The notes below the pieces were generated by a model, which worked only from the letters and a program-made list of their open reading frames with translations, was not told where the DNA came from and did not search any database. Both the position numbers and the translations under genes were made by a program. A stretch of DNA of 64,000 nt from Sutterella sp. AM11-39 (GTDB lineage: Bacteria; Pseudomonadota; Gammaproteobacteria; Burkholderiales; Burkholderiaceae_F), in the NCBI RefSeq assembly GCF_003472385.1, contig NZ_QRLV01000002.1:1-64000 (forward strand), written 5' to 3'. Below, one piece after another: positions 1 through 64,000 of the stretch. Within the stretch, counting starts at the first letter, position 1; each line of letters starts with the position of its first letter.

Positions 1-77
1 CATTTCGTCTTGTCAAGAGCTTTTCGAAAATTTTTTGTTTTCTTTTCGCTCTTTATTGAGAAACGTAGCCTCTCAAT

Positions 78-105
78 AAAAAAAGCTTCCTGCCGGAAGC
101 CTTTT
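78..105 (-). terminator. Rho-independent terminator of the initiator tRNA gene
   Basis: Read on the minus strand, a six-base-pair stem (GCTTCC/GGAAGC, 85-90 and 95-100) with a four-base loop is followed directly by a run of seven T. It lies just 3' of the tRNA and should end its transcript. Confidence 0.85.
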
Positions 106-111
106 GGATTT

Positions 112-188
<77 letters not shown>

Positions 189-227
189 ATCCGTATTTCA
201 TCTCGCCATTGACTAGCGAGACTGTGG

Positions 228-256
228 ATATTAAAGAGGTTTCTTCTTGTTGTCAA
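228..256 (-). promoter_or_regulatory. Sigma-70 promoter of the initiator tRNA
   Basis: On the minus strand TTGACA (251-256) and TAATAT (228-233) are separated by exactly 17 bases, close to the ideal sigma-70 promoter. Initiation would fall near 221, leaving a leader of about 33 nt before the mature tRNA end at 188 for removal by RNase P. Confidence 0.8.
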
Positions 257-546
257 GTCTTTTTCTCAAAAAACTTGAATTTCCTCTCGCCTCCTCTGGA
301 CCGTCCATATGTTTTTCCTTTCATTTCAGGCTGTTAGCTTCTGAGTCTTTTATTATCCCACCTCTTAGCACTCCTCCTTCAAGTCGGTTTTCTGCCGATT
401 TTTTGCCCGATTTCAGCAGCCTCGGTAAAATTAAGGATTACGGTCGCGACCGATGCAATTGTTCGGCCTCTTATATAAGGAGGATGACGGAGAGCGGCGC
501 GCCGCACACCTTTTTTCATCAACGGCAAATCTTCCAACAGGCAACA
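257..546 (+). other. Intergenic region upstream of pyrD
   Basis: No gene is supported here. An inverted repeat TCAAGT/ACTTGA (253-278) overlaps the tRNA promoter. A perfect 12-bp palindrome, CGGTCGCGACCG, lies at 441-452, just before a TATATAAGGAGG stretch (472-483) that could hold a -10 box. In-frame codons run upstream of the chosen pyrD start to an alternative ATG at 483, but only the part from 547 resembles the enzyme. Confidence 0.5.
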
Positions 547-1599
547 ATGCTATACAAACTCGCCAAAAGCATCCTCTTTCAGATGCAGCCCGAGACCGCT
601 CACCATGTCATCATGGCCAATCTCGATTGGATCACCACGCTCGGCTTGCACAAGCTTCTTACTCACACGCCTCCCGAAGATCCCGTTGAAGTCATGGGCA
701 TTCGCTTCCCGAACACCATCGGTCTGGCGGCTGGCATGGACAAGGATGGCGAACGCGTGAGCGCTTTCGGTGCGCTTGGCTTCGGTCACGTCGAAATCGG
801 CACTATTACGCCCGTGGCTCAGCCCGGCAATCCCAAGCCCCGCTGCTTCCGAGTCATTCCTGCCGAAGGCATCGTCAACCGCATGGGCTTTAACAACGTA
901 GGCTGTGAACAGGTTCTGCGCAACCTCAAGAGCGCCGACGCCTTCCACCTGCGCGGCGGTGTGTTGGGCATCAACATCGGCAAGAACGCCGTGACCCCCA
1001 TTGAAAACGCAATCAGCGACTTCCGCATTTGTCTGGCAAAGTCCTACGACCGTGCCGACTACATTGCAGTCAACATTTCGAGCCCGAACACCAAGAATCT
1101 GCGCTCGCTGCAAGCCGAAGCCCCGCTGCGCGAACTGCTCGGCGCTCTGCGCGACGAACGCAACCGTATCATCGAAACGGAAGGAGCTCCCTACAAGCCC
1201 ATCGCCGTGAAGCTTGCTCCCGACCTTGAAAACGACGCCATCCTGCGCGCCGTTGACATCATCGTCGAACACGAGATGGACGCCGTCATCGCCACCAACA
1301 CCACAATCGATCACTCCTCCGTTCAGGGACTTCCCAACTGGAACGAAACGGGCGGTCTTTCCGGTCGTCCGCTGATGGCCCGCTCCACCGAGTGCCTCGC
1401 CATGATTACCGATCACCTCAAGGGCAAGCTCCCCGTGATCGCCTCGGGCGGCGTCATGTCGGGTGACGACGCCGTCGTGAAGATGCAGGCCGGTGCAAGT
1501 CTCGTCCAGCTCTATTCCGGCTTTGTCTACCGCGGTCCGGAACTCGTGACCGAATGCGTGGAAGCCATCGCACGCTGGCGCAAGCAACAGAACGCCTGA
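547..1599 (+). CDS. pyrD: Dihydroorotate dehydrogenase (quinone), class 2
   Basis: This enzyme oxidises dihydroorotate to orotate with quinone as acceptor, the fourth step of pyrimidine synthesis, at the inner face of the cytoplasmic membrane. The 350-residue product has the class 2 layout: an N-terminal amphipathic helical segment (MLYKLAKSILFQMQPETAHH) for membrane docking, then an FMN-binding barrel with GLAAGMDKDG near residue 60, the catalytic-serine motif NISSPNT near residue 177, and the phosphate-binding IASGGV motif near residue 299. The start at 547 gives the length usual for the family; an in-frame ATG at 483 would add 21 residues with no resemblance. It is monocistronic, followed by a terminator. 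Confidence 0.95.
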   Translation: MLYKLAKSILFQMQPETAHHVIMANLDWITTLGLHKLLTHTPPEDPVEVMGIRFPNTIGLAAGMDKDGERVSAFGALGFGHVEIGTITPVAQPGNPKPRCFRVIPAEGIVNRMGFNNVGCEQVLRNLKSADAFHLRGGVLGINIGKNAVTPIENAISDFRICLAKSYDRADYIAVNISSPNTKNLRSLQAEAPLRELLGALRDERNRIIETEGAPYKPIAVKLAPDLENDAILRAVDIIVEHEMDAVIATNTTIDHSSVQGLPNWNETGGLSGRPLMARSTECLAMITDHLKGKLPVIASGGVMSGDDAVVKMQAGASLVQLYSGFVYRGPELVTECVEAIARWRKQQNA

Positions 1600-1620
1600 T
1601 CAACTCGATTTTTCGTTCAC

Positions 1621-1651
1621 AAAGCCGCTCTCTCGCAAGGGCGGCTTTTTT
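1621..1651 (+). terminator. Terminator after pyrD
   Basis: Stem AGCCGC/GCGGCT (1623-1628 and 1641-1646) is followed by six T. Confidence 0.75.
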
Positions 1652-1772
1652 CATTCATTTTTTCACGCTGTGGAAATTGTTCAAAAATCGAGTTTGCCTT
1701 AACCGAGATCAAAAAAGTCGTTTCCGACCTCTGCAACTCATATTCTTGGCCGAAGACACGGGCTCTTTTTTG

Positions 1773-1856
1773 CGCTATCGTAGCGACCTTCGATTAAATC
1801 GCATCTCGCGCCTGATGAAAATTTTTAAAGCGACATGCGAATATAGCTAGCCATAT
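1773..1856 (+). promoter_or_regulatory. Candidate operator region upstream of the Fe-S oxidoreductase
   Basis: Two symmetric sequences precede the gene at 1877: CGCTA-tcg-TAGCG at 1773-1785, and an imperfect 16-bp palindrome centred on GCTAGC at 1841-1856. The downstream IclR-family gene makes autoregulation plausible, but nothing in the sequence proves which protein binds. Confidence 0.3.
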
Positions 1857-1876
1857 AACAACAACTTTCAAACGTC

Positions 1877-3886
1877 ATGCAAGACCTTACACCGCTGCGT
1901 CCCGCCTTCTGGAACGTTCCCCTGTGGGCGGAAATCGGCGTATACGTCATCGGCATTGCCGCCGTCGTGCTCTGCATCGCCGGCATCGTGCGCGCCGTCA
2001 AGCAACGTCAAGCCACAACTCAACCCGAACCCCTTGCCGATCGCAACGCCCGGCTTGGCCGCACTCTTCTTGAAGTGTTCTGGCAAAAACGCATTCGCGA
2101 CACCGCCGCCGGTAAAAATCACTTCGTGCTGTTCTGGGGATTCATCTTTCTTTTCTTCGGTACCGCCATTGCTACCATCGATTGGGACATTGCCTGGCTT
2201 GTCTTCGGCAAACGCATCCTGTCGGGCAATATCTACCTTGCCTACAAATTCGTTCTTGATCTCGCAGGACTCCTTGCCCTCATTGCTCTTGGTTTTAGCT
2301 TTTGGCGCCGCTTTATTTCACACGACCCCAAAGTCGAAGCCAACTGGCGTTTCGCCCTGGTGCTTGGCAGCCTCGCCTTCATCATTCTCACGGGTTTTTT
2401 ACTCGAAGCGCTGCGTCTTGCCGTTCAGCAGCCGCAATGGGCCGGCGTGAGCTTCGTGGGCAACGCCCTCGCACAGATTTTCATCGGCACTGACCCCGAA
2501 ACGCTCAAGGTCTACCACACCTTCATCTGGGTTATTCACGGTCTGGCCTCCCTGGGATTTATCGCCTCCATTCCGCTGACCTATTACGCACACCTCTTCA
2601 AGACCCCGACTTCGATCTACGTCAAGAAACCCGAACCGCGCGGTGCGCTTGCCAAAATCGAAGACATTGAAGAACAGGAACGTTTCGGCATTTCCGAATT
2701 CAGCCAGTTCGGTCGCATTGATCGCATCCGCTTCGACGGCTGCACCGAATGCGGACGCTGCACCTCCGTGTGTCCGGCTGCCGCCTCGGGTGCACCTCTG
2801 GATCCCAAGGCTCTCATCTTATCGCTCAAGGCCCGCATGAACGGCATTGATGCCGACAAGCCTCTGATCGACGGCATTGTTTCCAAGGACGCCCTTTGGA
2901 GCTGCACCACTTGCGGCGCCTGCACCAAGGTCTGTCCGGCTCAGATTCCGACTCCCGACATCATCGTTCAGATGCGCCGTCATCTGGCGCTTGAAGAAGG
3001 CGACTTCCCCGAAGGTCTGGCTCAGGCTCTGGAAAACACTTCGAGCGTCGGCAATCCCTGGGGTATGGATCCCGGAAGCCGCCTGAAGTGGGCCAAGGGA
3101 CTTGACGTTGAAATCGCCAAGCCCGGCGTCGAGTACGACGTGCTCTATTGGGTCGGCTGTTCGGCTAGTTACGATCGCCGTGCTCAGAAGATTGCGCGCG
3201 CTATGGTGGAAATTTTCCACGCCGCAGGCGTCAAGTTCGCCGTCATGAGTGAAGAGCGCTGCCACGGCGAATTCGCCCGACGAGCCGGCGAAGAATACTT
3301 GTTCCAAACGGCAGCGGCCGAAAACATCGAATCGCTTTCCAAGTACAACTTCAAGCAGATTGTGGCCGCCTGTCCGCACTGCTTCAACACGCTCAAAAAC
3401 GAGTATCCGCAGTTTGAAGGCGGCACCTTCCCGGTCACGAGCCATGTGCAATTCATCGCCAAACTGCTCGAAGAAAAGCGCATTTCGCCCAAACTGGCGC
3501 AAGCCGGCAGCGTCACCTTCCACGACGCCTGTTATCTGGCGCGCCACAACGGAATCGGACGCGATCCTCGCACGATTCTCGAGACGATCGGCGTCAAGCT
3601 CAAGGACCCCGAAAAACGTGGCTGCAACGCTATGTGCTGCGGCGCAGGCGGAGCACAAATCTTCATGGACAAGCCTTCGCGCATCAACATCCTTCGTCTT
3701 GAGCAACTCAACAAAACCGGAACTGACGAAATTGCCGTTTCCTGCCCGCACTGCCTCACCATGCTCACGAGTGCACAGGCTCAAACCTGCGGACGGGACG
3801 AAACGCCCAAACCTGTACGTGACATCGCTGAAATCGTTGCGCAAGCTCTTACGCAATCGACCGTCAATCCCGAAAAGGAGTGCTAA
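1877..3886 (+). CDS. Membrane-bound (Fe-S) oxidoreductase, ETF:quinone oxidoreductase/DgcB-like
   Basis: The 669-residue protein joins an N-terminal membrane domain of about five helices (residues 15-240, NarI/cytochrome b-like) to a cytoplasmic HdrD-like part. Two 4Fe-4S motifs follow, CTECGRCTSVCP near 289 and CTTCGACTKVCP near 341, then a NPWG motif and two cysteine-rich CCG domains. The second CCG domain is canonical (MCCGAGG, about 585). The first reads ERCHGEFARR near 459. This layout is known from enzymes that pass electrons from electron-transfer flavoprotein to (mena)quinone, and also from DgcB of dimethylglycine breakdown. No etfAB or dehydrogenase gene is adjacent, so the electron donor is unknown. 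An IclR regulator follows after 3 nt and is likely cotranscribed. Confidence 0.75.
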   Translation: MQDLTPLRPAFWNVPLWAEIGVYVIGIAAVVLCIAGIVRAVKQRQATTQPEPLADRNARLGRTLLEVFWQKRIRDTAAGKNHFVLFWGFIFLFFGTAIATIDWDIAWLVFGKRILSGNIYLAYKFVLDLAGLLALIALGFSFWRRFISHDPKVEANWRFALVLGSLAFIILTGFLLEALRLAVQQPQWAGVSFVGNALAQIFIGTDPETLKVYHTFIWVIHGLASLGFIASIPLTYYAHLFKTPTSIYVKKPEPRGALAKIEDIEEQERFGISEFSQFGRIDRIRFDGCTECGRCTSVCPAAASGAPLDPKALILSLKARMNGIDADKPLIDGIVSKDALWSCTTCGACTKVCPAQIPTPDIIVQMRRHLALEEGDFPEGLAQALENTSSVGNPWGMDPGSRLKWAKGLDVEIAKPGVEYDVLYWVGCSASYDRRAQKIARAMVEIFHAAGVKFAVMSEERCHGEFARRAGEEYLFQTAAAENIESLSKYNFKQIVAACPHCFNTLKNEYPQFEGGTFPVTSHVQFIAKLLEEKRISPKLAQAGSVTFHDACYLARHNGIGRDPRTILETIGVKLKDPEKRGCNAMCCGAGGAQIFMDKPSRINILRLEQLNKTGTDEIAVSCPHCLTMLTSAQAQTCGRDETPKPVRDIAEIVAQALTQSTVNPEKEC

Positions 3887-3889
3887 GCC

Positions 3890-4708
3890 ATGCCTTCCAA
3901 ATCAGACAACGCTGAAGTTTCGAAAGCCTCCCCCAAGGACAAAATTAAGCAAGTGCAGGTGCTCGAGCGAGCACGCCGCATCCTGCGCACACTTGCCGAT
4001 TGCCCGGCGCCGGTCAGTTTGCATGAAATTTCCGAGATGACCGAAATTCACATGTCGACCGTGCACCGTCTTCTGTGGAATCTCTGCCAGGACGGCCTCG
4101 TCGATCGCATGAACAACGGCCGTTGGCGCCTGGGGCTGACTTTCCTTGAATACGGCAGCCTCGTGCGCGATCGACTTGATATTCGCGAGAAAGCGATCGG
4201 CGTGATGCAGCTTTTGTTCGAGCGCACCGGTCAAACGATCAACCTCGCGATCCGCCGCAACGACTCGATCATGTACATTGAGCACGTTTATGCTCCCGGC
4301 ACGGGCGTTCGTCTGGCGCGCCGCATCGGCGCCATGGCTCCCTTGCACTGCACAAGCGGCGGCAAGCTCTTTTTGAGCGATATGCCCCCCGAAGAAGTGA
4401 GCGCCTACATCAGCCGCACGGGACTGGCGCCGCGCACGCAGCACTCGATCTGCACACCCGAAAAGCTCATCATGGAAATCAACCGCGTCAAAGAGCTCGG
4501 CTGGGCCGACGACAAGGAAGAACTGGAAACAGGCATTCGCTGCATCGGCGCTCCGATTCGCGACAAGACCGGCCGCATTGTGGCCACCGTCACCGTCGCT
4601 TCGAGCATCGAAATGCGCCACAAGCCCGACTGGGTACGGCATCTTCTGAGCGCCGTCAACGCCGTTTCGGCTTCTCTGGGATGGCTTGCTCCGGACAACC
4701 GCATCTGA
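3890..4708 (+). CDS. IclR-family transcriptional regulator
   Basis: The 272-residue product has an N-terminal winged helix-turn-helix (about residues 20-80, with ISEMTEIHMSTVHRLL as the helix-turn-helix) and a C-terminal IclR effector domain. Family landmarks in that domain are GAMAPLHCTSGGKLFL and the ETGIRCIGAPI stretch near 220. Known relatives control carbon-source catabolism by binding small acids. The start at 3890 has an AAGGAG Shine-Dalgarno sequence lying within the end of the upstream oxidoreductase gene. That tight coupling suggests it regulates the oxidoreductase or the pathway feeding it. The ligand cannot be read from sequence. Confidence 0.88.
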   Translation: MPSKSDNAEVSKASPKDKIKQVQVLERARRILRTLADCPAPVSLHEISEMTEIHMSTVHRLLWNLCQDGLVDRMNNGRWRLGLTFLEYGSLVRDRLDIREKAIGVMQLLFERTGQTINLAIRRNDSIMYIEHVYAPGTGVRLARRIGAMAPLHCTSGGKLFLSDMPPEEVSAYISRTGLAPRTQHSICTPEKLIMEINRVKELGWADDKEELETGIRCIGAPIRDKTGRIVATVTVASSIEMRHKPDWVRHLLSAVNAVSASLGWLAPDNRI

Positions 4709-4763
4709 CGTTCACAAAGACAAAACGGACGCCGGCTTTTCCGCTGCGTCCGTTCCACGATTT

Positions 4764-4797
4764 CAAACGGGAGTTTCTATGGCTCCCGTTTTCGTTT
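4764..4797 (+). terminator. Terminator between the IclR gene and the racemase gene
   Basis: Stem AAACGGGAG/CTCCCGTTT with a nine-base loop ends in a T-rich tail (TTTTCGTTT). A second inverted repeat AACGGACGC/GCGTCCGTT lies just before it (4724-4754). The pair separates two converging genes. Confidence 0.7.
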
Positions 4798-4803
4798 AAG
4801 CGT

Positions 4804-5916
4804 TCAGAGCACGCCGCGTTCGGCGGCTACTTCCTGCGCCACCTTCACCACGCGGCGGGCCAGAGCCGATGTCGGATCAATGATGAAGACTTCCTTGCCG
4901 GCAATCGTCATGAACCCCTCATCAAGGATAAGCGGCAGTTCGGTGCATCCCAGAATCAGCACATTGCAGCCATGCGTCTTAACGAGATACTCGGCCGCAC
5001 TGCAGAGATCCTCGCGGCACACGCCGTCGGTAAAGCCCGCCTTGGCGCCCTGAGGTCCGTAAATGGCGGCCATCACGCGCGCCTGATGTTCGTCATCGGG
5101 CACGTACATGGGCATTCCCATGGCTTCGGCCTTCTGACCGTAGAGCCCGGAGCGCACCGTACCGGTCGTCGCCATCAAGCCGATCACAGCCTTGTCGCCG
5201 AACTTCTCCTGAATCTCCTGCATCGTCACCTGCTGCATATTGATGAAGGGAATGCCGACGAAGGGTTCGATCAAAGCCACAAAAGCGTGCGCAGTGTTGC
5301 ACGGCACAATGATGCAGTCACAATCGTCTTCTTCAAGGCGCTTGGCACAGTTGTACATGGAAAGCGTCGGGTTGTCACCGCCTTCGAGCAAGCACTTCGT
5401 GCGATCCGGAATCTGAGGATTCTGTTCGACCACGAGCTTGAAGTGTTCCTGATCAGTCTTGGCGGGCGTCGCCTTGACAATCTTGTCGTACAGATCAACC
5501 GTCGCGGCAGGTCCCAGACCACCGATCATGCCCACTTTAAAGGGCTTGGGCAGCGGTGTGACGTCGGCGGTCAAAAGAGCCTGAGCGTACTCGGCGGCCG
5601 ACAAGCGGCCCGAATCGCAGGCAGGGTCGATCAGACGCACAGTAAATTCCGTCTGCAGCTCCGCAAAGAAGCGATGAGGGCATCCGCAGGCAAAGCCGAT
5701 CACGTCGGCGCCGGCTTTCTGCAGTCGCTTTACCGCATTGAAGTTGTTGATCTTGCGTGCCGCTTCCTTGAGCGCATCCGTCGCATCGGCGGGTGCCTCC
5801 ACGAAGTCGCCTTCGTCGAGCAATACCGTTACGGATGCATCCTTGGCAAGAATCGCCGCCTTGATCTCAAGAGCCGTGTCGCAATGGTGGCCAACCACAA
5901 GACCGATGGTTTTCAC
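4804..5916 (-). CDS. Aspartate/glutamate racemase family protein with extra N-terminal domain
   Basis: The C-terminal 240 residues form a complete Asp/Glu racemase-type domain with MIGGLGPAATVDLY at 130-143 and the two catalytic cysteines expected for a cofactor-independent racemase, Cys206 in VPCNTAH and Cys324 in LGCTELPL. Stand-alone family members are about 230-240 residues; this one has 370. The first 125 residues look like a second, partial Rossmann-like half of the same fold, with KAGADVIGFACGCPHRF in place of the usual cysteine motif. D-amino-acid production for the cell wall or for amino-acid metabolism is possible; the substrate is not known. It is transcribed alone. Confidence 0.8.
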   Translation of the reverse strand: MKTIGLVVGHHCDTALEIKAAILAKDASVTVLLDEGDFVEAPADATDALKEAARKINNFNAVKRLQKAGADVIGFACGCPHRFFAELQTEFTVRLIDPACDSGRLSAAEYAQALLTADVTPLPKPFKVGMIGGLGPAATVDLYDKIVKATPAKTDQEHFKLVVEQNPQIPDRTKCLLEGGDNPTLSMYNCAKRLEEDDCDCIIVPCNTAHAFVALIEPFVGIPFINMQQVTMQEIQEKFGDKAVIGLMATTGTVRSGLYGQKAEAMGMPMYVPDDEHQARVMAAIYGPQGAKAGFTDGVCREDLCSAAEYLVKTHGCNVLILGCTELPLILDEGFMTIAGKEVFIIDPTSALARRVVKVAQEVAAERGVL

Positions 5917-6041
5917 TTTTTCTCTCCTCCAACTCTAAGAGCGCACAAACGCCGCCCGCACCCTCGTCGTCGGGCTTCGTCTGTATCCTACTGAAAGGAT
6001 AACCGCTTCGCGCCGAACTGTCTTCAACGAGCTCTTCAAAC

Positions 6042-9000
6042 TTAGAGCCTTCTTAGGGCTTCCCACTGTTTGGCGAGTCGCTTGACACTCACTGGCATCG
6101 GTGTGCGCAATTCTTGTGCAAACAACGACACGCGAAGTTCTTCAATCATCCAACGGAAATTTTCCAACCGCTCGTCGACGGAACCCTTACGGGCCGCCAT
6201 CTCGCGAGCAAGGGGCACGGCAAGCTTTTGGATTTCGGCAGTGTGCCCCGCGTCACGCACCGGATCATTGCGCAGACGCTCCAGACGCACATTGATCGCC
6301 TTGACGTAACGCGGATAGTGCTTGAGGCGTTCAAACGGCATGTTCAGCAGGAAATGCGGCACAAAGAGTCCCTGCAACTGACTTTCGATGTCCTTGACCG
6401 CCTCCGGAAAGGCGCGCGCGGCCTGCAGTCTCTTGTTGAGTCCCGTGAGTTCGGCCGCCACGGTTTCCATCAGACGCAGGTACTCACCGCCGATGAGCGT
6501 CAGACGCGAGCGTGCCTCGTCCTTTTTCTGTTGAAACTGCAGCTCATTGACCGGCCAGTCGCCTTGCATCGCAGCGGTCTCGACGGCTGCTGCCGTCAAG
6601 TCCGAACGCAATTCTTCAAAGCTCTCAAAACGCTTGGCGATCGGCGCAATGACGGCACACTGCATCTGCACGCGCTGCAATCCGTTCAGATTGCGCTCCA
6701 AATAACGCACTTGTTCACGAAGTTGCAACTGAAAAAGCCGCCGCAAACCGGCGCGATGCGCCTTTCGAGCATCCTGCAAATCGTCAAACACGTCCAGAGC
6801 ACACGAATCTCCCTTGTCCACCAAAGCCGGATGTCCTATCAGCGTGAGCCCCCGGCGGCGAATTTCCATGAGTTCCGGCAATTCCCCAAACGTCCAATTG
6901 GTAATGTTGTCTGTCAGGTCCGCCGAAACGGAAGCGTCGGCCTGAGCCACATTGCGGAAAGTCTCCTGCGCCTGAGTACCGAACTCGGCACGAAGCTCGG
7001 CCAAATTTCGGCCCATTCCGATCTGCCGCCCGTGTTCGTCAAGCACCTTGAAGTTCATAAACAGGTGCGGCTGCAACATTTCAAGCTTAAAGTCGGTGCG
7101 CTCGCAAGTCGTCCCGGTCTGTTCTCGAATGTCGGCAATCAACGCGTCCACTAGCGTTTTGGACTGTACCTGTACACCGCCCGTTCTCTCGAAAAATCCG
7201 TCGGCGTACTTGTCGATCGGCACACAATGGCGACGATAGCGCTGCGGCAGCGATTTGACGAGCGCTCTGACCTTTTCCTTAAGCATACCGGGCACCAGCC
7301 ACTCGCAGCGCACAGCATCGATCTGATTGAGCGCGAAAATCGGCACGGCAAGCGTGACGCCGTCTCGGGGAGAACCTGGTTCGAAATGATAAGTGAGCGC
7401 CATTTCGATACCGGCAGCGCGGTAGGTCTTGGGATACCACTGCACGGTGACGCCGCTTGCGTCATGTCGCATCAGATCATCGCGCTTCATGAAGAGAACT
7501 TTCGGATTCTCTTTTTCCGCGACACGACGCCACTTTTCAAACGTGGAGCCACCCACGACCGATGCATCCAGAATCTTGTCGTAAAAGGCGTAGATCGTCT
7601 CGTCGTCAACGAGCACGTCCGGGCGACGCGTCTTGTTTTCGATCTCTTCGATTTCTCGCACCAAGCGCTTGTTGTGCGCAAAGAAAGGCGCACGCGTTTC
7701 GTACAATCCTTCGACCAGCGCCTGACGAATGAATATGTCGCGTGCCACGACCGGATCGTGCGGCGCAAATTGCACACGGCGATCGGTGTACACGGGCAAG
7801 CCGTAAAGCGTACCGCGCTCAAGCGCCACCACTTCGGCACGCGTCTTTTCCCAATGCGGCTCGCTCCAACTCTTTTTGATGAGGTGGCCGGCAGCCCTCT
7901 CAATCCATTCGGGTTCAATATCGGCCACACATCGCGCAAACAAGCGGCTTGTTTCCACCAACTCGGAAGCCATCAGCCATTTACCGGCCTTCTTTGCCAA
8001 CGCAGAACCCGGCCAGACCCAAAAACGAATGCCGCGCGCTCCCAGATAGGGAGCCGCCCGCAGGTCGGCCGACAAATCACGCATACCGAGATTGCCCAAA
8101 AGCCCTGTCAGAAGAGAGGCATGCAAGGCCTCGTAGTCGGCCGGTTCCTCACTCGTCTTCCAGCCGATTTCTTCCGTGAGTTCCTTCAGTTGACGCCACA
8201 CATCGCGCCACTCTCGCATACGACGAGGAGAAATGAAGTTGCGATGCAGCTTTTCGGTGAGCTCTCGATTGCTTGTCTTATTGGCGCGCTCGGTCTCGAA
8301 CCAATTCCAAATGTTGATATAGCTCAGGAAGTCACTTGACTCATCGGCAAATCGTTTGTGCGCCTGATCGGCTTGCTGCTGCGCGGGAAGCGGACGTTCG
8401 CGCGGATCCTGCACGGCAAGCCCCGAAACCACCACCAATGCTTCCTTGAGTGCTCCGCGACGAGAGGCTTCGAGCAACATACGGGAAAGCTTCGGGTCAA
8501 CAGGCAGGCGCGAGAGCATGCGACCGACGTCAGTAAGTTCTCCGTTTTTCTCCAACGCATGAAGTTCCGACAGAATGGCGTAACCGTCGGCAATAGCTTT
8601 GGGCGGAGGCGGCTGCACGAAATCGAAGTCACGTACGTCGCCCAACTTCAAAGCCTTCATGCGCAAAATGACGGCTGCCAGATTCGAACGCACGATTTCC
8701 GGATCGGTGTAGTCCGGGCGTCTGGCCCAATCGTTTTCGTCGTAGAGACGAATGCAGATGCCGTCGGCCACGCGTCCGCAACGGCCGGCGCGCTGATTGG
8801 CCGAAGCCTTGCTCACGGGTTCAACCAACAGCTGCTCGACCTTGTTGCGATAGCTATAGCGCTTGATGCGCGCAAGTCCCGTGTCAACCACATACCGAAT
8901 GCCGGGAACCGTAATCGACGTTTCGGCCACGTTGGTAGCCAACACAATGCGCCGGACGCCGCCGCTTTTGAACACTCGTTCTTGCTCCTGCGCAGAAAGC

Positions 9001-10286
9001 CGCGCATACAGCGGCAATATTTCCACCAGTCCGGGGCGATTACGGGCACGAAGCACTTCGGCGGCTTCACGGATTTCGCGCTCTCCGGGCAAAAACACCA
9101 GAATGTCGCCGCGCCCGGCGATCTGCAGCTCATCACAAGCATCGGCCACGGCGTCCATCAGCGTCTTGTCGTCGGCCTCATCGGTATCGTCCACCGGACG
9201 CCAGCGAATCTGCACGGGATAGGTGCGCCCCGAGATCGTAAACACCGGTGCCGGTTTGCCGTTGATTTCAAAGTGCTTGGCAAAGCGTTCCGCATCAATT
9301 GTTGCCGAGGTGATGATGACCTTGAGATCCTTTCGCTTGGCAAGTACCCTCTTAAGGTAGCCCAAAAGAAAATCAATGTTGATGGATCGCTCGTGCGCTT
9401 CGTCGATGATGATCGTGTCGTAGCGCTTTAACAGAGGATCGGTCTGCGTTTCGGCCAGCAAAATGCCGTCGGTCATCAGTTTGATGGCCGCTCCCGGCAT
9501 CGTCTTGTCGGTAAAGCGAACCTTGTATCCCACGATTTCGCCGACTTCGCTTTCAAGTTCAGCCGCAATGCGTTTGGCAATGGAACTCGCGGCAATGCGA
9601 CGCGGCTGTGTGTGTCCGATCAAGCCTTTGGTTCCTCGTCCTGCCAAAAGACAGATTTTGGGCAACTGCGTCGTCTTGCCCGAACCGGTCTCGCCGCAAA
9701 CGACGATGACCGGATTTTCCCGAATGGCTTTGACAAGTTCTTCTCCGTGCTCGCTCACAGGCAGACCGGGAGCAAGCGTCACGGGTTTCGTAATCGGATT
9801 GGGCGGCACAAAAGGTGAACGCCGCGTCTGGGCAACGGGCATCAATTCGCGGCGAGAGGATTCGTTCGCAGAGTCCGGCTGCACCGTTTTGAGTAGGCGC
9901 CTCTCCGATTTCATCCGCATCGGCTGTGCTTTAGATTGGTCCTTGACCTGCTGCGCTTTGCTGCTCGCACATTTCGATTCGTGTTTTCGCTCGATCAATT
10001 GTTTTTCCGGCATCTTCACAGCCTGCGGCTCACGACGCACGGCATGTGTGCGCTGCGCCGGCTTGGTTTCCGGCTTGGCAGCCGGCTTCTCGGACTCGGG
10101 TTCTTTACGGTTCTGCTGGCGTGTACTTTCTTCAAAAGCCTTCTTTACCGACGCGTCCGCGTATCGCAAGGCTGCTGCCGTAAGCTTTTTGCTGCCTGAG
10201 GAAGTGGGCACCCAAGCCTTAGTTTGAATCTGTCCTTTTTCAACAAGGCTTTTGAGTGCACCGAATGGATTGTCGTTTTGACTCAT
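6042..10286 (-). CDS. hrpA: ATP-dependent RNA helicase HrpA (DEAH box)
   Basis: This is a large DExH RNA helicase; in E. coli HrpA resolves stalled or collided ribosomes on mRNA. The 1414-residue protein carries Walker A GETGSGKTTQ near 197, the DEAHERS box near 295, SAT (TSATIDAERF), the conserved motif ATNVAETSITVPGIRYVVDTG and motif VI QRAGRCGR. These are followed by the HA2, OB-fold and long C-terminal HrpA-specific regions. It is about 100 residues longer than the E. coli protein because of a basic, low-complexity N-terminal extension (roughly residues 45-165, rich in K, R, E and Q). It is divergent from argA and transcribed alone. Confidence 0.95.
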   Translation of the reverse strand: MSQNDNPFGALKSLVEKGQIQTKAWVPTSSGSKKLTAAALRYADASVKKAFEESTRQQNRKEPESEKPAAKPETKPAQRTHAVRREPQAVKMPEKQLIERKHESKCASSKAQQVKDQSKAQPMRMKSERRLLKTVQPDSANESSRRELMPVAQTRRSPFVPPNPITKPVTLAPGLPVSEHGEELVKAIRENPVIVVCGETGSGKTTQLPKICLLAGRGTKGLIGHTQPRRIAASSIAKRIAAELESEVGEIVGYKVRFTDKTMPGAAIKLMTDGILLAETQTDPLLKRYDTIIIDEAHERSINIDFLLGYLKRVLAKRKDLKVIITSATIDAERFAKHFEINGKPAPVFTISGRTYPVQIRWRPVDDTDEADDKTLMDAVADACDELQIAGRGDILVFLPGEREIREAAEVLRARNRPGLVEILPLYARLSAQEQERVFKSGGVRRIVLATNVAETSITVPGIRYVVDTGLARIKRYSYRNKVEQLLVEPVSKASANQRAGRCGRVADGICIRLYDENDWARRPDYTDPEIVRSNLAAVILRMKALKLGDVRDFDFVQPPPPKAIADGYAILSELHALEKNGELTDVGRMLSRLPVDPKLSRMLLEASRRGALKEALVVVSGLAVQDPRERPLPAQQQADQAHKRFADESSDFLSYINIWNWFETERANKTSNRELTEKLHRNFISPRRMREWRDVWRQLKELTEEIGWKTSEEPADYEALHASLLTGLLGNLGMRDLSADLRAAPYLGARGIRFWVWPGSALAKKAGKWLMASELVETSRLFARCVADIEPEWIERAAGHLIKKSWSEPHWEKTRAEVVALERGTLYGLPVYTDRRVQFAPHDPVVARDIFIRQALVEGLYETRAPFFAHNKRLVREIEEIENKTRRPDVLVDDETIYAFYDKILDASVVGGSTFEKWRRVAEKENPKVLFMKRDDLMRHDASGVTVQWYPKTYRAAGIEMALTYHFEPGSPRDGVTLAVPIFALNQIDAVRCEWLVPGMLKEKVRALVKSLPQRYRRHCVPIDKYADGFFERTGGVQVQSKTLVDALIADIREQTGTTCERTDFKLEMLQPHLFMNFKVLDEHGRQIGMGRNLAELRAEFGTQAQETFRNVAQADASVSADLTDNITNWTFGELPELMEIRRRGLTLIGHPALVDKGDSCALDVFDDLQDARKAHRAGLRRLFQLQLREQVRYLERNLNGLQRVQMQCAVIAPIAKRFESFEELRSDLTAAAVETAAMQGDWPVNELQFQQKKDEARSRLTLIGGEYLRLMETVAAELTGLNKRLQAARAFPEAVKDIESQLQGLFVPHFLLNMPFERLKHYPRYVKAINVRLERLRNDPVRDAGHTAEIQKLAVPLAREMAARKGSVDERLENFRWMIEELRVSLFAQELRTPMPVSVKRLAKQWEALRRL

Positions 10287-10509
10287 GTAGTTTGATTTTG
10301 ACAGACCGCTTGAGGTCTCGTTTTTGCAATTGTTTTAGTGTGCAGACGAAGTCTACCGAAACGCCGATTCGCCTTACACCTCAACTTTAGATGCTCTTGT
10401 TTTTTTGTTAAACGTAAAACTTCGCTCAGCACTCTAAGTCTTTAGAATTTGGCAACCTAATTTCACCAATATGCTTTTTGGTTTTCACAAAAAGCGTTCG
10501 GAAACTGCC

Positions 10510-11862
10510 ATGTCCGAAAAATACGAAACGATAGTCCCAAGCGAACCGGATGCCGGAGAGCGGCTGCAATGGGTTTCCTGGCTGCGAAGTGCAGCTCCTT
10601 ATGTCCATCTGCATCACGGACGAACTTTTGTCATCAGTTTTGCCGGGGAAGTCGTTGCCGACAGGACGCTCCTCAATCATCTCGTGATGGACGTGAGCCT
10701 CATTGCCAGCATGGGAATGCGCGTTGTGCTCGTGCACGGTTCCCGCCCGCAGATTGAAGAGCTCATGAGTCTTCGCAAACTCGAAGGACAGTTTTATAAG
10801 GGTGTGCGCATCACCGGTCCTCAGGAACTTGAGTGCGTCAAGGAAGCGTGCGGCGAAACGCGCTTTGATATCGAAGCGGCCTTCTCTCAAGGTCTTCCCA
10901 ATACTCCGATGCAGCACTCTCGAATCAAGGTGGTTTCGGGGAACTTTGTCACGGCTCGCCCCATGGGCATCATTGACGGGGTGGATTATCTGCACACAGG
11001 CGTTGTCCGCAAAGTGGATGCTGAGAGCATTCAGGATCTGCTCTCGCGCGGAAACATCGTTCTTGTAAGTCCGACGGGTTTTTCGCCCACAGGGGAAGCC
11101 TTCAATCTCACCACGGAAGACGTTGCTACGGCGATTGCCGTTGCAATACACGCCGACAAACTCATTTTGTCGGTCGGTGTCGACGGTGTGCGCATTCAAG
11201 GTGAAAAACAACAGGACCTCACGGCCCAGCAAGCGCAGGCCCTGATTCAGAGCAAACAAGTCGACGACGAAGACGTCTACAACCTCGGCTATGCTCTGCG
11301 GGCCATCAAGGGCGGCGTTGACCGCGTTCACATTGTGCCTTACGCCATGGACGGCGGCATTCTCACGGAACTCTTCACTCACGACGGCGTCGGCACCATG
11401 ATTTCCACGGAAAACATGGAGTCGCTTCGCGAAGCCACCATTGACGACGTGGCAGCCATTGTCAAGCTGCTCGAGCCGTTTGAAGCCGAAGGCATTTTGG
11501 TAAAGCGCCCTCGCGAGAAAATCGAACGCGAAATCAGTCACTTCACGGTTCTCGAACACGACGGAATCATCTACGGCTCCGCCGCACTGTATCCTTACCC
11601 CGAAGCTGAAATCGGAGAGATGGCCGCCGTGGCCGTGCACCCGGACTATCAAGGGGCCGGAGACGGAGATCGATTACTGCGCCGTATCGAACAACGCGCT
11701 CGAGAAACCGGCCTCAAGCGCATTTTCGTACTCACCACGCGAACGGCGCATTGGTTCATTAAGCGAGGCTTTGAAGAGGCCACCGTAGAAAATCTTCCGA
11801 TTGAAAAGCAACGGATGTATAACTGGCACCGCCGTTCTAAGATTTTTATAAAAACGCTTTAA
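10510..11862 (+). CDS. argA: N-acetylglutamate synthase
   Basis: ArgA acetylates glutamate with acetyl-CoA, the committed step of arginine synthesis, and is usually inhibited by arginine. The product has an amino-acid-kinase domain (HGRTFVISFAGE, VHGSRPQIEEL, KVVSGNFVTARP, SPTGFSPTGEAFNL) and a C-terminal GNAT acetyltransferase domain (GEMAAVAVHPDYQGAG, then FVLTTRTAHWFIKRGFEE). The start at 10510 has a weak GGAA upstream and gives 450 residues, near the 443 of E. coli. A 13-residue longer form from an ATG at 10471 lacks any ribosome-binding site. yggX follows after 20 nt with a good AAGGAG site, so the two probably share a transcript. Confidence 0.93.
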   Translation: MSEKYETIVPSEPDAGERLQWVSWLRSAAPYVHLHHGRTFVISFAGEVVADRTLLNHLVMDVSLIASMGMRVVLVHGSRPQIEELMSLRKLEGQFYKGVRITGPQELECVKEACGETRFDIEAAFSQGLPNTPMQHSRIKVVSGNFVTARPMGIIDGVDYLHTGVVRKVDAESIQDLLSRGNIVLVSPTGFSPTGEAFNLTTEDVATAIAVAIHADKLILSVGVDGVRIQGEKQQDLTAQQAQALIQSKQVDDEDVYNLGYALRAIKGGVDRVHIVPYAMDGGILTELFTHDGVGTMISTENMESLREATIDDVAAIVKLLEPFEAEGILVKRPREKIEREISHFTVLEHDGIIYGSAALYPYPEAEIGEMAAVAVHPDYQGAGDGDRLLRRIEQRARETGLKRIFVLTTRTAHWFIKRGFEEATVENLPIEKQRMYNWHRRSKIFIKTL

Positions 11863-11882
11863 CAAAGAAGGAGCAAACGACT

Positions 11883-12152
11883 ATGGCACGTACCGTGCAT
11901 TGCGCAAAACTCAAAAAGGACCTCCCCGGCCTTGCCTATCCTCCCGTTCCTGGCGAACTCGGCAAGCGCATCTGGGCAAACATCAGCAAAGAAGCGTGGG
12001 ACGAATGGGTAAAGCTTCAGACGATGATGATCAATGAATACGGTCTGAACTGCGCCGATCCCAATGTAAGAAAGCACCTTCTGAGCCAGTGCGAAAACTA
12101 TCTTTTCGGCGACGGCGTGGATCCGATTCCCAACCACGTCCCTGTGGAATAA
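11883..12152 (+). CDS. yggX: YggX-family probable Fe(2+)-trafficking protein
   Basis: The 89-residue protein matches the small YggX family in length and in the start MARTVHCAKLKKDLPGL and the NEYGLN...RKHLL...NYLFG pattern. Family members protect Fe-S proteins from oxidants and have been linked to iron handling; they keep a single N-terminal cysteine (Cys7 here). An AAGGAG site lies just upstream, and a strong terminator follows. Confidence 0.93.
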   Translation: MARTVHCAKLKKDLPGLAYPPVPGELGKRIWANISKEAWDEWVKLQTMMINEYGLNCADPNVRKHLLSQCENYLFGDGVDPIPNHVPVE

Positions 12153-12164
12153 GCAAGACTCCGG

Positions 12165-12203
12165 CAAAAAGAGCGCCAGCCTGCACGGCGGCGCTCTTTT
12201 TTG
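12165..12203 (+). terminator. Terminator after yggX
   Basis: Stem GAGCGCC/GGCGCTC (12171-12177 and 12190-12196) is flanked by A5 and followed by T6. It sits between convergent yggX and rpiA and could act in both directions. Confidence 0.85.
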
Positions 12204-12226
12204 CGTTCCGATTCGGATTGTTTCGA

Positions 12227-12889
12227 TTAACGCGCCTTTTCGATCGTCTTGACGCCTTCGGACGTACCGAGCAGCAAAACGTCTGCACCGCGCGCAGCAA
12301 AAAGTCCCACGGTCACGACACCGGGCAAAGCGTTGATGGTTTGTTCCATCGCCTTGGGATTCTCAATCATGAACTGTCGGCAATCGAGAATACGGCAGCC
12401 GTTGTCGGTCGTGAAGTCACGTTCCACAGGATCGGCGCCGAGCTTACGAAGCGAACGGGCGACACTTGACACCGCCATCGGAATCACTTCCACAGGCAGC
12501 GGGAACTTACCGAGCATCTTGACGAGCTTGGATTCGTCGGCAATGCACACGAACATCTTGGCAACCGAGGCCACGATCTTTTCACGCGTGAGCGCTCCGC
12601 CGCCGCCCTTGATCATTTCGAAGTCATCGTTGATTTCATCGGCACCGTCCACATAAACGCCGATTTCCTCGACTTCGGAAAGGTCGATGACCTTGAAACC
12701 CAGTTCAAGGAGTTTCTTGGTGGAGCGCTCGGAGCTCGAAACACATGCGCTCGGGCGAATGTCGCTTTGCGCAAGCGCGTCGATGAAGCAGTCGACCGTC
12801 GAGCCGGTGCCGACACCGAGCACGTCGCCGTCCTTGACATAGTTGAGAGCCGCCTTGCCGACCAGGCGCTTGAGTTCGTTCTGATCCAT
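12227..12889 (-). CDS. rpiA: Ribose-5-phosphate isomerase A
   Basis: RpiA interconverts ribose-5-phosphate and ribulose-5-phosphate in the pentose phosphate pathway. The 220-residue product shows the family's substrate-loop motif GVGTGSTV (about 26-33), the catalytic motif DGADEI (about 83-88), the [11 protein letters not shown] loop (about 95-105) and a C-terminal [18 protein letters not shown]. Length matches the E. coli enzyme (219). It is divergent from the histidine kinase gene and transcribed alone. Confidence 0.95.
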
Positions 12890-13024
12890 TTGAAATTCTC
12901 TTTAGATGCTATGGGTGTGGATGCCGCCATTTTACCGTCCTCGAGCCTAGGTCTTTTACAATGGGAGCCTGCGGCAGCCGAAAGCAACCGGCACGTCCAA
13001 TTTGTTGACAGCTTTTCTTCGTCC

Positions 13025-15400
13025 ATGCTCAAGACCAGCAAAATCAAAGTCGACGACAAACTGCTTGAACTCATCAGCGCCGATAGTCTGCGCGTCAATC
13101 GCTTCGGCCTGTATGTGACGGTCGCGGCCATCGTCTTCATTCTGATCTTGTGCACGACGAGTCTTTGGTTTATCGACGACGAAAGCCGCAAGCTTGAAGC
13201 TTCCGCCCAGACTGCGGTCAACCAGTCGATCGCACGTCAGTTTGAAGAACGCACGCTCGCGCTTGCTCACAGCCTGGATGCACCCGCCAAACGCTTCTAT
13301 CAAACAGAAGACTGCGAAGTGTTTGCCGTTGTCTTTGCGCTGCATCCGGCTCTCCGGGAAGTGGTCCTCGCACAACCCGACGGTTCCGTTCGTGCCGCCT
13401 GCCGAGGTCACCTCTACTCCGAAATGACGCCGCGCGCCGTAGGCACCAGCATTGCCGATCAGCGCGCCACTCAGGACGCCATTGCCTTCTCAATCATGAG
13501 CGAGCATCCGGTCTTCTCCGAACCGTACGTTCGACAGCACCGCATGACGACCTATGCTGACCTGGTGATTCCGATTTCAACCGGAGAAAGCGTCATCGCT
13601 TCGCTCTCGCTTACCCGTCTGCTGAGGGATCTCGTCGGCGAAGCCAATCTGCACACCGCTTACCGACTGGACATTCTGGTCGACGGCAGCAGTTTCCCGC
13701 CGAGCCTCTATGCGCCGATTCCCGAAGGCAGTGTCTCGGTCGAAACGCAGCTCTCGCCTTTACCCTACAACGTCTCCTTTATCACCACCAATACAGCGCC
13801 CAAAACCTTACTGGTGGATTCGACTCCCGCCAAAACCATCATCGTTCTCGCACTCGGACTCCTGTTTACACTCACGCTGCTCTTGCGCTATCAGATCCGT
13901 CAGATGCGCTCGGAAACGGAACTTCGCGCCCGAGTGGCCATTCAAAAAACTTTCAATGACTCGATTACGGATGGCCTGCTTGTTGTAGGGCTCACCTCGC
14001 GCGTGCTCTTTTCCAACACGGCCTTTGACAAGCTATTCGGCTACAAGGAAGAAAGTCCCGTGGGACTGTCGGTACGCGAAGCCATCGGCATATCGGTGGA
14101 TGTAGTCGATCCGCAGCGCTTTCACGAGGGCAAAGTCGTTGAACTCGAATATACGGCTCGCCGCCGAGACGGCACCGAATTCGACTGCCATATTTCAGTG
14201 ACGCCATTAAAACCCATTCAGGGCAGGACCAAATCCATGGGGTGGCTTGTTGCGGTAAGAGACGTTACCGAACAGCGCCGCGCTCGTCTGGCTTTAGCCA
14301 CCGAGCACGAACGCACCGTGATGATGATCGAATCCATGAATGCAGCCGTAAGCGTCGTTCATCTGGAAGAAAACAACAACGAACTGTTGTACGCCAACGC
14401 GCTCTACTGCAAATACTGGGGGCAGAGTGTCGAAGGACACGTGCGCATCCGAGATCTCTTCAATCAGGCTTCCGCCGTCGGCCATACGGCCGAAATTCAT
14501 GACAAGAAAAACGGTCGTTGGCTGTCGGTGACACGCAGCGTGCTGCCCTGGCCGGGCAAAGGCGCTTCGGAAATGCTCGCCGTCACGGATATCACCGACC
14601 GAAAGGAAGTCGAAAACCTGATGCAGGTACAGGCCAAGGCCGCCGAAAGCGCGTCTCACCTCATCACCATGGGCGAAATGGCAAGTTCTCTCGCCCACGA
14701 ACTCAACCAGCCTTTGGCTGCGGTGCAGAACTACGCCTCCGCGACACTGACCATGATGCAAAAGGGCCGCACGAGCGAAGACCGCGTTGCCGAGGCGCTT
14801 ACCAAGATCATCAACCAAACGCAGCGCGCCGCCTACATCATCCGCCGCATCCGAAGCTTTGCCAAAGCCAAAGGGGGTGAAGCCAACATCACGACCGTAA
14901 CGGTCGACAAAATCGTTGCGGCCACCATGGAACTTGCCTTGATTCAGGCCAAGCGCTTCGGCATGAAAATCAAGGTTTGCGTCCTGTGTCCCGGTCACGA
15001 ACTTGTGTGCGACGCCGTGATGATCGAGCAGGTTTTGCTCAATCTTCTCAAAAACGCGATGGAGGCCAGCCAGGAGACGGATTCCGAGACAGTGGAATTC
15101 ACGGTGACGGCGACCGACACGCAAACCATCTTCGAAGTGGCCGATCACGGCTGCGGCATGCCGGTCGAACCCGATAAAGTCTTTACGCCATTTTTCACGA
15201 CCAAGGTGACCGGCATGGGTATCGGTCTCAACATCTGCCGATCCGTAGTGGAAAGTCATCGCGGAAGAATAGTCATCTCTGAAAACGCGGGCGGCGGTAC
15301 AATCTTCAGAGTGCTTTTGCCGAATTCCACCTTCGCCCCTGCCGAGACTGCGCAACAGAGCGGAGATTCAGGTACGGCAACCGATTCCAATTCGCAATAG
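13025..15400 (+). CDS. PAS-domain sensor histidine kinase (FixL/DctB/TtrS-like)
   Basis: Two transmembrane segments (about residues 23-47 and 271-290) bracket a periplasmic sensor region of some 220 residues. Two PAS domains follow (about 307-430 and 433-530), then a HisKA domain with the phospho-acceptor in SSLAHELNQPLAAVQNY (His about 558), and a C-terminal ATPase domain with NLLKNAMEA and DHGCGMPVE. It pairs with the FixJ-like regulator 59 nt downstream. The start at 13025 (791 residues) puts the first helix near the N-terminus; upstream in-frame codons overlap rpiA, and no clear ribosome-binding site decides the start. The signal sensed is unknown. Confidence 0.88.
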   Translation: MLKTSKIKVDDKLLELISADSLRVNRFGLYVTVAAIVFILILCTTSLWFIDDESRKLEASAQTAVNQSIARQFEERTLALAHSLDAPAKRFYQTEDCEVFAVVFALHPALREVVLAQPDGSVRAACRGHLYSEMTPRAVGTSIADQRATQDAIAFSIMSEHPVFSEPYVRQHRMTTYADLVIPISTGESVIASLSLTRLLRDLVGEANLHTAYRLDILVDGSSFPPSLYAPIPEGSVSVETQLSPLPYNVSFITTNTAPKTLLVDSTPAKTIIVLALGLLFTLTLLLRYQIRQMRSETELRARVAIQKTFNDSITDGLLVVGLTSRVLFSNTAFDKLFGYKEESPVGLSVREAIGISVDVVDPQRFHEGKVVELEYTARRRDGTEFDCHISVTPLKPIQGRTKSMGWLVAVRDVTEQRRARLALATEHERTVMMIESMNAAVSVVHLEENNNELLYANALYCKYWGQSVEGHVRIRDLFNQASAVGHTAEIHDKKNGRWLSVTRSVLPWPGKGASEMLAVTDITDRKEVENLMQVQAKAAESASHLITMGEMASSLAHELNQPLAAVQNYASATLTMMQKGRTSEDRVAEALTKIINQTQRAAYIIRRIRSFAKAKGGEANITTVTVDKIVAATMELALIQAKRFGMKIKVCVLCPGHELVCDAVMIEQVLLNLLKNAMEASQETDSETVEFTVTATDTQTIFEVADHGCGMPVEPDKVFTPFFTTKVTGMGIGLNICRSVVESHRGRIVISENAGGGTIFRVLLPNSTFAPAETAQQSGDSGTATDSNSQ

Positions 15401-15406
15401 CATATG

Positions 15407-15428
15407 ACTGCAGCTATTGTTGCAGTCC
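15407..15428. repeat. Inverted repeat between kinase and regulator genes
   Basis: GACTGCA/TGCAGTC arms surround an eight-base loop in the 59-nt gap between the two genes. It has no T-run, so it is more likely an mRNA-processing or stabilising hairpin than a terminator. Confidence 0.4.
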
Positions 15429-15459
15429 CCGACATCAGAAACAGAAGTAAAAGAAGCAT

Positions 15460-16116
15460 ATGGCCTACTCCCCCTATCAATCCGATGCCGTCAAAACCCT
15501 GGGAACCGTTTACGTCGTTGATGACGATGAGGCGGTACGAGACTCCATCCGTTGGTTGTTGGAAGCAAGCGACTATCGCGTCGAACTCTACGACAGCGGC
15601 GAGAGCTTCATCGCAAAGTACGATCCGCGCGAAATCGCCGTGTTGCTGCTTGACGTCCGCATGAGCGGCATGAGCGGCCTGGAAGTGCAGGAACACCTCC
15701 TGGCACGTCGAGCCGATATTCCGATTATCTTCATCACCGGTCACGGCGACGTTCCGATGGCTGTCAACGCGCTCAAAAAGGGTGCCGTGGATTTCATCGA
15801 AAAGCCCTTTGATCCGGCCGCATTAAAGCAGCTCGTCGAACGCATGCTCAAGGAGGCGCATGATCGCCGTCGTGCTACCGAGCAGAAGAACCTCAACACG
15901 GCATTGCTGCGCAAGCTCACCACACGCGAACAGCAAGTGCTTGAGCGCATCACCGCCGGTCGACTCAATAAACAGATCGCCGATGACCTCGGCATCTCGA
16001 TCAAGACCGTGGAAGCACACCGCGCTTCGATCATGGACAAGACCAATTCCGGCACCGTGGCCGACCTGATGCGCGTGGTGCTCGGTGCACAGACGGAAAC
16101 CAGACAGGACTACTGA
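15460..16116 (+). CDS. FixJ-like response regulator with LuxR-type DNA-binding domain
   Basis: The 218-residue protein has a receiver domain (acidic pocket DDDEA near 16, phospho-acceptor Asp in LLLDVRMSGMSG near 65, FITGHGD near 90, conserved Lys in EKPFDP near 112). A GerE/LuxR helix-turn-helix follows (LTTREQQVLERITAGRLNKQIADDL then SIKTVEAHRA, about 149-195). This is the FixJ/TtrR layout and fits its position directly after the PAS kinase. Its target genes are not apparent; the pair is followed by a terminator and no catabolic operon is adjacent. Confidence 0.92.
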   Translation: MAYSPYQSDAVKTLGTVYVVDDDEAVRDSIRWLLEASDYRVELYDSGESFIAKYDPREIAVLLLDVRMSGMSGLEVQEHLLARRADIPIIFITGHGDVPMAVNALKKGAVDFIEKPFDPAALKQLVERMLKEAHDRRRATEQKNLNTALLRKLTTREQQVLERITAGRLNKQIADDLGISIKTVEAHRASIMDKTNSGTVADLMRVVLGAQTETRQDY

Positions 16117-16142
16117 TTTCCAGCGTAATCGACAACACAAGC

Positions 16143-16176
16143 AAACGGCGCAGCTCCAAACGGTTGCGCCGTTTTT
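16143..16176 (+). terminator. Terminator after the two-component genes
   Basis: Stem AACGGCGCA/TGCGCCGTT (16144-16152, 16165-16173) runs into a T5 tail. A further inverted repeat CGCCTGCAA/TTGCAGGCG lies at 16257-16291 before the next gene. Confidence 0.85.
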
Positions 16177-16363
16177 GCGTCTCTCCGACAAACTCGAAAT
16201 CCTCCTTCGGATTGCTAAAATGAAGCTCACTTACGAAACGCGCTTCAGAAACTGACTGCGCCTGCAACCCACGGTTTTCACCGCTTGCAGGCGTTTGTTT
16301 ATCCATCTGTGAAGCGCTGATTTTTTTCGAGAAACACACGGAAGTCTGCGAGCGCAACACACA

Positions 16364-17401
16364 ATGGCACAGGTCTACTTTTTAGTCCCCGGATTGATTC
16401 CCGGACCCGCAGCAAAAGACATAATTTCCGGCGCAACAATCGATCGCCTGCGCAAAACCATAGGCCGCTTGTCGGACGACCCCGTCCTGCAGCCGCTCGG
16501 ATCCTCCGTCTTTGCCAAAAGCGTGCACCTGTCCTGGATGTGGTCGGTTTTGACACGTCGCGCCCTTCCCTTTACCTCCGCGCCTTATGCCTGGGCCGTC
16601 CAAAACGGTCCGATGCTCTCGGGCGACATCTGGTCCCTGACGCTTAGCAACCGACGCAAGGACGGTTCACTTGCCCCGGCAAATCTGTCTCACGACGACA
16701 TGGAGGCCGCCTGTGCGGCGCTAACGCCTGTGTTGCTTGACATGGGCTTTGTGCTGCAACGTTGGGATCCGCACCTGTATCTGACCCGCAAGAAAAAGCT
16801 CGTGGCTGCCGCCGCTCCTTTTGACGTGGTTCAAACGCAAGACGCCAATCCCGAAACTTGGATTGAAGGGGCGGAAAAAAGCGAGTTGATCAAACTGCTT
16901 GGTGCCTGTGAAACGGCGCTTGCCGCCGTGGGCAGTCCCGCTGAGACGGTGTGGCTTTGCGGCGGAGGCGGCGCGTTTGACTACGTCTATCCGCCCACCA
17001 AGATCCGCTCGGTGCTCACCGACAACGAAGCTGTCAAAGGCTGGGCGTTAGCCGCAGGCATCCTTTTGCAGCGCATCGGCCATGTTACGGGAGCCGAATC
17101 GTGGCTCGAAGACGCTCCGCAGGGCGAATGTATCGCGCTCATCGAAAACCTTTACGAACCTTGGCTCAAGCAAGATTGGCAAACCTGGGAAGCGCGCATT
17201 CCCGAAGTCTGCGAACGCATTGATGTGCTGAGTGCCGCCTCCAAAAAGAAGGGATGCGACGCCGCGCTCATCGTTGGTACGGGCGACGGCTTTACCGTAT
17301 CGTGTCCCAAGCGTCTTTCGTCTGCTCGCTCGCTTTTGGCGCGCCTTACCGGTTCGGACATGAATCCCGCTTCGATCCTCTTTCTGGAGAATGCTTCGTG
17401 A
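16364..17401 (+). CDS. Conserved hypothetical protein, COG4255-like, translationally coupled to recJ
   Basis: This 345-residue protein is not of known function. It resembles the uncharacterised phosphoglycerate-mutase-like family (COG4255) found next to recJ in betaproteobacteria. The start MAQVYFLVPGLIPGP, the motif NGPMLSGDIWSLTLSNRR and the glycine-rich VWLCGGGGAFDY near 203 are the recognisable parts. No catalytic metal site of true mutases is evident. Its stop codon overlaps the GTG start of recJ (GTGA), so the two are translated together. Whether it helps RecJ cannot be told from sequence. Confidence 0.7.
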   Translation: MAQVYFLVPGLIPGPAAKDIISGATIDRLRKTIGRLSDDPVLQPLGSSVFAKSVHLSWMWSVLTRRALPFTSAPYAWAVQNGPMLSGDIWSLTLSNRRKDGSLAPANLSHDDMEAACAALTPVLLDMGFVLQRWDPHLYLTRKKKLVAAAAPFDVVQTQDANPETWIEGAEKSELIKLLGACETALAAVGSPAETVWLCGGGGAFDYVYPPTKIRSVLTDNEAVKGWALAAGILLQRIGHVTGAESWLEDAPQGECIALIENLYEPWLKQDWQTWEARIPEVCERIDVLSAASKKKGCDAALIVGTGDGFTVSCPKRLSSARSLLARLTGSDMNPASILFLENAS

Positions 17402-19095
17402 ATACCCGCTTTTGTTTGCGTCCCTACGACAAAGTCGTCAGCGAGAAGCTTGAACACGCGGGCATTCTTCGCCCGATCGCACGCGCGCTTTCGGCGCGCG
17501 GCGTGAAGTCTTCCGACGATCTGCTCGAAGACTGGACCGCACTTTTGCCTCCTGCCTCGCTGCGGGGTACGCAGCAAGCCGCCGAGTTTCTGGCTGACGC
17601 CATTCAAAGCCACAAGCGCATCACGGTTGTTGCCGACTACGACTGCGACGGCGCCACAGCCTGCGCGATCGCCGTCCGAGGTCTTGCCATGATGGGCTGT
17701 CAGGCTCAATTCATCGTGCCCGATCGTTTCAAGCTCGGCTACGGTTTGACGCCCGCCATCGTGGATGCAGCCGCTCAAGCACACCACCCCGACATCATCA
17801 TCACCGTCGACAACGGCATTGCCAGCGTCGAGGGCGTGGCACGCGCCACTGAGCTTGGCATCGACGTCGTCATCACCGATCATCACCTGCCGGGTGATCT
17901 CCTGCCCAAAGCCGCCTGTATCGTCAATCCCAATGTCAACGGATGCGATTTCCCAAGCAAGGCCCTCGCCGGCTGCGGCGTGATGTTTTATGTTCTCATG
18001 GCGCTTCGCACTGAGCTAAGAAACCGCGGCTTGTTCGATCGTGCGTCACAGCCTCGTCTGGACAAATTGAGCGATCTGGTTGCTCTCGGAACCGTCGCCG
18101 ATGTCGTGCAACTTGACCACAACAACCGCGTCTTGGTCGCACAAGGTCTCAATCGTGTGCGGCGCGGTCAGGCCTGCCCCGGCATCAACGCGCTTTTTGA
18201 AGTCACCGGGCGTGATCCGGCCAATGCTACGGCGCGCGACTTCGCCTTCGGTATTGCTCCGCGCATCAACGCCGCAGGGCGACTCACCGAAATGGGCATC
18301 GGCATCGAATGTCTCCTCACGGACGACCCTGTCACGGCACAGGAACTGGCGCAAGAGCTCGATTCGCTCAACCGCGAACGCCGCGAGCTGGAGGACACCA
18401 TGCAGCTTGATGCCAACGCTTTGGTAAGCCACATGGACTGGGAGCACCGCGCCACAGTCACGCTTTTTGAGCCTGATTGGCACCAGGGCGTAGTCGGTCT
18501 GGTCGCCAGCCGCGTCAAGGAAAAAATCAATCGTCCCGTCATCGCCTTTGCGCCGGACGATGAAGAAGGTTTACTAAAGGGTTCCGGCCGTTCGATCGAA
18601 GGCATTCACCTGCGCGACGCTTTGGATCATGTGAGCAAGATGCGCCCGGACATCATCGAGCGTTTCGGCGGTCACGCCATGGCAGCGGGCCTCACCATTA
18701 AACGTGACAACCTTGACGTCTTCATTGAACTTTTCGAAAAGGCCGTTTCAGAGTCCGTGTGTCCGGAGACGTTTGATCGCGTCATCTACACGGACGGTGC
18801 ACTCGCTCCCGAGGAAATCACGTTCGGACTCGTTAATGCCCTTTCAGGCCGCATCTGGGGACAAGGTTTCGAGCGTCCGGTGTTTGCCAACGACTTCACC
18901 ATTCTTTCGCAGCGCGTCCTAAAAGAAACGCACTTAAAGCTTGTGCTTGACATGGCCGGCAACCGCTTTGAAGGCATCTTCTTTCGGCGCAACGAACCGC
19001 TTGCCTCACATGTCAAGCTCGCTTACCGCCCCGAGATCAACGAATACCTAGGGCGGCGCTCCATTCAGCTTGTGATCGAAGCAGTGGAAGGCTAG
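17398..19095 (+). CDS. recJ: Single-stranded-DNA-specific 5'-3' exonuclease RecJ
   Basis: RecJ degrades single-stranded DNA 5' to 3' in RecF-pathway recombination and mismatch repair. The 565-residue product contains the DHH-family motifs VVADYDCDGATA near 79, DNGIAS near 138, ITDHHLPGD near 160, LGTVADVV and the DHHA1 motif FGGHAMAAG near 423. A GTG at 17398 is chosen as start. It overlaps the upstream stop by four bases, has CTGGAG upstream and gives the family's usual length (E. coli 577); longer in-frame ORFs would run into the preceding gene. Confidence 0.94.
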   Translation: MNTRFCLRPYDKVVSEKLEHAGILRPIARALSARGVKSSDDLLEDWTALLPPASLRGTQQAAEFLADAIQSHKRITVVADYDCDGATACAIAVRGLAMMGCQAQFIVPDRFKLGYGLTPAIVDAAAQAHHPDIIITVDNGIASVEGVARATELGIDVVITDHHLPGDLLPKAACIVNPNVNGCDFPSKALAGCGVMFYVLMALRTELRNRGLFDRASQPRLDKLSDLVALGTVADVVQLDHNNRVLVAQGLNRVRRGQACPGINALFEVTGRDPANATARDFAFGIAPRINAAGRLTEMGIGIECLLTDDPVTAQELAQELDSLNRERRELEDTMQLDANALVSHMDWEHRATVTLFEPDWHQGVVGLVASRVKEKINRPVIAFAPDDEEGLLKGSGRSIEGIHLRDALDHVSKMRPDIIERFGGHAMAAGLTIKRDNLDVFIELFEKAVSESVCPETFDRVIYTDGALAPEEITFGLVNALSGRIWGQGFERPVFANDFTILSQRVLKETHLKLVLDMAGNRFEGIFFRRNEPLASHVKLAYRPEINEYLGRRSIQLVIEAVEG

Positions 19096-19103
19096 GTTCT
19101 CAT

Positions 19104-19141
19104 CCTTGCCGGAGCGTTCACTTTTTTACGTTCCGGTAAGG
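19104..19141. terminator. Strong stem-loop between convergent recJ and ATPase genes
   Basis: Fourteen base pairs (19104-19117 with 19128-19141, two G-T pairs) enclose a T-rich loop. It lacks a clear T-run outside the stem but is well placed to separate the two convergent transcripts. Confidence 0.55.
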
Positions 19142-19148
19142 TGTTCGG

Positions 19149-20420
19149 CTACGGTCCCAAACTCGCAATGGGGACAACAAGGACACCGTCGTCACGTCGA
19201 TAAGCAAAATCTCCCAACGCCGTCAAAACCATCAAAAATGACGGCTTTTGCATCTTTGTGGTATCCAGCTTATCTGCCAACGCTTTCAAGGTCCTGACAC
19301 CGTCTGCAATGCCTTGTTCGCTTCCGAGCTTAATTTCTATGAGGCCATAGGTGCCGTTACGACGATGGATCACTGCATCGCATTCGAGACCGCTTTTATC
19401 TCGGTAGTGATATAGGTTACCGTCCAGAGCCTCGGCGTACACCCGTAGATCACGCACGCAAAGCGTTTCAAACACAAATCCGAACGTTTCCGGCGCCAAC
19501 AGCAAATCCTGCGGTCCGATGCCCAACGCGCCTGCGGCGATGGAAGGATCAGAAAAGTAGCGGGTATCGGAGGTTCGAATGGCTGTTTTGGAACGCAGAT
19601 TCGGATTCCATGCAGGCAAATCTTCGATGACAAAAATCTTCTTTAGAGCGTTCAAATAGCCGAGGATCGTTTTGTCCGATACGCCTCCTCCTTCGCCTCC
19701 TTCAATGTCTTTTGCCAATTCAGGCGCTGAAATCTGCTCTCCCTGATGCCTGGCATAGGCTCGTAACAGGCGACGTGTTGTTTCTTTATTACGCTTAACG
19801 TTGTCGGCTCGTGATATGTCAGCATGGATGATTGCCTCCACATAATTGAAAGCGTTGTCAAGCGCATACTCGGGTTCGAGCTGCAAGGCCGGCGGCCAGC
19901 CGCCGCGACAAGCACAAAAAGCCGTTTCTTCCAAAGAACCATTACTTGCGCATCCGATTCCATGCTTTCCGGCAAACAGTGCTGTCAGACTGACAGCTCC
20001 CGACGACTCTCCCGATTCGACCAATGTCATCGGCCGCATTTTGAGCCAGGCAAATCGACCTGTGCCACTGTGTTTCAGTAGAGCCACATCCACCGGCACA
20101 GCCGAACCCGTCAGCAGGAACTGACCTTTTTCTCCGTTTCGAGCATCCACCTCTCGGCGAATTGCATCCCAGAGATTCGGAGCAAGCTGCCACTCGTCAA
20201 TCAATCGAGGGGTGTCCCCCTGCAAAATGAGCTTTGGGTCCAACCTTGCGAGCTCGAGTGTTCGCCCTGGCTCCATGTTGAGGACACTTGCAGCCTGCTG
20301 CATTGCCGTGGTTGATTTGCCGCACAATTTGGGTCCCTCAATCAGCACCGCTCCCATTGTCATGAGGCGACGTTTGAGCATCGTGTCGACAATGCGTTTT
20401 TTGTATTTAAATTTGCTCAT
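19149..20420 (-). CDS. Stand-alone AAA ATPase, AAA_14/DUF4143 type, with nuclease-like C-terminus
   Basis: The 423-residue protein has an N-terminal P-loop (GPKLCGKSTT near 29-38), Walker B LIDEWQ near 74 and a sensor-like LLTGSA near 103. A winged-helix-like middle and a C-terminal DUF4143 region follow. The C-terminal part contains LECDAVIHRR...LIEIKLG, the acidic plus E-x-K pattern of PD-(D/E)XK nuclease folds. This large family is abundant in gut anaerobes and its function is not known. The gene has no same-strand partner, lies between recJ and tonB, and has 23-bp tandem repeats starting 8 nt upstream of its start codon. It is one of three such ATPases here. Confidence 0.82.
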   Translation of the reverse strand: MSKFKYKKRIVDTMLKRRLMTMGAVLIEGPKLCGKSTTAMQQAASVLNMEPGRTLELARLDPKLILQGDTPRLIDEWQLAPNLWDAIRREVDARNGEKGQFLLTGSAVPVDVALLKHSGTGRFAWLKMRPMTLVESGESSGAVSLTALFAGKHGIGCASNGSLEETAFCACRGGWPPALQLEPEYALDNAFNYVEAIIHADISRADNVKRNKETTRRLLRAYARHQGEQISAPELAKDIEGGEGGGVSDKTILGYLNALKKIFVIEDLPAWNPNLRSKTAIRTSDTRYFSDPSIAAGALGIGPQDLLLAPETFGFVFETLCVRDLRVYAEALDGNLYHYRDKSGLECDAVIHRRNGTYGLIEIKLGSEQGIADGVRTLKALADKLDTTKMQKPSFLMVLTALGDFAYRRDDGVLVVPIASLGP

Positions 20421-20427
20421 TTTCCAT

Positions 20428-20511
20428 TTGGCCGATTTTCATTTAACCAGTTGGCCAAATTTTACTTAACTATTTGGCCGATTTTCATTTAACCAGTTGA
20501 CCAAAATTCAT
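20428..20511. repeat. Tandem 23-bp repeats directly upstream of the DUF4143 ATPase
   Basis: Three full units (20428-20450, 20451-20473, 20474-20496) and a partial fourth (20497-20511) all begin TTGGCC or TTGACC. The first and third are identical over all 23 bases; the second is diverged. Within the array TTTGGCC and GGCCAAA alternate as inverted pairs. The array covers the promoter and ribosome-binding region of the minus-strand gene starting at 20420, so a repressor-type operator is the simplest reading. Confidence 0.75.
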
Positions 20512-20526
20512 AGAAATCCGCGAGGA

Positions 20527-20550
20527 AACCTGCGGCTTTAGCCGCGGGTT
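20527..20550 (-). terminator. Stem-loop after tonB
   Basis: A ten-base-pair stem (AACCTGCGGC/GCCGCGGGTT, one G-T pair) with a four-base loop lies two bases beyond the tonB stop. The T tail is short (TTT on the minus strand), so termination is probable rather than certain. Confidence 0.6.
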
Positions 20551-20552
20551 GT

Positions 20553-21365
20553 TTACTTCAACTCATAGCGAAGCGGGATACGCAGGCGGACTGCATTTTG
20601 CGGCTGTCCCCAATGTGCCTGAGCCGACTCGACGGCCCGTTTGGCCATGTTGTCAAGCATCACCTGGCCTGAGCTCGTGTGGATTTCAAACGCATCCATC
20701 GACCCGTCTTTTCGCACGACAAACTGTACCGTCACCGTCCCCTCCAGACGCAGTTGTCGAGCTCGACGCGTGTAGCGCAACTCCGATTCGATGCAGCGCT
20801 TGACCTTGGCTAAAAACGGATCGTCTTTTTCACCAAAGACAAGCGTGGCAATGCCGCCCTGCGCAGAAGCCGTAGCAGCGCCTCGATCGGTTTGAATCGG
20901 CGCCGGGGCCAATGCTTTAGAGCTTTGCTGCACTTGACTCGATTCGGTCTGTTTGTCCGTCTTCGGAACAGTCTTCCGCACTTGCTTTTTGGGCTGCGAC
21001 TTCGTCAGCGTATGCGGCTTTTTCTCCACCTTTTTTTGCTGCGCTTTTTTCAACGCAGGCTCGGGTTTGGGTTGAGGATTGACGATTTCCTTAGGCTTCG
21101 GTTCTGTTCGTACTTCCGGTTCAGGTTCCGGAAGCGATTCGGCAGCCGCTACTTCCGGTGTCGATACGCCTCCGCCGCTCATCTGCGCAAATGAAAGCGC
21201 AACCGTCTGCTCCTGTCCCGCCGCCTTAAACGTTGTCTCCGGTACGGAGTTCCAAGCAAACACAAACGCAGGCAGGTAGATGAAGCACGTCAGGAAAAAC
21301 GAGCTTGTCAGGCGTTTTTTGTCTTTATGTTGCCTTGTGTTCTGTCGCAATTCGGAAGTTTTCAT
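20553..21365 (-). CDS. tonB: TonB energy-transducing protein
   Basis: TonB spans the periplasm and carries proton-motive energy from ExbB-ExbD to outer-membrane siderophore, heme or cobalamin receptors. The protein has a short cytoplasmic end, one membrane anchor (SFFLTCFIYLPAFVFAW), and a long region rich in Pro, Glu and Lys (PEPEPEVRTEPKPKE and onward). Its C-terminal TonB domain contains LRLEGTVTVQFVVRKDGSMD and AHWGQPQNAVRLRIPLRYELK. The start at 21365 (270 residues) overlaps the end of exbD; a start at 21389 is also in frame. It is the last gene of the Fur-controlled operon. Confidence 0.9.
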   Translation of the reverse strand: MKTSELRQNTRQHKDKKRLTSSFFLTCFIYLPAFVFAWNSVPETTFKAAGQEQTVALSFAQMSGGGVSTPEVAAAESLPEPEPEVRTEPKPKEIVNPQPKPEPALKKAQQKKVEKKPHTLTKSQPKKQVRKTVPKTDKQTESSQVQQSSKALAPAPIQTDRGAATASAQGGIATLVFGEKDDPFLAKVKRCIESELRYTRRARQLRLEGTVTVQFVVRKDGSMDAFEIHTSSGQVMLDNMAKRAVESAQAHWGQPQNAVRLRIPLRYELK

Positions 21366-21717
21366 GGCGGTATTTCTTAAAAACATCAATCACCGTGATG
21401 AAATGCTCGAACTTGGAATCCTTATCGATGCGAAGAACCACGTTTTCCTGGCGAGACAGATTCTTAACGGCTTCGTCAAGTTCTTGCGCCGTCACGCTCT
21501 TGCCGTCCCAATAGAGAACTCCGGCGTTATCAACCTGCACCAGTCGGGAATTGTCGTTTGCCGTTACCTTCGCCCCTGCCTCGGAAGCAGGCAGTGAGAT
21601 CTTGATTTCTCCCTTGGCGATGAAGGTCGAAATGGACAAAACCATCGCAAGCAGCACCAACATGATGTCGATGAAGGGCACGATGTTGAGCGGCTCCTTT
21701 TTGGGTATCTCGATCAT
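21325..21717 (-). CDS. exbD: ExbD biopolymer transport protein
   Basis: The 130-residue protein has one N-terminal membrane helix carrying the essential aspartate ([16 protein letters not shown], Asp about 17), followed by a periplasmic domain. It works with ExbB as the proton-driven motor for TonB. The start at 21717 is chosen because ATGATC overlaps the exbB stop in the ATGA arrangement; an in-frame ATG seven codons earlier lies inside exbB. Confidence 0.92.
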
Positions 21718-22139
21718 TTGCCGTGCGCTTCCTTCCATTGTGTTGAAAGAACGTTGATCTTGCGCTGCAGCCCGTTGTAGACGATGAGCGTAGGAATAGC
21801 CACGGCCAAACCCAGAGCTGTCGCTTTGAGCGCAAGCGACAGACCGGTCATGATCTCGCCCGCGTTGATGTTCCCGGTCGTGCCCATGTCATAAAACGTG
21901 ATCATGATGCCGAGCACGGTCCCGAGCAGCCCCACATAGGGTGCGTTGGAATAAATGATGTAGAGCGTTGTGAGATGGTCGGTGAGCGCCTTGTCGTACG
22001 AGTCCTGCGTGTCGTACTCTTTGGGATCGAGAGTGCGCAGGAAAATCAGGCGCTCGGCCGTAAGCCACACCGTGATGAACCCCATCAAACCGAGGATTCC
22101 GAAAACGAAGTAATCGACACTGTCTTTTAGAAATTCCAC
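21714..22139 (-). CDS. exbB: ExbB proton-channel motor protein, short type
   Basis: This 141-residue protein has three hydrophobic segments (about 10-28, 65-85 and 100-122) and the MotA/TolQ/ExbB signature [18 protein letters not shown] plus [19 protein letters not shown]. It is shorter than E. coli ExbB (244) and resembles the short ExbB proteins of other proteobacterial TonB clusters. It opens the exbB-exbD-tonB operon, which has a near-perfect Fur box about 120 nt upstream. Confidence 0.92.
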
Positions 22140-22256
22140 ATCCAGCCTCGTGTGCGGCGGTGCGAACGGTCTTTCGGATACCGCTTCGCAACCAAAAACA
22201 GGTTATTGGCCAACTCCGAATGCGTTGGAGCCCTTATTTTACCTATCATCTCAATA

Positions 22257-22275
22257 AATGAGAACTATTCTCATT
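22257..22275 (-). promoter_or_regulatory. Fur box of the exbB-exbD-tonB operon
   Basis: A perfect 8-3-8 inverted repeat, AATGAGAA-cta-TTCTCATT, matches the Fur operator core (TGAGAAT/ATTCTCA type). Its place upstream of a TonB operon supports iron repression. It could also affect prfB on the other strand, but that promoter lies about 100 nt farther away. Confidence 0.8.
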
Positions 22276-22500
22276 CTTAATTAAAGCATCTCCTTCCCGT
22301 CGGTTGACAGCTTATGCGGCACACTGCCGGCCTTGTGCTTCGGAAGCCTTGATTTTTCTGAAAAAAGCTTGGAAAGACGGCGCCGCTCAAGGTAAAATTG
22401 CGAGTTTTCAAATTTCTCTGAGGCGCCTGCCGACGACCGGATGTCTTCCGCACGGTTTCCGGCCGCGGGCTCTGTGCGCCCTTACAACGCAGACTTCAAA
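22276..22500 (+). other. Region upstream of prfB with a candidate promoter
   Basis: No gene is supported here. In-frame codons extend upstream of prfB in the post-frameshift frame but have no resemblance to release factors. The best promoter candidate is TTGGAA (22369-22374) with TAAAAT (22393-22398) at 18-base spacing. Confidence 0.45.
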
Positions 22501-23605
22501 ATGGAAGCCGAACGCATCAATCAAATTAACAATCTGTGCGACGACCTTGCTCACCGTCTTGCTGAGCTTAGGGGGTATCTTTGACGTCGACCGCAAGGAA
22601 CGACGCTTAGAAGAAGTCAACCGCGAGGTTGAAAACCCGGCGCTCTGGGACGATCCCAAGCGCGCACAGGAAATCAGCAAAGAACAAAAACTTCTTGAAG
22701 ACCTCGTCGGGAGCTTCAAGCGCTTGAGCGCGGGCATCACGGACGCCAAGGAGCTTTTCAACATGGCCATTGCCGACGAAGATTTCGACGGCGCCGAACT
22801 CGTGGCCGAGGAAGTCGAAACCTTCCGCCACGACGTGGAAAAGCTTGAATTCAAGCGCATGTTCAACAAGCCTCAGGACAGCGCAAACTGCTACATCGAA
22901 ATCCAGGCCGGCGCCGGCGGCACCGAAGCTCAGGACTGGGCAAGCATGCTCGAGCGTATGTACTTGCGCTACGCCGAACGCGCCGGATTCTCCGCGAAGC
23001 TCACGGAAGAAACCGAAGGCGACGTCGCAGGCATCAAAGGCTGCACGATCTACGTTCAGGGCGAATGGGCCTACGGCACGCTTCGCACCGAAACGGGCAT
23101 TCACCGTCTGGTGCGCAAGAGCCCCTTTGACGCCAACGCTCGCCGTCATACGTCGTTTGCCTCTGTGTACATCTACCCGGAAATCGACGACTCGATCGAA
23201 ATCACGATCAATCCGGCCGATCTTCGCGTGGACGTCTTCCGCGCTTCGGGCGCCGGCGGCCAGCACGTGCAGAAGACCGAATCGGCCGTGCGCATCACGC
23301 ACATTCCCACGGGTGTCGTGACGGTCTGCCAGGACGACCGCAGCCAGCACAACAACCGTGAACAGGCTATGCGTCAGTTGAAGGCCAAACTCTACGAGCT
23401 CGAACTTCGCAAACGTATGGCCGAGCAGGAAAAGCTCGAGGAAAGCAAGAGCGACATCGGCTGGGGTCACCAGATCCGCAGCTACGTGCTCGACCAGAGC
23501 CGCGTAAAAGATTTGCGCACCAACGTCGAAACCGGCAACACGGGTGCCGTGCTCGACGGCGACCTTGATCAATTCATTGAGGCAAGCCTCAAGATGGGCA
23601 TCTGA
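22501..23605 (+). CDS. prfB: Peptide chain release factor 2, with programmed +1 frameshift
   Basis: RF2 ends translation at UGA and UAA. The first 27 codons (22501-22581) are followed by an in-frame TGA at 22582-22584. Ribosomes must slip +1 on CTT-TGA-C and continue at GAC (22583) to the stop at 23605, giving 367 residues (E. coli 365). The slip site AGGGGGTATCTTTGAC (22570-22585) is the classical one, with its internal Shine-Dalgarno. The product has the stop-codon motif SPF ([12 protein letters not shown]) and the catalytic GGQ motif ([12 protein letters not shown]). Frameshifting rises when RF2 is scarce, so the gene regulates itself. lysS follows after 23 nt. Confidence 0.97.
22570..22585 (+). 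promoter_or_regulatory. RF2 autoregulatory frameshift site
   Basis: The element consists of the Shine-Dalgarno-like AGGGGG, a three-base spacer, the slippery CTT codon, the TGA stop and a following C. It is the standard prfB recoding site. Confidence 0.95.
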
Positions 23606-23628
23606 CCCGTCACAACAAGGATTAAAAA

Positions 23629-25155
23629 ATGAGCGAAAACGAAAAGAAGCAGACGCCGGCAGCCGCTGCCGATACCGACGAAAACCACATCATCGCCGAG
23701 CGCCGCGCCAAGCTTGCCAAGCTGCGCGAAGAAGGCGTCGCCTACCCCAACGACTTCGTGCGCAAGGACCTCTTCGGGGATCTGCGCGCCGAACACGGAG
23801 AAAAGTCGCGCGAAGAGCTCGATGAAGCCGCCATCGAAGTGGCTGTCTCCGGCCGCATGATGCTCAAGCGCGTGATGGGCAAGGCAGCCTTTGCCACCGT
23901 GCGCGACTTCACGGGCGAAATGCAGTATTTCGTGACGCCGGCAGACGTCGGCGACGAAGCCTACGCGCTTTTCAAGAGCCTCGACTTGGGCGACATCGTT
24001 GCCGCCGAAGGCACGCTTTTCCGCACCAACAAGGGCGAGCTCTCGGTGCGCGTCAAGAAGCTTCGCCTGATGACGAAGTCCATCCGCCCGCTTCCCGACA
24101 AGCACAAGGGCCTCACCGACGTCGAAGCCTGCTGCCGCCAGCGCTATACCGACCTCATCATCAATGAAGAAAGCCGCAAGCGTTTTGCTACGCGCTTTAA
24201 GGCTGTAAGCGCCGTTCGCCGCTTCATGGAAGAGCACCGCTTCGTCGAAGTCGAAACGCCGATGCTCAACCCGATTCCGGGCGGCGCCAACGCCAAACCC
24301 TTCATCACGCATCACAACGCGCTCGATATCGATCAGTACCTGCGCATTGCGCCGGAACTCTATCTCAAGCGTCTTGTGGTGGGCGGTTTTGAACGCGTCT
24401 TCGAGCTGAACCGCTGCTTCCGCAACGAAGGCATCGACACACGTCACAACCCCGAATTCACGACGATCGAGTTCTACGCCACCTACTGGACGTACCGCGA
24501 TCAGATCGAATTCACGGAAAACCTGTTGCGCTACGTTGCCCGCGAAGCCACCGGAAGCGAAGTGATCAACTATCAGGGCACCGAAATTGATCTCTCCAAG
24601 CCCTTCGATCAGCTCACCCCCGTTCAGGCGATCCTCAAGTACGCTCCGCAGTACACGGAAGAAAACCTCAAGGATGAAGCTTTCCTGCGTAAGGAACTCG
24701 CTCGCCTCGGCGCTCCGCAGCGCGATGACGTCGGAATCGGCGCTCTCGTAATGGCTCTCTTTGAAGAAACCGCCGAAAGCAAGCTCATCCAGCCGACCTT
24801 CATCGTCGACTACCCGGTGGAAATCAGCCCGCTTGCGCGCGCTTCCGACACCGATCCCACGATGACGGAACGTTTCGAGCTCTTCATCTTCGGTCGTGAA
24901 ACCGCCAACGGCTTCTCCGAATTGAACGATCCGGAAGATCAGGCCCGCCGCTTTATGGCTCAGGCCGAAGCCAAGGCCCACGGCGACGACGAAGCCATGT
25001 TCTACGATGCCGACTACATCCGCGCTCTGGAATACGGTCTGCCCCCGACGGCCGGTTGCGGCATCGGTATCGACCGTTTCGTGATGTTGCTCACGAACGC
25101 TTCCACGATTCGTGAAGTGCTGCTCTTCCCTGCAATGCGTCCGGAAGGCTGCTAA
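23629..25155 (+). CDS. lysS: Lysine-tRNA ligase, class II
   Basis: LysS charges tRNA-Lys. The 508-residue protein begins with an OB-fold anticodon-binding domain (about 60-180) and has the class II motifs: motif 1 around [20 protein letters not shown], motif 2 [16 protein letters not shown] near 262, and motif 3 [15 protein letters not shown] near 475. Length matches E. coli LysS (505). An AAGGA site precedes the start, and the gene is probably cotranscribed with prfB, the same arrangement as in E. coli. Confidence 0.97.
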
Positions 25156-25204
25156 AGAAAAACATCCGGCGACTCTTTTGAAGAATCGCCTTCAGTGACT
25201 GCCG

Positions 25205-25246
25205 ACGGCAGACCCGGTTTTGTTGCCGTGGTCTGCCGTTTTCTTT
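25205..25246 (+). terminator. Terminator after lysS
   Basis: Stem CGGCAGACC/GGTCTGCCG (25206-25214, 25230-25238) is followed by TTTTCTTT. It lies just upstream of the Nudix gene's ribosome-binding site. Confidence 0.8.
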
Positions 25247-25262
25247 CGAGAAGGATTTTCCC

Positions 25263-26072
25263 GTGCCCACCTCTCAGCAAATTGCCGAACTCAAGGCTAA
25301 GCTTCAAAACGTCATTTTTGAAAAAGAACCGGACGACACCGTTGTCGTCTTGACGGCACCGGGCAACCGTATCGGGCTGTTGCAACGCTCCGTTGCCGAA
25401 CGCTTAACGAACGATGGGCGCTTTGCAGACGATTTCGCGCTACGGGGCGATTCACTTGTCGTTTTTCCGAAAATCAAAACGCCGGATCCCCAAGCATTAA
25501 CCGAAGCCTTTGCCCGCGTGGCGCGTCCCTTGCACGACGCCGGTTACTTCGTGCAATGGCGCGATGAGCTCCTGAACGTATTCGATCTCGATTCAGGTCA
25601 TTGCATAGCTTTGGCCGAACGAGGTCTTTTTCGCTTTCTGGGCATGCTCACGACATCTGTCTATGCCGTGGGTACCCGACGCGACGGCCGCGTATTCGTG
25701 AGTCTTCGAAGCCGAACGAAGCAAGTGGATCCGGGACTGTGGGATGCTCTTGCAGCCGGCATGATCTCCGCAAACGAATCGCGAGAAACGGCTGTGGAGC
25801 GGGAAATTGCCGAAGAAGCAGGATTGACCTGCGGCTACACGATTGACAGCGGTTGGACTTGTCTTAAAGTACGTCGTACCGTGCCTGAAGGCTGGATGGC
25901 CGAAGACGCTTATGTGTGCCGCGTAATCGTCGACGACACCGTGACTCCCCGCAACGTTGACGGTGAAGTAGAAGAAATTCAATGCGTCACCAAAGATGAC
26001 CTCTTTGTCATGATTGAGCGCGGTCTAACGCCCGTTGATACGGGTCTCGTTTTTCTCAATTCGCTCTTGTGA
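25263..26072 (+). CDS. Nudix hydrolase, DUF4743-type
   Basis: The 269-residue protein starts with GTG behind a GAGAAGG site. Residues 1-110 form the DUF4743 domain found in thiamin-pyrophosphokinase-related Nudix proteins, and the C-terminal half holds a complete Nudix box (G-x5-E-x7-REIAEEAGL, about 162-184). Nudix enzymes hydrolyse nucleoside diphosphates linked to another moiety; this subgroup resembles proteins that act on oxidised thiamin derivatives, but the substrate is an inference only. xthA starts 12 nt later, so the two are likely cotranscribed. Confidence 0.85.
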   Translation: MPTSQQIAELKAKLQNVIFEKEPDDTVVVLTAPGNRIGLLQRSVAERLTNDGRFADDFALRGDSLVVFPKIKTPDPQALTEAFARVARPLHDAGYFVQWRDELLNVFDLDSGHCIALAERGLFRFLGMLTTSVYAVGTRRDGRVFVSLRSRTKQVDPGLWDALAAGMISANESRETAVEREIAEEAGLTCGYTIDSGWTCLKVRRTVPEGWMAEDAYVCRVIVDDTVTPRNVDGEVEEIQCVTKDDLFVMIERGLTPVDTGLVFLNSLL

Positions 26073-26084
26073 GGATTTTGTCCC

Positions 26085-26876
26085 GTGAAAATCGCAACTT
26101 GGAACGTCAACAGCATTAAGGTGCGCCTCGAGCATCTCATCAAGTGGATGGATCTCGCCCGGATAGACGCCGTTGTTCTGCAGGAAACGAAAACCGTCGA
26201 TGAGCTCTTTCCGCTTGCGGAACTTCAGGCGGCAGGGTTCGACGCCGTTTTTCTGGGACAAAAAACCTACAACGGTGTAGCGCTCGTCACGCGCAAGAAC
26301 ACGATCAGGTCAGTGTCCGACGTGGTCTACAACATCCCCGGCTATCCTGACGAACAAAAGCGCATGATCGCCGCCGACATCAAACACGTTTCCGGTACCA
26401 AATTGCGTTTTGCGGGCGTCTATGTGCCCAACGGCACCGAACTCGGCAGCAACCGCTACCTCTACAAGCTCGACTGGATGAGCGCACTGACGACCTGGGT
26501 GCGCGAGCAACTGCAGTCCAAGACGCCTCTGGTACTTGCGGGCGACTTCAACGTAGCGCCGACCGACGCCGACGTCTGGGATCCCGAGGCTTGGAAGGGC
26601 AATCTTCTGGTTTCTCCACCCGAACGCGAGGCATTTGAACGGCTGATCAAAGCCGGTCTTGTGGACACCTGGTCGCTCGGTCTGCACGCGCCCGAAACCT
26701 ACAGCTGGTGGGATTATCGCCAGGCTGGTTTTGAAAAGAACCATGGCCTGCGCATTGACCACGTTCTCGCCTCCTTCGACATCGCCGAGCGTATCGGGGA
26801 AGTCACGATCGATACCGTGCCGCGCGCATGGGAAAAACCGAGCGATCATGCGCCGGTGGTCGTCGTCATTGATTAA
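26085..26876 (+). CDS. xthA: Exodeoxyribonuclease III
   Basis: ExoIII is the main AP endonuclease and 3'-5' exonuclease of base-excision repair. The 263-residue product carries the family motifs ATWNVNSIKVR at the N-terminus, LQETKT near 33, the catalytic GDFNVAPTDADVWDP near 147, RIDHVLAS near 223 and the C-terminal SDHAPVVV. It follows the Nudix gene closely, so the two could share a role in handling oxidised nucleotides and DNA. Confidence 0.96.
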   Translation: MKIATWNVNSIKVRLEHLIKWMDLARIDAVVLQETKTVDELFPLAELQAAGFDAVFLGQKTYNGVALVTRKNTIRSVSDVVYNIPGYPDEQKRMIAADIKHVSGTKLRFAGVYVPNGTELGSNRYLYKLDWMSALTTWVREQLQSKTPLVLAGDFNVAPTDADVWDPEAWKGNLLVSPPEREAFERLIKAGLVDTWSLGLHAPETYSWWDYRQAGFEKNHGLRIDHVLASFDIAERIGEVTIDTVPRAWEKPSDHAPVVVVID

Positions 26877-26980
26877 GCTCTTAGTGCGCGAATTCCTTGA
26901 ATACAATGGTCAACAGCCTCATTTTGTGCCGAAAAACGATATGTCCCAAGCGTTTCCCTCCCTTCCCCTGGGAACATCAA

Positions 26981-27190
26981 CATTCTCCACACTTCAAGAT
27001 CGACACTGGGGTTTTCGAAATCAAGTTTGCAAAAACACAATCCGAAATCCCAACTCTTCTCGACGAAGGCATCACCCAAATCCGAGACCGCCGTTATGGA
27101 AAATCGACACATGCTCCCATACTCAAACGCGCTGTTCTGGTCTTCGACCAATCCTCAAGACAATTTGCCGCATGGCAAGAAACTCCATAG
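26981..27190 (+). pseudogene. Remnant of an AAA-ATPase-like gene (PD-(D/E)XK nuclease C-terminus, PDDEXK_9 type)
   Basis: In a frame different from the following beta-lactamase gene, codons up to the stop at 27188-27190 spell a sequence typical of the C-terminal nuclease-like domain of AAA-ATPase_like proteins. Its landmarks are FKIDTGVFEIKFAKT (acidic residue then E-x-K), GITQIRDRRYGK and AVLVFDQSSRQFAAWQE. No ATPase part or credible start precedes it, so it is a decayed fragment of about 70 codons. It suggests that a fourth relative of the ATPase family once stood here. The exact 5' limit is not clear. Confidence 0.55.
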
Positions 27191-28067
27191 CTTAGGAGCT
27201 CCCCTGATTGCCTTCTGTCTCGGTACAGTCGTCATCAGCGGCTGCAGCACTGTCGCAACCGAAACCGCACCGACGAGCAAGGCGTCTCAAGCGGCCATTG
27301 TGGCTTTAGAAAAGAAGTACGATGCCGCCATCGGCGTGTCACTTCGTGACGCAAAAGGCAAGGTGCTTTTGGAGTGGCGCAGTCGTGAGCGTTTCCCTCT
27401 CACCAGCACCGTCAAGGCTCTGGAATGTGCGCGCGTCTATGAACTGGGACTCGAAAACCACTACGCTCCGATCAAAACCACGCCCATCGTGCCGCATTCT
27501 CCCGTCTACGGAAAAGTAGATCCCGACACGCAGGTGACTTTGAAGGAAGCCTGCCGCGCCGCTCTGTCTCAGAGCGACAACCGTGCCGCCAACTTCATCT
27601 TTGTGCATACCGGCGGACCGAAGGCATTGACCGAGTGGCTGCGGCAAAAGGGCGACAACACCACCCGCAGCGATCGTCTGGAGCCGGATCTGAATCTGTC
27701 CGGCAAAAATGAATACCGCGACACAACGACACCGAGCAATGCATCGCTCAATTGGCAGCGGTTCGACTCAACATTGCCTCAGGCGGCTCGTGAGCAATGG
27801 CTGTCTGACCTTGCATCCAATCAGATGGCCGGCAATCTGTTCCGTTCGCGCCTCCCCGAAAACTGGACGCTTTACGACCGTTCCGGAGCAGGGTCCGATG
27901 AATACTGCGCGACCCGCGCCAATCATGCGATTTTGGTCACGGACAAAGGTGTTCGCTACTATGCCGCCGTGCATTTGAAAGCGCCTGCCGGAACCCCGAT
28001 GGAAAAGCGCGACGCCATCCTGCAGCAGGCCATTGAGGTTGTCTACGCCCACTTGCAGAGCCGATAA
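27096..28067 (+). CDS. Class A beta-lactamase, probable lipoprotein
   Basis: This is a serine beta-lactamase with the class A motifs in order: active-site S-T-V-K (27405-27416), SDN (27573-27581), the omega-loop LEPDLNL carrying the general-base Glu, and RSG in place of KTG (27879-27887). An Arg at that position is known from CARB/PSE carbenicillinases. The N-terminal LIAFCLGTVVISGC is a lipoprotein signal with a lipobox cysteine. The start is uncertain. The first ATG is at 27096, but a TTG at 27165 would give a more normal signal peptide and avoid overlap with the nuclease remnant. No AmpR-type regulator or mobile element is nearby. Confidence 0.82.
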   Translation: MENRHMLPYSNALFWSSTNPQDNLPHGKKLHSLGAPLIAFCLGTVVISGCSTVATETAPTSKASQAAIVALEKKYDAAIGVSLRDAKGKVLLEWRSRERFPLTSTVKALECARVYELGLENHYAPIKTTPIVPHSPVYGKVDPDTQVTLKEACRAALSQSDNRAANFIFVHTGGPKALTEWLRQKGDNTTRSDRLEPDLNLSGKNEYRDTTTPSNASLNWQRFDSTLPQAAREQWLSDLASNQMAGNLFRSRLPENWTLYDRSGAGSDEYCATRANHAILVTDKGVRYYAAVHLKAPAGTPMEKRDAILQQAIEVVYAHLQSR

Positions 28068-28072
28068 GAATT

Positions 28073-28092
28073 GAGCGGCATCTCTGCCGCTC
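28073..28092. terminator. Hairpin between convergent beta-lactamase and iscX
   Basis: A perfect eight-base-pair stem GAGCGGCA/TGCCGCTC with loop TCTC lies between the two convergent genes. A TTTT follows only 9 nt beyond, so it is a weak candidate for a shared terminator. Confidence 0.5.
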
Positions 28093-28102
28093 GCATTCGG
28101 TT

Positions 28103-28300
28103 TTAGCGCTCGTCGAGCCAGGCCTGGAGAATCGCCTCCAGAATCGGTTCATTGCTCTTTTCCGGATCGTCGTCGAAGTCGGGAAGAGCAAGCACGCGCT
28201 CGCGCAATTCGCTCAAGCGCAGCGTGACGGGATCCAGATCGGGCTCGTTGTCGTAGAGCTCTTCGGCGATGCGCTGCGCATCCTTCCACTTGAGCGTCAT
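28103..28300 (-). CDS. iscX: Fe-S assembly protein IscX
   Basis: The 65-residue acidic protein starts MTLKWKDAQRIAEELYD and has the conserved DLDP and LPDFDDDP segments of IscX. IscX binds IscS and iron and tunes the rate of cluster assembly. It is the last gene of the isc operon, three bases after fdx, its standard place. Confidence 0.95.
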   Translation of the reverse strand: MTLKWKDAQRIAEELYDNEPDLDPVTLRLSELRERVLALPDFDDDPEKSNEPILEAILQAWLDER

Positions 28301-28303
28301 GGC

Positions 28304-28639
28304 CTAGTCCTCATGAACAAGATTTCGGTTGTTCTTCGGAATTTCTATCGTAATGTCTTCCGTACCCATCACCGTCTGGCAGGATAAACGAGACAGCGGC
28401 GTGCTGCCGAAAGCGTTGTCGAGCTGATCGTATTCGTCATCGTCGGGCTCGTTCAAAGAATTGAAGCCTTCCTTGACGATCACGTGGCACGTGGCGCAGG
28501 CGCAGTTGTATTCGCAGGCATGCGGAATCTTGATGCCGGCGGCGTTCAAAGCCTGAGCAAGCTTGGCGCCGGTCTTGACTTCGATGCGGGCGCCTTCGGG
28601 ACAAAACGTTTCGTTGGGCAAAATAGTGACAATCGGCAT
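28304..28639 (-). CDS. fdx: [2Fe-2S] ferredoxin of the ISC system
   Basis: The 111-residue adrenodoxin-type ferredoxin has three clustered ligands in CEYNCACATCHV and the fourth in LSRLSCQTV. It supplies electrons for cluster assembly on IscU. It lies between hscA and iscX, as expected for the operon. Confidence 0.95.
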   Translation of the reverse strand: MPIVTILPNETFCPEGARIEVKTGAKLAQALNAAGIKIPHACEYNCACATCHVIVKEGFNSLNEPDDDEYDQLDNAFGSTPLSRLSCQTVMGTEDITIEIPKNNRNLVHED

Positions 28640-28660
28640 TTTCTTATTTCCGAGTTTGCG

Positions 28661-30547
28661 TTACTGGCCGAGCACGTCGTCAACCGACTTGCCTTCGAGA
28701 GCGAGTCGAATCGAGCGGTCCATGCGTCGGGCGGCAAATTCTTCCGTGGACTTGGCAACGGCATCAATAGCCTGTTTGATCGCTTCGGTATCCGTTCCTT
28801 CACGCACCGTGTTGAGGTGACTCAAGGCATCGTCGACGACCTTGCGTTCTTCTTGAGACAGAAGATCGGCGTCGGCCGCCAAGGCCGAGTTGGTGGATTC
28901 GATGATGCGCAGCGCTTCGACTTTCTGTTCGCGCAGTTCGCGCTCGTGCATGTCCTCTTCGGCCGCACGATTGCCTTCCTGCAGCATACGGATCACATCC
29001 TCATCGGACAGACCGTAGCTCGGCTTGACCATAATCGAGCTTTCCACACCCGTTGTCATTTCGCGGGCGGAAACGGAAAGAAGTCCGTCGGCATCGATCT
29101 GAAACGTCACACGAATGCGTGCGGCACCGGCGGCCATCGGCGGGATACCACGCAGCTCGAACTTAGCCAAAGAGCGGCACTTGTCCACCACTTCGCGTTC
29201 GCCCTGGACCACATGAATGGCCATTGCGGTCTGACCGTCCTTGAAGGTCGTAAAGTCCTGCGCCATCGCCGTCGGAATGGCGGTATTGCGCGGAATCACC
29301 TTTTCAACCAGGCCGCCCATGGTTTCCAACCCCAGCGAAAGCGGCGTGACGTCAAGAAGCAGCCAGTCGTCACCCTCGGACGTGTTGCCCGCAAGCTTGT
29401 TGGCCTGCATCGAAGCACCGATCGCCACGACCTTGTCGGGATCAATGTCACAGAACGGTTCGCGGCCGAAGTAATCGCGAACGGCCTCGCGCACGCACGG
29501 CATGCGGGTCGAACCGCCCACGAGCACCACGCCCTTGACGTCGTCGGTGGAAAGCTGAGCGTCAGAAAGCACGTTTTTGACGGCGTCAATCGTCTTTTGC
29601 ACCAAATGTGCCGTCATGGCGTCGAATTCGGAGCGAGTAAGCACTTCATCAAGCTTGCGGCCATCGGAAAGTTCCACCGTCACGCGAGTTTCCTGCACAT
29701 CGGTGAGTGCTTCGCGTGCGGCCTTGACGGCAATCGTCAGGCGCTTTTTGTCCGAGGCCGTGAGAATGTCGGCATGCAGTCCCGCCCCCAGCTTCTCAAT
29801 GGCCCAGCAAACCAGGCGATGGTCGAAATCGTCGCCACCAAGCGCCGAATTGCCCCCCGTAGCAAGCACTTCAAAGACACCCTTGGTAAGGTTCAAAAGC
29901 GAAACGTCAAACGTACCGCCACCGAGGTCGTAGACCAGATACTTGCCTTCGGCTCCGTTGTCCAGACCATATGCCAGTGCCGCAGCCGTAGGTTCGTTGA
30001 GAAGACGGAGTACGTTGAGGCCTGCCAGTTTTGCGGCGTCCTTCGTCGCCTGGCGCTGTGCGTCATCAAAATAGGCAGGGACCGTGATCACGGCGCCGAC
30101 GAGCTCCGCACCGACGCGATGTTCGGCTCGTTCGCGCAGGACCTTCAGAATTTCCGCGGAGACCTCCACCGGGCTCTTGACGCCCTGGCGAGTCTGAATG
30201 CGCACCATGCCGGGCGCGTCTTCGAAGTGATACGGAACGATCACATTGCCCGTCACATCCTTCATGCCACGCCCCATCAGACGCTTGACAGAGCTGATGG
30301 TGTTCAGGGGATCTGACGCCAAATGCGGCACAGCGTCCCAGCCGACGGCGACGCCCTCTTCGGGCAAATAGCGCACAACGGAAGGCAAAAGGAAGTGCCC
30401 TTCTTCGTCGGGCAATACTTCAGGTGTTCCGTTTAAAACAAGCGCGACCAGAGAATTGGTGGTGCCCAGATCAATGCCGGCGGCAAAGCGCTCTTCGTGA
30501 GGCGCAGCCGACATGCCCGGTTCGGCAATCTGCAGAAGTCCCAGCAT
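28661..30547 (-). CDS. hscA: Fe-S cluster chaperone HscA (Hsp70 family)
   Basis: HscA is the specialised Hsp70 that, with HscB, drives cluster transfer from IscU to target proteins. The 628-residue product begins [19 protein letters not shown], then the ATPase motif [34 protein letters not shown] and [13 protein letters not shown]. The substrate-binding domain begins after [14 protein letters not shown]. Length and the N-terminal extension match HscA rather than DnaK. Confidence 0.96.
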
Positions 30548-30560
30548 TTTGTTGTTCTTT

Positions 30561-31079
30561 TTAGAGCGCGGCAGCGGTGCTTCCCGCGCGGTGAATTTCT
30601 TTGAGAAGCTTTTCGATAAACATCAGACGGCGCACTTGACTGCGGGCGCCGTCGAAGTCGTGCTCGACGTCAATCAATCGCGTCAGCTGAGCAATGAGTT
30701 CGTCTCGGGAAGCTTGAACTTCCGTCGTCAAACGCTCGATCTTGTCCGTGTCGCCGTCGGCATCCTCGAGTGCCTCGCGCCACATCATCTGCTGCATCAA
30801 AAAATCGCCCGGCATGCGCGTGTCGGTTTCTCGGCCGACATCCACACCTGCGTTTTGCAGCAGAAGCGTTGCTCGAGACACCGGATCGATGAGTGCGTCG
30901 CGCGCTTCATTGATGCGACCGGCCCACTGCTCGGCCACACGCCGTTCGGCGGCAGGGCGAGAGGCAAACTTATCCGGATGCACCAGAGCGATTGCCCGGC
31001 GCCAGGCTTCCTCCACCTTGTCTTCGGAAAGCGCAAAGACAGCAGGCAGCGACAAAAGCGTAAACGCGTTTTGAGCCAT
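30561..31079 (-). CDS. hscB: Fe-S co-chaperone HscB (J domain)
   Basis: The 172-residue protein has an N-terminal J domain with the HPD tripeptide ([12 protein letters not shown], about 33-44) that stimulates HscA ATPase. Its C-terminal helical domain binds IscU. It lies just upstream of hscA in the operon, 13 nt apart. Confidence 0.95.
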
Positions 31080-31088
31080 TGCGACGCC

Positions 31089-31412
31089 TTAGACGTGGAA
31101 AGACTTGCCGCATCCGCAGCGTTCTTTTTCCTGCGGATTGTTGTACTTGAAGCCTTCCTGCAGACCTTCCTTGACGTAGTCAAGCTCGGTACCGTCAATG
31201 TAGGGCAGGCTCTTGGCATCTACCACGACCTTTACGCCGTGACTTTCCCAAACCTGATCGTCTTCGTTGACGACATCGGCAAACTCAAGCTTGTAGGCCA
31301 TACCCGAGCAACCGCTCGTCTTGACACCAAGGCGCAAACCGATGCCCTTGCCACGCTTGGTCAAAAAAGCGGAAACGTGGCGGGCCGCCGCCTCGGTAAG
31401 AGTGACTGACAT
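31089..31412 (-). CDS. iscA: A-type Fe-S carrier protein IscA
   Basis: The 107-residue product starts [13 protein letters not shown] and has the three A-type cysteines: one in TSGCSGMAY near 36 and two in the C-terminal CGCGKSFHV. IscA carries clusters or iron to apo-targets. The start at 31412 fits the family; longer in-frame codons run into the iscU intergenic gap. Confidence 0.95.
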
Positions 31413-31447
31413 TGTGTTTTGTCCTCGTATAAAGCGTTGTGTTCGAT

Positions 31448-31831
31448 TTACTTGGCGTGCTTGGCCTTGTAGTCGTCGATGGCGGCCTTGACGGCGTCTT
31501 CGGCCAAAATCGAGCAATGAATCTTCACCGGCGGCAGGGCGAGCTCTTCGGCAATTTCCGCATTGGAAATCTTGGCAGCTTCCTCAAGCGTCTTGCCCTT
31601 GACCCATTCGGACACGAGCGAGCTCGAAGCGATCGCCGAGCCGCAGCCGTAGGTCTTGAACTTCGCGTCCTCAATGACACCTTCGTCGTTGACCTTGATC
31701 TGAAGACGCATCACGTCGCCGCAGGCGGGAGCACCCACCATACCGGTGCCGACCGATTCGTCGTTCTTGTCGAGCGTGCCGACGTTTCGCGGATTTTCGT
31801 AGTGATCCATCAATTTTTCGCTGTAGGGCAT
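31448..31831 (-). CDS. iscU: Fe-S cluster scaffold IscU
   Basis: IscU is the scaffold on which IscS and ferredoxin build clusters. The 127-residue protein has the three conserved cysteines (GAPACGDV near 37, TYGCGSAIA near 63, [10 protein letters not shown] near 106), the Asp at position 39, and the LPPVK motif recognised by HscA. Confidence 0.97.
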
Positions 31832-31872
31832 TTTCCTGTCCTCAATGCAAACTTTTCAAAATTCGAGACAAA

Positions 31873-33087
31873 TCAGTGAGCCGACCACTTCACTTCGGCG
31901 AGATCGATGCCTTCCTTGTGCATTTCCCAAAGTGGCGACAGTTCGCGCAGCTTGGCGACCTTTTCGGTGAGAAGCTTCACGGTGAAATCAATATCCTCTT
32001 CGGTCGTAAAGCGGCCAAGCGTGAAGCGAATCGAGCTGTGCGCGAGTTCGTCGTTGCGGCCGATGGCGCGCAACACGTAGCTCGGCTCAAGCGAAGCCGA
32101 CGTGCAAGCCGATCCGGAGCTCACGGCGATGTCCTTGAGCGCCATCATGAGGCTTTCGCCTTCAATGTAGGCAAAAGAAATATTGAGATTCGTCGGAACA
32201 CGGTGCTTGAGATCACCGTTGACGTACACATCAGGGATATTCTTCAAAATGCCGTCAAGCAGACGCTTGGAGAGCTTTTCGGCGTGTTCGCGATCCTTGT
32301 CGGCTTCAAGAAGCGCCAGTCGGTAGGCCTCCCCCATGCCAACGATCTGGTGTGTTGCAAGCGTGCCGGAGCGCATGCCGCGTTCGTGACCGCCGCCGTG
32401 AATCTGGGGCTCAATGCGCACGCGCGGCTTGCGGCGAACGTAGAGAGCGCCGATGCCCTTGGGGCCGTAGACCTTGTGCGACGACAGGCTCATCAAATCG
32501 ATCTTGAGCTTTTGCGTGTCGATGATGAGCTTGCCCGGCGCCTGCGTTGCGTCGCAGTGAAAGAGCACGCCGCGTTCGCGGCAAATATTGCCGATGGCTT
32601 CGATGTCCTGCACAACGCCGATTTCGTTATTGACGGCCATCACGGACACGAGCGTCGTATCCGGGCGGATGGCTGCCTTGAGGTCTTCGAGGTCGATGAG
32701 GCCATTTTCCTGCACATCGAGGTAGGTGACTTCATACCCTTCGGTTTCAAGATGGCGCATGCTGTCCAAAACAGCCTTGTGTTCCGTCTTGACCGTGATG
32801 AGGTGCTTGCCCTTGTCGCGATAGAAATGCGCCGCGCCCTTAATGGCGAGGTTGTCGGATTCGGTTGCGCCCGACGTGAACACGATTTCGCGGGGATCGG
32901 CGTTAATGTAGGCCGCGATGTGGCCGCGGGCTTCCTCCACCGCCTTTTCGGCTTCCCAACCATAAGCGTGCGAGCGGCTTGCGGGATTACCGAACTTTTC
33001 GCACAGGTAGGGGATCATCTTTTCGGCCACGCGGGGATCGACAGGCGTGGTGGCCGAGTAGTCAAGATAAACAACGTGATGCTGCAT
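31873..33087 (-). CDS. iscS: Cysteine desulfurase IscS
   Basis: IscS takes sulfur from cysteine using pyridoxal phosphate and passes it to IscU, and to tRNA-thiolation and other acceptors. The 404-residue product shows [14 protein letters not shown] at the start, [14 protein letters not shown], the PLP-lysine motif [16 protein letters not shown] (about 200-215), and the active-site cysteine loop [14 protein letters not shown] near 328. Length equals that of E. coli IscS. Confidence 0.97.
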
Positions 33088-33183
33088 TTTTGCGTCTCTT
33101 TACTGTTGTTGGCGCCCGCTCTCGACTCAAACAGCCCGAGAGCGCGCGCATTTTTAATTTGTTTCGTGCGGCAGTCCTTTTGT

Positions 33184-33657
33184 TCAGCTCTTCGGTTCGG
33201 TGATGTGCACAATGATCGGCTGTTCGCGCACTTCGCCGTGATGAGCGTGCTCCTTCAAACTTTTCTCCTTGATGGACTGCAGCGACTGGGCATTGAGAAA
33301 TTCGGCCATCTTGGCGTTCAGGTCCGCCCACAGTCCGTGAGCCAAACACTGTGCACCTCCGCGGCATGCCGCACCGCCCTGGCACTGGGACATGTCCATG
33401 ATGCCCTCGACGGCTTCGACAATTTCGCCGGCGCTGATTTCTGAGGCGTCGCGCCCGAGACGATAACCGCCGCCGGGACCGCGCACGCTTTTGACAAGCT
33501 CGGCACGACGTAGCTTCCCAAAGATCTGCTCCAAATAAGGAAGCGAAATCTTCTGCCGTTTGGCGATGTCAGCCAACCGCACCGGGCCGTTTTCGCTGTG
33601 CAGCGAAAGGTCAATCATGCTGGTGACCGCAAAGCGGCCTCGCGTGGTGAGTTTCAC
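33184..33657 (-). CDS. iscR: Fe-S cluster-sensing regulator IscR (Rrf2 family)
   Basis: IscR senses cluster supply and represses the isc operon when loaded with [2Fe-2S]. The product has an N-terminal winged helix (LTTRGRFAVTSM then KISLPYLEQIFGKL) and the ligands C-x5-C-x5-C-x2-H (SQCQGGAACRGGAQCLAH). The start is a GTG at 33657 with CGGAAGG upstream, giving 157 residues (E. coli 162). Longer in-frame codons to 33780 would run through the promoter and are unlikely to be translated. Confidence 0.94.
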   Translation of the reverse strand: MKLTTRGRFAVTSMIDLSLHSENGPVRLADIAKRQKISLPYLEQIFGKLRRAELVKSVRGPGGGYRLGRDASEISAGEIVEAVEGIMDMSQCQGGAACRGGAQCLAHGLWADLNAKMAEFLNAQSLQSIKEKSLKEHAHHGEVREQPIIVHITEPKS

Positions 33658-33725
33658 AGTCTTGCCTTCCGACGAAGTGGATTGCCCAACCGGCCCCAAA
33701 GGCCGATCTCTAGCGCTCTTCTCTA

Positions 33726-33750
33726 ATAACCTAGTTTGCGAGTCAAGAAT
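33726..33750 (-). promoter_or_regulatory. Candidate IscR type 1 binding site upstream of iscR
   Basis: On the minus strand, 25 bases fit much of the type 1 IscR pattern: ATT-CTT-GACT, five A-rich bases, ACTA, GGT, TAT. The left half matches well and the right half (ACTA against AGTC) less so. It lies about 70 nt before the GTG start, which suits autoregulation. Confidence 0.5.
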
Positions 33751-33761
33751 ATTAATGAAAA

Positions 33762-33786
33762 ATACCCAACAATAAAACATGGGTAT
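33762..33786. repeat. Inverted repeat upstream of iscR
   Basis: ATACCCA and TGGGTAT arms are separated by 11 bases, 12 bp beyond the candidate IscR site. It could be a second regulator's operator in the iscR/ATPase intergenic region; no known consensus is recognised. Confidence 0.4.
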
Positions 33787-33854
33787 TGGTCCAGTCGTCC
33801 GCTTGTATCTACACCATTGATCCGATCAATCGCAATACTCGACGCAACTGGCTT

Positions 33855-33930
33855 CATTTCAGATTTTTTTAAACTATACTTAATAAAAATCTAGATTTTT
33901 GTAAAGTACAACTAGCAATTATCTGAAATG
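33855..33930. repeat. 76-bp nested palindrome ending in the start codon of an ATPase gene
   Basis: Outer arms CATTTCAGAT (33855-33864) and ATCTGAAATG (33921-33930) are perfect inverted copies. The inner core at 33885-33900 is a perfect 16-bp palindrome (AAAAATCTAGATTTTT). Both share the same centre, between 33892 and 33893, and half of the positions between them also pair. The right arm contains the ATG of the gene at 33928. This could be an autoregulatory operator or an mRNA structure masking the start. Confidence 0.75.
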
Positions 33931-35079
33931 GCATACATCGCACGTTCACTCACCGCTCTTCTTGAACGCACGCCAGCCGATAAAGCCATTGTGGTCTTCG
34001 GTGCTCGACAGACAGGCAAAACAACGCTGCTGGAGCACCTTTTCCAAGACCGGAAAGTGAAATGGCTCTCGGGCGACGAGCCTCAGGATCGAGAATTACT
34101 CACGTCGTTGTCTTCCAAAGCGGACATCTCGATTTTGCTTTCCGGTCTTGACGTTCTGGTGATTGACGAAGCCCAGCGCATCCAGGGCATCGGCATGCTT
34201 CTCAAACGTTTGGAGGACAGCAAACCTTCGTGCCTCATTTTTGCCACTGGTTCCAGTTCTTTGGAATTGGCCGGCGGTGTCATGGAGTCAGCCGCGGGAC
34301 GTTTGTGGCCGATGACTCTTTTTCCATTGTCCGTGTCAGAACTGGCCGATCACAATAGTTGGCTTGACGTCATGGAGTCCTTGCCCATTCGATTGACAGT
34401 AGGCAGCTACCCGGAAATCGTGACTCACCCGCAAAGATCCAAGGCAACTTTAAGGTACCTCTTCGAGAGCATCGTTTTCAAAGACTTGTTTGCCATCGCC
34501 GGCATCCGCCGTTCAGAGCAGTTTCTGCATCTCGTTAGGCTTTTGGCGGCTAACATCGGCAATCCCTGCTCTTTCAGCAGTTTGGGTCAACAGTGCGGAT
34601 TAAGTAGTCCCACCGTCGAGCGATGTGTAAGCCTTCTCGAGCAAAGCTTCATTGTGAAGACACTGCCGTGTTACTCCTCAAACTTCGCAACGGAACTAAA
34701 AAAATCCAAGAAGATTTACTTTTACGATCTGGGCATCCGAAACGCCGCTCTCGACAATTTCACGCCATTCTCATCTCGTAGTGATTTGGAACGCGGAGCT
34801 CTCTGGGAAAATTTTGTCATCATCGAGCGGCTCAAATGGCATCGTTATCGACAAGACGAAACACAACTCTACTTTTGGCGCGACCGCAACAAAAGCGAAG
34901 TGGATCTTTTGGAAGTCGACGAAGACGGTTCGCTTCACGCCTTTGAATGCAAATTGACGAATGCGCAAGCAAAAGCGCCGAAAAGTTTTGCGAGCAAATA
35001 TCCCGATGCGTCGTTCGAGGTCATCACGATGCAAACGCTCCATCGTTTTTTCCAGTCTGAGACCTCGGACTTGTCTTAA
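33928..35079 (+). CDS. Stand-alone AAA ATPase, AAA_14/DUF4143 type, with nuclease-like C-terminus
   Basis: The 383-residue protein has Walker A FGARQTGKTT near 24-33, Walker B LVIDEAQR near 83 and the sensor ATGSSS near 110. The DUF4143 part follows (SFSSLGQQCGLSSPTVERCVSLLEQSFIV and KIYFYDLGIRNAAL). Its C-terminal KSEVDLLEVDEDGSLHAFECKL carries the acidic plus E-x-K pattern of PD-(D/E)XK folds. It is unrelated in local sequence to the first ATPase but has the same layout. The role of the family is unknown. It stands alone between iscR and an ABC permease, with a large palindrome at its start. Confidence 0.84.
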   Translation: MAYIARSLTALLERTPADKAIVVFGARQTGKTTLLEHLFQDRKVKWLSGDEPQDRELLTSLSSKADISILLSGLDVLVIDEAQRIQGIGMLLKRLEDSKPSCLIFATGSSSLELAGGVMESAAGRLWPMTLFPLSVSELADHNSWLDVMESLPIRLTVGSYPEIVTHPQRSKATLRYLFESIVFKDLFAIAGIRRSEQFLHLVRLLAANIGNPCSFSSLGQQCGLSSPTVERCVSLLEQSFIVKTLPCYSSNFATELKKSKKIYFYDLGIRNAALDNFTPFSSRSDLERGALWENFVIIERLKWHRYRQDETQLYFWRDRNKSEVDLLEVDEDGSLHAFECKLTNAQAKAPKSFASKYPDASFEVITMQTLHRFFQSETSDLS

Positions 35080-35239
35080 TTGGTCAAGTCCATAATGCAC
35101 ACCTTTCGAAGCAATTTTGCTCAATAGGTGCGGTTGCGCGAGTGCTTCGGTACAATGCGCAGAAATACGCGGCCGACGAGTGTTGAGACGCGCGTTTTTT
35201 CGCGCCCCTGCGTTCCCCCGTTAAAAGGATAAAAACACA

Positions 35240-35905
35240 ATGGAATTTGATCTTTCCCTTATCACCAATTCTCTGCCTTTGTTGCTGCAGGGTGCCCTGG
35301 TGACTCTAGAGATCACGGCGATGGCCGTCGGTCTGGGTTTGGTGTTCGGCCTTTTAGCGGCTCTGGCTCAGTTGTCCAAGTTCACACCGTTGCGTCTGCT
35401 CGCCAAGATCTACGTCGACTTCATTCGCGGCACGCCGCTGCTGGTGCAGATCTTCATCATCTACTTTGCGCTTCCCGCGATCATCGGTCAGCGTATCGAC
35501 CCGTTCGTTGCCGCTGTGGCCGCCTGCTCAATCAATTCGGGCGCCTACGTGGCGGAAATTTTCCGCGCCGGCATCCAGTCGATCGAAATCGGTCAGATGC
35601 GCGCCGGTCTGTCTCTGGGGATGACCTGGGGGCAGACGATGCGCTACATCATCCTGCCGCAGGCCTTCAAGCGCATTATTCCGCCTCTTGGCAACGAATT
35701 CATCGCGATGTTGAAGGACTCCTCCCTCGTGTCCGTCATCGGCTTTGAGGAACTCACCCGCACCGGTCAGCTCATCATTGCCGAAACCTACGGTTCGCTT
35801 GAAATCTGGACGTCGGTGGCCATTATCTACCTGGTGATGACGCTTACCATCACACGCTTGGTTTCCCGTCTGGAAAAGAAGTTCAAGGCAAGCGACGCCC
35901 GTTAG
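35240..35905 (+). CDS. Polar amino-acid ABC transporter permease (GlnP/HisM family), orphan
   Basis: The 221-residue protein has about five membrane helices, the family's start LLQGALVTLEITAMAVGLGLV, and the inner-membrane EAA loop SINSGAYVAEIFRAGIQSI...GLSLGMTWGQTMRYIILPQA that docks to the ATPase. Relatives import glutamine, histidine or arginine. No binding protein or ATPase gene adjoins it, so partners must lie elsewhere. It is followed at once by a strong terminator. Confidence 0.88.
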   Translation: MEFDLSLITNSLPLLLQGALVTLEITAMAVGLGLVFGLLAALAQLSKFTPLRLLAKIYVDFIRGTPLLVQIFIIYFALPAIIGQRIDPFVAAVAACSINSGAYVAEIFRAGIQSIEIGQMRAGLSLGMTWGQTMRYIILPQAFKRIIPPLGNEFIAMLKDSSLVSVIGFEELTRTGQLIIAETYGSLEIWTSVAIIYLVMTLTITRLVSRLEKKFKASDAR

Positions 35906-35930
35906 TCAGAACGCAGCTCCCAAGCCTTCG

Positions 35931-35964
35931 AAAAATGCCTCCCGCGCGGAGGCATTTTTCTTTT
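35931..35964. terminator. Bidirectional terminator between permease and peptide-transporter operon
   Basis: A perfect 12-bp stem (AAAAATGCCTCC/GGAGGCATTTTT) with a five-base loop has T-runs in both directions. It serves the convergent permease gene and the yej-type operon. Confidence 0.9.
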
Positions 35965-35972
35965 CAGCACAA

Positions 35973-37769
35973 CTAAAGACGAGGTACAGCCGCCAGAAGC
36001 GTTTGGGTATAGGCGTGCTGCGGATGCGTGAGAACTTCTGCAGCTGTTCCGCTTTCAACGATGCGCCCGTGTTGCATCACCGCCACCTCGTGCGCCATAA
36101 ATTCGACCACTGCAAAGTTGTGTGTAATGAACAAATACGACACGCCCTGCTCGGCCTGAATTTCCCGAAGCAAATTAAGAATCTGAGCCTGCACCGAAAC
36201 ATCCAGCGCGGAGGTCGGCTCGTCACAAACCACGATTTGCGGTTCAACGGCCAGCGCTCTGGCAATGGCAATGCGCTGACGTTGTCCGCCGGAAAATTCA
36301 TGCGCCAGGCGATCGGCTGCCGCAGACGGCAGTCCCACACTGTCGAGAAGCTCGCTCACTTTCCTACGTGCATCTGCCTTGGAGAGCCCCGGACACAACG
36401 CCATGATTCCGTCGCTCACCAATTCCCCCACGCTCATGCGCGGATCAAGCGACGCAAACGGATCCTGAAACACGATCTGCGCGCAGCTTCTTAAATGCCG
36501 TTTAAAGCGTCCGCGTGCGTCAAAGGCCACCTCTCCGGCTATCTCCACGCTGCCGCTCACCGTAGCGTTTTCCAAAAGTCCCAAGGCGGCCTTGCCCAGC
36601 GTCGTTTTGCCGGACCCGGACTCTCCAACCAAAGCCAAGGTCTTTCCCCGGGCCAAAGACAGCGTTGCGTGACTGACCGCCTCAAAGGCCTTCTGTCGAG
36701 AAAAGAGACCGCCTCGGCTGCCGTACGTCACCGATACGTCCGTGAGCTTCAGTACCGTTTCTTCGGAACGCATCGTCTTTTGCAAGTGCGTTGTACTGCT
36801 TGTTACCGGCGAATCAGGATAGAAGCATCGAACCAAACGACCGGGAACCGTCGGCCGCATTGCCGGACACTTCTGCAAGCACGCCTCTTTGGCAGCCGGA
36901 CAGCGCGGTGCAAAACGGCAACCTGAGGGCATCGCCGAGAGTTCCGGAACACTTCCCGCGATTCCGGTAAGGGTCTGCGCACTTTTATCGGCACTCGGCA
37001 CCGCACTCAAAAGAAGACAGGCATACGGATGACTCGGGTTTTCAAAAAAATCGGAAACTTTGCTCTGTTCCACGATCTGCCCGGCGTACATCAGCGCCAC
37101 CCGATCGGCATACTGACGCACCAGCGCCAGATCGTGTGTAATCAGCAACAGGGCTATACCGTGCTCTTTCTGCAGTTCCTTGAGCAAATCCAAAATCTGC
37201 GCCTGACGCGTTACGTCAAGCGCCGTCGTGGGTTCGTCAGCCACCACGACATCGGGACGACAAGCCAGCGCCATGGCGATCATGACACGTTGCTTCTGGC
37301 CCCCCGAAAGTTCGTGCGCAAACGCATCGAAACGCTTTTGCGGCTCGTCCAGGCCGACGCGGGCGAGCCACTGCAGCGCCCTTTGCCTGGCCTCTTCCTT
37401 GCTGACACGCTCATGCAGTCGAACCGCTTCAACAATCTGCTCACCCACCGTCATCACGGGATTAAGGCTCGTGGCAGGCTCCTGAAAAATCATCGCGATG
37501 CGATCGCCTCTTACGGCCTGCATCTCGCGCTCGGTGAGTTCCAGCAAATCCGTTCCGTTGAGGCGCACCTCGCCGCGATCGATATATAAGCCGTCGGGCA
37601 GAAGACGCATCAGGGAAAGCGCCGTAAGCGACTTGCCGCAGCCCGATTCGCCCACAAGCGCAAAGCATTCCCCCGAGCGGATCGAAAACGACACGTCGTC
37701 AACGGCCGTCAGAGAAGTTTGGCCTCCGATCCGTACGCTCAGATTCTTGACGTTGAGAATTTCTGCCAT
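35973..37769 (-). CDS. yejF: Peptide ABC transporter, fused double ATPase (YejF-like)
   Basis: The 598-residue protein contains two complete ABC ATPase domains. The first has GESGCGKS, LSGGQKQR and VADEPTTALD; the second has GESGSGKTT, FSGGQRQR and CDEPTSALD. An oligopeptide-transporter cysteine motif (CRFAPRCPAAKEACLQKCP, about 283-301) joins them. The layout equals E. coli YejF (529) and fused DppD-DppF. It is the last gene of the four-gene importer operon, nine bases after the permease. Confidence 0.92.
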   Translation of the reverse strand: MAEILNVKNLSVRIGGQTSLTAVDDVSFSIRSGECFALVGESGCGKSLTALSLMRLLPDGLYIDRGEVRLNGTDLLELTEREMQAVRGDRIAMIFQEPATSLNPVMTVGEQIVEAVRLHERVSKEEARQRALQWLARVGLDEPQKRFDAFAHELSGGQKQRVMIAMALACRPDVVVADEPTTALDVTRQAQILDLLKELQKEHGIALLLITHDLALVRQYADRVALMYAGQIVEQSKVSDFFENPSHPYACLLLSAVPSADKSAQTLTGIAGSVPELSAMPSGCRFAPRCPAAKEACLQKCPAMRPTVPGRLVRCFYPDSPVTSSTTHLQKTMRSEETVLKLTDVSVTYGSRGGLFSRQKAFEAVSHATLSLARGKTLALVGESGSGKTTLGKAALGLLENATVSGSVEIAGEVAFDARGRFKRHLRSCAQIVFQDPFASLDPRMSVGELVSDGIMALCPGLSKADARRKVSELLDSVGLPSAAADRLAHEFSGGQRQRIAIARALAVEPQIVVCDEPTSALDVSVQAQILNLLREIQAEQGVSYLFITHNFAVVEFMAHEVAVMQHGRIVESGTAAEVLTHPQHAYTQTLLAAVPRL

Positions 37770-37778
37770 CGCCGTTCC

Positions 37779-39185
37779 TTACGCTTTGCCGCCTGCGTTT
37801 CGCGGATCAAACGCATCGCGCACGCCGGAAGCAAACAAGTTTGCCGAAAGCACCAGCGTCACCATAAAGACAAAACTTGCCGCCAGATTCCACCAAATCA
37901 CAGGCGAGCGGCTCATTTCGGAAGCCGCCGCATTGATCATCGAACCAAACGAATCGGTCACCGGATCCACACCCACGCCCACATAGCTGAGCACGGCTTC
38001 GTACAGAACAATGCCCGAGAAGTCGAGTACGGCGACAATGAGGACGATGTGTGCGACGTTGGGAAAAACGTGTCTAGCCATGATGCGCGTTGACGACACG
38101 CCGAAGGCCTTGGCAGCCGTCACGAAATCCATGGCGCTCACTTTCATCGTTTCGGCTCGCAGCAATCGGGCCAAACCCGCCCAGCTGGTGAGTCCGATGA
38201 TCACCGCCAAGAGGAAAAGCCGCACATCGGCTCTCTCAAGCCCCGTGGCATACATCTCCGGATGCTTGTCGATGAAAACCTGAATCATCAGTACGGAAGC
38301 CGCAATCAAAAGTACCGACGGAATGGAGGATATAGTCGTGTAGACGTACTGAATCACATCATCGACCTTGCCCTTGAAGTAGCCGGCAGCAATGCCCAAC
38401 GTCACGGCAAAGGGAAGCGTAGAAAAAGTCGCCAGCAACCCGATTGCAAAGGCCGTGCGGATGCTCTTTACCGCACTGTACAGCACGTCGTTGCCCGTGG
38501 CATCCGTTCCGAACGGATGCCAAACGGGCCAGACGAACACCAAAACGCAGCCCAGGAAAATAGCCAGCAGCCAAACCAAAATGGCCGGCCTCCACGGATT
38601 GCTTCGTGCCGTCACGGCAATCATCGCCCGCCCAAAGCCTTCCCGTCGCACACAGGCGGCAACCGCACCGATCAGAAGCCATGTTGTCAAGACCCCGACG
38701 GCTCCGGTCATCACTCCCATCTCAATCTTTCGAAAAAGCGACTGCAACGGCTTGTCTTCATTGACGCCTGCCCCCGCTCCCTTGAGTTTGGCGTGTACGC
38801 GCTTGGGCCCCTCTTCGGTCACCACGGTCGTCTTATCAAAGTCGTAAAGAGAAAACGGAGCCGAGTAGCTTCTTTCGCGCCCGGCGATCTTTTCACCCAC
38901 CAATGCGTCCAAAAGCGACACGGTTTTGGTGTCCCAAGCGGCAACGGCTGCACCGTCGGTTGCGGGCAGAGCACGGCGATAGTGCACACTATCGGCTAAG
39001 GCCGCCGCAAAGAAAACCGAAAGAACTGCCGCGGCCGCCACCGCGGTTTTATTGTTGAGAACCTTGCGCCACTTGCGAGCAAGCTCCTCTGTTCGCAGCA
39101 CGTAAACAACGTAGCCGATGAGGCCCAGCACCAAGAGCCACAACACGGCGTCCGTCCAGAGAAAAACAAACTTCACGTCAAACAT
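37779..39185 (-). CDS. yejE: Peptide ABC transporter permease (YejE/DppC-like) with long N-terminal insert
   Basis: The C-terminal 270 residues form a normal DppC-type permease, with FSTLPFAVTLGIAAGYFKG and the EAA loop TAAKAFGVSSTRIMARHVFPNV. At 468 residues it is about 125 longer than E. coli YejE. The extra part lies N-terminally: helices near 10-30 and 48-65 are followed by a hydrophilic stretch of some 90 residues before the next helix, probably facing the periplasm. It follows the YejB-like gene by three bases. Confidence 0.9.
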   Translation of the reverse strand: MFDVKFVFLWTDAVLWLLVLGLIGYVVYVLRTEELARKWRKVLNNKTAVAAAAVLSVFFAAALADSVHYRRALPATDGAAVAAWDTKTVSLLDALVGEKIAGRERSYSAPFSLYDFDKTTVVTEEGPKRVHAKLKGAGAGVNEDKPLQSLFRKIEMGVMTGAVGVLTTWLLIGAVAACVRREGFGRAMIAVTARSNPWRPAILVWLLAIFLGCVLVFVWPVWHPFGTDATGNDVLYSAVKSIRTAFAIGLLATFSTLPFAVTLGIAAGYFKGKVDDVIQYVYTTISSIPSVLLIAASVLMIQVFIDKHPEMYATGLERADVRLFLLAVIIGLTSWAGLARLLRAETMKVSAMDFVTAAKAFGVSSTRIMARHVFPNVAHIVLIVAVLDFSGIVLYEAVLSYVGVGVDPVTDSFGSMINAAASEMSRSPVIWWNLAASFVFMVTLVLSANLFASGVRDAFDPRNAGGKA

Positions 39186-39188
39186 GTC

Positions 39189-40166
39189 TTATTTCAACCG
39201 AATGCGCGGATCGGCAATCGTGTAGGCAATGTCCGTCAACAGCAGCCCCAGCACATAAGCCGCGGTACCCAAAAAAACCATGGCGCGGACAATGGAAAAG
39301 TCCTGCGCGTTGATGGCATCGATCGTGTATGAGCCCAGCCCCGGAATGCCGAAAAAGCTCTCCATGATGAGGCTTCCCATGAAAAGCATCGGAAACACTG
39401 CCACGGTACTCGTCAAAATCGGCAGCATAGCGTTTCTGAGCACATGCACGAACATGACGCGGGCGTGCGACGCCCCCTTGGCGCGGGCTGTTCTGACGTA
39501 ATCTTTGCCAACTTCCTCAAGGAACATGGCGCGATACAGCAAAGTGTCGCTGCCCAGTCGCGAGAAGATGCCAATAGCCACCGGAAGAATCAAAAAGACC
39601 GCCATGCGCCAGCCGTCCATAAAACCAGAAACGGGCACAAGCCTGAGCGTTTTGGCAAAAAGCCACTGTCCGAGAATGATGTAAAAAAGGCTCGAAACGC
39701 TCATCACCGTGACCGCAAAGGCCACCGCCGCCCACTCAAGTTTGGTACGTCGCACCAGCACCACCATAAGGGAGAAGACGAGCATCACGAAAACGCCCAG
39801 CACAAATGTGGGTACGGCAAGTGCCAGCGACGGGCCTACGCGTTCGGCAATTTCCCGATTGATGCTTCGACCGGCATCCGACAGTCCCAGATCGCCCGTC
39901 AAAAGCGGAGCCGATCGCGTGTAAAAAACGGTCTTGGTAATCTTTTCGATGCCCTGCGCCTCATCGTTATAGACAAGCGGCAAATCGTAGCCGTGCGCCG
40001 TCTTCCAGTTTTCGATCGCTTCGGACGTGACGTATCGCCCGCCGATGGCCAAACGCGCCATGTCGTCGGGCGTGTTGACGGCAAAAAAGAGAGCGAAAGT
40101 GAGCGCGTTGACGCCAAGCAAAATCAAAAAGCCGTAGGCGATGCGTCGAAGGATGTAGCCGATCAT
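39189..40166 (-). CDS. yejB: Peptide ABC transporter permease (YejB/DppB-like)
   Basis: The 325-residue DppB-type permease starts MIGYILRRIAYGFLILLGVNALTF, the typical first helix, and has the EAA loop RTARAKGASHARVMFVHVLRNAML near 230. A periplasmic loop (about 28-115) is larger than in DppB and similar to YejB. Its start overlaps the stop of the binding-protein gene in the ATGA arrangement, indicating coupled translation. Confidence 0.92.
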   Translation of the reverse strand: MIGYILRRIAYGFLILLGVNALTFALFFAVNTPDDMARLAIGGRYVTSEAIENWKTAHGYDLPLVYNDEAQGIEKITKTVFYTRSAPLLTGDLGLSDAGRSINREIAERVGPSLALAVPTFVLGVFVMLVFSLMVVLVRRTKLEWAAVAFAVTVMSVSSLFYIILGQWLFAKTLRLVPVSGFMDGWRMAVFLILPVAIGIFSRLGSDTLLYRAMFLEEVGKDYVRTARAKGASHARVMFVHVLRNAMLPILTSTVAVFPMLFMGSLIMESFFGIPGLGSYTIDAINAQDFSIVRAMVFLGTAAYVLGLLLTDIAYTIADPRIRLK

Positions 40167-42406
40167 GCACGATCCTCCCTATGAATTCCGCGCTGCAGAC
40201 TGCGTTTGATCAGATGTCGCCGCACAAACCAAACAAGCGCCAAAATGGCCACCAGAATCAGAATTACAGGCCAGACAACGGGCGAATTCCACGCTTGAAT
40301 CTGCGCCATACGCTCCTTACTGTCGATGCGGATGTACTGCACATTGTTGCGAATCATTTGAGTGGGTTTGGCGTTTTTCACCCAATGATGAAGCGCTGCT
40401 GCCGAAGTGGGAAAGTAGCCGAAACTCCAGGGGGCATCCTCCTGCACGATACGGATCATTTCGTCGATCACGTCGGCCTTGCGCGGACCGTTTTCAAGAT
40501 TGCGAAGCGATTCAAACAATGCGTCAAACCGTGCGTTTTGATAGTTGCTTGCGTTTTCTCCCGCGCCGTTGACGGCTTTGCTGTTGGGACCGTACAAAAG
40601 CGTGAAGAAGTTTTCAGCGTCCGGATAGTCCGCCAGCCACCCCCAGTAGTAAATCTGCGCCGATCCCTTGGCCATCTTATCCTGGAAACGGTTGTAGTCG
40701 GTGGCTCGAATCTCAAGCTGAATACCGATCTTGGCAAACTGCCGCGCCGTCCAGTCCAAAAACGACTTGGAGCCGGCACTCGTTCCCTGCCAATCGAAAT
40801 TCAACACCAATGGGCGTCCTGTTTGGGCATCCCGTCCGTCCGGATAGCCAGCTTCGGCCATGAGCTTTTTCGCCTCTTCTATCGAGCGGCGCTTGACGCG
40901 CCCGTCGCCGTCCTTTTTGTAAACGACGGGATTAAAGGCCGAAGGTCCGTCGTCACGCCATCCGAAAAGCCCCGGAGGCAGCGGACCGTGAGCAGTCTGC
41001 CCCTGCCCTTTTTCAAAAATCGCTATCTGTTCTTCCCAATCGAGCGCAATGGAAATCGCCTGGCGCAGCAGCTTGTTGCGGCGCGCTTCTTGCGGCGTCT
41101 TGCCGGCGCCGACCACAGGATCAAGCCAATTAAAGCCGATGTACCAAAGGTTGGCTTCGACAGCGGTCGGAAACTGCAGACGCTTTTCCTTGTAGAGCTT
41201 TTCCTTGTCGGGATCGTCCCCCATCGCCACAATGTAGCCCTGCCCCACGTCAAGACGCGTGATCTGAGGGCTGTCGTAATAGCCCTGCAGGAATTTCGAC
41301 GTGGTCGGCACCGCCTCCTTTTCCATCGTCAGAACAATTCGGTCCACGAAAGGTGTCATTTTGCCGCAGTCGGCCAAAAAGCCGTTTCGGCGGTCTTCTT
41401 CGGAACCTTCACACGGATAGATCAGTCCGCGATAGTTGGGATTGCGCTCGAGCACATGCTCTCGGTTTTGCCGCGACACGGTGAGCATGTATGGGCCCGT
41501 TCCCACCGGCCAGGTGTCCAGGGAAATATTGTTTTCTGCAAAACCGGGATTGGCGTAAAACGCCTCGGCCTCCCAAGGCATCGGCGCAAAGAAGGCCATT
41601 GCCATCCAATTGTCGAATTGCGGGTATTTGCCGCGAATGGTGATCTGCAGCGTGTGCTCGTCGAGCGCCTTGAGTCCCTCGCAGTCAAACTTCGTGAGAT
41701 CAATGCGCGAGGCGGAATCTCCTGCCTCTCTGGCCTTTTTCCATGCATTGCCGATCGCCTCACTGAGTTCGTCGAAACCGACGATATAGGCCCGCAGAAT
41801 ACCGAAAGCGGGACTGACGACGGCCGGCGACGCAATGCGCTTGATGCCGTAAACATAGTCATGCGCAGTAAGCTCTCGCGTACCGCGCTCGGTCAGCTCC
41901 AGGGGGCTGGAGAGCGCCTTGGCGCGTTCGGGATTGAGCGTCAGGCAAAGAGGTTCGCCCTTTTCATCCTTGGCAAACGCCGGATGCGGGGCAAATTGAA
42001 TGCCTTTTCGGATCGGAATCGTGTAGACGGAGTACGCAATGTCCTTGCTGTCGGCCTCTCCGGACAGGACTTTTTTATCCGCATCAAGATACACGGGCTT
42101 GACAACTTTTTCGGCCGTCAGCGGCATCAGCGTATAGGGGCGCTTTAAGTATTCGTAGCCGTAAAGCGGTTCGTAGACGCCGTAGGTGTATATCGTCTCG
42201 TCGCTTGAGTAAGACACCTGCGGATCAAGCGTTTTGGGACTGCGTCCCGAAAAGGAGGTAAAAAGCGTGTTGGATACATAGTCCGAAAGCGCCCGAGGCG
42301 CGTTGACAGGATCCGTACAGCCCGAGGACAATGCCGCCGCAAGGAGTGTTGCAGCGCACAAAATCGGCCGTAATAGCGGCGTGAATTTTTCAACAGAAAG
42401 AAACAC
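40163..42406 (-). CDS. yejA: Peptide ABC transporter substrate-binding lipoprotein (YejA-like)
   Basis: The 747-residue solute-binding protein (SBP_bac_5 family) begins with a lipoprotein signal (LLAAALSSGC, lipobox Cys near 30), so it is anchored in the periplasm. Family landmarks are SPKTLDPQVSYSSDETIYTYGVYEPLYGY, VGTGPYMLTVS and YYWGWLADYPDAENFFTLLYGPN. A C-terminal hydrophobic helix (VVWPVILILVAILALVWFV, about 715-733) followed by arginines is unusual and suggests a second membrane anchor. At 747 residues it is longer than E. coli YejA (604). It is the first gene of the operon; oligopeptides are the likely cargo. Confidence 0.88.
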   Translation of the reverse strand: MFLSVEKFTPLLRPILCAATLLAAALSSGCTDPVNAPRALSDYVSNTLFTSFSGRSPKTLDPQVSYSSDETIYTYGVYEPLYGYEYLKRPYTLMPLTAEKVVKPVYLDADKKVLSGEADSKDIAYSVYTIPIRKGIQFAPHPAFAKDEKGEPLCLTLNPERAKALSSPLELTERGTRELTAHDYVYGIKRIASPAVVSPAFGILRAYIVGFDELSEAIGNAWKKAREAGDSASRIDLTKFDCEGLKALDEHTLQITIRGKYPQFDNWMAMAFFAPMPWEAEAFYANPGFAENNISLDTWPVGTGPYMLTVSRQNREHVLERNPNYRGLIYPCEGSEEDRRNGFLADCGKMTPFVDRIVLTMEKEAVPTTSKFLQGYYDSPQITRLDVGQGYIVAMGDDPDKEKLYKEKRLQFPTAVEANLWYIGFNWLDPVVGAGKTPQEARRNKLLRQAISIALDWEEQIAIFEKGQGQTAHGPLPPGLFGWRDDGPSAFNPVVYKKDGDGRVKRRSIEEAKKLMAEAGYPDGRDAQTGRPLVLNFDWQGTSAGSKSFLDWTARQFAKIGIQLEIRATDYNRFQDKMAKGSAQIYYWGWLADYPDAENFFTLLYGPNSKAVNGAGENASNYQNARFDALFESLRNLENGPRKADVIDEMIRIVQEDAPWSFGYFPTSAAALHHWVKNAKPTQMIRNNVQYIRIDSKERMAQIQAWNSPVVWPVILILVAILALVWFVRRHLIKRSLQRGIHREDRA

Positions 42407-42541
42407 TTAAGTCCTTCTCAAAAAAGGCAATCCGTCTTTCGCGCACGATTGCAATCCAATATACTTTCGACTCGATGATTGCGCCCGCCCGAAACAGGGC
42501 TTTTGCCCGGAGGCGCAATGCCTAATTCTGACCGATTTTCG

Positions 42542-42569
42542 GCGTCCGCACCGAGCCGAGCGCGGACGC
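42542..42569 (+). repeat. Hairpin just upstream of ybgC
   Basis: A perfect eight-base-pair stem GCGTCCGC/GCGGACGC ends 8 nt before the ybgC start. It would enclose or abut the ribosome-binding region, and no clear Shine-Dalgarno sequence is seen between it and the ATG. Confidence 0.45.
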
Positions 42570-42577
42570 TTTGTTAT

Positions 42578-43003
42578 ATGACTGAAAAAATCTTTTCTTT
42601 TCCTGTTCGCATCTACTGGGAAGACACCGACGCGGGCGGCATCGTGTACCACGCCAATTATTTGCGTTACATGGAGCGCGCACGCACGGAATTTTTGCGC
42701 ACGCTCGGTCTCGAGCAACGCAAGATGCACCTCGAAGGCGCTCCCGTCATTGTGGTGAGCACCATCGAGATGAAGTTCGTGCGTCCGGCCGTGCTTGACG
42801 ATGCACTCACCGTGAAGACCCGCATCAAGCTTTTGCGCCGCGCTTCCGTGATTTTCGAGCAGACCATCGTGCGCGGTGAAGAAACCATCTGCACGGCCCA
42901 GGTGCGCTGCGCTTCCGTTGATATGAAGCTTGGCGTCCCCACGCAGGCCGATCCGCGCATTCTGGCCGCTTTGAAGTCCTACGCCCCCGACGATTCGATC
43001 TGA
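42578..43003 (+). CDS. ybgC: Tol-Pal-associated acyl-CoA thioesterase YbgC
   Basis: The 141-residue hotdog-fold protein has the 4-hydroxybenzoyl-CoA thioesterase signature with the catalytic aspartate, YWEDTDAGGIVYHANYLRYMERAR (first 20 residues at about 11-30). YbgC hydrolyses acyl-CoA or acyl-ACP and is linked with phospholipid synthesis. It opens the tol cluster, as in most proteobacteria. The start at 42578 fits the family; longer in-frame codons reach back to 42479 without resemblance. Confidence 0.93.
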   Translation: MTEKIFSFPVRIYWEDTDAGGIVYHANYLRYMERARTEFLRTLGLEQRKMHLEGAPVIVVSTIEMKFVRPAVLDDALTVKTRIKLLRRASVIFEQTIVRGEETICTAQVRCASVDMKLGVPTQADPRILAALKSYAPDDSI

Positions 43004-43036
43004 TTGACCGTTTTTGCGAATTAAGACTATCCGAAC

Positions 43037-43699
43037 ATGACTTCCGCCGATCTTTCCATCATCACGCTCGTCATGAACGCTTCCATCGTTGTGAAGTGCG
43101 TCATGGGAATTCTTCTGATCGCCTCGCTTTCGAGCTGGGCCACGATCTTTTCCAAAATGCTCGTGCTCTCCCGAAGCCGCCGTCAAACCGACGACTTCGA
43201 AAAGCGTTTCTGGTCGGGCCTTGATCTTGCCAAGCTCTACGAGACGGCAAGCACGCGCCCGGAGCGCATCGGCGCTCAGGAACGCATGTTCGTGGCCGGC
43301 ATGAACGAATTTCTGAAGATGCCCGATCGCCCCGCCGATGATGTTTTGTCGGGCGTACGCCGCAGTATGAACGCCACTTTTCAGCGTGAAATGGATGCAC
43401 TCGAGCGCGGACTTCCGATGCTCGCTTCGATCGGCTCCGTTTCTCCCTATATCGGTCTGTTCGGCACCGTCTGGGGCATCATGGATGCTTTCACCGGTCT
43501 GTCAAGCCTTGAAAACGTGTCTCTGGCCGTCGTTGCTCCCGGCATTGCCGAAGCACTCGTTGCCACCGCCGTAGGCCTTTTTGCCGCCATTCCGGCAACG
43601 GCTGCCTACAACCTCTTTGCCAACCGCATTGAGCGCCTGAGCAACCGCTTTGACAGCTTCAGCGAAGAGTTCCTGAACATCCTCGCGCACCAGCGCTAA
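43037..43699 (+). CDS. tolQ: TolQ proton-channel motor protein
   Basis: The 220-residue inner-membrane protein of the MotA/TolQ/ExbB family has three helices (about 16-36, 130-152 and 165-188) with SIGSVSPYIGLFGTVWGIMDAF and VAPGIAEALVATAVGLFAAIPATAAYN. With TolR it uses proton flow to energise TolA for outer-membrane constriction at division. It lies 33 nt after ybgC. Confidence 0.95.
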   Translation: MTSADLSIITLVMNASIVVKCVMGILLIASLSSWATIFSKMLVLSRSRRQTDDFEKRFWSGLDLAKLYETASTRPERIGAQERMFVAGMNEFLKMPDRPADDVLSGVRRSMNATFQREMDALERGLPMLASIGSVSPYIGLFGTVWGIMDAFTGLSSLENVSLAVVAPGIAEALVATAVGLFAAIPATAAYNLFANRIERLSNRFDSFSEEFLNILAHQR

Positions 43700-43727
43700 G
43701 AAGCACTCTTTGACAAGGAGAGTCGCT

Positions 43728-44156
43728 ATGGCTTTGCGTAACCAATCCAGCCGAGGAAAGCGTCGCCTGATGAGCGACATGAACGTCGTTCCCTACATTG
43801 ACGTCATGCTGGTGCTCGTTGTGATTCTGATGGTGGCCGCGCCCTTCGTGAATCCGTCCGTGGTCAATCTGCCGTCCGTGAAGAAGGCCGGCAAGGCCCC
43901 CACGGAAAACATCCAAGTGGTCGTGCACGCCGACAGCCGTCTGTCGATCAAGACCAAGTCCGGTCTGCACCCGGTCGACATGCCGCAGCTTGTCAACAAC
44001 GTCAAGACCGCGCAGGCCGGTCTTAACACCCCGGTGGTGATCGCCGCTGACCGCGATGTGCGCTACGAACAGGTCATTGACGTCATGAAAGCTCTTCAGG
44101 GAGCCAATGTCGAGCGCGTCGGCCTGGCCCTTCAGATTGAGGGTGGCCGTCAATGA
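43728..44156 (+). CDS. tolR: TolR motor protein
   Basis: The 142-residue ExbD/TolR family protein has a single helix with the proton-carrying aspartate ([19 protein letters not shown], Asp about 24) and a periplasmic domain ([18 protein letters not shown]). The start at 43728 has a perfect AAGGAG site; an in-frame TTG six codons earlier is not needed. It overlaps tolA by four bases. Confidence 0.95.
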
Positions 44157-45439
44157 GCGAGAGCGAGAACCGAGGCCCGGTTCGTCCCGGCAACCAGAAG
44201 CCCTTTGACCTCCCGGCCGGCCTGGTAGCGGCCGTCGGGGTGCATGCGCTTTTGTTTGTGGGGCTATTTACCGTTTTTCAGTGGCGAACCGAACCCGAGT
44301 CGTTCTACGCCGAACTCTGGGCACCTGAAGACGCCTCCGGCGAAAGCGTTGCGGGCAAAGCACCCGAAACGCCCGACAAACCGTTGCCGAAAGACACCGA
44401 AGCCGCTCCTCAACCCGATCCTCAGGAGGAGGAAGCTAAACGTCTGGAAGAGGAACGTCTGGCTCAAGAAAAACTCGAGCAGGAGAAGCTGGAGCAACAG
44501 CGCCTGGAGCAGGAACGCCTCGAACAAGAGCGACTGGCTGAACAAAAGCGGCTTGAAGAGGAGCGTCTGGAACAACAGCGCCTCGAACAGGAGCGTCTGG
44601 AACAGGAGCGAATAGCCGAGCAAAAACGGCTTGAAGAGGAGCGAGCCGCGGAAGAAGCTCGCCGCGCCGAGGAGATTCGTCTGGCGGAAGAACGCCGCTT
44701 AGCAGAAGAAAAGCGTTTGGCAGAAGAGCGACAAAGACTCGAGGAAGAACGCAAACGCCTTGAGGAAGAAAAGCGGCTGGCAGAAGAACAGAAGCGCTTG
44801 GAAGAAGAACGACGCCTGGAAGAGGAACGCAAGGCTGAGGAAGCCCGGAAAGCCGAAGAGGCTCGAAAGGCTGAAGAAGCACGCAAAGCCGAAGAAGCCC
44901 GAAAGGCGAAGGAAGCGCGTCTGGCCGAGGAAAAGCGCCTCGAAGAAGAGAAAAAACGCAAGGAAGCCGAACGTAAAGAACGCATTCGCCGTGAGCGTGC
45001 CGAACAGAAGCGCATTGCCGATGAAATGCGGCGTGCGGAGCTGGCCCGCATCACGGGTGCGCCGCAAGTGCAGTCCGGTCAAGTGGGCAAAACCACCGGT
45101 ACACCCGGAACGCGCGTGCGTAACGTTACCGGTACGGCTTCGGCAGAGTACGCGGCAAGCGTCATTGCCTGCATTCGCCCGCACATCTTCTATGCAGTGC
45201 CTCCAGGCATTGAGCGCGGCCAACATCAGGCCGTCTATCGCGTCAATCTGCTGCCCAATGGCGAACAAGCCGGCAACCCGGTGCAGCTCAAGAGCTCGGG
45301 ACTGCCGGCATACGACCACGCGGTTGAAACGGCAATCCGTCGCTGCAAGCCGTTCCCGCGTCCGAAGGATCAAACGGCTACCGTACCGCGTTCCATGCAG
45401 ATCACCTTCGATCCCGTGGACGACAACGCCAACAATTGA
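44153..45439 (+). CDS. tolA: TolA envelope-spanning protein
   Basis: The 428-residue protein has an N-terminal helix (about 22-42), then a very long charged coiled coil (about 92-300) built of E-, R-, K- and A-rich heptads. Its C-terminal TolA/TonB-like domain includes [33 protein letters not shown] and [13 protein letters not shown]. It connects TolQR to the outer membrane. Residues 113-138 are repeated as 139-164 with one change, from a 78-bp DNA duplication. The usual tolB and pal do not follow; a terminator does. Confidence 0.94.
44489..44644 (+). repeat. Two 78-bp tandem repeats inside tolA
   Basis: Nucleotides 44489-44566 and 44567-44644 encode the same 26 residues ([16 protein letters not shown] start) apart from one Leu-to-Ile change, with several synonymous differences. 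They lie in the coiled coil, where length changes are tolerated. Shorter 15-bp repeats coding RKAEE follow at about 44835-44915. Confidence 0.85.
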
Positions 45440-45443
45440 CGCC

Positions 45444-45483
45444 AAAAGCTTTCGATGCCTCACCGCTTCGAAAGCTTTTTTCT
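45444..45483 (+). terminator. Terminator after tolA
   Basis: A perfect 12-bp stem AAAAGCTTTCGA/TCGAAAGCTTTT continues into T-rich sequence just after the tolA stop. It closes the tol transcript before the metallo-hydrolase gene. Confidence 0.88.
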
Positions 45484-45537
45484 TGTCCGCGGCCTAAACT
45501 CGGCTGTATCTCAACAAGCGCATCTCGGAGAAGTCGT

Positions 45538-46347
45538 ATGCAGCTTACCGTCGTCGTGGAAAATCAAACGAGTTCGCAAAGCCTGCTTGCCGAATGGGGC
45601 TACAGCGCGTGGCTGCAAACCGAAGACGCCGTTGTTTTGCTAGATACGGGCGGCATTCAGCACACGCTGCAACACAATTTGACAGCACTGGGACTGGAAG
45701 CCAAGTGCATCACCGACCTGGTGCTCTCGCACGGTCATTTTGACCACACTTCCGGCGTCATGGACGTGCTGCGAATGGCACCTGACGTTCGTGTGTGGGC
45801 CGCTCCCGGCATAGGACGCGAACGACTCGGCGACGCAGACGCCAAACGGGCTTCAGGCGGCGGTTCAATGCTCACAGGTCTTGCCTTTTCGCCGATTGAT
45901 CCGTTCGTTGAAATCGTGCCCGGCGTCATTGCGTTTACCGTCCCCGCCTCAGCACGCGACCCCCGATGGGTGTGCACTCATCATATGTTTGAACGCACCG
46001 ATGCCGGTGAAATCGTTCCCGATACGTTTGCCGATGATGTTTCGCTCTTGGTGCAAACAGAAAACGGCGCCTCCGTGCTTTTGGGCTGCGCGCATGCCGG
46101 TCTTCCCAACATCCTGCGCTACGCAAGCCGCACCTTCGACATCGATCACTTCCACACTGTGCTCGGCGGCACGCATCTGAGCGGCGTCGCGCCGGCCGAC
46201 TATCCCCTGTGGATGCAGGAACTGACACAGTACAAAGTCGAACATTGGCGTCCGTGCCACTGCACGGGCTTTAAGGCCGCCGCGCAGCTCGCATGTTGCT
46301 TTGACGACGTCGACTGGGCCTCCGCCGGAACTCGTCACCGTCTTTAG
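45538..46347 (+). CDS. Metallo-beta-lactamase-fold hydrolase, COG1237-like
   Basis: The 269-residue protein has the metal-binding SHGHFDHTSG motif near 64, a later CAHAGLPNILRYA and GGTHLSG, and a final conserved His region (WRPCHCTGFKAAAQL). This pattern resembles the COG1237 group, which includes archaeal enzymes acting on dihydropterin-ribofuranosyl-aminobenzene phosphate. In bacteria the substrate is not known. The start at 45538 has CGGAG upstream; longer codons run back through the tolA terminator. It overlaps the convergent radical SAM gene by four bases at the stop. Confidence 0.82.
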   Translation: MQLTVVVENQTSSQSLLAEWGYSAWLQTEDAVVLLDTGGIQHTLQHNLTALGLEAKCITDLVLSHGHFDHTSGVMDVLRMAPDVRVWAAPGIGRERLGDADAKRASGGGSMLTGLAFSPIDPFVEIVPGVIAFTVPASARDPRWVCTHHMFERTDAGEIVPDTFADDVSLLVQTENGASVLLGCAHAGLPNILRYASRTFDIDHFHTVLGGTHLSGVAPADYPLWMQELTQYKVEHWRPCHCTGFKAAAQLACCFDDVDWASAGTRHRL

Positions 46348-47390
46348 CGGTCCAGCTTTTCGAGCGAAATTGGCGCTTCGCGGGCGGCACTCAGATGGCG
46401 GGCTCGCAACTGCCCGCATCCCCCTTCTATATCCTGCGCCGCGCTGTCACGAAGCGTTGCCACGATGCCCTTGCGCCGCAAGAAAGTGATGAGATCTTCA
46501 ATGTGATCCTGCGAGGGACGCTTGAAGTCGCTTCCTTCCGTCGGATTGACGGCAATGAAATTGACCATCGCATAGCGTCCGGCCACAAGTTCGGCCAGTC
46601 GCTCGACCTCTTGGAAAGTGTCATTGATGCCGGCCAGCAGCGTCCACTCGATCTGCGCCGGATACTTGGTCTGTTCGGCGTAGTCCAACGTACGCTGCAG
46701 CAGGTATTCGGGTGTCAGTGCAGGAGCGTTTTTCAAAAGCTTTTGCCGTTTCTCGAAATCGGTCGTGTGAAGCGACAAAGCCAAAGCGGGCTTTACCGAC
46801 CAAGTGGGCAGCGCATCGAAAAGACGCTCGTCGCCTACGGTGGACACCACAATCTGCTTGTGCGCCAGCCCCGCTACGTCGCCAATGAACTCCACAGCTT
46901 CCTCAACTGCAGCCAAGTTGTGGGAAGGCTCGCCCATTCCCATCAGGACCACTTTTTTAATGTCAGGCTTTATGCGAGTGGCCGCCACGTACTGAGCTGC
47001 GATTTCTGCGCTTGAAAGCTGACGTTCAAGCCCGCCCTTGCCGGTCATACAGAAAGCGCACCCCACGGCACAGCCCACCTGCGTGGAGATGCAAAGCGCC
47101 TGTCGCGGCAAAAGAACCGCTTCCACGCACGCGCCGTCGGGCAACATCACCAGAAGCTTGCTGCTTTCAGCCTGCCGGCTCTCCTTAACGTTAAACCGAG
47201 CCAACGACTCGAGTTGACTTTGGATCTCCGGCAACTTTTCCTGCAGCGCCTTCGGATAGCTGGCATGTCCCTGCGACTGCCAGGATGCCAAGCCGAGCCA
47301 TGCACGCCACAGGCGCCGGATATGCGTGGGTTTGGCGCCAAGTTCAGCGAAATCTCGTTCAAATTCACTTAAATGCAATGATCTGGGCAT
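46344..47390 (-). CDS. RlmN-like radical SAM RNA methyltransferase
   Basis: The 348-residue protein has the radical SAM cluster motif C-x3-C-x2-C ([10 protein letters not shown], Cys107, 111, 114), the SAM-binding GMGEP motif near 151, and a conserved C-terminal cysteine in [10 protein letters not shown] near 325 that carries the methyl group in RlmN and Cfr. RlmN methylates A2503 of 23S rRNA and A37 of tRNAs. The N-terminal region is shorter and more diverged than in canonical RlmN, so this may be a paralogue with a different RNA target. It stands alone. Confidence 0.8.
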
Positions 47391-47646
47391 GACAAGCGTC
47401 AGAAGAAAAACAAAAAACTCAAATAAAAGTTGCTACAAAATAGGAATAGCAACTGCCCAGCGGCACGAAATCCTACCAAAATCTCCATTTCGATCTCTTC
47501 GCTTTCCGAACGATTTGTTGCATTTTCGATTGAGATCTCAGCCTGAGCCAAGTTTTTCCTGTCAAAATGCCGGAACTTTTCTTTGCGCCCTTTGTTCTGG
47601 CGACGCTTTTTCCCCAATCAACCGTAACGCAAAACATTCTTTAGAA
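47391..47646 (+). other. Intergenic region between divergent rlmN-like and yqhA genes
   Basis: No gene is supported. The 256 bases are A+T-richer than the flanks. In-frame codons of the yqhA frame continue upstream but have no resemblance to the family. No clear operator was recognised. Confidence 0.5.
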
Positions 47647-48144
47647 ATGGAACGCATGTTTGAACGTACTTTCTACGCCGCCCGATGGTTTCTAGCCCCC
47701 GTCTTTTTGGGACTATCGCTGGCGCTTATTGCTCTGGCAATCAAATTTTTTCAGGAAATCTTTCATGTCCTGCCGCACGTTCTGTCCCTCAGCGAAGGCG
47801 ATTTGATCCTCTCTCTGCTGTCCTTGATTGACATGGGACTGGTGGGCGGCCTAATCGTCATGGTGATGTACTCGTCCTACGAAAACTTCGTCTCGCGCAT
47901 GGACCTTGACGACGGCAAAGACGAAAAGTTGGGCTGGCTCGGAAAGATGGACGCGGGCTCTCTCAAAAACAAGGTGGCGGCAAGCATCGTTGCCATTTCT
48001 TCGATCCACCTGCTGCGCATCTTCATGGACATTCAGTCGATCGCCAACGATAAGCTCCTTTGGTATGTCGTCCTGCACCTGACATTCGTGCTTTCGGCCT
48101 TCGTGATGTGCTGCATCGACATCATCACGAAAAAGTCTCACTGA
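47647..48144 (+). CDS. yqhA: YqhA family membrane protein (UPF0114)
   Basis: The 165-residue protein has about four membrane helices (13-35, 50-70, 106-125, 134-155). It follows the YqhA pattern closely: [27 protein letters not shown] is broken by the usual substitutions, then [20 protein letters not shown] and [11 protein letters not shown]. Function of the family is not established. The start at 47647 matches the MER- start of the E. coli protein; a second Met lies three codons on. Confidence 0.92.
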
Positions 48145-48148
48145 TTTT

Positions 48149-49582
48149 TCAGCGCAGACCGAGTTCCTGAAGCTTGCGCGTGAGCGTGTTTCTGCCCACG
48201 CCAAGCTTCTGAGCCGCTTCAATCTTCTTGCCGTGCGTAAACGCCAGTGCTGTCTTGTAAACCGTCGTTTCAAACACGCGGTTGAGCTCTTCCATCGTTT
48301 TCGGCGTTCCGCGGTTTAGTAGCTCTCTCACCACCTCAGCCAACTGATCCGTCCAGCCTCCTGCACCCGTCGCCATGACATCGGAGGCCGTCTCGCCCGA
48401 TGTCTGTCCGTTTCCCGTCTTGAATTCAAACGGCAGATCATCCGGCCGAATCCACTGCGAAGGCGCCATCACGGTGAGCCAATTGCAAAGATTTTCCAAC
48501 TGACGGACATTGCCAGGGAACGGAAACCGTCGAATCACTTGCAACGCTTCGGGAGTCAGACGCTTGCGCTCGGTCTTCAGATTGGATGCCGCGGCACTCA
48601 AAAAGTGATCGGCGAGTGCCTCAATGTCTTCGGTTCGCTCGCGCAACGGCGGCAGCTGCAAATGAATCACGTTGAGGCGATGGTAGAGGTCTTCTCTGAA
48701 AAGTCCCTGTCGCACGCGTTCTTCCAAATTTTGATTCGTTGCGGCAATCACGCGCACGTCGGCTTTGATTGACTGCGTGCCTCCCACTCGATAGAAATAA
48801 CCGTCGCTTAAAACGCGCAAAAGACGCGTCTGCAGATCGGCGGGCATGTCGCCGATTTCGTCCAGGAAAAGAGTGCCGCCCTTGGCTTGTTCGAAACGAC
48901 CGTATTGCAGCTGATTTGCGCCCGTAAACGCCCCGCGCTCGTGGCCGAAAAGTTCGCTTTCAAGTAACTCTCGGGGAATGGCCGCCGTGTTGATCGCCAC
49001 AAAAGGCGCTCGACTGCGCAGACTGTGCTGATGCAGGGCTCGTGCCACCACTTCCTTGCCGGTACCCGATTCTCCGGTCAGAAGCACCGTAACGTGGCTG
49101 TGCGACAAACGACCGATCGCACGAAACACCTCCTGCATGGCTCGCGACTGACCGATGATTTCCGTGCGACGTACTTCACCCTTTTCGTCAAGTTCGCTTG
49201 CGTCCGTGCTTTCGGCCACGGCGCTTTCTTCACGTGCACGGCGCAGCAGATCAATCGCACTGTTGATGTCAAAAGGCTTGGCGAGATACTCGTAGGCACC
49301 GCCCTGAAAGGCACTCACTGCGCTGTCCAAATCGCTGAAGGCCGTCATGATGATGACGGGCAGTCCGGGATACTTGTTCTTGACGAACGCCAAAAGATCG
49401 AGCCCGCTCATGTCGTGCATGCGAATATCACTCAGCAGCACCGACGGCGTGTCACGCTCAAAGGCCTTAACCACATCGGCAGCCGATTCGAACAGGCGAA
49501 ACGGCATCTGAGCACGCGTGAGCGCCTTTTCCAGCACCCAGCGAATCGAACGATCATCGTCAACAACCCAAATCTGTCGCAT
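48149..49582 (-). CDS. glnG: Nitrogen response regulator NtrC (sigma-54 activator)
   Basis: The 477-residue protein has a receiver domain ([11 protein letters not shown], phospho-acceptor in [14 protein letters not shown] near 54), and a sigma-54 AAA domain with Walker A GESGTGKE near 166, GAFTGA near 213 and LDEIGD near 237. A Fis-type helix-turn-helix ends it ([19 protein letters not shown]). Phosphorylated by NtrB under nitrogen limitation, it activates glnA and other nitrogen genes. The start at 49582 aligns with family members; longer codons overlap ntrB. Confidence 0.96.
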
Positions 49583-49601
49583 CTTTCTTCTTTTTGTCCA
49601 G

Positions 49602-50690
49602 TTAATTGATCGGTTCGCCCAACGGGAAAAGCAGACTGAAGTCCGTGCAGCCGGGCCGACTGTCGACTTCAATCGCTCCGCCGTGCCGCTCCACATATGT
49701 CTGCACTATGGAAAGCCCCAAGCCCGTGCCGCCGTCGTGTCCCGTGACCAGCGGATAGAAAATCTTTTCGCGAATACGCTTATCAATGCCCGGGCCGTTG
49801 TCGATCACATGCACATTGACGGCAAGCCGATATCGCTTGCGCTGAATCGTGCATTGGCGAGCAATACGCGTCTTGATAGTGAGTTCCGCACGGCCTTCGG
49901 CTATCAAGGACTTTCCGGCCTCGGCCGCATTGCGCATGAGATTGAGAAAAACTTGAATGAGCTGCTCGCGATCACCCAGAATGGGAGGCACAGAGACGTC
50001 GTAATCGCGAAGCACGGAAAGTCCCGAACCGAATTCAGCGCTCACCAGATTACGCACGCGTTCGAGCACTTCGTGCAGATTGACTTCAGCCAGATGAGAC
50101 TCTCGGCGATAGGGTTGCAACAGTCGATCAACCAGCCCCTGCAGTCTATCGGCTTCGGAAATAATGACTTCGGTATATTCGCGTTGCTCACGATTGTCGA
50201 GCTCGGCTTCCAGAAGCTGCGCGGCGCCTCGAATGCCGCCGAGCGGATTTTTCACTTCGTGGGCCAGATTGCGCAGGAGCGAACGCGTAGCCTCCCCCAT
50301 GCCAGCTTCCTGTTCCTGGCGAACACAGTCCATGGCCTTTTGTACGGGCACAATTTCAAGCAGTACGCTGCTTTCGCTCTCGGCAATGCTCGAGAGCATG
50401 ATTTGTACAGGTTCGGGTTCAGCCAAAGGCCGGCGTAGCTCGGTAACGGCTGTATAGGGAACAAGCTTTTTGTCTTTGTCGGAAAAGCGTTCGGCCCATT
50501 CGCGCACATGGGTGATCAAAAGCCCGATGTCCGTGCCTTTGAGATTTCGTCTCGAGCAACCGATCAGCATTTCGGCAGCCGTATTGCACCACAACACGCG
50601 TGCGTAACGATCGAGCACCACGACACCCGTGGATAACAAATCCGCCGCAGCTTGAAGCCGGGCGTAAAAACTGCTGCTGCCTCGGCTCAT
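49602..50690 (-). CDS. glnL: Nitrogen regulation sensor kinase NtrB
   Basis: The 362-residue cytoplasmic kinase has an N-terminal PAS domain (about 10-110) and a HisKA motif with the phospho-acceptor in NLAHEVKNPLGGIRGAAQLLE (first 20 residues from about 139). The ATPase domain includes FLNLMRNAAEA, DNGPGI and GHDGGTGLGLSIV. PII proteins control its switch between kinase and phosphatase. The gene lies between glnA and ntrC on one strand, the classical arrangement. Confidence 0.96.
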   Translation of the reverse strand: MSRGSSSFYARLQAAADLLSTGVVVLDRYARVLWCNTAAEMLIGCSRRNLKGTDIGLLITHVREWAERFSDKDKKLVPYTAVTELRRPLAEPEPVQIMLSSIAESESSVLLEIVPVQKAMDCVRQEQEAGMGEATRSLLRNLAHEVKNPLGGIRGAAQLLEAELDNREQREYTEVIISEADRLQGLVDRLLQPYRRESHLAEVNLHEVLERVRNLVSAEFGSGLSVLRDYDVSVPPILGDREQLIQVFLNLMRNAAEAGKSLIAEGRAELTIKTRIARQCTIQRKRYRLAVNVHVIDNGPGIDKRIREKIFYPLVTGHDGGTGLGLSIVQTYVERHGGAIEVDSRPGCTDFSLLFPLGEPIN

Positions 50691-50796
50691 ATTTGGCGAC
50701 TCCTGCTGATGCTCGTCTCTTCAAAAGGAAAAGAAACCGTCGCACGGACATCCCGATATGAATTTGCCTCGGGATGCCGTACAGACAAACCTCACC

Positions 50797-50831
50797 GATG
50801 CCGACCAAAGCTCCTGCTCTCCGTCGGCATC
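50797..50831 (-). other. Stem-loop between glnA and ntrB
   Basis: GATGCCGAC/GTCGGCATC arms with a 17-base loop lie in the 155-nt gap. No T-run follows on the minus strand. It could reduce read-through from glnA into ntrBC or stabilise the glnA mRNA. Confidence 0.5.
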
Positions 50832-50845
50832 CGGTGTTTACGGCA

Positions 50846-52258
50846 TCAGCTCGCGAAATACAACTCGTATTCGAGCGGATGCACGGCGCAACGATAGCGA
50901 TCGACTTCCTGGGCCTTGAGATTCAGGTAGGCGTCGATCAAATCGTCGCTGAAGACGCCGCCGCGGGTCAGGAACTCACGATCCTTGTCAAGGTATTCGA
51001 GAGCCTGGTTCAGTTCGGAGCAGACCGTCGGGATCTTGGCATTTTCTTCCGGCGGCAGGTCGTACAGATTCTTGTCGGCGGGTTCGCCCGGATGAATCTT
51101 GTTCTGGATGCCGTCGAGACCGGCCATCAGCATCGCCGAGAAAGCGAGATAAGGATTGGCCGTCGGATCGGGGAAGCGGACTTCGACACGGCGAGCCTTG
51201 GGACTGGCCACGTGCGGAATGCGCAGAGAAGCCGAACGGTTGCGAGCCGAATAGGCAAGCTTCACGGGTGCTTCGTAGCCCGGCACCAAACGCTTGTAGG
51301 AGTTGGTAGTCGGGTTGGTGAAGGCGTTCAAAGCGCGAGCGTGCTTGATGATGCCGCCGATGTAGTACAGAGCCAATTCGGAAAGACCGGCGTAGCCGTT
51401 GCCTGCAAAGAGGTTCTGATCCTCCTTCCAGATGGACTGGTGCACGTGCATGCCGGAACCATTGTCACCGAACATGGGCTTGGGCATGAAGGTGGCGGTC
51501 TTACCGTAGGCAGCTGCCACGTTCCAGATCGTGTACTTCATGATCTGCAGCCAGTCGGCGCGCTGCACGAGCGTGGAAAAGCGTGTACCGATTTCGCACT
51601 GACCGGCGGCGCCCACTTCGTGATGATGAACTTCGCAGGGAACGCCCTGCTGTTCGAGCAACGTCACCATTTCGGCGCGGATGTCGGCGAGCGTGTCAAC
51701 CGGCGGAACAGGGAAATAGCCGCCCTTGAACGGAGCGCGATGGCCGAGGTTGCCGCCTTCGTACTCGATCTTGCTGGCCCAAGGACCTTCTTCGGAGAAA
51801 ATCTTGAAGAAGGTGTTCTGGGGTTCGTTGGCGAACGTCACGCCGTCAAAAATGAAGAATTCGGGTTCGGGACCGAAGAAAGCTTTGTCACCGATGCCCG
51901 TGCTCTTGAGGTAGTTTTCGGCACGGCGGGCAAGAGAGCGGGGATCGCGCGCATAGCCCTTGCCGGTATCAGGCTCAAGAACGTCGCAAGTCAAAATGAG
52001 AGTGTTCTGTTCACGGAACGGATCCATGCGAGCCGTTTCGGGATCGGGCATCAGAATCATGTCGCTCGCTTCAATGCCTTTCCACCCGGCCATAGACGAG
52101 CCGTCAAAGGCTTGCCCGTCTTCGAAAGTGTCTTCGGTAAGTTGATGGGCAGGCACGGACATGTGCTGTTCTTTGCCGCGGGTGTCGGTCAAACGATAGT
52201 CAACGAACTTGACATCGTTATCTTTAACCATCTGCAGGACGTCTGCGGGCGAGGTCAT
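50846..52258 (-). CDS. glnA: Glutamine synthetase, type I
   Basis: GlnA makes glutamine from glutamate, ammonia and ATP. The 470-residue product has the metal-binding EPEFFIFD near 133, the latch [14 protein letters not shown] near 263 and the ATP loop [27 protein letters not shown] (parts) near 320. Its C-terminal [10 protein letters not shown] carries the tyrosine adenylylated by GlnE in proteobacterial enzymes. Upstream lies a sigma-54 promoter with symmetric GCACC/GGTGC sequences, so NtrC control is expected. ntrB and ntrC follow. Confidence 0.97.
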
Positions 52259-52333
52259 GATTGGTTTCTCCTAGATTCGGAAAAGGTTTGTCTGTTGATG
52301 TTGGCGGTCCCTTTCGCCGCCCAACCACACAAA

Positions 52334-52350
52334 AGCAAAATTTATGCCAG
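52334..52350 (-). promoter_or_regulatory. Sigma-54 promoter of glnA
   Basis: On the minus strand CTGGCATAAATTTTGCT matches the -24/-12 consensus TGGCAC-N5-TTGCW, with the GG and GC exactly spaced. Transcription would start near 52323, about 65 nt before the glnA start. Confidence 0.88.
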
Positions 52351-52402
52351 TTTTCACACTCCAGTAAAACGGCCCCTGAGAACGTAATTCACGGCATATT
52401 CG

Positions 52403-52474
52403 CACCAAATTGTACGGCCTTGCGCCCTCATTTGGTGCATTAATGCTCGGTCGTGTTACAAAACGGTGCACCGA
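52403..52474. promoter_or_regulatory. Probable NtrC binding region upstream of glnA
   Basis: GCACCAAA (52403-52410) and its inverted copy TTTGGTGC (52432-52439) lie 55-90 bases upstream of the sigma-54 promoter, and a 10-bp palindrome CGGTGCACCG lies at 52465-52474. These resemble NtrC half-sites (GCACC/GGTGC) and sit where an enhancer is expected. No single copy matches the full 15-17 bp consensus. Confidence 0.55.
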
Positions 52475-52554
52475 GACATACACACTTCGCGCATTTTTTC
52501 CTGCCTTTTCATGGCCTTTTTCCGTGGAAACGAATACAATGGCACTCCCTTTAT

Positions 52555-52920
52555 GGGGGTGTTCCGGTTTCGACGGGGTGTAGGACGCCGTACGGTGCAT
52601 GCCGAGGTCTAGTCTCCTCGATAAACAACTAGAAAAAAATAAACGCCAACAACGAGCGTTTCGCTCTCGCCGCTTAATGCCGCGAGCGATGCACTGAGTG
52701 GTCACAGGCTCAGGTCGGGTAAAACCGGCAGCATCGTCATTTCACTGTGACTGGAAGCGCACGGAGCCGTGACGTGCACTTCGAGATCCAAGCGGCTGGC
52801 CGTCTGGAGGCCCGTTTAACGGCAGGACAGACGGTGAGAACTCAAAATTGTTGAACTAAGCATGTAGATCCGACGGAAAAATCGCTTCGGACGCGGGTTC
52901 AATTCCCGCCACCTCCACCA
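52555..52920 (+). ncRNA. ssrA: tmRNA (transfer-messenger RNA)
   Basis: The RNA rescues stalled ribosomes. The 5' end GGGGGTG pairs with CACCTCC before the encoded ACCA at 52920, giving the tRNA-like acceptor stem, and GGTTTCGACGGGG is the conserved 5' region. TTCAATTCCCGCC near the 3' end is the T arm. The tag reading frame at 52645-52677 encodes ANNERFALAA followed by TAA. The single-piece form is 366 nt. A TACAAT at 52535-52540 is a likely -10 box, and a terminator follows. Confidence 0.97.
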
Positions 52921-52925
52921 AATTC

Positions 52926-52960
52926 AAATCCCGGACGCAAAAAACGTCTGGGATTTTTTT
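52926..52960 (+). terminator. Terminator after ssrA
   Basis: A stem of about 11 base pairs (AATCCCGGACG against CGTCTGGGATT, one G-T pair) with a short A-rich loop is followed by T7. Confidence 0.9.
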
Positions 52961-52995
52961 CATTGTTTGATTTGATATCAAACTAAATTCGAATT

Positions 52996-53517
52996 TTAGT
53001 GCTCCGCCTTCTCCAGTTGTGCACTGATTTTCCGCATAAGATCTTCCAAAGTCTCTATCTCATCAACCGACAGAGCGCCCCGGACAGCTTGATCCATGCG
53101 TTTGGAAATGGCCTCAAATTTCTGCCGGCAAGCGTTCCCTTTATCTGTCAGATCAACCAGACAGGAACGGCCATCGAGCGTATTGGCGCAACGCAGGACA
53201 TAACCGAGACTTTCTAGTTTCTTGACCAGTACGGTGACGGTTGCTTTCGTACGATGCGAGCGACGAGCCAAGTCCGTCATGCTGGTCGACCCCTGCCGGT
53301 AGAGCACATTGAGAATATCGCCGTGCGCCGAATCGATGTCGTCAAACCCTTCCTGTTTCATTGCCTCAGTCAGTCGAGCTTTCAGAGCTCGAGACAATCG
53401 CGCGGTCAACTGCCCGACGTTGGTTGGTTCAGATGATTCAAGTGGAATCTCGTGCACTTCAGGCTCATCACCTGCCTGAAGTCCCGTTAATTTAGTTAGA
53501 TATCGAAGGATTGCCAT
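52996..53517 (-). CDS. MarR-family transcriptional regulator
   Basis: The 173-residue protein has a MarR winged helix-turn-helix (about 60-135), with SMTDLARRSHRTKATVTVLVKKLESLGYV (first part) as the recognition region and CANTLDGRSCLVDLTDKG as the wing. Some 35 residues precede the domain. Such regulators usually respond to phenolics, oxidants or antibiotics. It is divergent from tamA, 166 nt away, and has no other obvious target. Confidence 0.9.
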   Translation of the reverse strand: MAILRYLTKLTGLQAGDEPEVHEIPLESSEPTNVGQLTARLSRALKARLTEAMKQEGFDDIDSAHGDILNVLYRQGSTSMTDLARRSHRTKATVTVLVKKLESLGYVLRCANTLDGRSCLVDLTDKGNACRQKFEAISKRMDQAVRGALSVDEIETLEDLMRKISAQLEKAEH

Positions 53518-53683
53518 AAAATCATCTCCTCGAGTACCGCATCTTCGTGTCGTCTTAGTTTACCGAAAGAGAAAAACGTGCATTCATGTTCCATCCATTC
53601 CTGAACCGCCATTTAGCACTTCAGGATTTTTGCGGGCACAATTCATCCTGTGTCGTCGTTTCTTAAGCCTCTGAGGTCGCAGC

Positions 53684-55609
53684 GTGTCGTATCGGTCAAT
53701 GCGGGTTGTTGCCAAACAGGTTGTCGGCTCTCCGTACAACCCGCGACTTCATGCTGTCTTCATCAAGACGACGCTTTCGGTAATGGCCTTCGCATGTGCA
53801 CTGTCGGCCTGGGCGTTTGATGTCAGAGTCGACGGTCTGCAAGGAGAGCCCAAGGACAATGTTGAAGCACTTCTGACACCGATTCGTGAAAAAGCCTCTC
53901 CTCCGCGCAAGCACACTTATCGTTCTCAGGTCGATAAGGCCATCCGCCGAGGACTTGAAGCGTTGGGCTATTACCAGTACGAAATCCGTTACCGCTGGGT
54001 CAAACCCGATTCCGCGCAGACTCAGGCACAAGCATCTTCCAATAAACCGTCGATAACTGCTGACAATACTCCGCAGCCTCAACCCAATGTCGATCCGACC
54101 TCCGACAAAGCGAGCAAAAATGCCGAGCGCAAAGAAAAGACGTTACTCATTGCCCGCGTCAAACTCGGCGAACCCGTTCGCATCACGAAAGCGACGCTGA
54201 CCATTGAAGGTGAAAAGAACTCGCGCCGATCGCACTTTCGCCGTCTGCAACGTCAGCTTCCCAAACCCGGCACGCAACTCAACCACGGGGAATACACGGA
54301 TTTCAAAGCTGCCGTAGAACGCACCGCCATGCGCTACGGCCACTTTGACGGAACCTTTATTCAAAGCGAACTTCAGGTCGATGCCGAAAAGAATGAAGGC
54401 CAATGGCTGTTGGTGTTCGATCCCAAAGAACGCTATACGTTCGGTCCGGTCGATTTTTCAGGAAGCCAAATCCGCGAACCGATCCTGCAAAATCTCGTCC
54501 CCTTCAAGGAGGGCGAACCTTATTTCTCCGATAACATCGCCGAACTCAACCGCAGGCTGTCGGCAAGCGGCTGGTTCAATTCGATCGTCGTCACGCCCGA
54601 CATAGTTGCCGGCCGCAAGAGTGAGTCCAAACAGTTGCCGGTTCACACTCGCGTTTCGCCCAAAATCAAAAATTCTGTGGAAACGGGACTCGGGTACTCC
54701 ACCGACGTCGGGCCTCGAGGGCGTCTCATCTGGAAAAAGCCATGGTTAAACGATTCGGGTCATAGTCTTGAGGCTGCAGGTGACATCTCCAAGCTTGAGC
54801 AAATGCTTGACCTCACCTACAAACTGCCGCTTGAGGAAAATGCACTGGAGCAGTTCTGGATGTTCGGCGGAGGATACAAGCACGAAGACTTGAACGACAC
54901 CAAGGCGGACTCTCTGACTTTTGCCGCCACTCGGCGTTGGGATCTCTACGAAGGCTGGCAAAAGGGCATTGCGCTGAAGTTCCGACTCGACGACTTCACG
55001 CAGGGGTCGCTTGACAACAAGACAATGATGGTCTACCCCGAGTTTTCACTCTCGCGTACGCGAAGCCGCGGAGGCCTGATGCCCAAGTGGGGCGACTCGC
55101 AACGTTACACCATCGGCTATGCCAACCAAATGTGGGGTTCGGACATTGACGCGCTGATGCTTGAAGCGCAATACACATTGATTCGTACGTTCGCCCGCAA
55201 GCATCGCTTCGTGCTGCGCTCTCACCTCGGATGGATTGAAACGGGCGACTTCAACGACGTTCCGCCGGATCTGCGCTACTTTGCCGGCGGTGACAGAAGC
55301 ATTCGCGGCTACGACTACGAATCAATTTCGCCCAAGGATGAGAGCGGCGATCTGACGGGTGCTTCAAAAATGATCACCGGCAGCATCGAGTACCAACTGC
55401 GCGTCAAGGGCAAATGGTGGGGAGCCGTCTTCTTCGACATCGGCCGAGCTGACACAAACGTTGAGTTTTCCAACCTGAAAAAAGGCGCAGGCATCGGCGT
55501 GCGCTGGGAATCGCCTCTCGGTCCGATCAAGCTTGACATTGCAAAACCGGTGGGCGACTCCGAGGAAAACGGTATCCAGTTCTACATCGGTTTGGGGCCT
55601 GAACTATGA
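53684..55609 (+). CDS. tamA: Translocation and assembly module outer-membrane protein TamA
   Basis: TamA is an Omp85-family outer-membrane barrel that works with TamB in outer-membrane assembly and lipid transport. The 641-residue product has a signal-like helix ending at ALSAWA (near 43) and POTRA domains to about residue 325. An acidic and Gln-rich insert lies near 110-145 (AQTQAQAS...). The barrel includes the conserved loop RYFAGGDRSIRGYDYESISP and ends FYIGLGPEL. The start is GTG at 53684, with an ATG five codons on. It overlaps tamB by four bases. Confidence 0.93.
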   Translation: MSYRSMRVVAKQVVGSPYNPRLHAVFIKTTLSVMAFACALSAWAFDVRVDGLQGEPKDNVEALLTPIREKASPPRKHTYRSQVDKAIRRGLEALGYYQYEIRYRWVKPDSAQTQAQASSNKPSITADNTPQPQPNVDPTSDKASKNAERKEKTLLIARVKLGEPVRITKATLTIEGEKNSRRSHFRRLQRQLPKPGTQLNHGEYTDFKAAVERTAMRYGHFDGTFIQSELQVDAEKNEGQWLLVFDPKERYTFGPVDFSGSQIREPILQNLVPFKEGEPYFSDNIAELNRRLSASGWFNSIVVTPDIVAGRKSESKQLPVHTRVSPKIKNSVETGLGYSTDVGPRGRLIWKKPWLNDSGHSLEAAGDISKLEQMLDLTYKLPLEENALEQFWMFGGGYKHEDLNDTKADSLTFAATRRWDLYEGWQKGIALKFRLDDFTQGSLDNKTMMVYPEFSLSRTRSRGGLMPKWGDSQRYTIGYANQMWGSDIDALMLEAQYTLIRTFARKHRFVLRSHLGWIETGDFNDVPPDLRYFAGGDRSIRGYDYESISPKDESGDLTGASKMITGSIEYQLRVKGKWWGAVFFDIGRADTNVEFSNLKKGAGIGVRWESPLGPIKLDIAKPVGDSEENGIQFYIGLGPEL

Positions 55610-58600
55610 CGTGGGCCAAAAGACTTTTCATCGGTGCAACCTCTGTGCTGGTCGTGCTTGCAGCCGTCCCCGGATTTCTGCTCGGCACTGAAACGGGCCT
55701 TCAAATCATCAAAGGCGCGCTCGAAAAAGCCGTACCTGGCCTGAGAATCGAATCGCTGAGCGGCTCTGTCTTCTCGCTTAAAGCCGACAATTTGCAGTAC
55801 GACGTCCCCGGCCTGGCATTTCACGGAAATCTTTCATGGGACTTGAGTGTCGCCAAGCTCCTGTCTCGGCGCGTGGCTCTCCATGACTTTGAGATTTCAG
55901 ACGCCTCACTCCTCGTTCGAACGCAGGAAATGGCGTCGTCGGCTTCAACGCCTGTCCCGAAATCGCCTACTCAAAAGCTTGACGAAACTCAGACCTCGCG
56001 GTTTAAAACACCGGTTGCCGTGATTGTCGAGCGCGTGGCAATCAAAAACCTGCAGGCTGACATTGACGGTAATGTTGTTAACGTTGGGCTTTTTCAGACA
56101 CAGGCTGTTTGGACGAAAGATCGCCTCGACATTGACTCCGTGCGTCTGGAAGATTCAAGCCTTGCATCGGCCCAAACACCACCCTCCGACGAACCGCTCG
56201 GTGCCATGCTCAAGCGCACCTTCTCGCAACCCGTTGTGCCGGAAATCCCCACCGTCGACCTGCCGCTGGATGTTAATCTCAAACACTTTGAGCTTTCTCG
56301 CTTTGCCATCAAAGGCAATCCCGATCAAATCATCGAATCGGCTACATTTGCGCTCACCGCTCAAAACGGCGTCGCGACACTGGAAAACATAGCCGTCCGA
56401 GCCATGAACGCGGAGCTCACGGGACGCATGACGATGGGACTCGATGCCCCTCATGAAGTCAATCTTGAACTTGACGTCTCATCTCTCGTGCCCCGCGAAG
56501 CAATCCCAACCGGCACTGTGCCGCCGGTTGCCGAACCGACAACGGAAGACATTGAAAACTTCTACGAGCGACTCAAAGAGGTACGTGCCGAACGACTCAA
56601 GGCTGCCCAGGAACGTCGTGCCAAACATCGGGCTCAGGGTCAGGCCAGAAAACAGGTCGACATTAAAACTTTGTCGCGAGAAGAGCGTCGCGAACTCCGA
56701 CGAAAAGCAAATGCTCGGCTCAAGCGCCGCATAGAACAATGGCGTGACAGCGTGCGCGGCCTATTGCCCAAACGGGAACCGCAGCCTCCCGTGACCGTAA
56801 CGGCAAAAATCTCAGCTCGAGGCGCTCTTGCCGACACTGTCACTCTCAGCGGCCGTGTCAATAACGTCCCAGGCGTCGAAGGCGCTTCGTTTGTGCTGAA
56901 AGCTTCGCCCACGACAGTCGGTCTGCCGATGTCTGCGGAAATCAAAGCCGATAAGGTTGAAATTTCCGGTTCGGAAATCAGCGGCGTTTCCGTCAATCTC
57001 TCGGGCAAGGCCGTTGATTATGCGCTGCAAGTCTCCGCCAAGGCGACCTATCCCGTTGACGATAATCACAGCTTTACGGCTGACGTTCTCATCCGCGGCA
57101 AAGGATCGGAAGTCGCCGCGCATCTGACGGACTTCTCCGTGCAGTCCAACGTCGGACGCATTCAGATAGACGGGCAGGCCAACTGGGAGAAAAACGCCCG
57201 TTTCGCCGCTTCACTGAATCTTTCGGGTATCGATACCAAAGCCGTGCTGCCGCAAACGCCTCTGAAAATCGACGGCAGCTTCATCGTCTGGGGTTCTCGT
57301 CAGAACGGACGCTGGAAAGCCAAATTGCAGGACCTGACGGTTCTTGGGGAATTGCGCGGGCAATCGTTGGCGCTCACAGGCGCTGTCGAATCACACGGCA
57401 ACGGAATTGTGGAAGCCCCTGAACTCTACTTTGCCGTCGGCGACAACACCTTTGAATTCTCAGGAAAGGCTGACTTTGCCAAAGACATCCCGGAACTGGA
57501 CTTCAAGACCAAAATTGATGCTCCCGATTTCGGTTTGGTCGATCCCAACCTGCTGGGATCGGTCAAAGGCACATTGGCCGTAACGGGAACCACGAGGCTG
57601 CCCGTCATCAACGCCGATCTGACGGCACGCAATATTGACTATCTCGGCACAACACTTAAGCGCGGCCATCTGACCGGGCGCATGCGTTCGCGCGACGTGG
57701 TTTCCGGTCGACTGACACTGCAGCTTACCGACTTCAAGACGCAAGGCGTCGACATACGCAAAGCAACGATTGAATTACGTGGAAACGAACTGCGGCACAA
57801 CCTGACCGTACACACGGAAGGCACTCCAATTTCCGTTGACGCCAAAATCTCGGGCATTTACGAACGTATGCTCGGCAATTGGGCTGGCGCCCTTGCCGAG
57901 CTCAAAGTCAAAACCGCATACGGCCCCGTCACTCTTGAAAAACCAATGCGCCTGGCTTATGTGCCCGACCTCAACCGAGCCAATGTCAGCAAAGCATGCC
58001 TGGCTCATACCCATGCACGACTGTGCCTGGAAAACGATCTCAAACTTGATCTCACCAATCGAAGCGATCTGCGCATTCTGCTCAGCCTTCCGAAATTCGA
58101 TCTTGCTTTCATCAAGCAATACTTCCCGGGACGATTTGTTGCGGACGGCATCATCCAGGCCAACGCAGACGTGACGCTGCCGGCGGGACTTTCTGAACTT
58201 CCTCGCGGCCGCGTTACCGTGCAGGCAAAAGACATCAGCACCAAATACCGCATGGATCTCAGCGACCTGAAGGTGGGGTTCAATTCCGTTCAACTCAGCT
58301 TTGCCAATGCCAAGGACAGCATTGAAGGCAACTGGAAGATCGACATCAAAGATAACGGCGACATTGAAGGTTCGCTTCGCATGAGCGATCTGTTCAACAC
58401 CCGCACCGTCGACGGAACACTGAAGTTCGTCGCAGTAGACGCCACCCTCGTTAACTCCTTCCTCTCACCGGGTGAATCCGCCGAAGGACAATGGTTCGGC
58501 AATTTGCGCTTTGCCGGTACGTTGGAAGAGCCTCTGATTTACGGACGAACCGGACTTTTTAATGCCAAGCTTGACTCAACAAAACTTCCCTTCGAAATGT

Positions 58601-59679
58601 TGCCCAGCGACATCAAACTGATCTTCAACGGCAACTCTTCCACCCTCGAAGGGCACCTCAAAACACCTCAGGGAGAAGTCACACTTTCCGGAGCAGCCGA
58701 TTGGCGCACTATCGGTGAAGGCAAAGCGATCGTGACAACCAAAGGAAGCAACTTGCGCGTGACCTTACCTCCTGACATTGAGTTTGACCTCACCACTGAC
58801 GTAACCTGCGAGGCAAGCCGCGATCTGATTAAGCTTGACGGCTCCATTTCGGTTCCCTGGGCTAAAGTTTCAGTCAGCAAACTACCGGCTTCTGCTGTTG
58901 ACGTTTCCGACGATGTTGTTCGTCTGGACCGTCCGCGTGCCAAGAAAAAGGCGGCCGGCAAGCCCATACCCATAGAAAGCCATCTTCGCATTCACATCGG
59001 GGATGATGTTCGTGTTGAAGCCATGGGCCTAAAGGCCAGACTCACCGGGAACCTCAATGTGATTCAAGACAATGGGACCCTTGGTTTAACCGGTCAAATC
59101 AGCGTTCCAAGCGGTAACTTCAAGGCTTACGGACAAGACTTGCTCGTTCGCCGAGGTGAATTCCATTTCGTGGGGGCTGTTGCCAATCCTCTTCTGGACC
59201 TGGAAGCCATTCGCAACCCGGATCGCACAGCCGATGATGTGATTGCTGGCATTCGTGTCACCGGCTCGGTTGATTCTCCGCAGGTAGCTGTCTTCACCGA
59301 TCCGGCAAAATCCGAAACGGAAGCCTTGAGTTACCTCATTCGCGGCGAAGGTCTTGATCCGTCGGGCGACTCGGACAACACCATGATCACCTCCGCCCTC
59401 ATTAACCTTGGCTTGAGTCAAGGCAGTCATGTGTTCGAATCGCTAGGCGACGCAGTCGGCATCAGCGGCCTCGGCTTTGAAACCGAGGGCGTCGGTGACA
59501 GCTCGCAGCTAGTGGTATCGGGTTATGTGTTGCCGGGTCTCAAAGTGAAATACGGCGTCGGGATTTTCGATTCCCTGGCGACGCTCACGCTTCGCTATCG
59601 CGTTATTCCGAGATTGTACGTGGAAGCAGTGAGCGGCGTAGATCAAGCGCTTGACCTGCTCTATTCGTTTGAGTTCTGA
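55606..59679 (+). CDS. tamB: Translocation and assembly module inner-membrane protein TamB
   Basis: The 1357-residue AsmA-like protein is anchored by one N-terminal helix (about 8-28) and forms a long periplasmic beta-rich bridge. The C-terminal DUF490/TamB domain (about 1000-1357) shows VRRGEFHFVGAVANP, DVIAGIRVTGSVDSP and TEALSYLIRGEG, and ends in a barrel-like LLYSFEF. An Arg/Lys/Glu-rich helical stretch at about 315-395 breaks the beta pattern, which is unusual. The ATGA overlap with tamA shows the two form one operon. Confidence 0.94.
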   Translation: MTWAKRLFIGATSVLVVLAAVPGFLLGTETGLQIIKGALEKAVPGLRIESLSGSVFSLKADNLQYDVPGLAFHGNLSWDLSVAKLLSRRVALHDFEISDASLLVRTQEMASSASTPVPKSPTQKLDETQTSRFKTPVAVIVERVAIKNLQADIDGNVVNVGLFQTQAVWTKDRLDIDSVRLEDSSLASAQTPPSDEPLGAMLKRTFSQPVVPEIPTVDLPLDVNLKHFELSRFAIKGNPDQIIESATFALTAQNGVATLENIAVRAMNAELTGRMTMGLDAPHEVNLELDVSSLVPREAIPTGTVPPVAEPTTEDIENFYERLKEVRAERLKAAQERRAKHRAQGQARKQVDIKTLSREERRELRRKANARLKRRIEQWRDSVRGLLPKREPQPPVTVTAKISARGALADTVTLSGRVNNVPGVEGASFVLKASPTTVGLPMSAEIKADKVEISGSEISGVSVNLSGKAVDYALQVSAKATYPVDDNHSFTADVLIRGKGSEVAAHLTDFSVQSNVGRIQIDGQANWEKNARFAASLNLSGIDTKAVLPQTPLKIDGSFIVWGSRQNGRWKAKLQDLTVLGELRGQSLALTGAVESHGNGIVEAPELYFAVGDNTFEFSGKADFAKDIPELDFKTKIDAPDFGLVDPNLLGSVKGTLAVTGTTRLPVINADLTARNIDYLGTTLKRGHLTGRMRSRDVVSGRLTLQLTDFKTQGVDIRKATIELRGNELRHNLTVHTEGTPISVDAKISGIYERMLGNWAGALAELKVKTAYGPVTLEKPMRLAYVPDLNRANVSKACLAHTHARLCLENDLKLDLTNRSDLRILLSLPKFDLAFIKQYFPGRFVADGIIQANADVTLPAGLSELPRGRVTVQAKDISTKYRMDLSDLKVGFNSVQLSFANAKDSIEGNWKIDIKDNGDIEGSLRMSDLFNTRTVDGTLKFVAVDATLVNSFLSPGESAEGQWFGNLRFAGTLEEPLIYGRTGLFNAKLDSTKLPFEMLPSDIKLIFNGNSSTLEGHLKTPQGEVTLSGAADWRTIGEGKAIVTTKGSNLRVTLPPDIEFDLTTDVTCEASRDLIKLDGSISVPWAKVSVSKLPASAVDVSDDVVRLDRPRAKKKAAGKPIPIESHLRIHIGDDVRVEAMGLKARLTGNLNVIQDNGTLGLTGQISVPSGNFKAYGQDLLVRRGEFHFVGAVANPLLDLEAIRNPDRTADDVIAGIRVTGSVDSPQVAVFTDPAKSETEALSYLIRGEGLDPSGDSDNTMITSALINLGLSQGSHVFESLGDAVGISGLGFETEGVGDSSQLVVSGYVLPGLKVKYGVGIFDSLATLTLRYRVIPRLYVEAVSGVDQALDLLYSFEF

Positions 59680-59712
59680 CGAAGCTTCGGAACGCTTTTC
59701 TTGGTTCACGCT

Positions 59713-59754
59713 ATAACGCGTAACAATAATACGCGTAATAATGTTACGCATTTT
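59713..59754. repeat. Near-perfect 42-bp palindrome before the third ATPase
   Basis: GCGTAACA (59718-59725) and TGTTACGC (59742-59749) are perfect inverted copies whose centre coincides with that of the ACGCGT core at 59731-59736. Most positions between and outside the arms also pair. The element lies 10-50 nt before the ATG at 59765 and contains the alternative ATG at 59741. Confidence 0.75.
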
Positions 59755-59764
59755 TAGGTGTCAG

Positions 59765-61153
59765 ATGTCTGCTGCTTCCAAAAATACGTTCTTCGGTCGC
59801 GAACGCGAGCTCCTTCAACTGCAACGACTCCGCTCCACCGTGAAGGACAAATCCATCAGTCGTTTTGTCGTTGTCTCCGGCAGACGCCGCGTCGGTAAAA
59901 CACGTCTCATCCTGGAGGCACTGCCGTCGTGCGACGATATGCCGTCGGTCTACGTCTACATCAACCCACACCTGGATGCCGGATCCAATCTCGAGGATTT
60001 TTCCGAAAGCCTGAGAGAATGTCTTGGGTGGTCCCGCCCGCGGCGGCTTCACGACTTCGAAGATGCACTGATGGAGGTATTCGAAGTCGCCAAACAGCGT
60101 CCGATCACTTTGGTGCTCGACGAATTCCAGAACTTCGGTCGCGTTGAGCCGAGTTTCTACGGCACTTTGCAAAAGCTCTGGGATTTGCACCACGAAAAAA
60201 TGCAGTTGCTTCTCGTTGTCTGCGGCTCCGTTGCAAGCTCTATGCGTGAAATCTTCGAGAACGGTCAAGCACCGCTTTTTGCCCGCAACAATGCTGTTCT
60301 TCACGTCGAGCCGTTGCTGCCCGATCTCGTCAAAACCGTTTTCAAAAGCTATTGCCCGAACTTCAGCGGAGACGACCTTTTGGCGCTCTACGCCTTCACA
60401 GGTGGCGTAGCGCAATACATCCAAAACTTTTTGCCGATGGGCGCCTTTACGCTTGAGGATATGCTGCAGCTGGGCGTAGAAGAGAATTCTGTCTGGCTTT
60501 CCGAAGCGCAGCTAATGCTTGCCTCCGAGTTCAAAGGTTCCGCGCAAACCTACTACGAGATTCTCCGACGTATTGCCGCCGGTAAAAACAAACGCGCCGA
60601 ACTCATCAGGTCTTTCTCAATTGACGTATCGGCGCATTTGTATCAGCTTCAGCACGAGTACGGTCTGATCGAGTCGCTGGACCTGGTCGGACAAAACGGC
60701 GCCAAGCGTCAACGCGTTGCATATGAACTCAACGACGAACTGTTGGATTTCTGGTTTACCTTTATCCTGCCCAATCAACGCATTCTGCAGAGCCACAATA
60801 CGCAAGCCATCCGTCAGTTGATTCTGCGCGATTATCCGAATCGGTCCGGCCGTGTGCTCGAAAGACTATACCGTCGCCATTTCCGCAACCTCGGTCTATT
60901 CACCCAGGTCGGGCCATGGTGGGATCGCAATGGCACCAACGAGATTGACTGCGTAGCGGTCGACGACCTCAACCAAACCGTCTGTTTTGCCGAAATCAAA
61001 CGCAATCCGGCCAAAATTCAGATCTCGTCATTGAAGGAAAAGGCAAAAGTTTTTCTGTCCTTCAATCCGGAGCTTGAAAACTATCAAACGCTTTTCCTGG
61101 GCTTGTCCACCGAAGAGCTCGGATCAGACAAAAAACTGCCTTTTGAAACATAA
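59765..61153 (+). CDS. Stand-alone AAA ATPase, ATPase_2/DUF234 type, with nuclease-like C-terminus
   Basis: The 462-residue protein starts with FFGRERELLQLQ, then Walker A SGRRRVGKTRL near 40 and Walker B LVLDEFQNFG near 112. A winged-helix DUF234-type middle follows (YYEILRRIAAGKNKRAEL...HLYQLQHEYGLIE). The C-terminal GTNEIDCVAVDDLNQTVCFAEIK has the acidic plus E-x-K nuclease-fold pattern. Archaeal and bacterial relatives have no proven role. The gene is alone between tamB and leuA. A start at 59741 would place the ATG inside the palindrome. Confidence 0.84.
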   Translation: MSAASKNTFFGRERELLQLQRLRSTVKDKSISRFVVVSGRRRVGKTRLILEALPSCDDMPSVYVYINPHLDAGSNLEDFSESLRECLGWSRPRRLHDFEDALMEVFEVAKQRPITLVLDEFQNFGRVEPSFYGTLQKLWDLHHEKMQLLLVVCGSVASSMREIFENGQAPLFARNNAVLHVEPLLPDLVKTVFKSYCPNFSGDDLLALYAFTGGVAQYIQNFLPMGAFTLEDMLQLGVEENSVWLSEAQLMLASEFKGSAQTYYEILRRIAAGKNKRAELIRSFSIDVSAHLYQLQHEYGLIESLDLVGQNGAKRQRVAYELNDELLDFWFTFILPNQRILQSHNTQAIRQLILRDYPNRSGRVLERLYRRHFRNLGLFTQVGPWWDRNGTNEIDCVAVDDLNQTVCFAEIKRNPAKIQISSLKEKAKVFLSFNPELENYQTLFLGLSTEELGSDKKLPFET

Positions 61154-61160
61154 GAAACCC

Positions 61161-61199
61161 AAAGCCGCCGCTTCGGCTCTCTACTGAAACGACGGCTTT
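61161..61199. terminator. Stem-loop between convergent ATPase and leuA genes
   Basis: AAAGCCG/CGGCTTT arms (61161-61167 and 61193-61199), extended by a mismatch and CG pairs, flank a loop of about 20 bases between the two converging genes. It probably terminates both. Confidence 0.55.
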
Positions 61200-61218
61200 G
61201 ACTTATTGAAGAATTCGA

Positions 61219-62808
61219 TCAGGCCTGATGTTCGGCCACCAGATCGTCAACCTTCTTGGGAGGCTCTCTCAACTCCTGAATGCGCTTGGTGCGTTCGATG
61301 TTGTTGATGGCGTGAAGCAGAGCCAAAGCAGCCGATTCGATTACGTCGGTCGACAACCCCATGCCGTGGAATACGCGTCCGTCATAATCAACCGTGATGT
61401 TGACCTGACCGAGAGCGTCCATGCCGGCACCGTTGGCAGTAATTTCAAAGCTCGTGAGCTTGCAGCGCACGCCCGTCAAACGCGTGATGCAGTTATAGAC
61501 CGCATCCACAGGACCGTTGCCGATGCTCGAGTCCGTACGGGTACGCTTGCCGACTTGCAGTCTCACCGTAGCCGTTGCCGTCATGTCGCCGCTGCCGCTC
61601 ATCACGTTGAGGCGATCGAGGCGATAGGTATCGTCGTCATTTTCGCCCTGCTTGGTGAAGAACACCAAGGATTCAAGGTCATAGTCAAACACCTGTCCCT
61701 TCTTGTCGGCAAGCTTCAGGAAGCGGGCGTAGATGTCGTCGAGGTCGTAGTCTTTTTCCGTGTAGCCGAGATTCTGCAGGCAGGTACGGATCATATGGCG
61801 GCCGGAACGCGCCGTCATGCGCATATTGTTGCCCTTAAAGCCAACGCTCTCAGGCGTTAGGATTTCATAGGTCTGACGATTCTTGAGCACGCCGTCCTGA
61901 TGAATGCCGGAGCTGTGCGCAAAAGCATTCGAACCGACGATGGCCTTGTGCGGCGGAACGGGTTCGTGGCAGATCTTGGCAACGAGCGAAGACGTTCTGG
62001 CGATGTTCTTCATCACGATGCCGGTTTTGAGCCCTTCAAAGTAACCGTTGCGAACGTTCAAGGCCGCAGCCACTTCTTCGAGCGACGTATTGCCGGCGCG
62101 CTCACCCAAGCCGTTCATGCAGCATTCGATCTGGCGCGCGCCCATCTGCACGGCCGTGAGCGAGTTGGCGGTGGCCATGCCCAAGTCATTGTGGCAATGC
62201 ACGGAAAGCACCGCCTTGTCGATGTTGGGAACGCGGTTGAAGATGTTGGTGATGATGCCGCCGAATTCCGTCGGAAGCGTGTAGCCCACTGTATCGGGAA
62301 TGTTGATGGTCGTTGCGCCCGCGTCAATGGCGGCTTCCACCATGCGGCAAAGTTCGTCGATCGGAGTGCGGCCTGCGTCTTCGCAAGAGAATTCCACATC
62401 ATCGGTGTAGTTGCGCGCAAGCTTCACGGAAGCCTTGGCCATTTCAACGATGTCGTCAAAGGACTTGCGCAACTTATCGCGCACGTGAATCGTGCTCGTG
62501 GCAATGAAAGTATGAATGCGGAAGCGTTCCGCGACTCGGAGGGCTTCTCCGGCCGCCTCGATATCCTTTGCAACGCAACGCGACAGGCCGCAGGGGATCG
62601 TTTTTTTCAGCGTTGCTGCAATCTGAGAAACACTTTCAAAGTCGCCCTTGGAAGAAATCGGAAAGCCCGCTTCCAATACGTCTACGCCAAGCTCTTCGAG
62701 CGCCAGCGCGATCTGCAGCTTCTGACGCGCCGAAAGACTCTGCGGCAGCGCCTGTTCACCATCGCGAAGCGTGGTGTCAAAAATAATGATCCGATTATCG
62801 CTCGACAT
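61219..62808 (-). CDS. leuA: 2-isopropylmalate synthase
   Basis: LeuA condenses acetyl-CoA with 2-oxoisovalerate, the first step of leucine synthesis. The 529-residue product has the HMGL-like barrel with [15 protein letters not shown] at the start, the metal-binding [15 protein letters not shown] near 200 and [10 protein letters not shown] ([16 protein letters not shown]) near 232. A C-terminal LeuA regulatory domain for leucine feedback begins near 400. The start at 62808 has CGGAG upstream. A sigma-70 promoter lies about 65-95 nt before it. Confidence 0.95.
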
Positions 62809-62874
62809 TTGCAAAACTCCGTGTATTGAAAATGATCTTCTCTTGCAAAAAGCAAGTTATTGAACGTTCCGATC

Positions 62875-62903
62875 ACTCTACTCTCTTACTGTTTTGCAGT
62901 CAA
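62875..62903 (-). promoter_or_regulatory. Sigma-70 promoter of leuA
   Basis: On the minus strand TTGACT (62898-62903) and TAGAGT (62875-62880) are 17 bases apart. The resulting leader of about 60 nt holds a small hairpin CTTGC/GCAAG (62842-62856). No leucine-rich leader peptide or attenuator was found. Confidence 0.6.
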
Positions 62904-63039
62904 GATTCCTTGCAAAAGATCCTCTTATTAATATCTTAAGCTTCTGATTTTTATGGAATTTTAATTTAAAAACTAGCGTTATTACAAAAGTTTCAATCAT
63001 GCAAAAACATGAATTTTGCAAAGCTCCTTCGCTTCGAAA

Positions 63040-63684
63040 TCAGGCAGAATGCAGAGCGGGAACCTCTTCGAAATCTTCTGTTTCGCTGTTCCATAAAGCA
63101 AGACGAGCGCGACCGAGGTCGTAGTAGACGGCATGCAGACACAGGCGACCGGCCTGCACCGGTTCGTGCACCCACTCGTACGAAAGAAGGTTTTCGATCG
63201 AAAGCAGTACGGAACCTTCCTCGCACAAGCGGCAGCGCATTCGCGCGTCAATTCCGGGATTCTCGTGATCAATACGCTGAACGGCAGGCAGCGCCAAGGA
63301 TACCCAGCGCGAAATGAATTCTTCGGAGCGGATCTTGTCAGGATTGAGCAAACCGTGGATGCCGCCGCAGTTAGAGTGTCCCATCACGACGATGTCATGC
63401 ACCTCAAGATGCTTGATGCCGTACTCGATGGCGGCGATCACCGCATCGTGTTTGCCGGCGGAATCCTTGTCCGGAACAATGGCGGCAATGCTACGGACGA
63501 CAAACAAGTCACCAGGCTTACAGCCCAGAATTATGGCCGGGTCGGTGCGGGAGTCGCAACAGGCGATGACAAGCGTCTTAGGACTCTGCCCGTGCGCCAG
63601 CTGCTCGAAAAATTCCTTGTCCTTGAGCAGGTATTCGTTTCTAAAGCCATGAAATCCCGTGATGAGCTCGTGAAATCTCGACAT
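63040..63684 (-). CDS. can: Beta-class carbonic anhydrase
   Basis: The enzyme interconverts carbon dioxide and bicarbonate for carboxylation reactions and pH balance. The 214-residue product has the zinc ligands and catalytic dyad in ACCDSRTDP near 42 and MGHSNCGGIHG near 101, with the beta-class RSIAAIVP motif between. The start at 63684 (MSRFHELITGF) fits the family; longer codons overlap the neighbouring hydrolase gene. Confidence 0.94.
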   Translation of the reverse strand: MSRFHELITGFHGFRNEYLLKDKEFFEQLAHGQSPKTLVIACCDSRTDPAIILGCKPGDLFVVRSIAAIVPDKDSAGKHDAVIAAIEYGIKHLEVHDIVVMGHSNCGGIHGLLNPDKIRSEEFISRWVSLALPAVQRIDHENPGIDARMRCRLCEEGSVLLSIENLLSYEWVHEPVQAGRLCLHAVYYDLGRARLALWNSETEDFEEVPALHSA

Positions 63685-63695
63685 ACCGTCCGTCT

Positions 63696-64000
63696 CTATT
63701 TGTTTCCGTCCAAGAAGGCTTTGACTTCCTTGAGAAATTCCTGAGGACACTCTTCCTGCGGCGAATGCCCGCAATCAAGCGCGCGGCCCGATACAACACT
63801 GGCCTTGTCCCGCCAGGTCTGCACCACGTCGTAAAGCTTTCCAACGGTGCCTCGAGCGCCCCAGAGCAGATGCAAAGGAGCTTGGATACGTTTATCCGCA
63901 TCAGTCTTGTCGTCGACAAGATCTATCGTTGCTGCGGCACGATAGTCCTCACAGATGGCATGGATCGTTTCGGGCTTTCGATAGCTGCGCAGGTACTCTT
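63696..64000 (-). CDS. Alpha/beta hydrolase, haloacetate-dehalogenase-like (partial, 3' end only)
   Basis: Only the C-terminal 100 or so residues lie inside the window; the start is beyond 64000. They read EYLRSYRKPETIHAICEDYR, then DLVDDK, APLHLLWGARGTVGKLYD and ALDCGHSPQEECPQEF. This matches the end of fluoroacetate/haloacetate dehalogenase-type hydrolases, including the catalytic His in CGHSPQEE. Many relatives are ordinary epoxide hydrolases or esterases, so the substrate is open. The stop codon is 11 nt before the carbonic anhydrase start, so the two are likely cotranscribed. Confidence 0.75.
   Translation of the reverse strand, partial: EYLRSYRKPETIHAICEDYRAAATIDLVDDKTDADKRIQAPLHLLWGARGTVGKLYDVVQTWRDKASVVSGRALDCGHSPQEECPQEFLKEVKAFLDGNK

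Follow-up and report, generated by a model that had tools for sequence, protein, structure and literature searches.

Putative private operators ahead of stand-alone ATPases with nuclease-like tails in Sutterella sp. AM11-39

Three single genes, here called A, B and C, and the remnant of a fourth lie in the window, the whole 64,000-nucleotide stretch of DNA from the gut bacterium Sutterella sp. AM11-39 that was analysed (Table 1). The preliminary description had placed stand-alone open reading frames at these three positions, and all are present. Its family assignments also hold: with every Pfam match above the curated cut-off, gene A matches DUF4143 (2e-34) and AAA_14 (2e-11), gene B matches DUF4143 (2e-40) and AAA_14 (7e-24), and gene C matches ATPase_2 (6e-16) and DUF234 (4e-11). 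We take AAA_14/DUF4143 to be COG1373 and ATPase_2/DUF234 to be COG1672. Genes A to C gave no NCBIfam or PHROG match. In the PADLOC model library, which carries no curated cut-off, genes A (E 1e-67) and B (E 1e-121) are matched by PDC-S01 models over nearly their full length, and gene C is matched by two PDC-S27 models (E 3e-40). Gene A is flanked by a convergent recJ and a TonB/TolA-like gene (names assigned by eye) and gene B by an iscR-like gene on the minus strand and a gene at 35240 on the plus strand, while gene C lies downstream of a tamB-like gene and is convergent with a gene at 61219. The frame of gene C opens at 59741, but because the ATG there falls within the promoter repeat, we judge 59765 to be the likelier start.

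Table 1. Genes, putative operators and remnant in the window
Feature	Position	Strand	Description
Gene A	19149-20420	-	AAA_14 P-loop ATPase + DUF4143, 423 aa
Gene A putative operator array	20426-20505	-	34-base repeat, period 46 (2 x 23 bp), unit approximately GGCCAAMTRGTTAARTRAAAAT
Decayed PDDEXK_9 (AAA-ATPase_like) gene, C-terminal remnant	26897-27190	+	Segment absent from G001
Gene B putative operator	33856-33927	+	13-base repeat, period 32, flanked by ATTTCAGAT...ATCTGAAAT
Gene B	33928-35079	+	AAA_14 + winged helix + DUF4143, 383 aa
Gene C putative operator	59714-59756	+	ACGCGTAAYAATA(AT), a 15-bp unit in tandem; end placed by eye
Gene C	59765-61153	+	ATPase_2 + DUF234, 462 aa

The fourth locus had been described as keeping only a C-terminus. 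Its frame resembles PDDEXK_9 in the C-terminal half with a score of 18.3 bits, short of the 25.5 bits that Pfam requires, but it matches 11 of the genus's 18 PDDEXK_9 loci at 34-46%, with a best E of 6e-15, and we therefore regard it as a real remnant. None of the four sites is occupied in G001, the nearest relative, which has the same site without gene A, 318 bp without a gene at the site of gene B, and 103 bp between the anchors of gene C. Genes A to C therefore look like gains, probably recent ones. Ten genomes from the genus to which G001 belongs, with a combined length of about 20.8 Mb, contain 82 DUF4143 matches, fragments included, with 2 to 14 in every genome and a density of about 0.25 per 64 kb; the AAA-ATPase_like/PDDEXK_9 type occurs in eight of the ten. 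The earlier idea of a repeatedly gained stand-alone gene type agrees with these observations. The unusual density claimed with it is borne out in part, as two DUF4143 genes and one DUF234 gene in the window are above the average but not extreme.

The motifs first noticed in the proteins, namely a P-loop, a DE-x-Q motif and a C-terminal E-x-K, are not due to chance, because the residues are largely invariant in alignments of 56 sequences for B (relatives of A included) and 54 for C. Invariant positions are E81, Q83, E324, D326 and K342 in B, with E340 at 90% or more, and D119, E120, Q122, E393, D395 and E410 in C, with K412 at 90% or more. Structural models confidently predict a P-loop core followed by a tail in which an alpha-beta3-alpha-beta arrangement carries D...ExK, and the model of B contains a clear winged helix. 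The tail of B is modelled as helix 286-308, strands 313-318, 324-330 and 336-341, helix 352-357 and strand 362-366, carrying E324, D326, E340 and K342; that of C as helix 346-375, strands 381-386, 393-400 and 405-411, helix 420-433 and strand 441-447, carrying E393, D395, E410 and K412. The core topology of PD-(D/E)XK enzymes is alpha-beta3-alpha-beta. Both modelled tails thus have the core element order, an acidic residue and ExK, a likeness of order only, and the C-termini, whose modelling had been proposed as a check, may be PD-(D/E)XK-like folds with nuclease activity. The fold matches of the models may be STAND-like, and no solved nuclease is among those listed; for B, the closest solved structures align with residues 1-288, so that the tail lies outside the matched part. 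A search for sequence relatives of B and C in the PDB returned none (best E 0.095 and 0.54, respectively). Alignments of B with the archaeal ATPases PABY2304 (2qen) and SSO1545 (2fna) end at residue 276 and leave its tail uncovered.

Each of the three genes has significant repeats or a palindrome in its own promoter. The array of gene A ends 5 bp ahead of the ATG and has a direct-repeat score of 31, compared with 7.1 for shuffled sequence (p 0.0099, as low as 100 shuffles allow); one of its interior units occurs once in the window at up to three mismatches. For gene B, where the ATCTGAAAT flank extends into the start codon, the direct score is 10 against 6.9 (again p 0.0099) and the inverted score has a p of 0.03. 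The repeats of gene C are significant as direct (p 0.010) and inverted (p 0.005) repeats, and two units lie within two mismatches in the window against 0.05 expected.

Such features are common in the wider family. Copy-specific direct repeats or palindromes precede 86 of 144 DUF4143-type genes, the other 58 being without a significant repeat, compared with 30 of 250 control genes drawn at random from 326. Proteins shorter than 330 aa, with an HMM score below 40 or without a P-loop in the first 110 residues had been left out, as had genes with less than 150 bp upstream and those identical or more than 95% alike (150 to 146 to 144); the 144 include five genes from the ATPase_2/PDDEXK_9 loci L138-L185. 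The idea of direct repeats arose from inspection of 63 upstream stretches, and the first scoring, in which 27 of 49 genes but 5% of 150 controls reached p<=0.05, is not independent because it used largely the same stretches. Direct repeats alone reached p<=0.05 in 8 of 35 genes of a class-wide set, a result after which the inverted-repeat score was introduced. In the later set L262-L321, which may include up to four genes from earlier loci, 33 of 57 genes carry repeats against 9 of 65 controls. Two further later sets were the DUF234 genes, a few of which had been inspected earlier, with repeats ahead of 19 of 28, and the plasmid loci L352-L363, with repeats at 6 of 12, with the match start serving as gene start in the unannotated L363. 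A 9-mer count allowing one mismatch gave a weak signal, with p<=0.05 in 10% of the 49 family genes and in 4% of the 150 controls. Based on the Pfam description, AAA-ATPase_like/PDDEXK_9 proteins combine an ATPase with a PD-(D/E)XK tail as A to C do; unlike A to C, none of the seven genes with a usable start (from 18 loci) has promoter repeats. The grouping of all these loci as one family therefore has to be divided, with the PDDEXK_9 type set apart.

The repeat spacing is clustered: 38 of 47 periods fall at 22-23 bp, at 31-33 bp or at twice these values, a set of favoured periods that was named only after the periods had been seen. The geometry is conserved within clades and tracks the protein tree, whereas genes whose proteins are less than about 60% identical mostly have private repeat sequences; gene pairs at 50-60% identity share repeats in 2.7% of cases. 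Because few pairs below 60% share anything, the evidence for co-variation rests on 85 closer pairs, and promoter overlap is modest. Whether a gene has an operator at all follows the tree only weakly, with 37 changes compared with 45.5 after shuffling, where the lowest value was 39. A comparison of operator choice with protein segments singled out no one segment: partial r was highest, at 0.15, for the stretch covering the recognition helix (218-232), but it was 0.13 for 141-155 and about -0.33 for 106-127. In the genomes of three relatives, the motif was found only in its own promoter, bar one site with three mismatches: none elsewhere in G011 or G144, and none in G008 at up to two mismatches. 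For A and C, uniqueness refers to the 64-kb window.

These families are already known as phage-defence candidates; what the present analysis adds is their promoter repeats. According to the available part of PMC12988326, PDC-S01 ranks fourth in frequency among the defence types counted in prokaryotes, validation is pending for most candidates of this type, and the fusion of an ATPase to PD-(D/E)XK has been described. Genes A and B match the PDC-S01 models and are predicted to have a fusion of this kind; the accessible text mentions neither operator nor autoregulation, whereas A and B carry promoter repeats. To PDC-S27, matched by gene C, our analysis adds the private 15-bp putative operators. 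In mycobacteria, the ATPase domain of IniR is predicted to be SSO1545-like, and the protein binds a promoter and induces transcription (excerpts of PMC5760070); as described there, it differs in having a separate C-terminal DNA-binding domain, another operon as its target and no nuclease tail. TT_P0211, a DUF4143 gene of Thermus thermophilus, rises 6.6-fold with a plasmid only if Argonaute is present (as given in part of PMC4406477). The available portions of PMC4406477, PMC5760070, PMC12988326, PMC13356809 and PMC11514479 make no mention of operators of these genes, and private promoter repeats of these families were not found in the open-access papers searched.

The private promoter repeats point to control of each gene by its own product, and we lean towards reading A to C as self-regulating ATPase-nucleases whose winged helix binds its own operator. 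Each would be a recently gained single-gene module that joins a PD-(D/E)XK-like tail and a winged-helix part to a P-loop core of the archaeal-ATPase/STAND type. The winged helix would bind the repeats or palindrome of its own promoter, several protomers could sit side by side on the repeats in near-helical register, and the bound protein would repress or otherwise set its own transcription. Operator sequences may drift along with the protein, which would allow many paralogues per genome without cross-talk and would account for the coexistence of many such modules in one small genome. A private, geometrically ordered operator, such as precedes most copies tested, predicts its protein's binding target, protomer number and reporting promoter, so that each copy can be assayed individually for its trigger and activity. 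The ATP state or contact with foreign nucleic acid might then detach the protein so that its tail becomes active, although a role in defence is suggested more weakly still than autoregulation.

The repeats might instead be the ends or the target of an ATPase-nuclease that moves its own gene, in line with the selfish element once proposed. The four empty sites, the scattered occurrence among phyla and on plasmids (515 of 72,556 records) and the finding of as many as 14 matches in a single genome of the genus would suit such a gene. Among the 75 of 86 repeat-bearing genes with a usable 13-mer, the motif recurs within 250 bp downstream in six against 0.8 expected, and inside the gene itself in nine against 3.2 expected. 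However, 69 of the 75 have no such downstream motif, the two junctions of a site share words of 5-7 bases at most, and G011, G144 and G008 (the last at up to two mismatches) hold no empty targets, since the motif is absent elsewhere in them. With neither a recognition sequence at both ends nor empty targets, we have dropped transposon ends or target sites as the main reading and consider mobility of this kind improbable. Silencing of incoming DNA by a host repressor that binds the repeats would fit the foreign origin and the AT-rich promoters (0.66 against 0.51 in controls), but a host factor should have a shared site, while the tested motifs are unique per genome, co-vary with the protein and follow its tree in geometry; we regard this reading as doubtful. 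Chance or local mutation in AT-rich promoters could yield functionless repeats, and 12% of the control genes do pass the threshold, with 4 of 13 (31%) in the most AT-rich class. Dinucleotide shuffles, comparison within AT classes, the clustered periods, the clade-conserved geometry and the negative PDDEXK_9 set make this very improbable.

The families may also serve signalling or metabolism rather than defence, with operators that answer a small molecule, a somewhat unlikely view that is compatible with autoregulation. It draws on the apparently STAND-like folds and on the response of IniR to trehalose (title of PMC5760070), and the passages available describe no tested defence activity. Against it stand the invariant nuclease-like residues, the plasmid response of TT_P0211 and the PADLOC label, which ties the genes to defence, as had been suggested earlier, at the level of candidates.

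Autoregulation by A to C also admits a bolder version, speculative and on balance unlikely, in which one polypeptide is repressor, sensor and effector. An ordered oligomer stored on its private operator would be displaced when nucleic acid invades the cell or another DNA-bound protein competes with it, inducing the gene and loading the nuclease. If true, private operators would keep a dozen paralogues per genome independent, and a genome could collect orthogonal alarms.

Near gene B, no Rfam match was found at 33000-36000. A further element at 33715-33790 is conserved and is retained in G001, which lacks gene B. We considered it as a leftover of a family gene and dropped this idea, as it precedes the iscR-like gene; given this position and its resemblance to what we take to be an IscR-type site, it is probably ordinary.

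The preliminary description had assigned genes A, B and C to ATPase families, and these assignments proved correct: all three reading frames are open and full-length, and belong to the Pfam families named. The fourth locus, described as retaining a C-terminus only, is indeed a decayed C-terminus of the PDDEXK_9 type. In PMC12988326, both PADLOC phage-defence candidate classes represented here are described as PD-(D/E)XK-fused ATPases, PDC-S01 is ranked fourth most common across prokaryotes, and validation is still pending for most candidates of this kind.

Features of the window and repeats upstream of the family genes
Feature	Position	Strand	Assignment	PADLOC class	Upstream repeat
Gene A	19149-20420	-	AAA_14 + DUF4143	PDC-S01	23-bp units in tandem
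Hairpin adjoining gene A's array	20507-20549		terminator-like, AACCTGCGGC-TTTA-GCCGCGGGTT		
Fourth locus (site D)	26897-27190 (frame)	+	PDDEXK_9 remnant		
Beta-lactamase-like gene	27027-28067		class A beta-lactamase-like protein, lipoprotein-like start		
Element ahead of iscR-like gene	33715-33790		conserved, non-coding		
Gene B	33928-35079	+	AAA_14 + DUF4143	PDC-S01	32 bp
Gene C	59765-61153	+	ATPase_2 + DUF234	PDC-S27	15 bp

Promoter repeats are present in much of the family beyond genes A to C. When the 130 bp ahead of each start were scored for ungapped repeats, direct or inverted, against dinucleotide shuffles (p<=0.02), direct repeats were found in 47/144 non-redundant family genes, inverted repeats in 56/144 and either type in 86/144, compared with 11/250, 23/250 and 30/250 of control genes taken from the same collection of loci; 58/144 family genes had no repeat detected by these scores. 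A stricter score (100 bp, p<=0.0067) gave 66/144 against 18/250 (Fisher 6e-19), with the family exceeding controls in all four AT classes. The difference was also seen in loci of the window and of its nearest relative's genus alone (24/44 versus 8/134) and in loci fetched once both measures were fixed (33/57 versus 9/65). Repeats precede 19/28 DUF234 genes, gene C included, 9/18 plasmid-borne relatives from several phyla, and none of seven PDDEXK_9 genes.

The 47 direct repeats have periods of 22-23 (7), 31-33 (19), 46 (4) and 61-66 bp (8), with nine others, and the palindromes are commonly about 35 bp; among controls, 11% of best periods (all 250) and 2/11 of the significant ones fall in the favoured set. 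When 77 genes are assigned to three classes (23 bp, 32 bp, palindrome), the protein tree needs 12 class changes; 100 shuffles gave 31.6 on average and never fewer than 27. The sequence of these putative operators (copy-specific repeats or palindromes in a gene's own promoter) is far more labile than their geometry. The proportion of gene pairs that clearly have an operator stretch in common rises with protein identity, from at most 0.3% (15-25% identity) to 2.7% (50-60%), 26% (60-70%), 29% (70-80%) and 91% (above 80%, n=11). Members of gene A's clade (72% identity for L121, 57% for L306 and L126) keep a spacing of the 23-bp type and the core GCCAAA with differing flanks, as read by eye, the repeat score of L121 itself not being significant. 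Four loci from four genomes (L302, L303, L090 and L098; 53-94% protein identity) have a TTATGGAA-type palindrome in common and offer a good series for the co-evolution of operator and protein.

In each of three genomes searched, the motif of one copy is also close to unique. Across the whole 2.2-Mb genome G011, at <=1 mismatch, the motif occurs only before its own gene, at three sites 33 bp apart. G008 (1.6 Mb) has three tandem places 32 bp apart before its own gene and one stray site elsewhere at 3 mismatches, and both sites in G144 (3.2 Mb, <=3 mismatches) precede the gene. The repeat overlaps a promoter-like site in 80% of 85 genes having both, with a mean cover of 0.49 versus 0.40 when slid (p 0.027). 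Family genes stand alone: of 83 with both neighbours in view, 7% have an upstream ORF no more than 50 bp before their start.

Confident AlphaFold2 models were obtained for proteins B (pLDDT 90.5, pTM 0.90) and C (pLDDT 93.1, pTM 0.89). Protein B is predicted to have a P-loop core and a helical part, together with a tail and a winged helix made of helices 197-208, 216-223 and 227-239 and strands 243-248 and 261-265. The order of secondary structure in the models agrees with the nuclease-like C-terminus that had been proposed: the tail of B runs alpha-beta-beta-beta-alpha-beta and the end of C likewise. In the alignment of B, Walker B residues E81 and Q83 and tail residues E324, D326 and K342 are invariant and E340 nearly so; C has the same pattern. 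Among solved structures, the archaeal ATPases 2qen and 2fna come nearest to both proteins, followed by CED-4, plant NLRs and Apaf-1 for B and by ORC/Cdc6 for C. In the predicted recognition helix of B, the exposed-looking positions 227, 228, 231, 232 and 235 rank with the most variable in the segment, as would be anticipated for residues that set specificity; a pairwise operator-protein test did not single out this helix.

Private operators are best explained by autoregulation through each gene's own winged-helix protein, because the motif, where tested, occurs only in the promoter of the gene encoding that protein, because the spacing, roughly two or three turns of the DNA helix, passes down the lineage together with the protein, and because the operator letters drift along with it. 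The position of the repeats relative to promoter-like sites fits this explanation. The protein would bind its own operator through the winged helix and later be released. According to PMC4406477 (section 7), the DUF4143 gene TT_P0211 of T. thermophilus is plasmid-responsive (6.6-fold), only with Argonaute present; it hints that the proteins may serve to signal the arrival of foreign DNA.

The closest relative identified, an uncultured Duodenibacillus (G001, locus L001), has a RecJ with 85% identity to that of the window, which we infer to be from the same genus. Contig C85 of G001 parallels the window at about 7.2-36.8 and 50.5-64.0 kb, and the comparison covers these parts. Genes A to C and the remnant, which had been suspected of repeated gain and loss, are missing at the matching sites: flanking-protein matches end 14 bp apart at site A (about 1.46 kb in the window), 318 bp separate the iscR-like gene from the next gene at site B, 103 bp lie between the anchors at site C, and site D is without the remnant and the beta-lactamase-like gene. 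Of ten genomes of the genus, two at A, seven at B, one at C and seven at D had the two flanks legible on a single contig; a DUF4143-family HMM found no member within these intervals. It also found none next to the single flank that could be read in a further 8 genomes at A and a further 3 at C. As the HMM was not made for DUF234, the evidence for the absence of gene C itself is the 103-bp interval of G001. Site B is occupied by unrelated genes in other genomes. The simplest reading is that the genes were gained in the window's lineage.

The beta-lactamase-like protein, which shares its segment with the remnant, scores 173.8 bits, below the NCBIfam family cut-off of 200. The conserved element ahead of the iscR-like gene also occurs in G001, which is without gene B, and is probably the iscR promoter. 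The hairpin recurs in genome G007 at 86-91% identity, in seven places among the matches listed, and resembles a dispersed terminator or a repeat of the REP type.

Across the genomes compared, many of them fragmented and without quality figures, DUF4143 matches number 2 to 14 in all ten genomes of the genus; class-wide, at least one is present in 105/274 genomes, and DUF234 in 17/274. Most DUF4143-positive genomes of the class have one to three matches, in contrast to several other small genomes (1.5-2.4 Mb), among them G031, G065, G088 and G246, with 12 scored matches or at least 13 (the scoring ceiling) and up to 28 first-look candidates.
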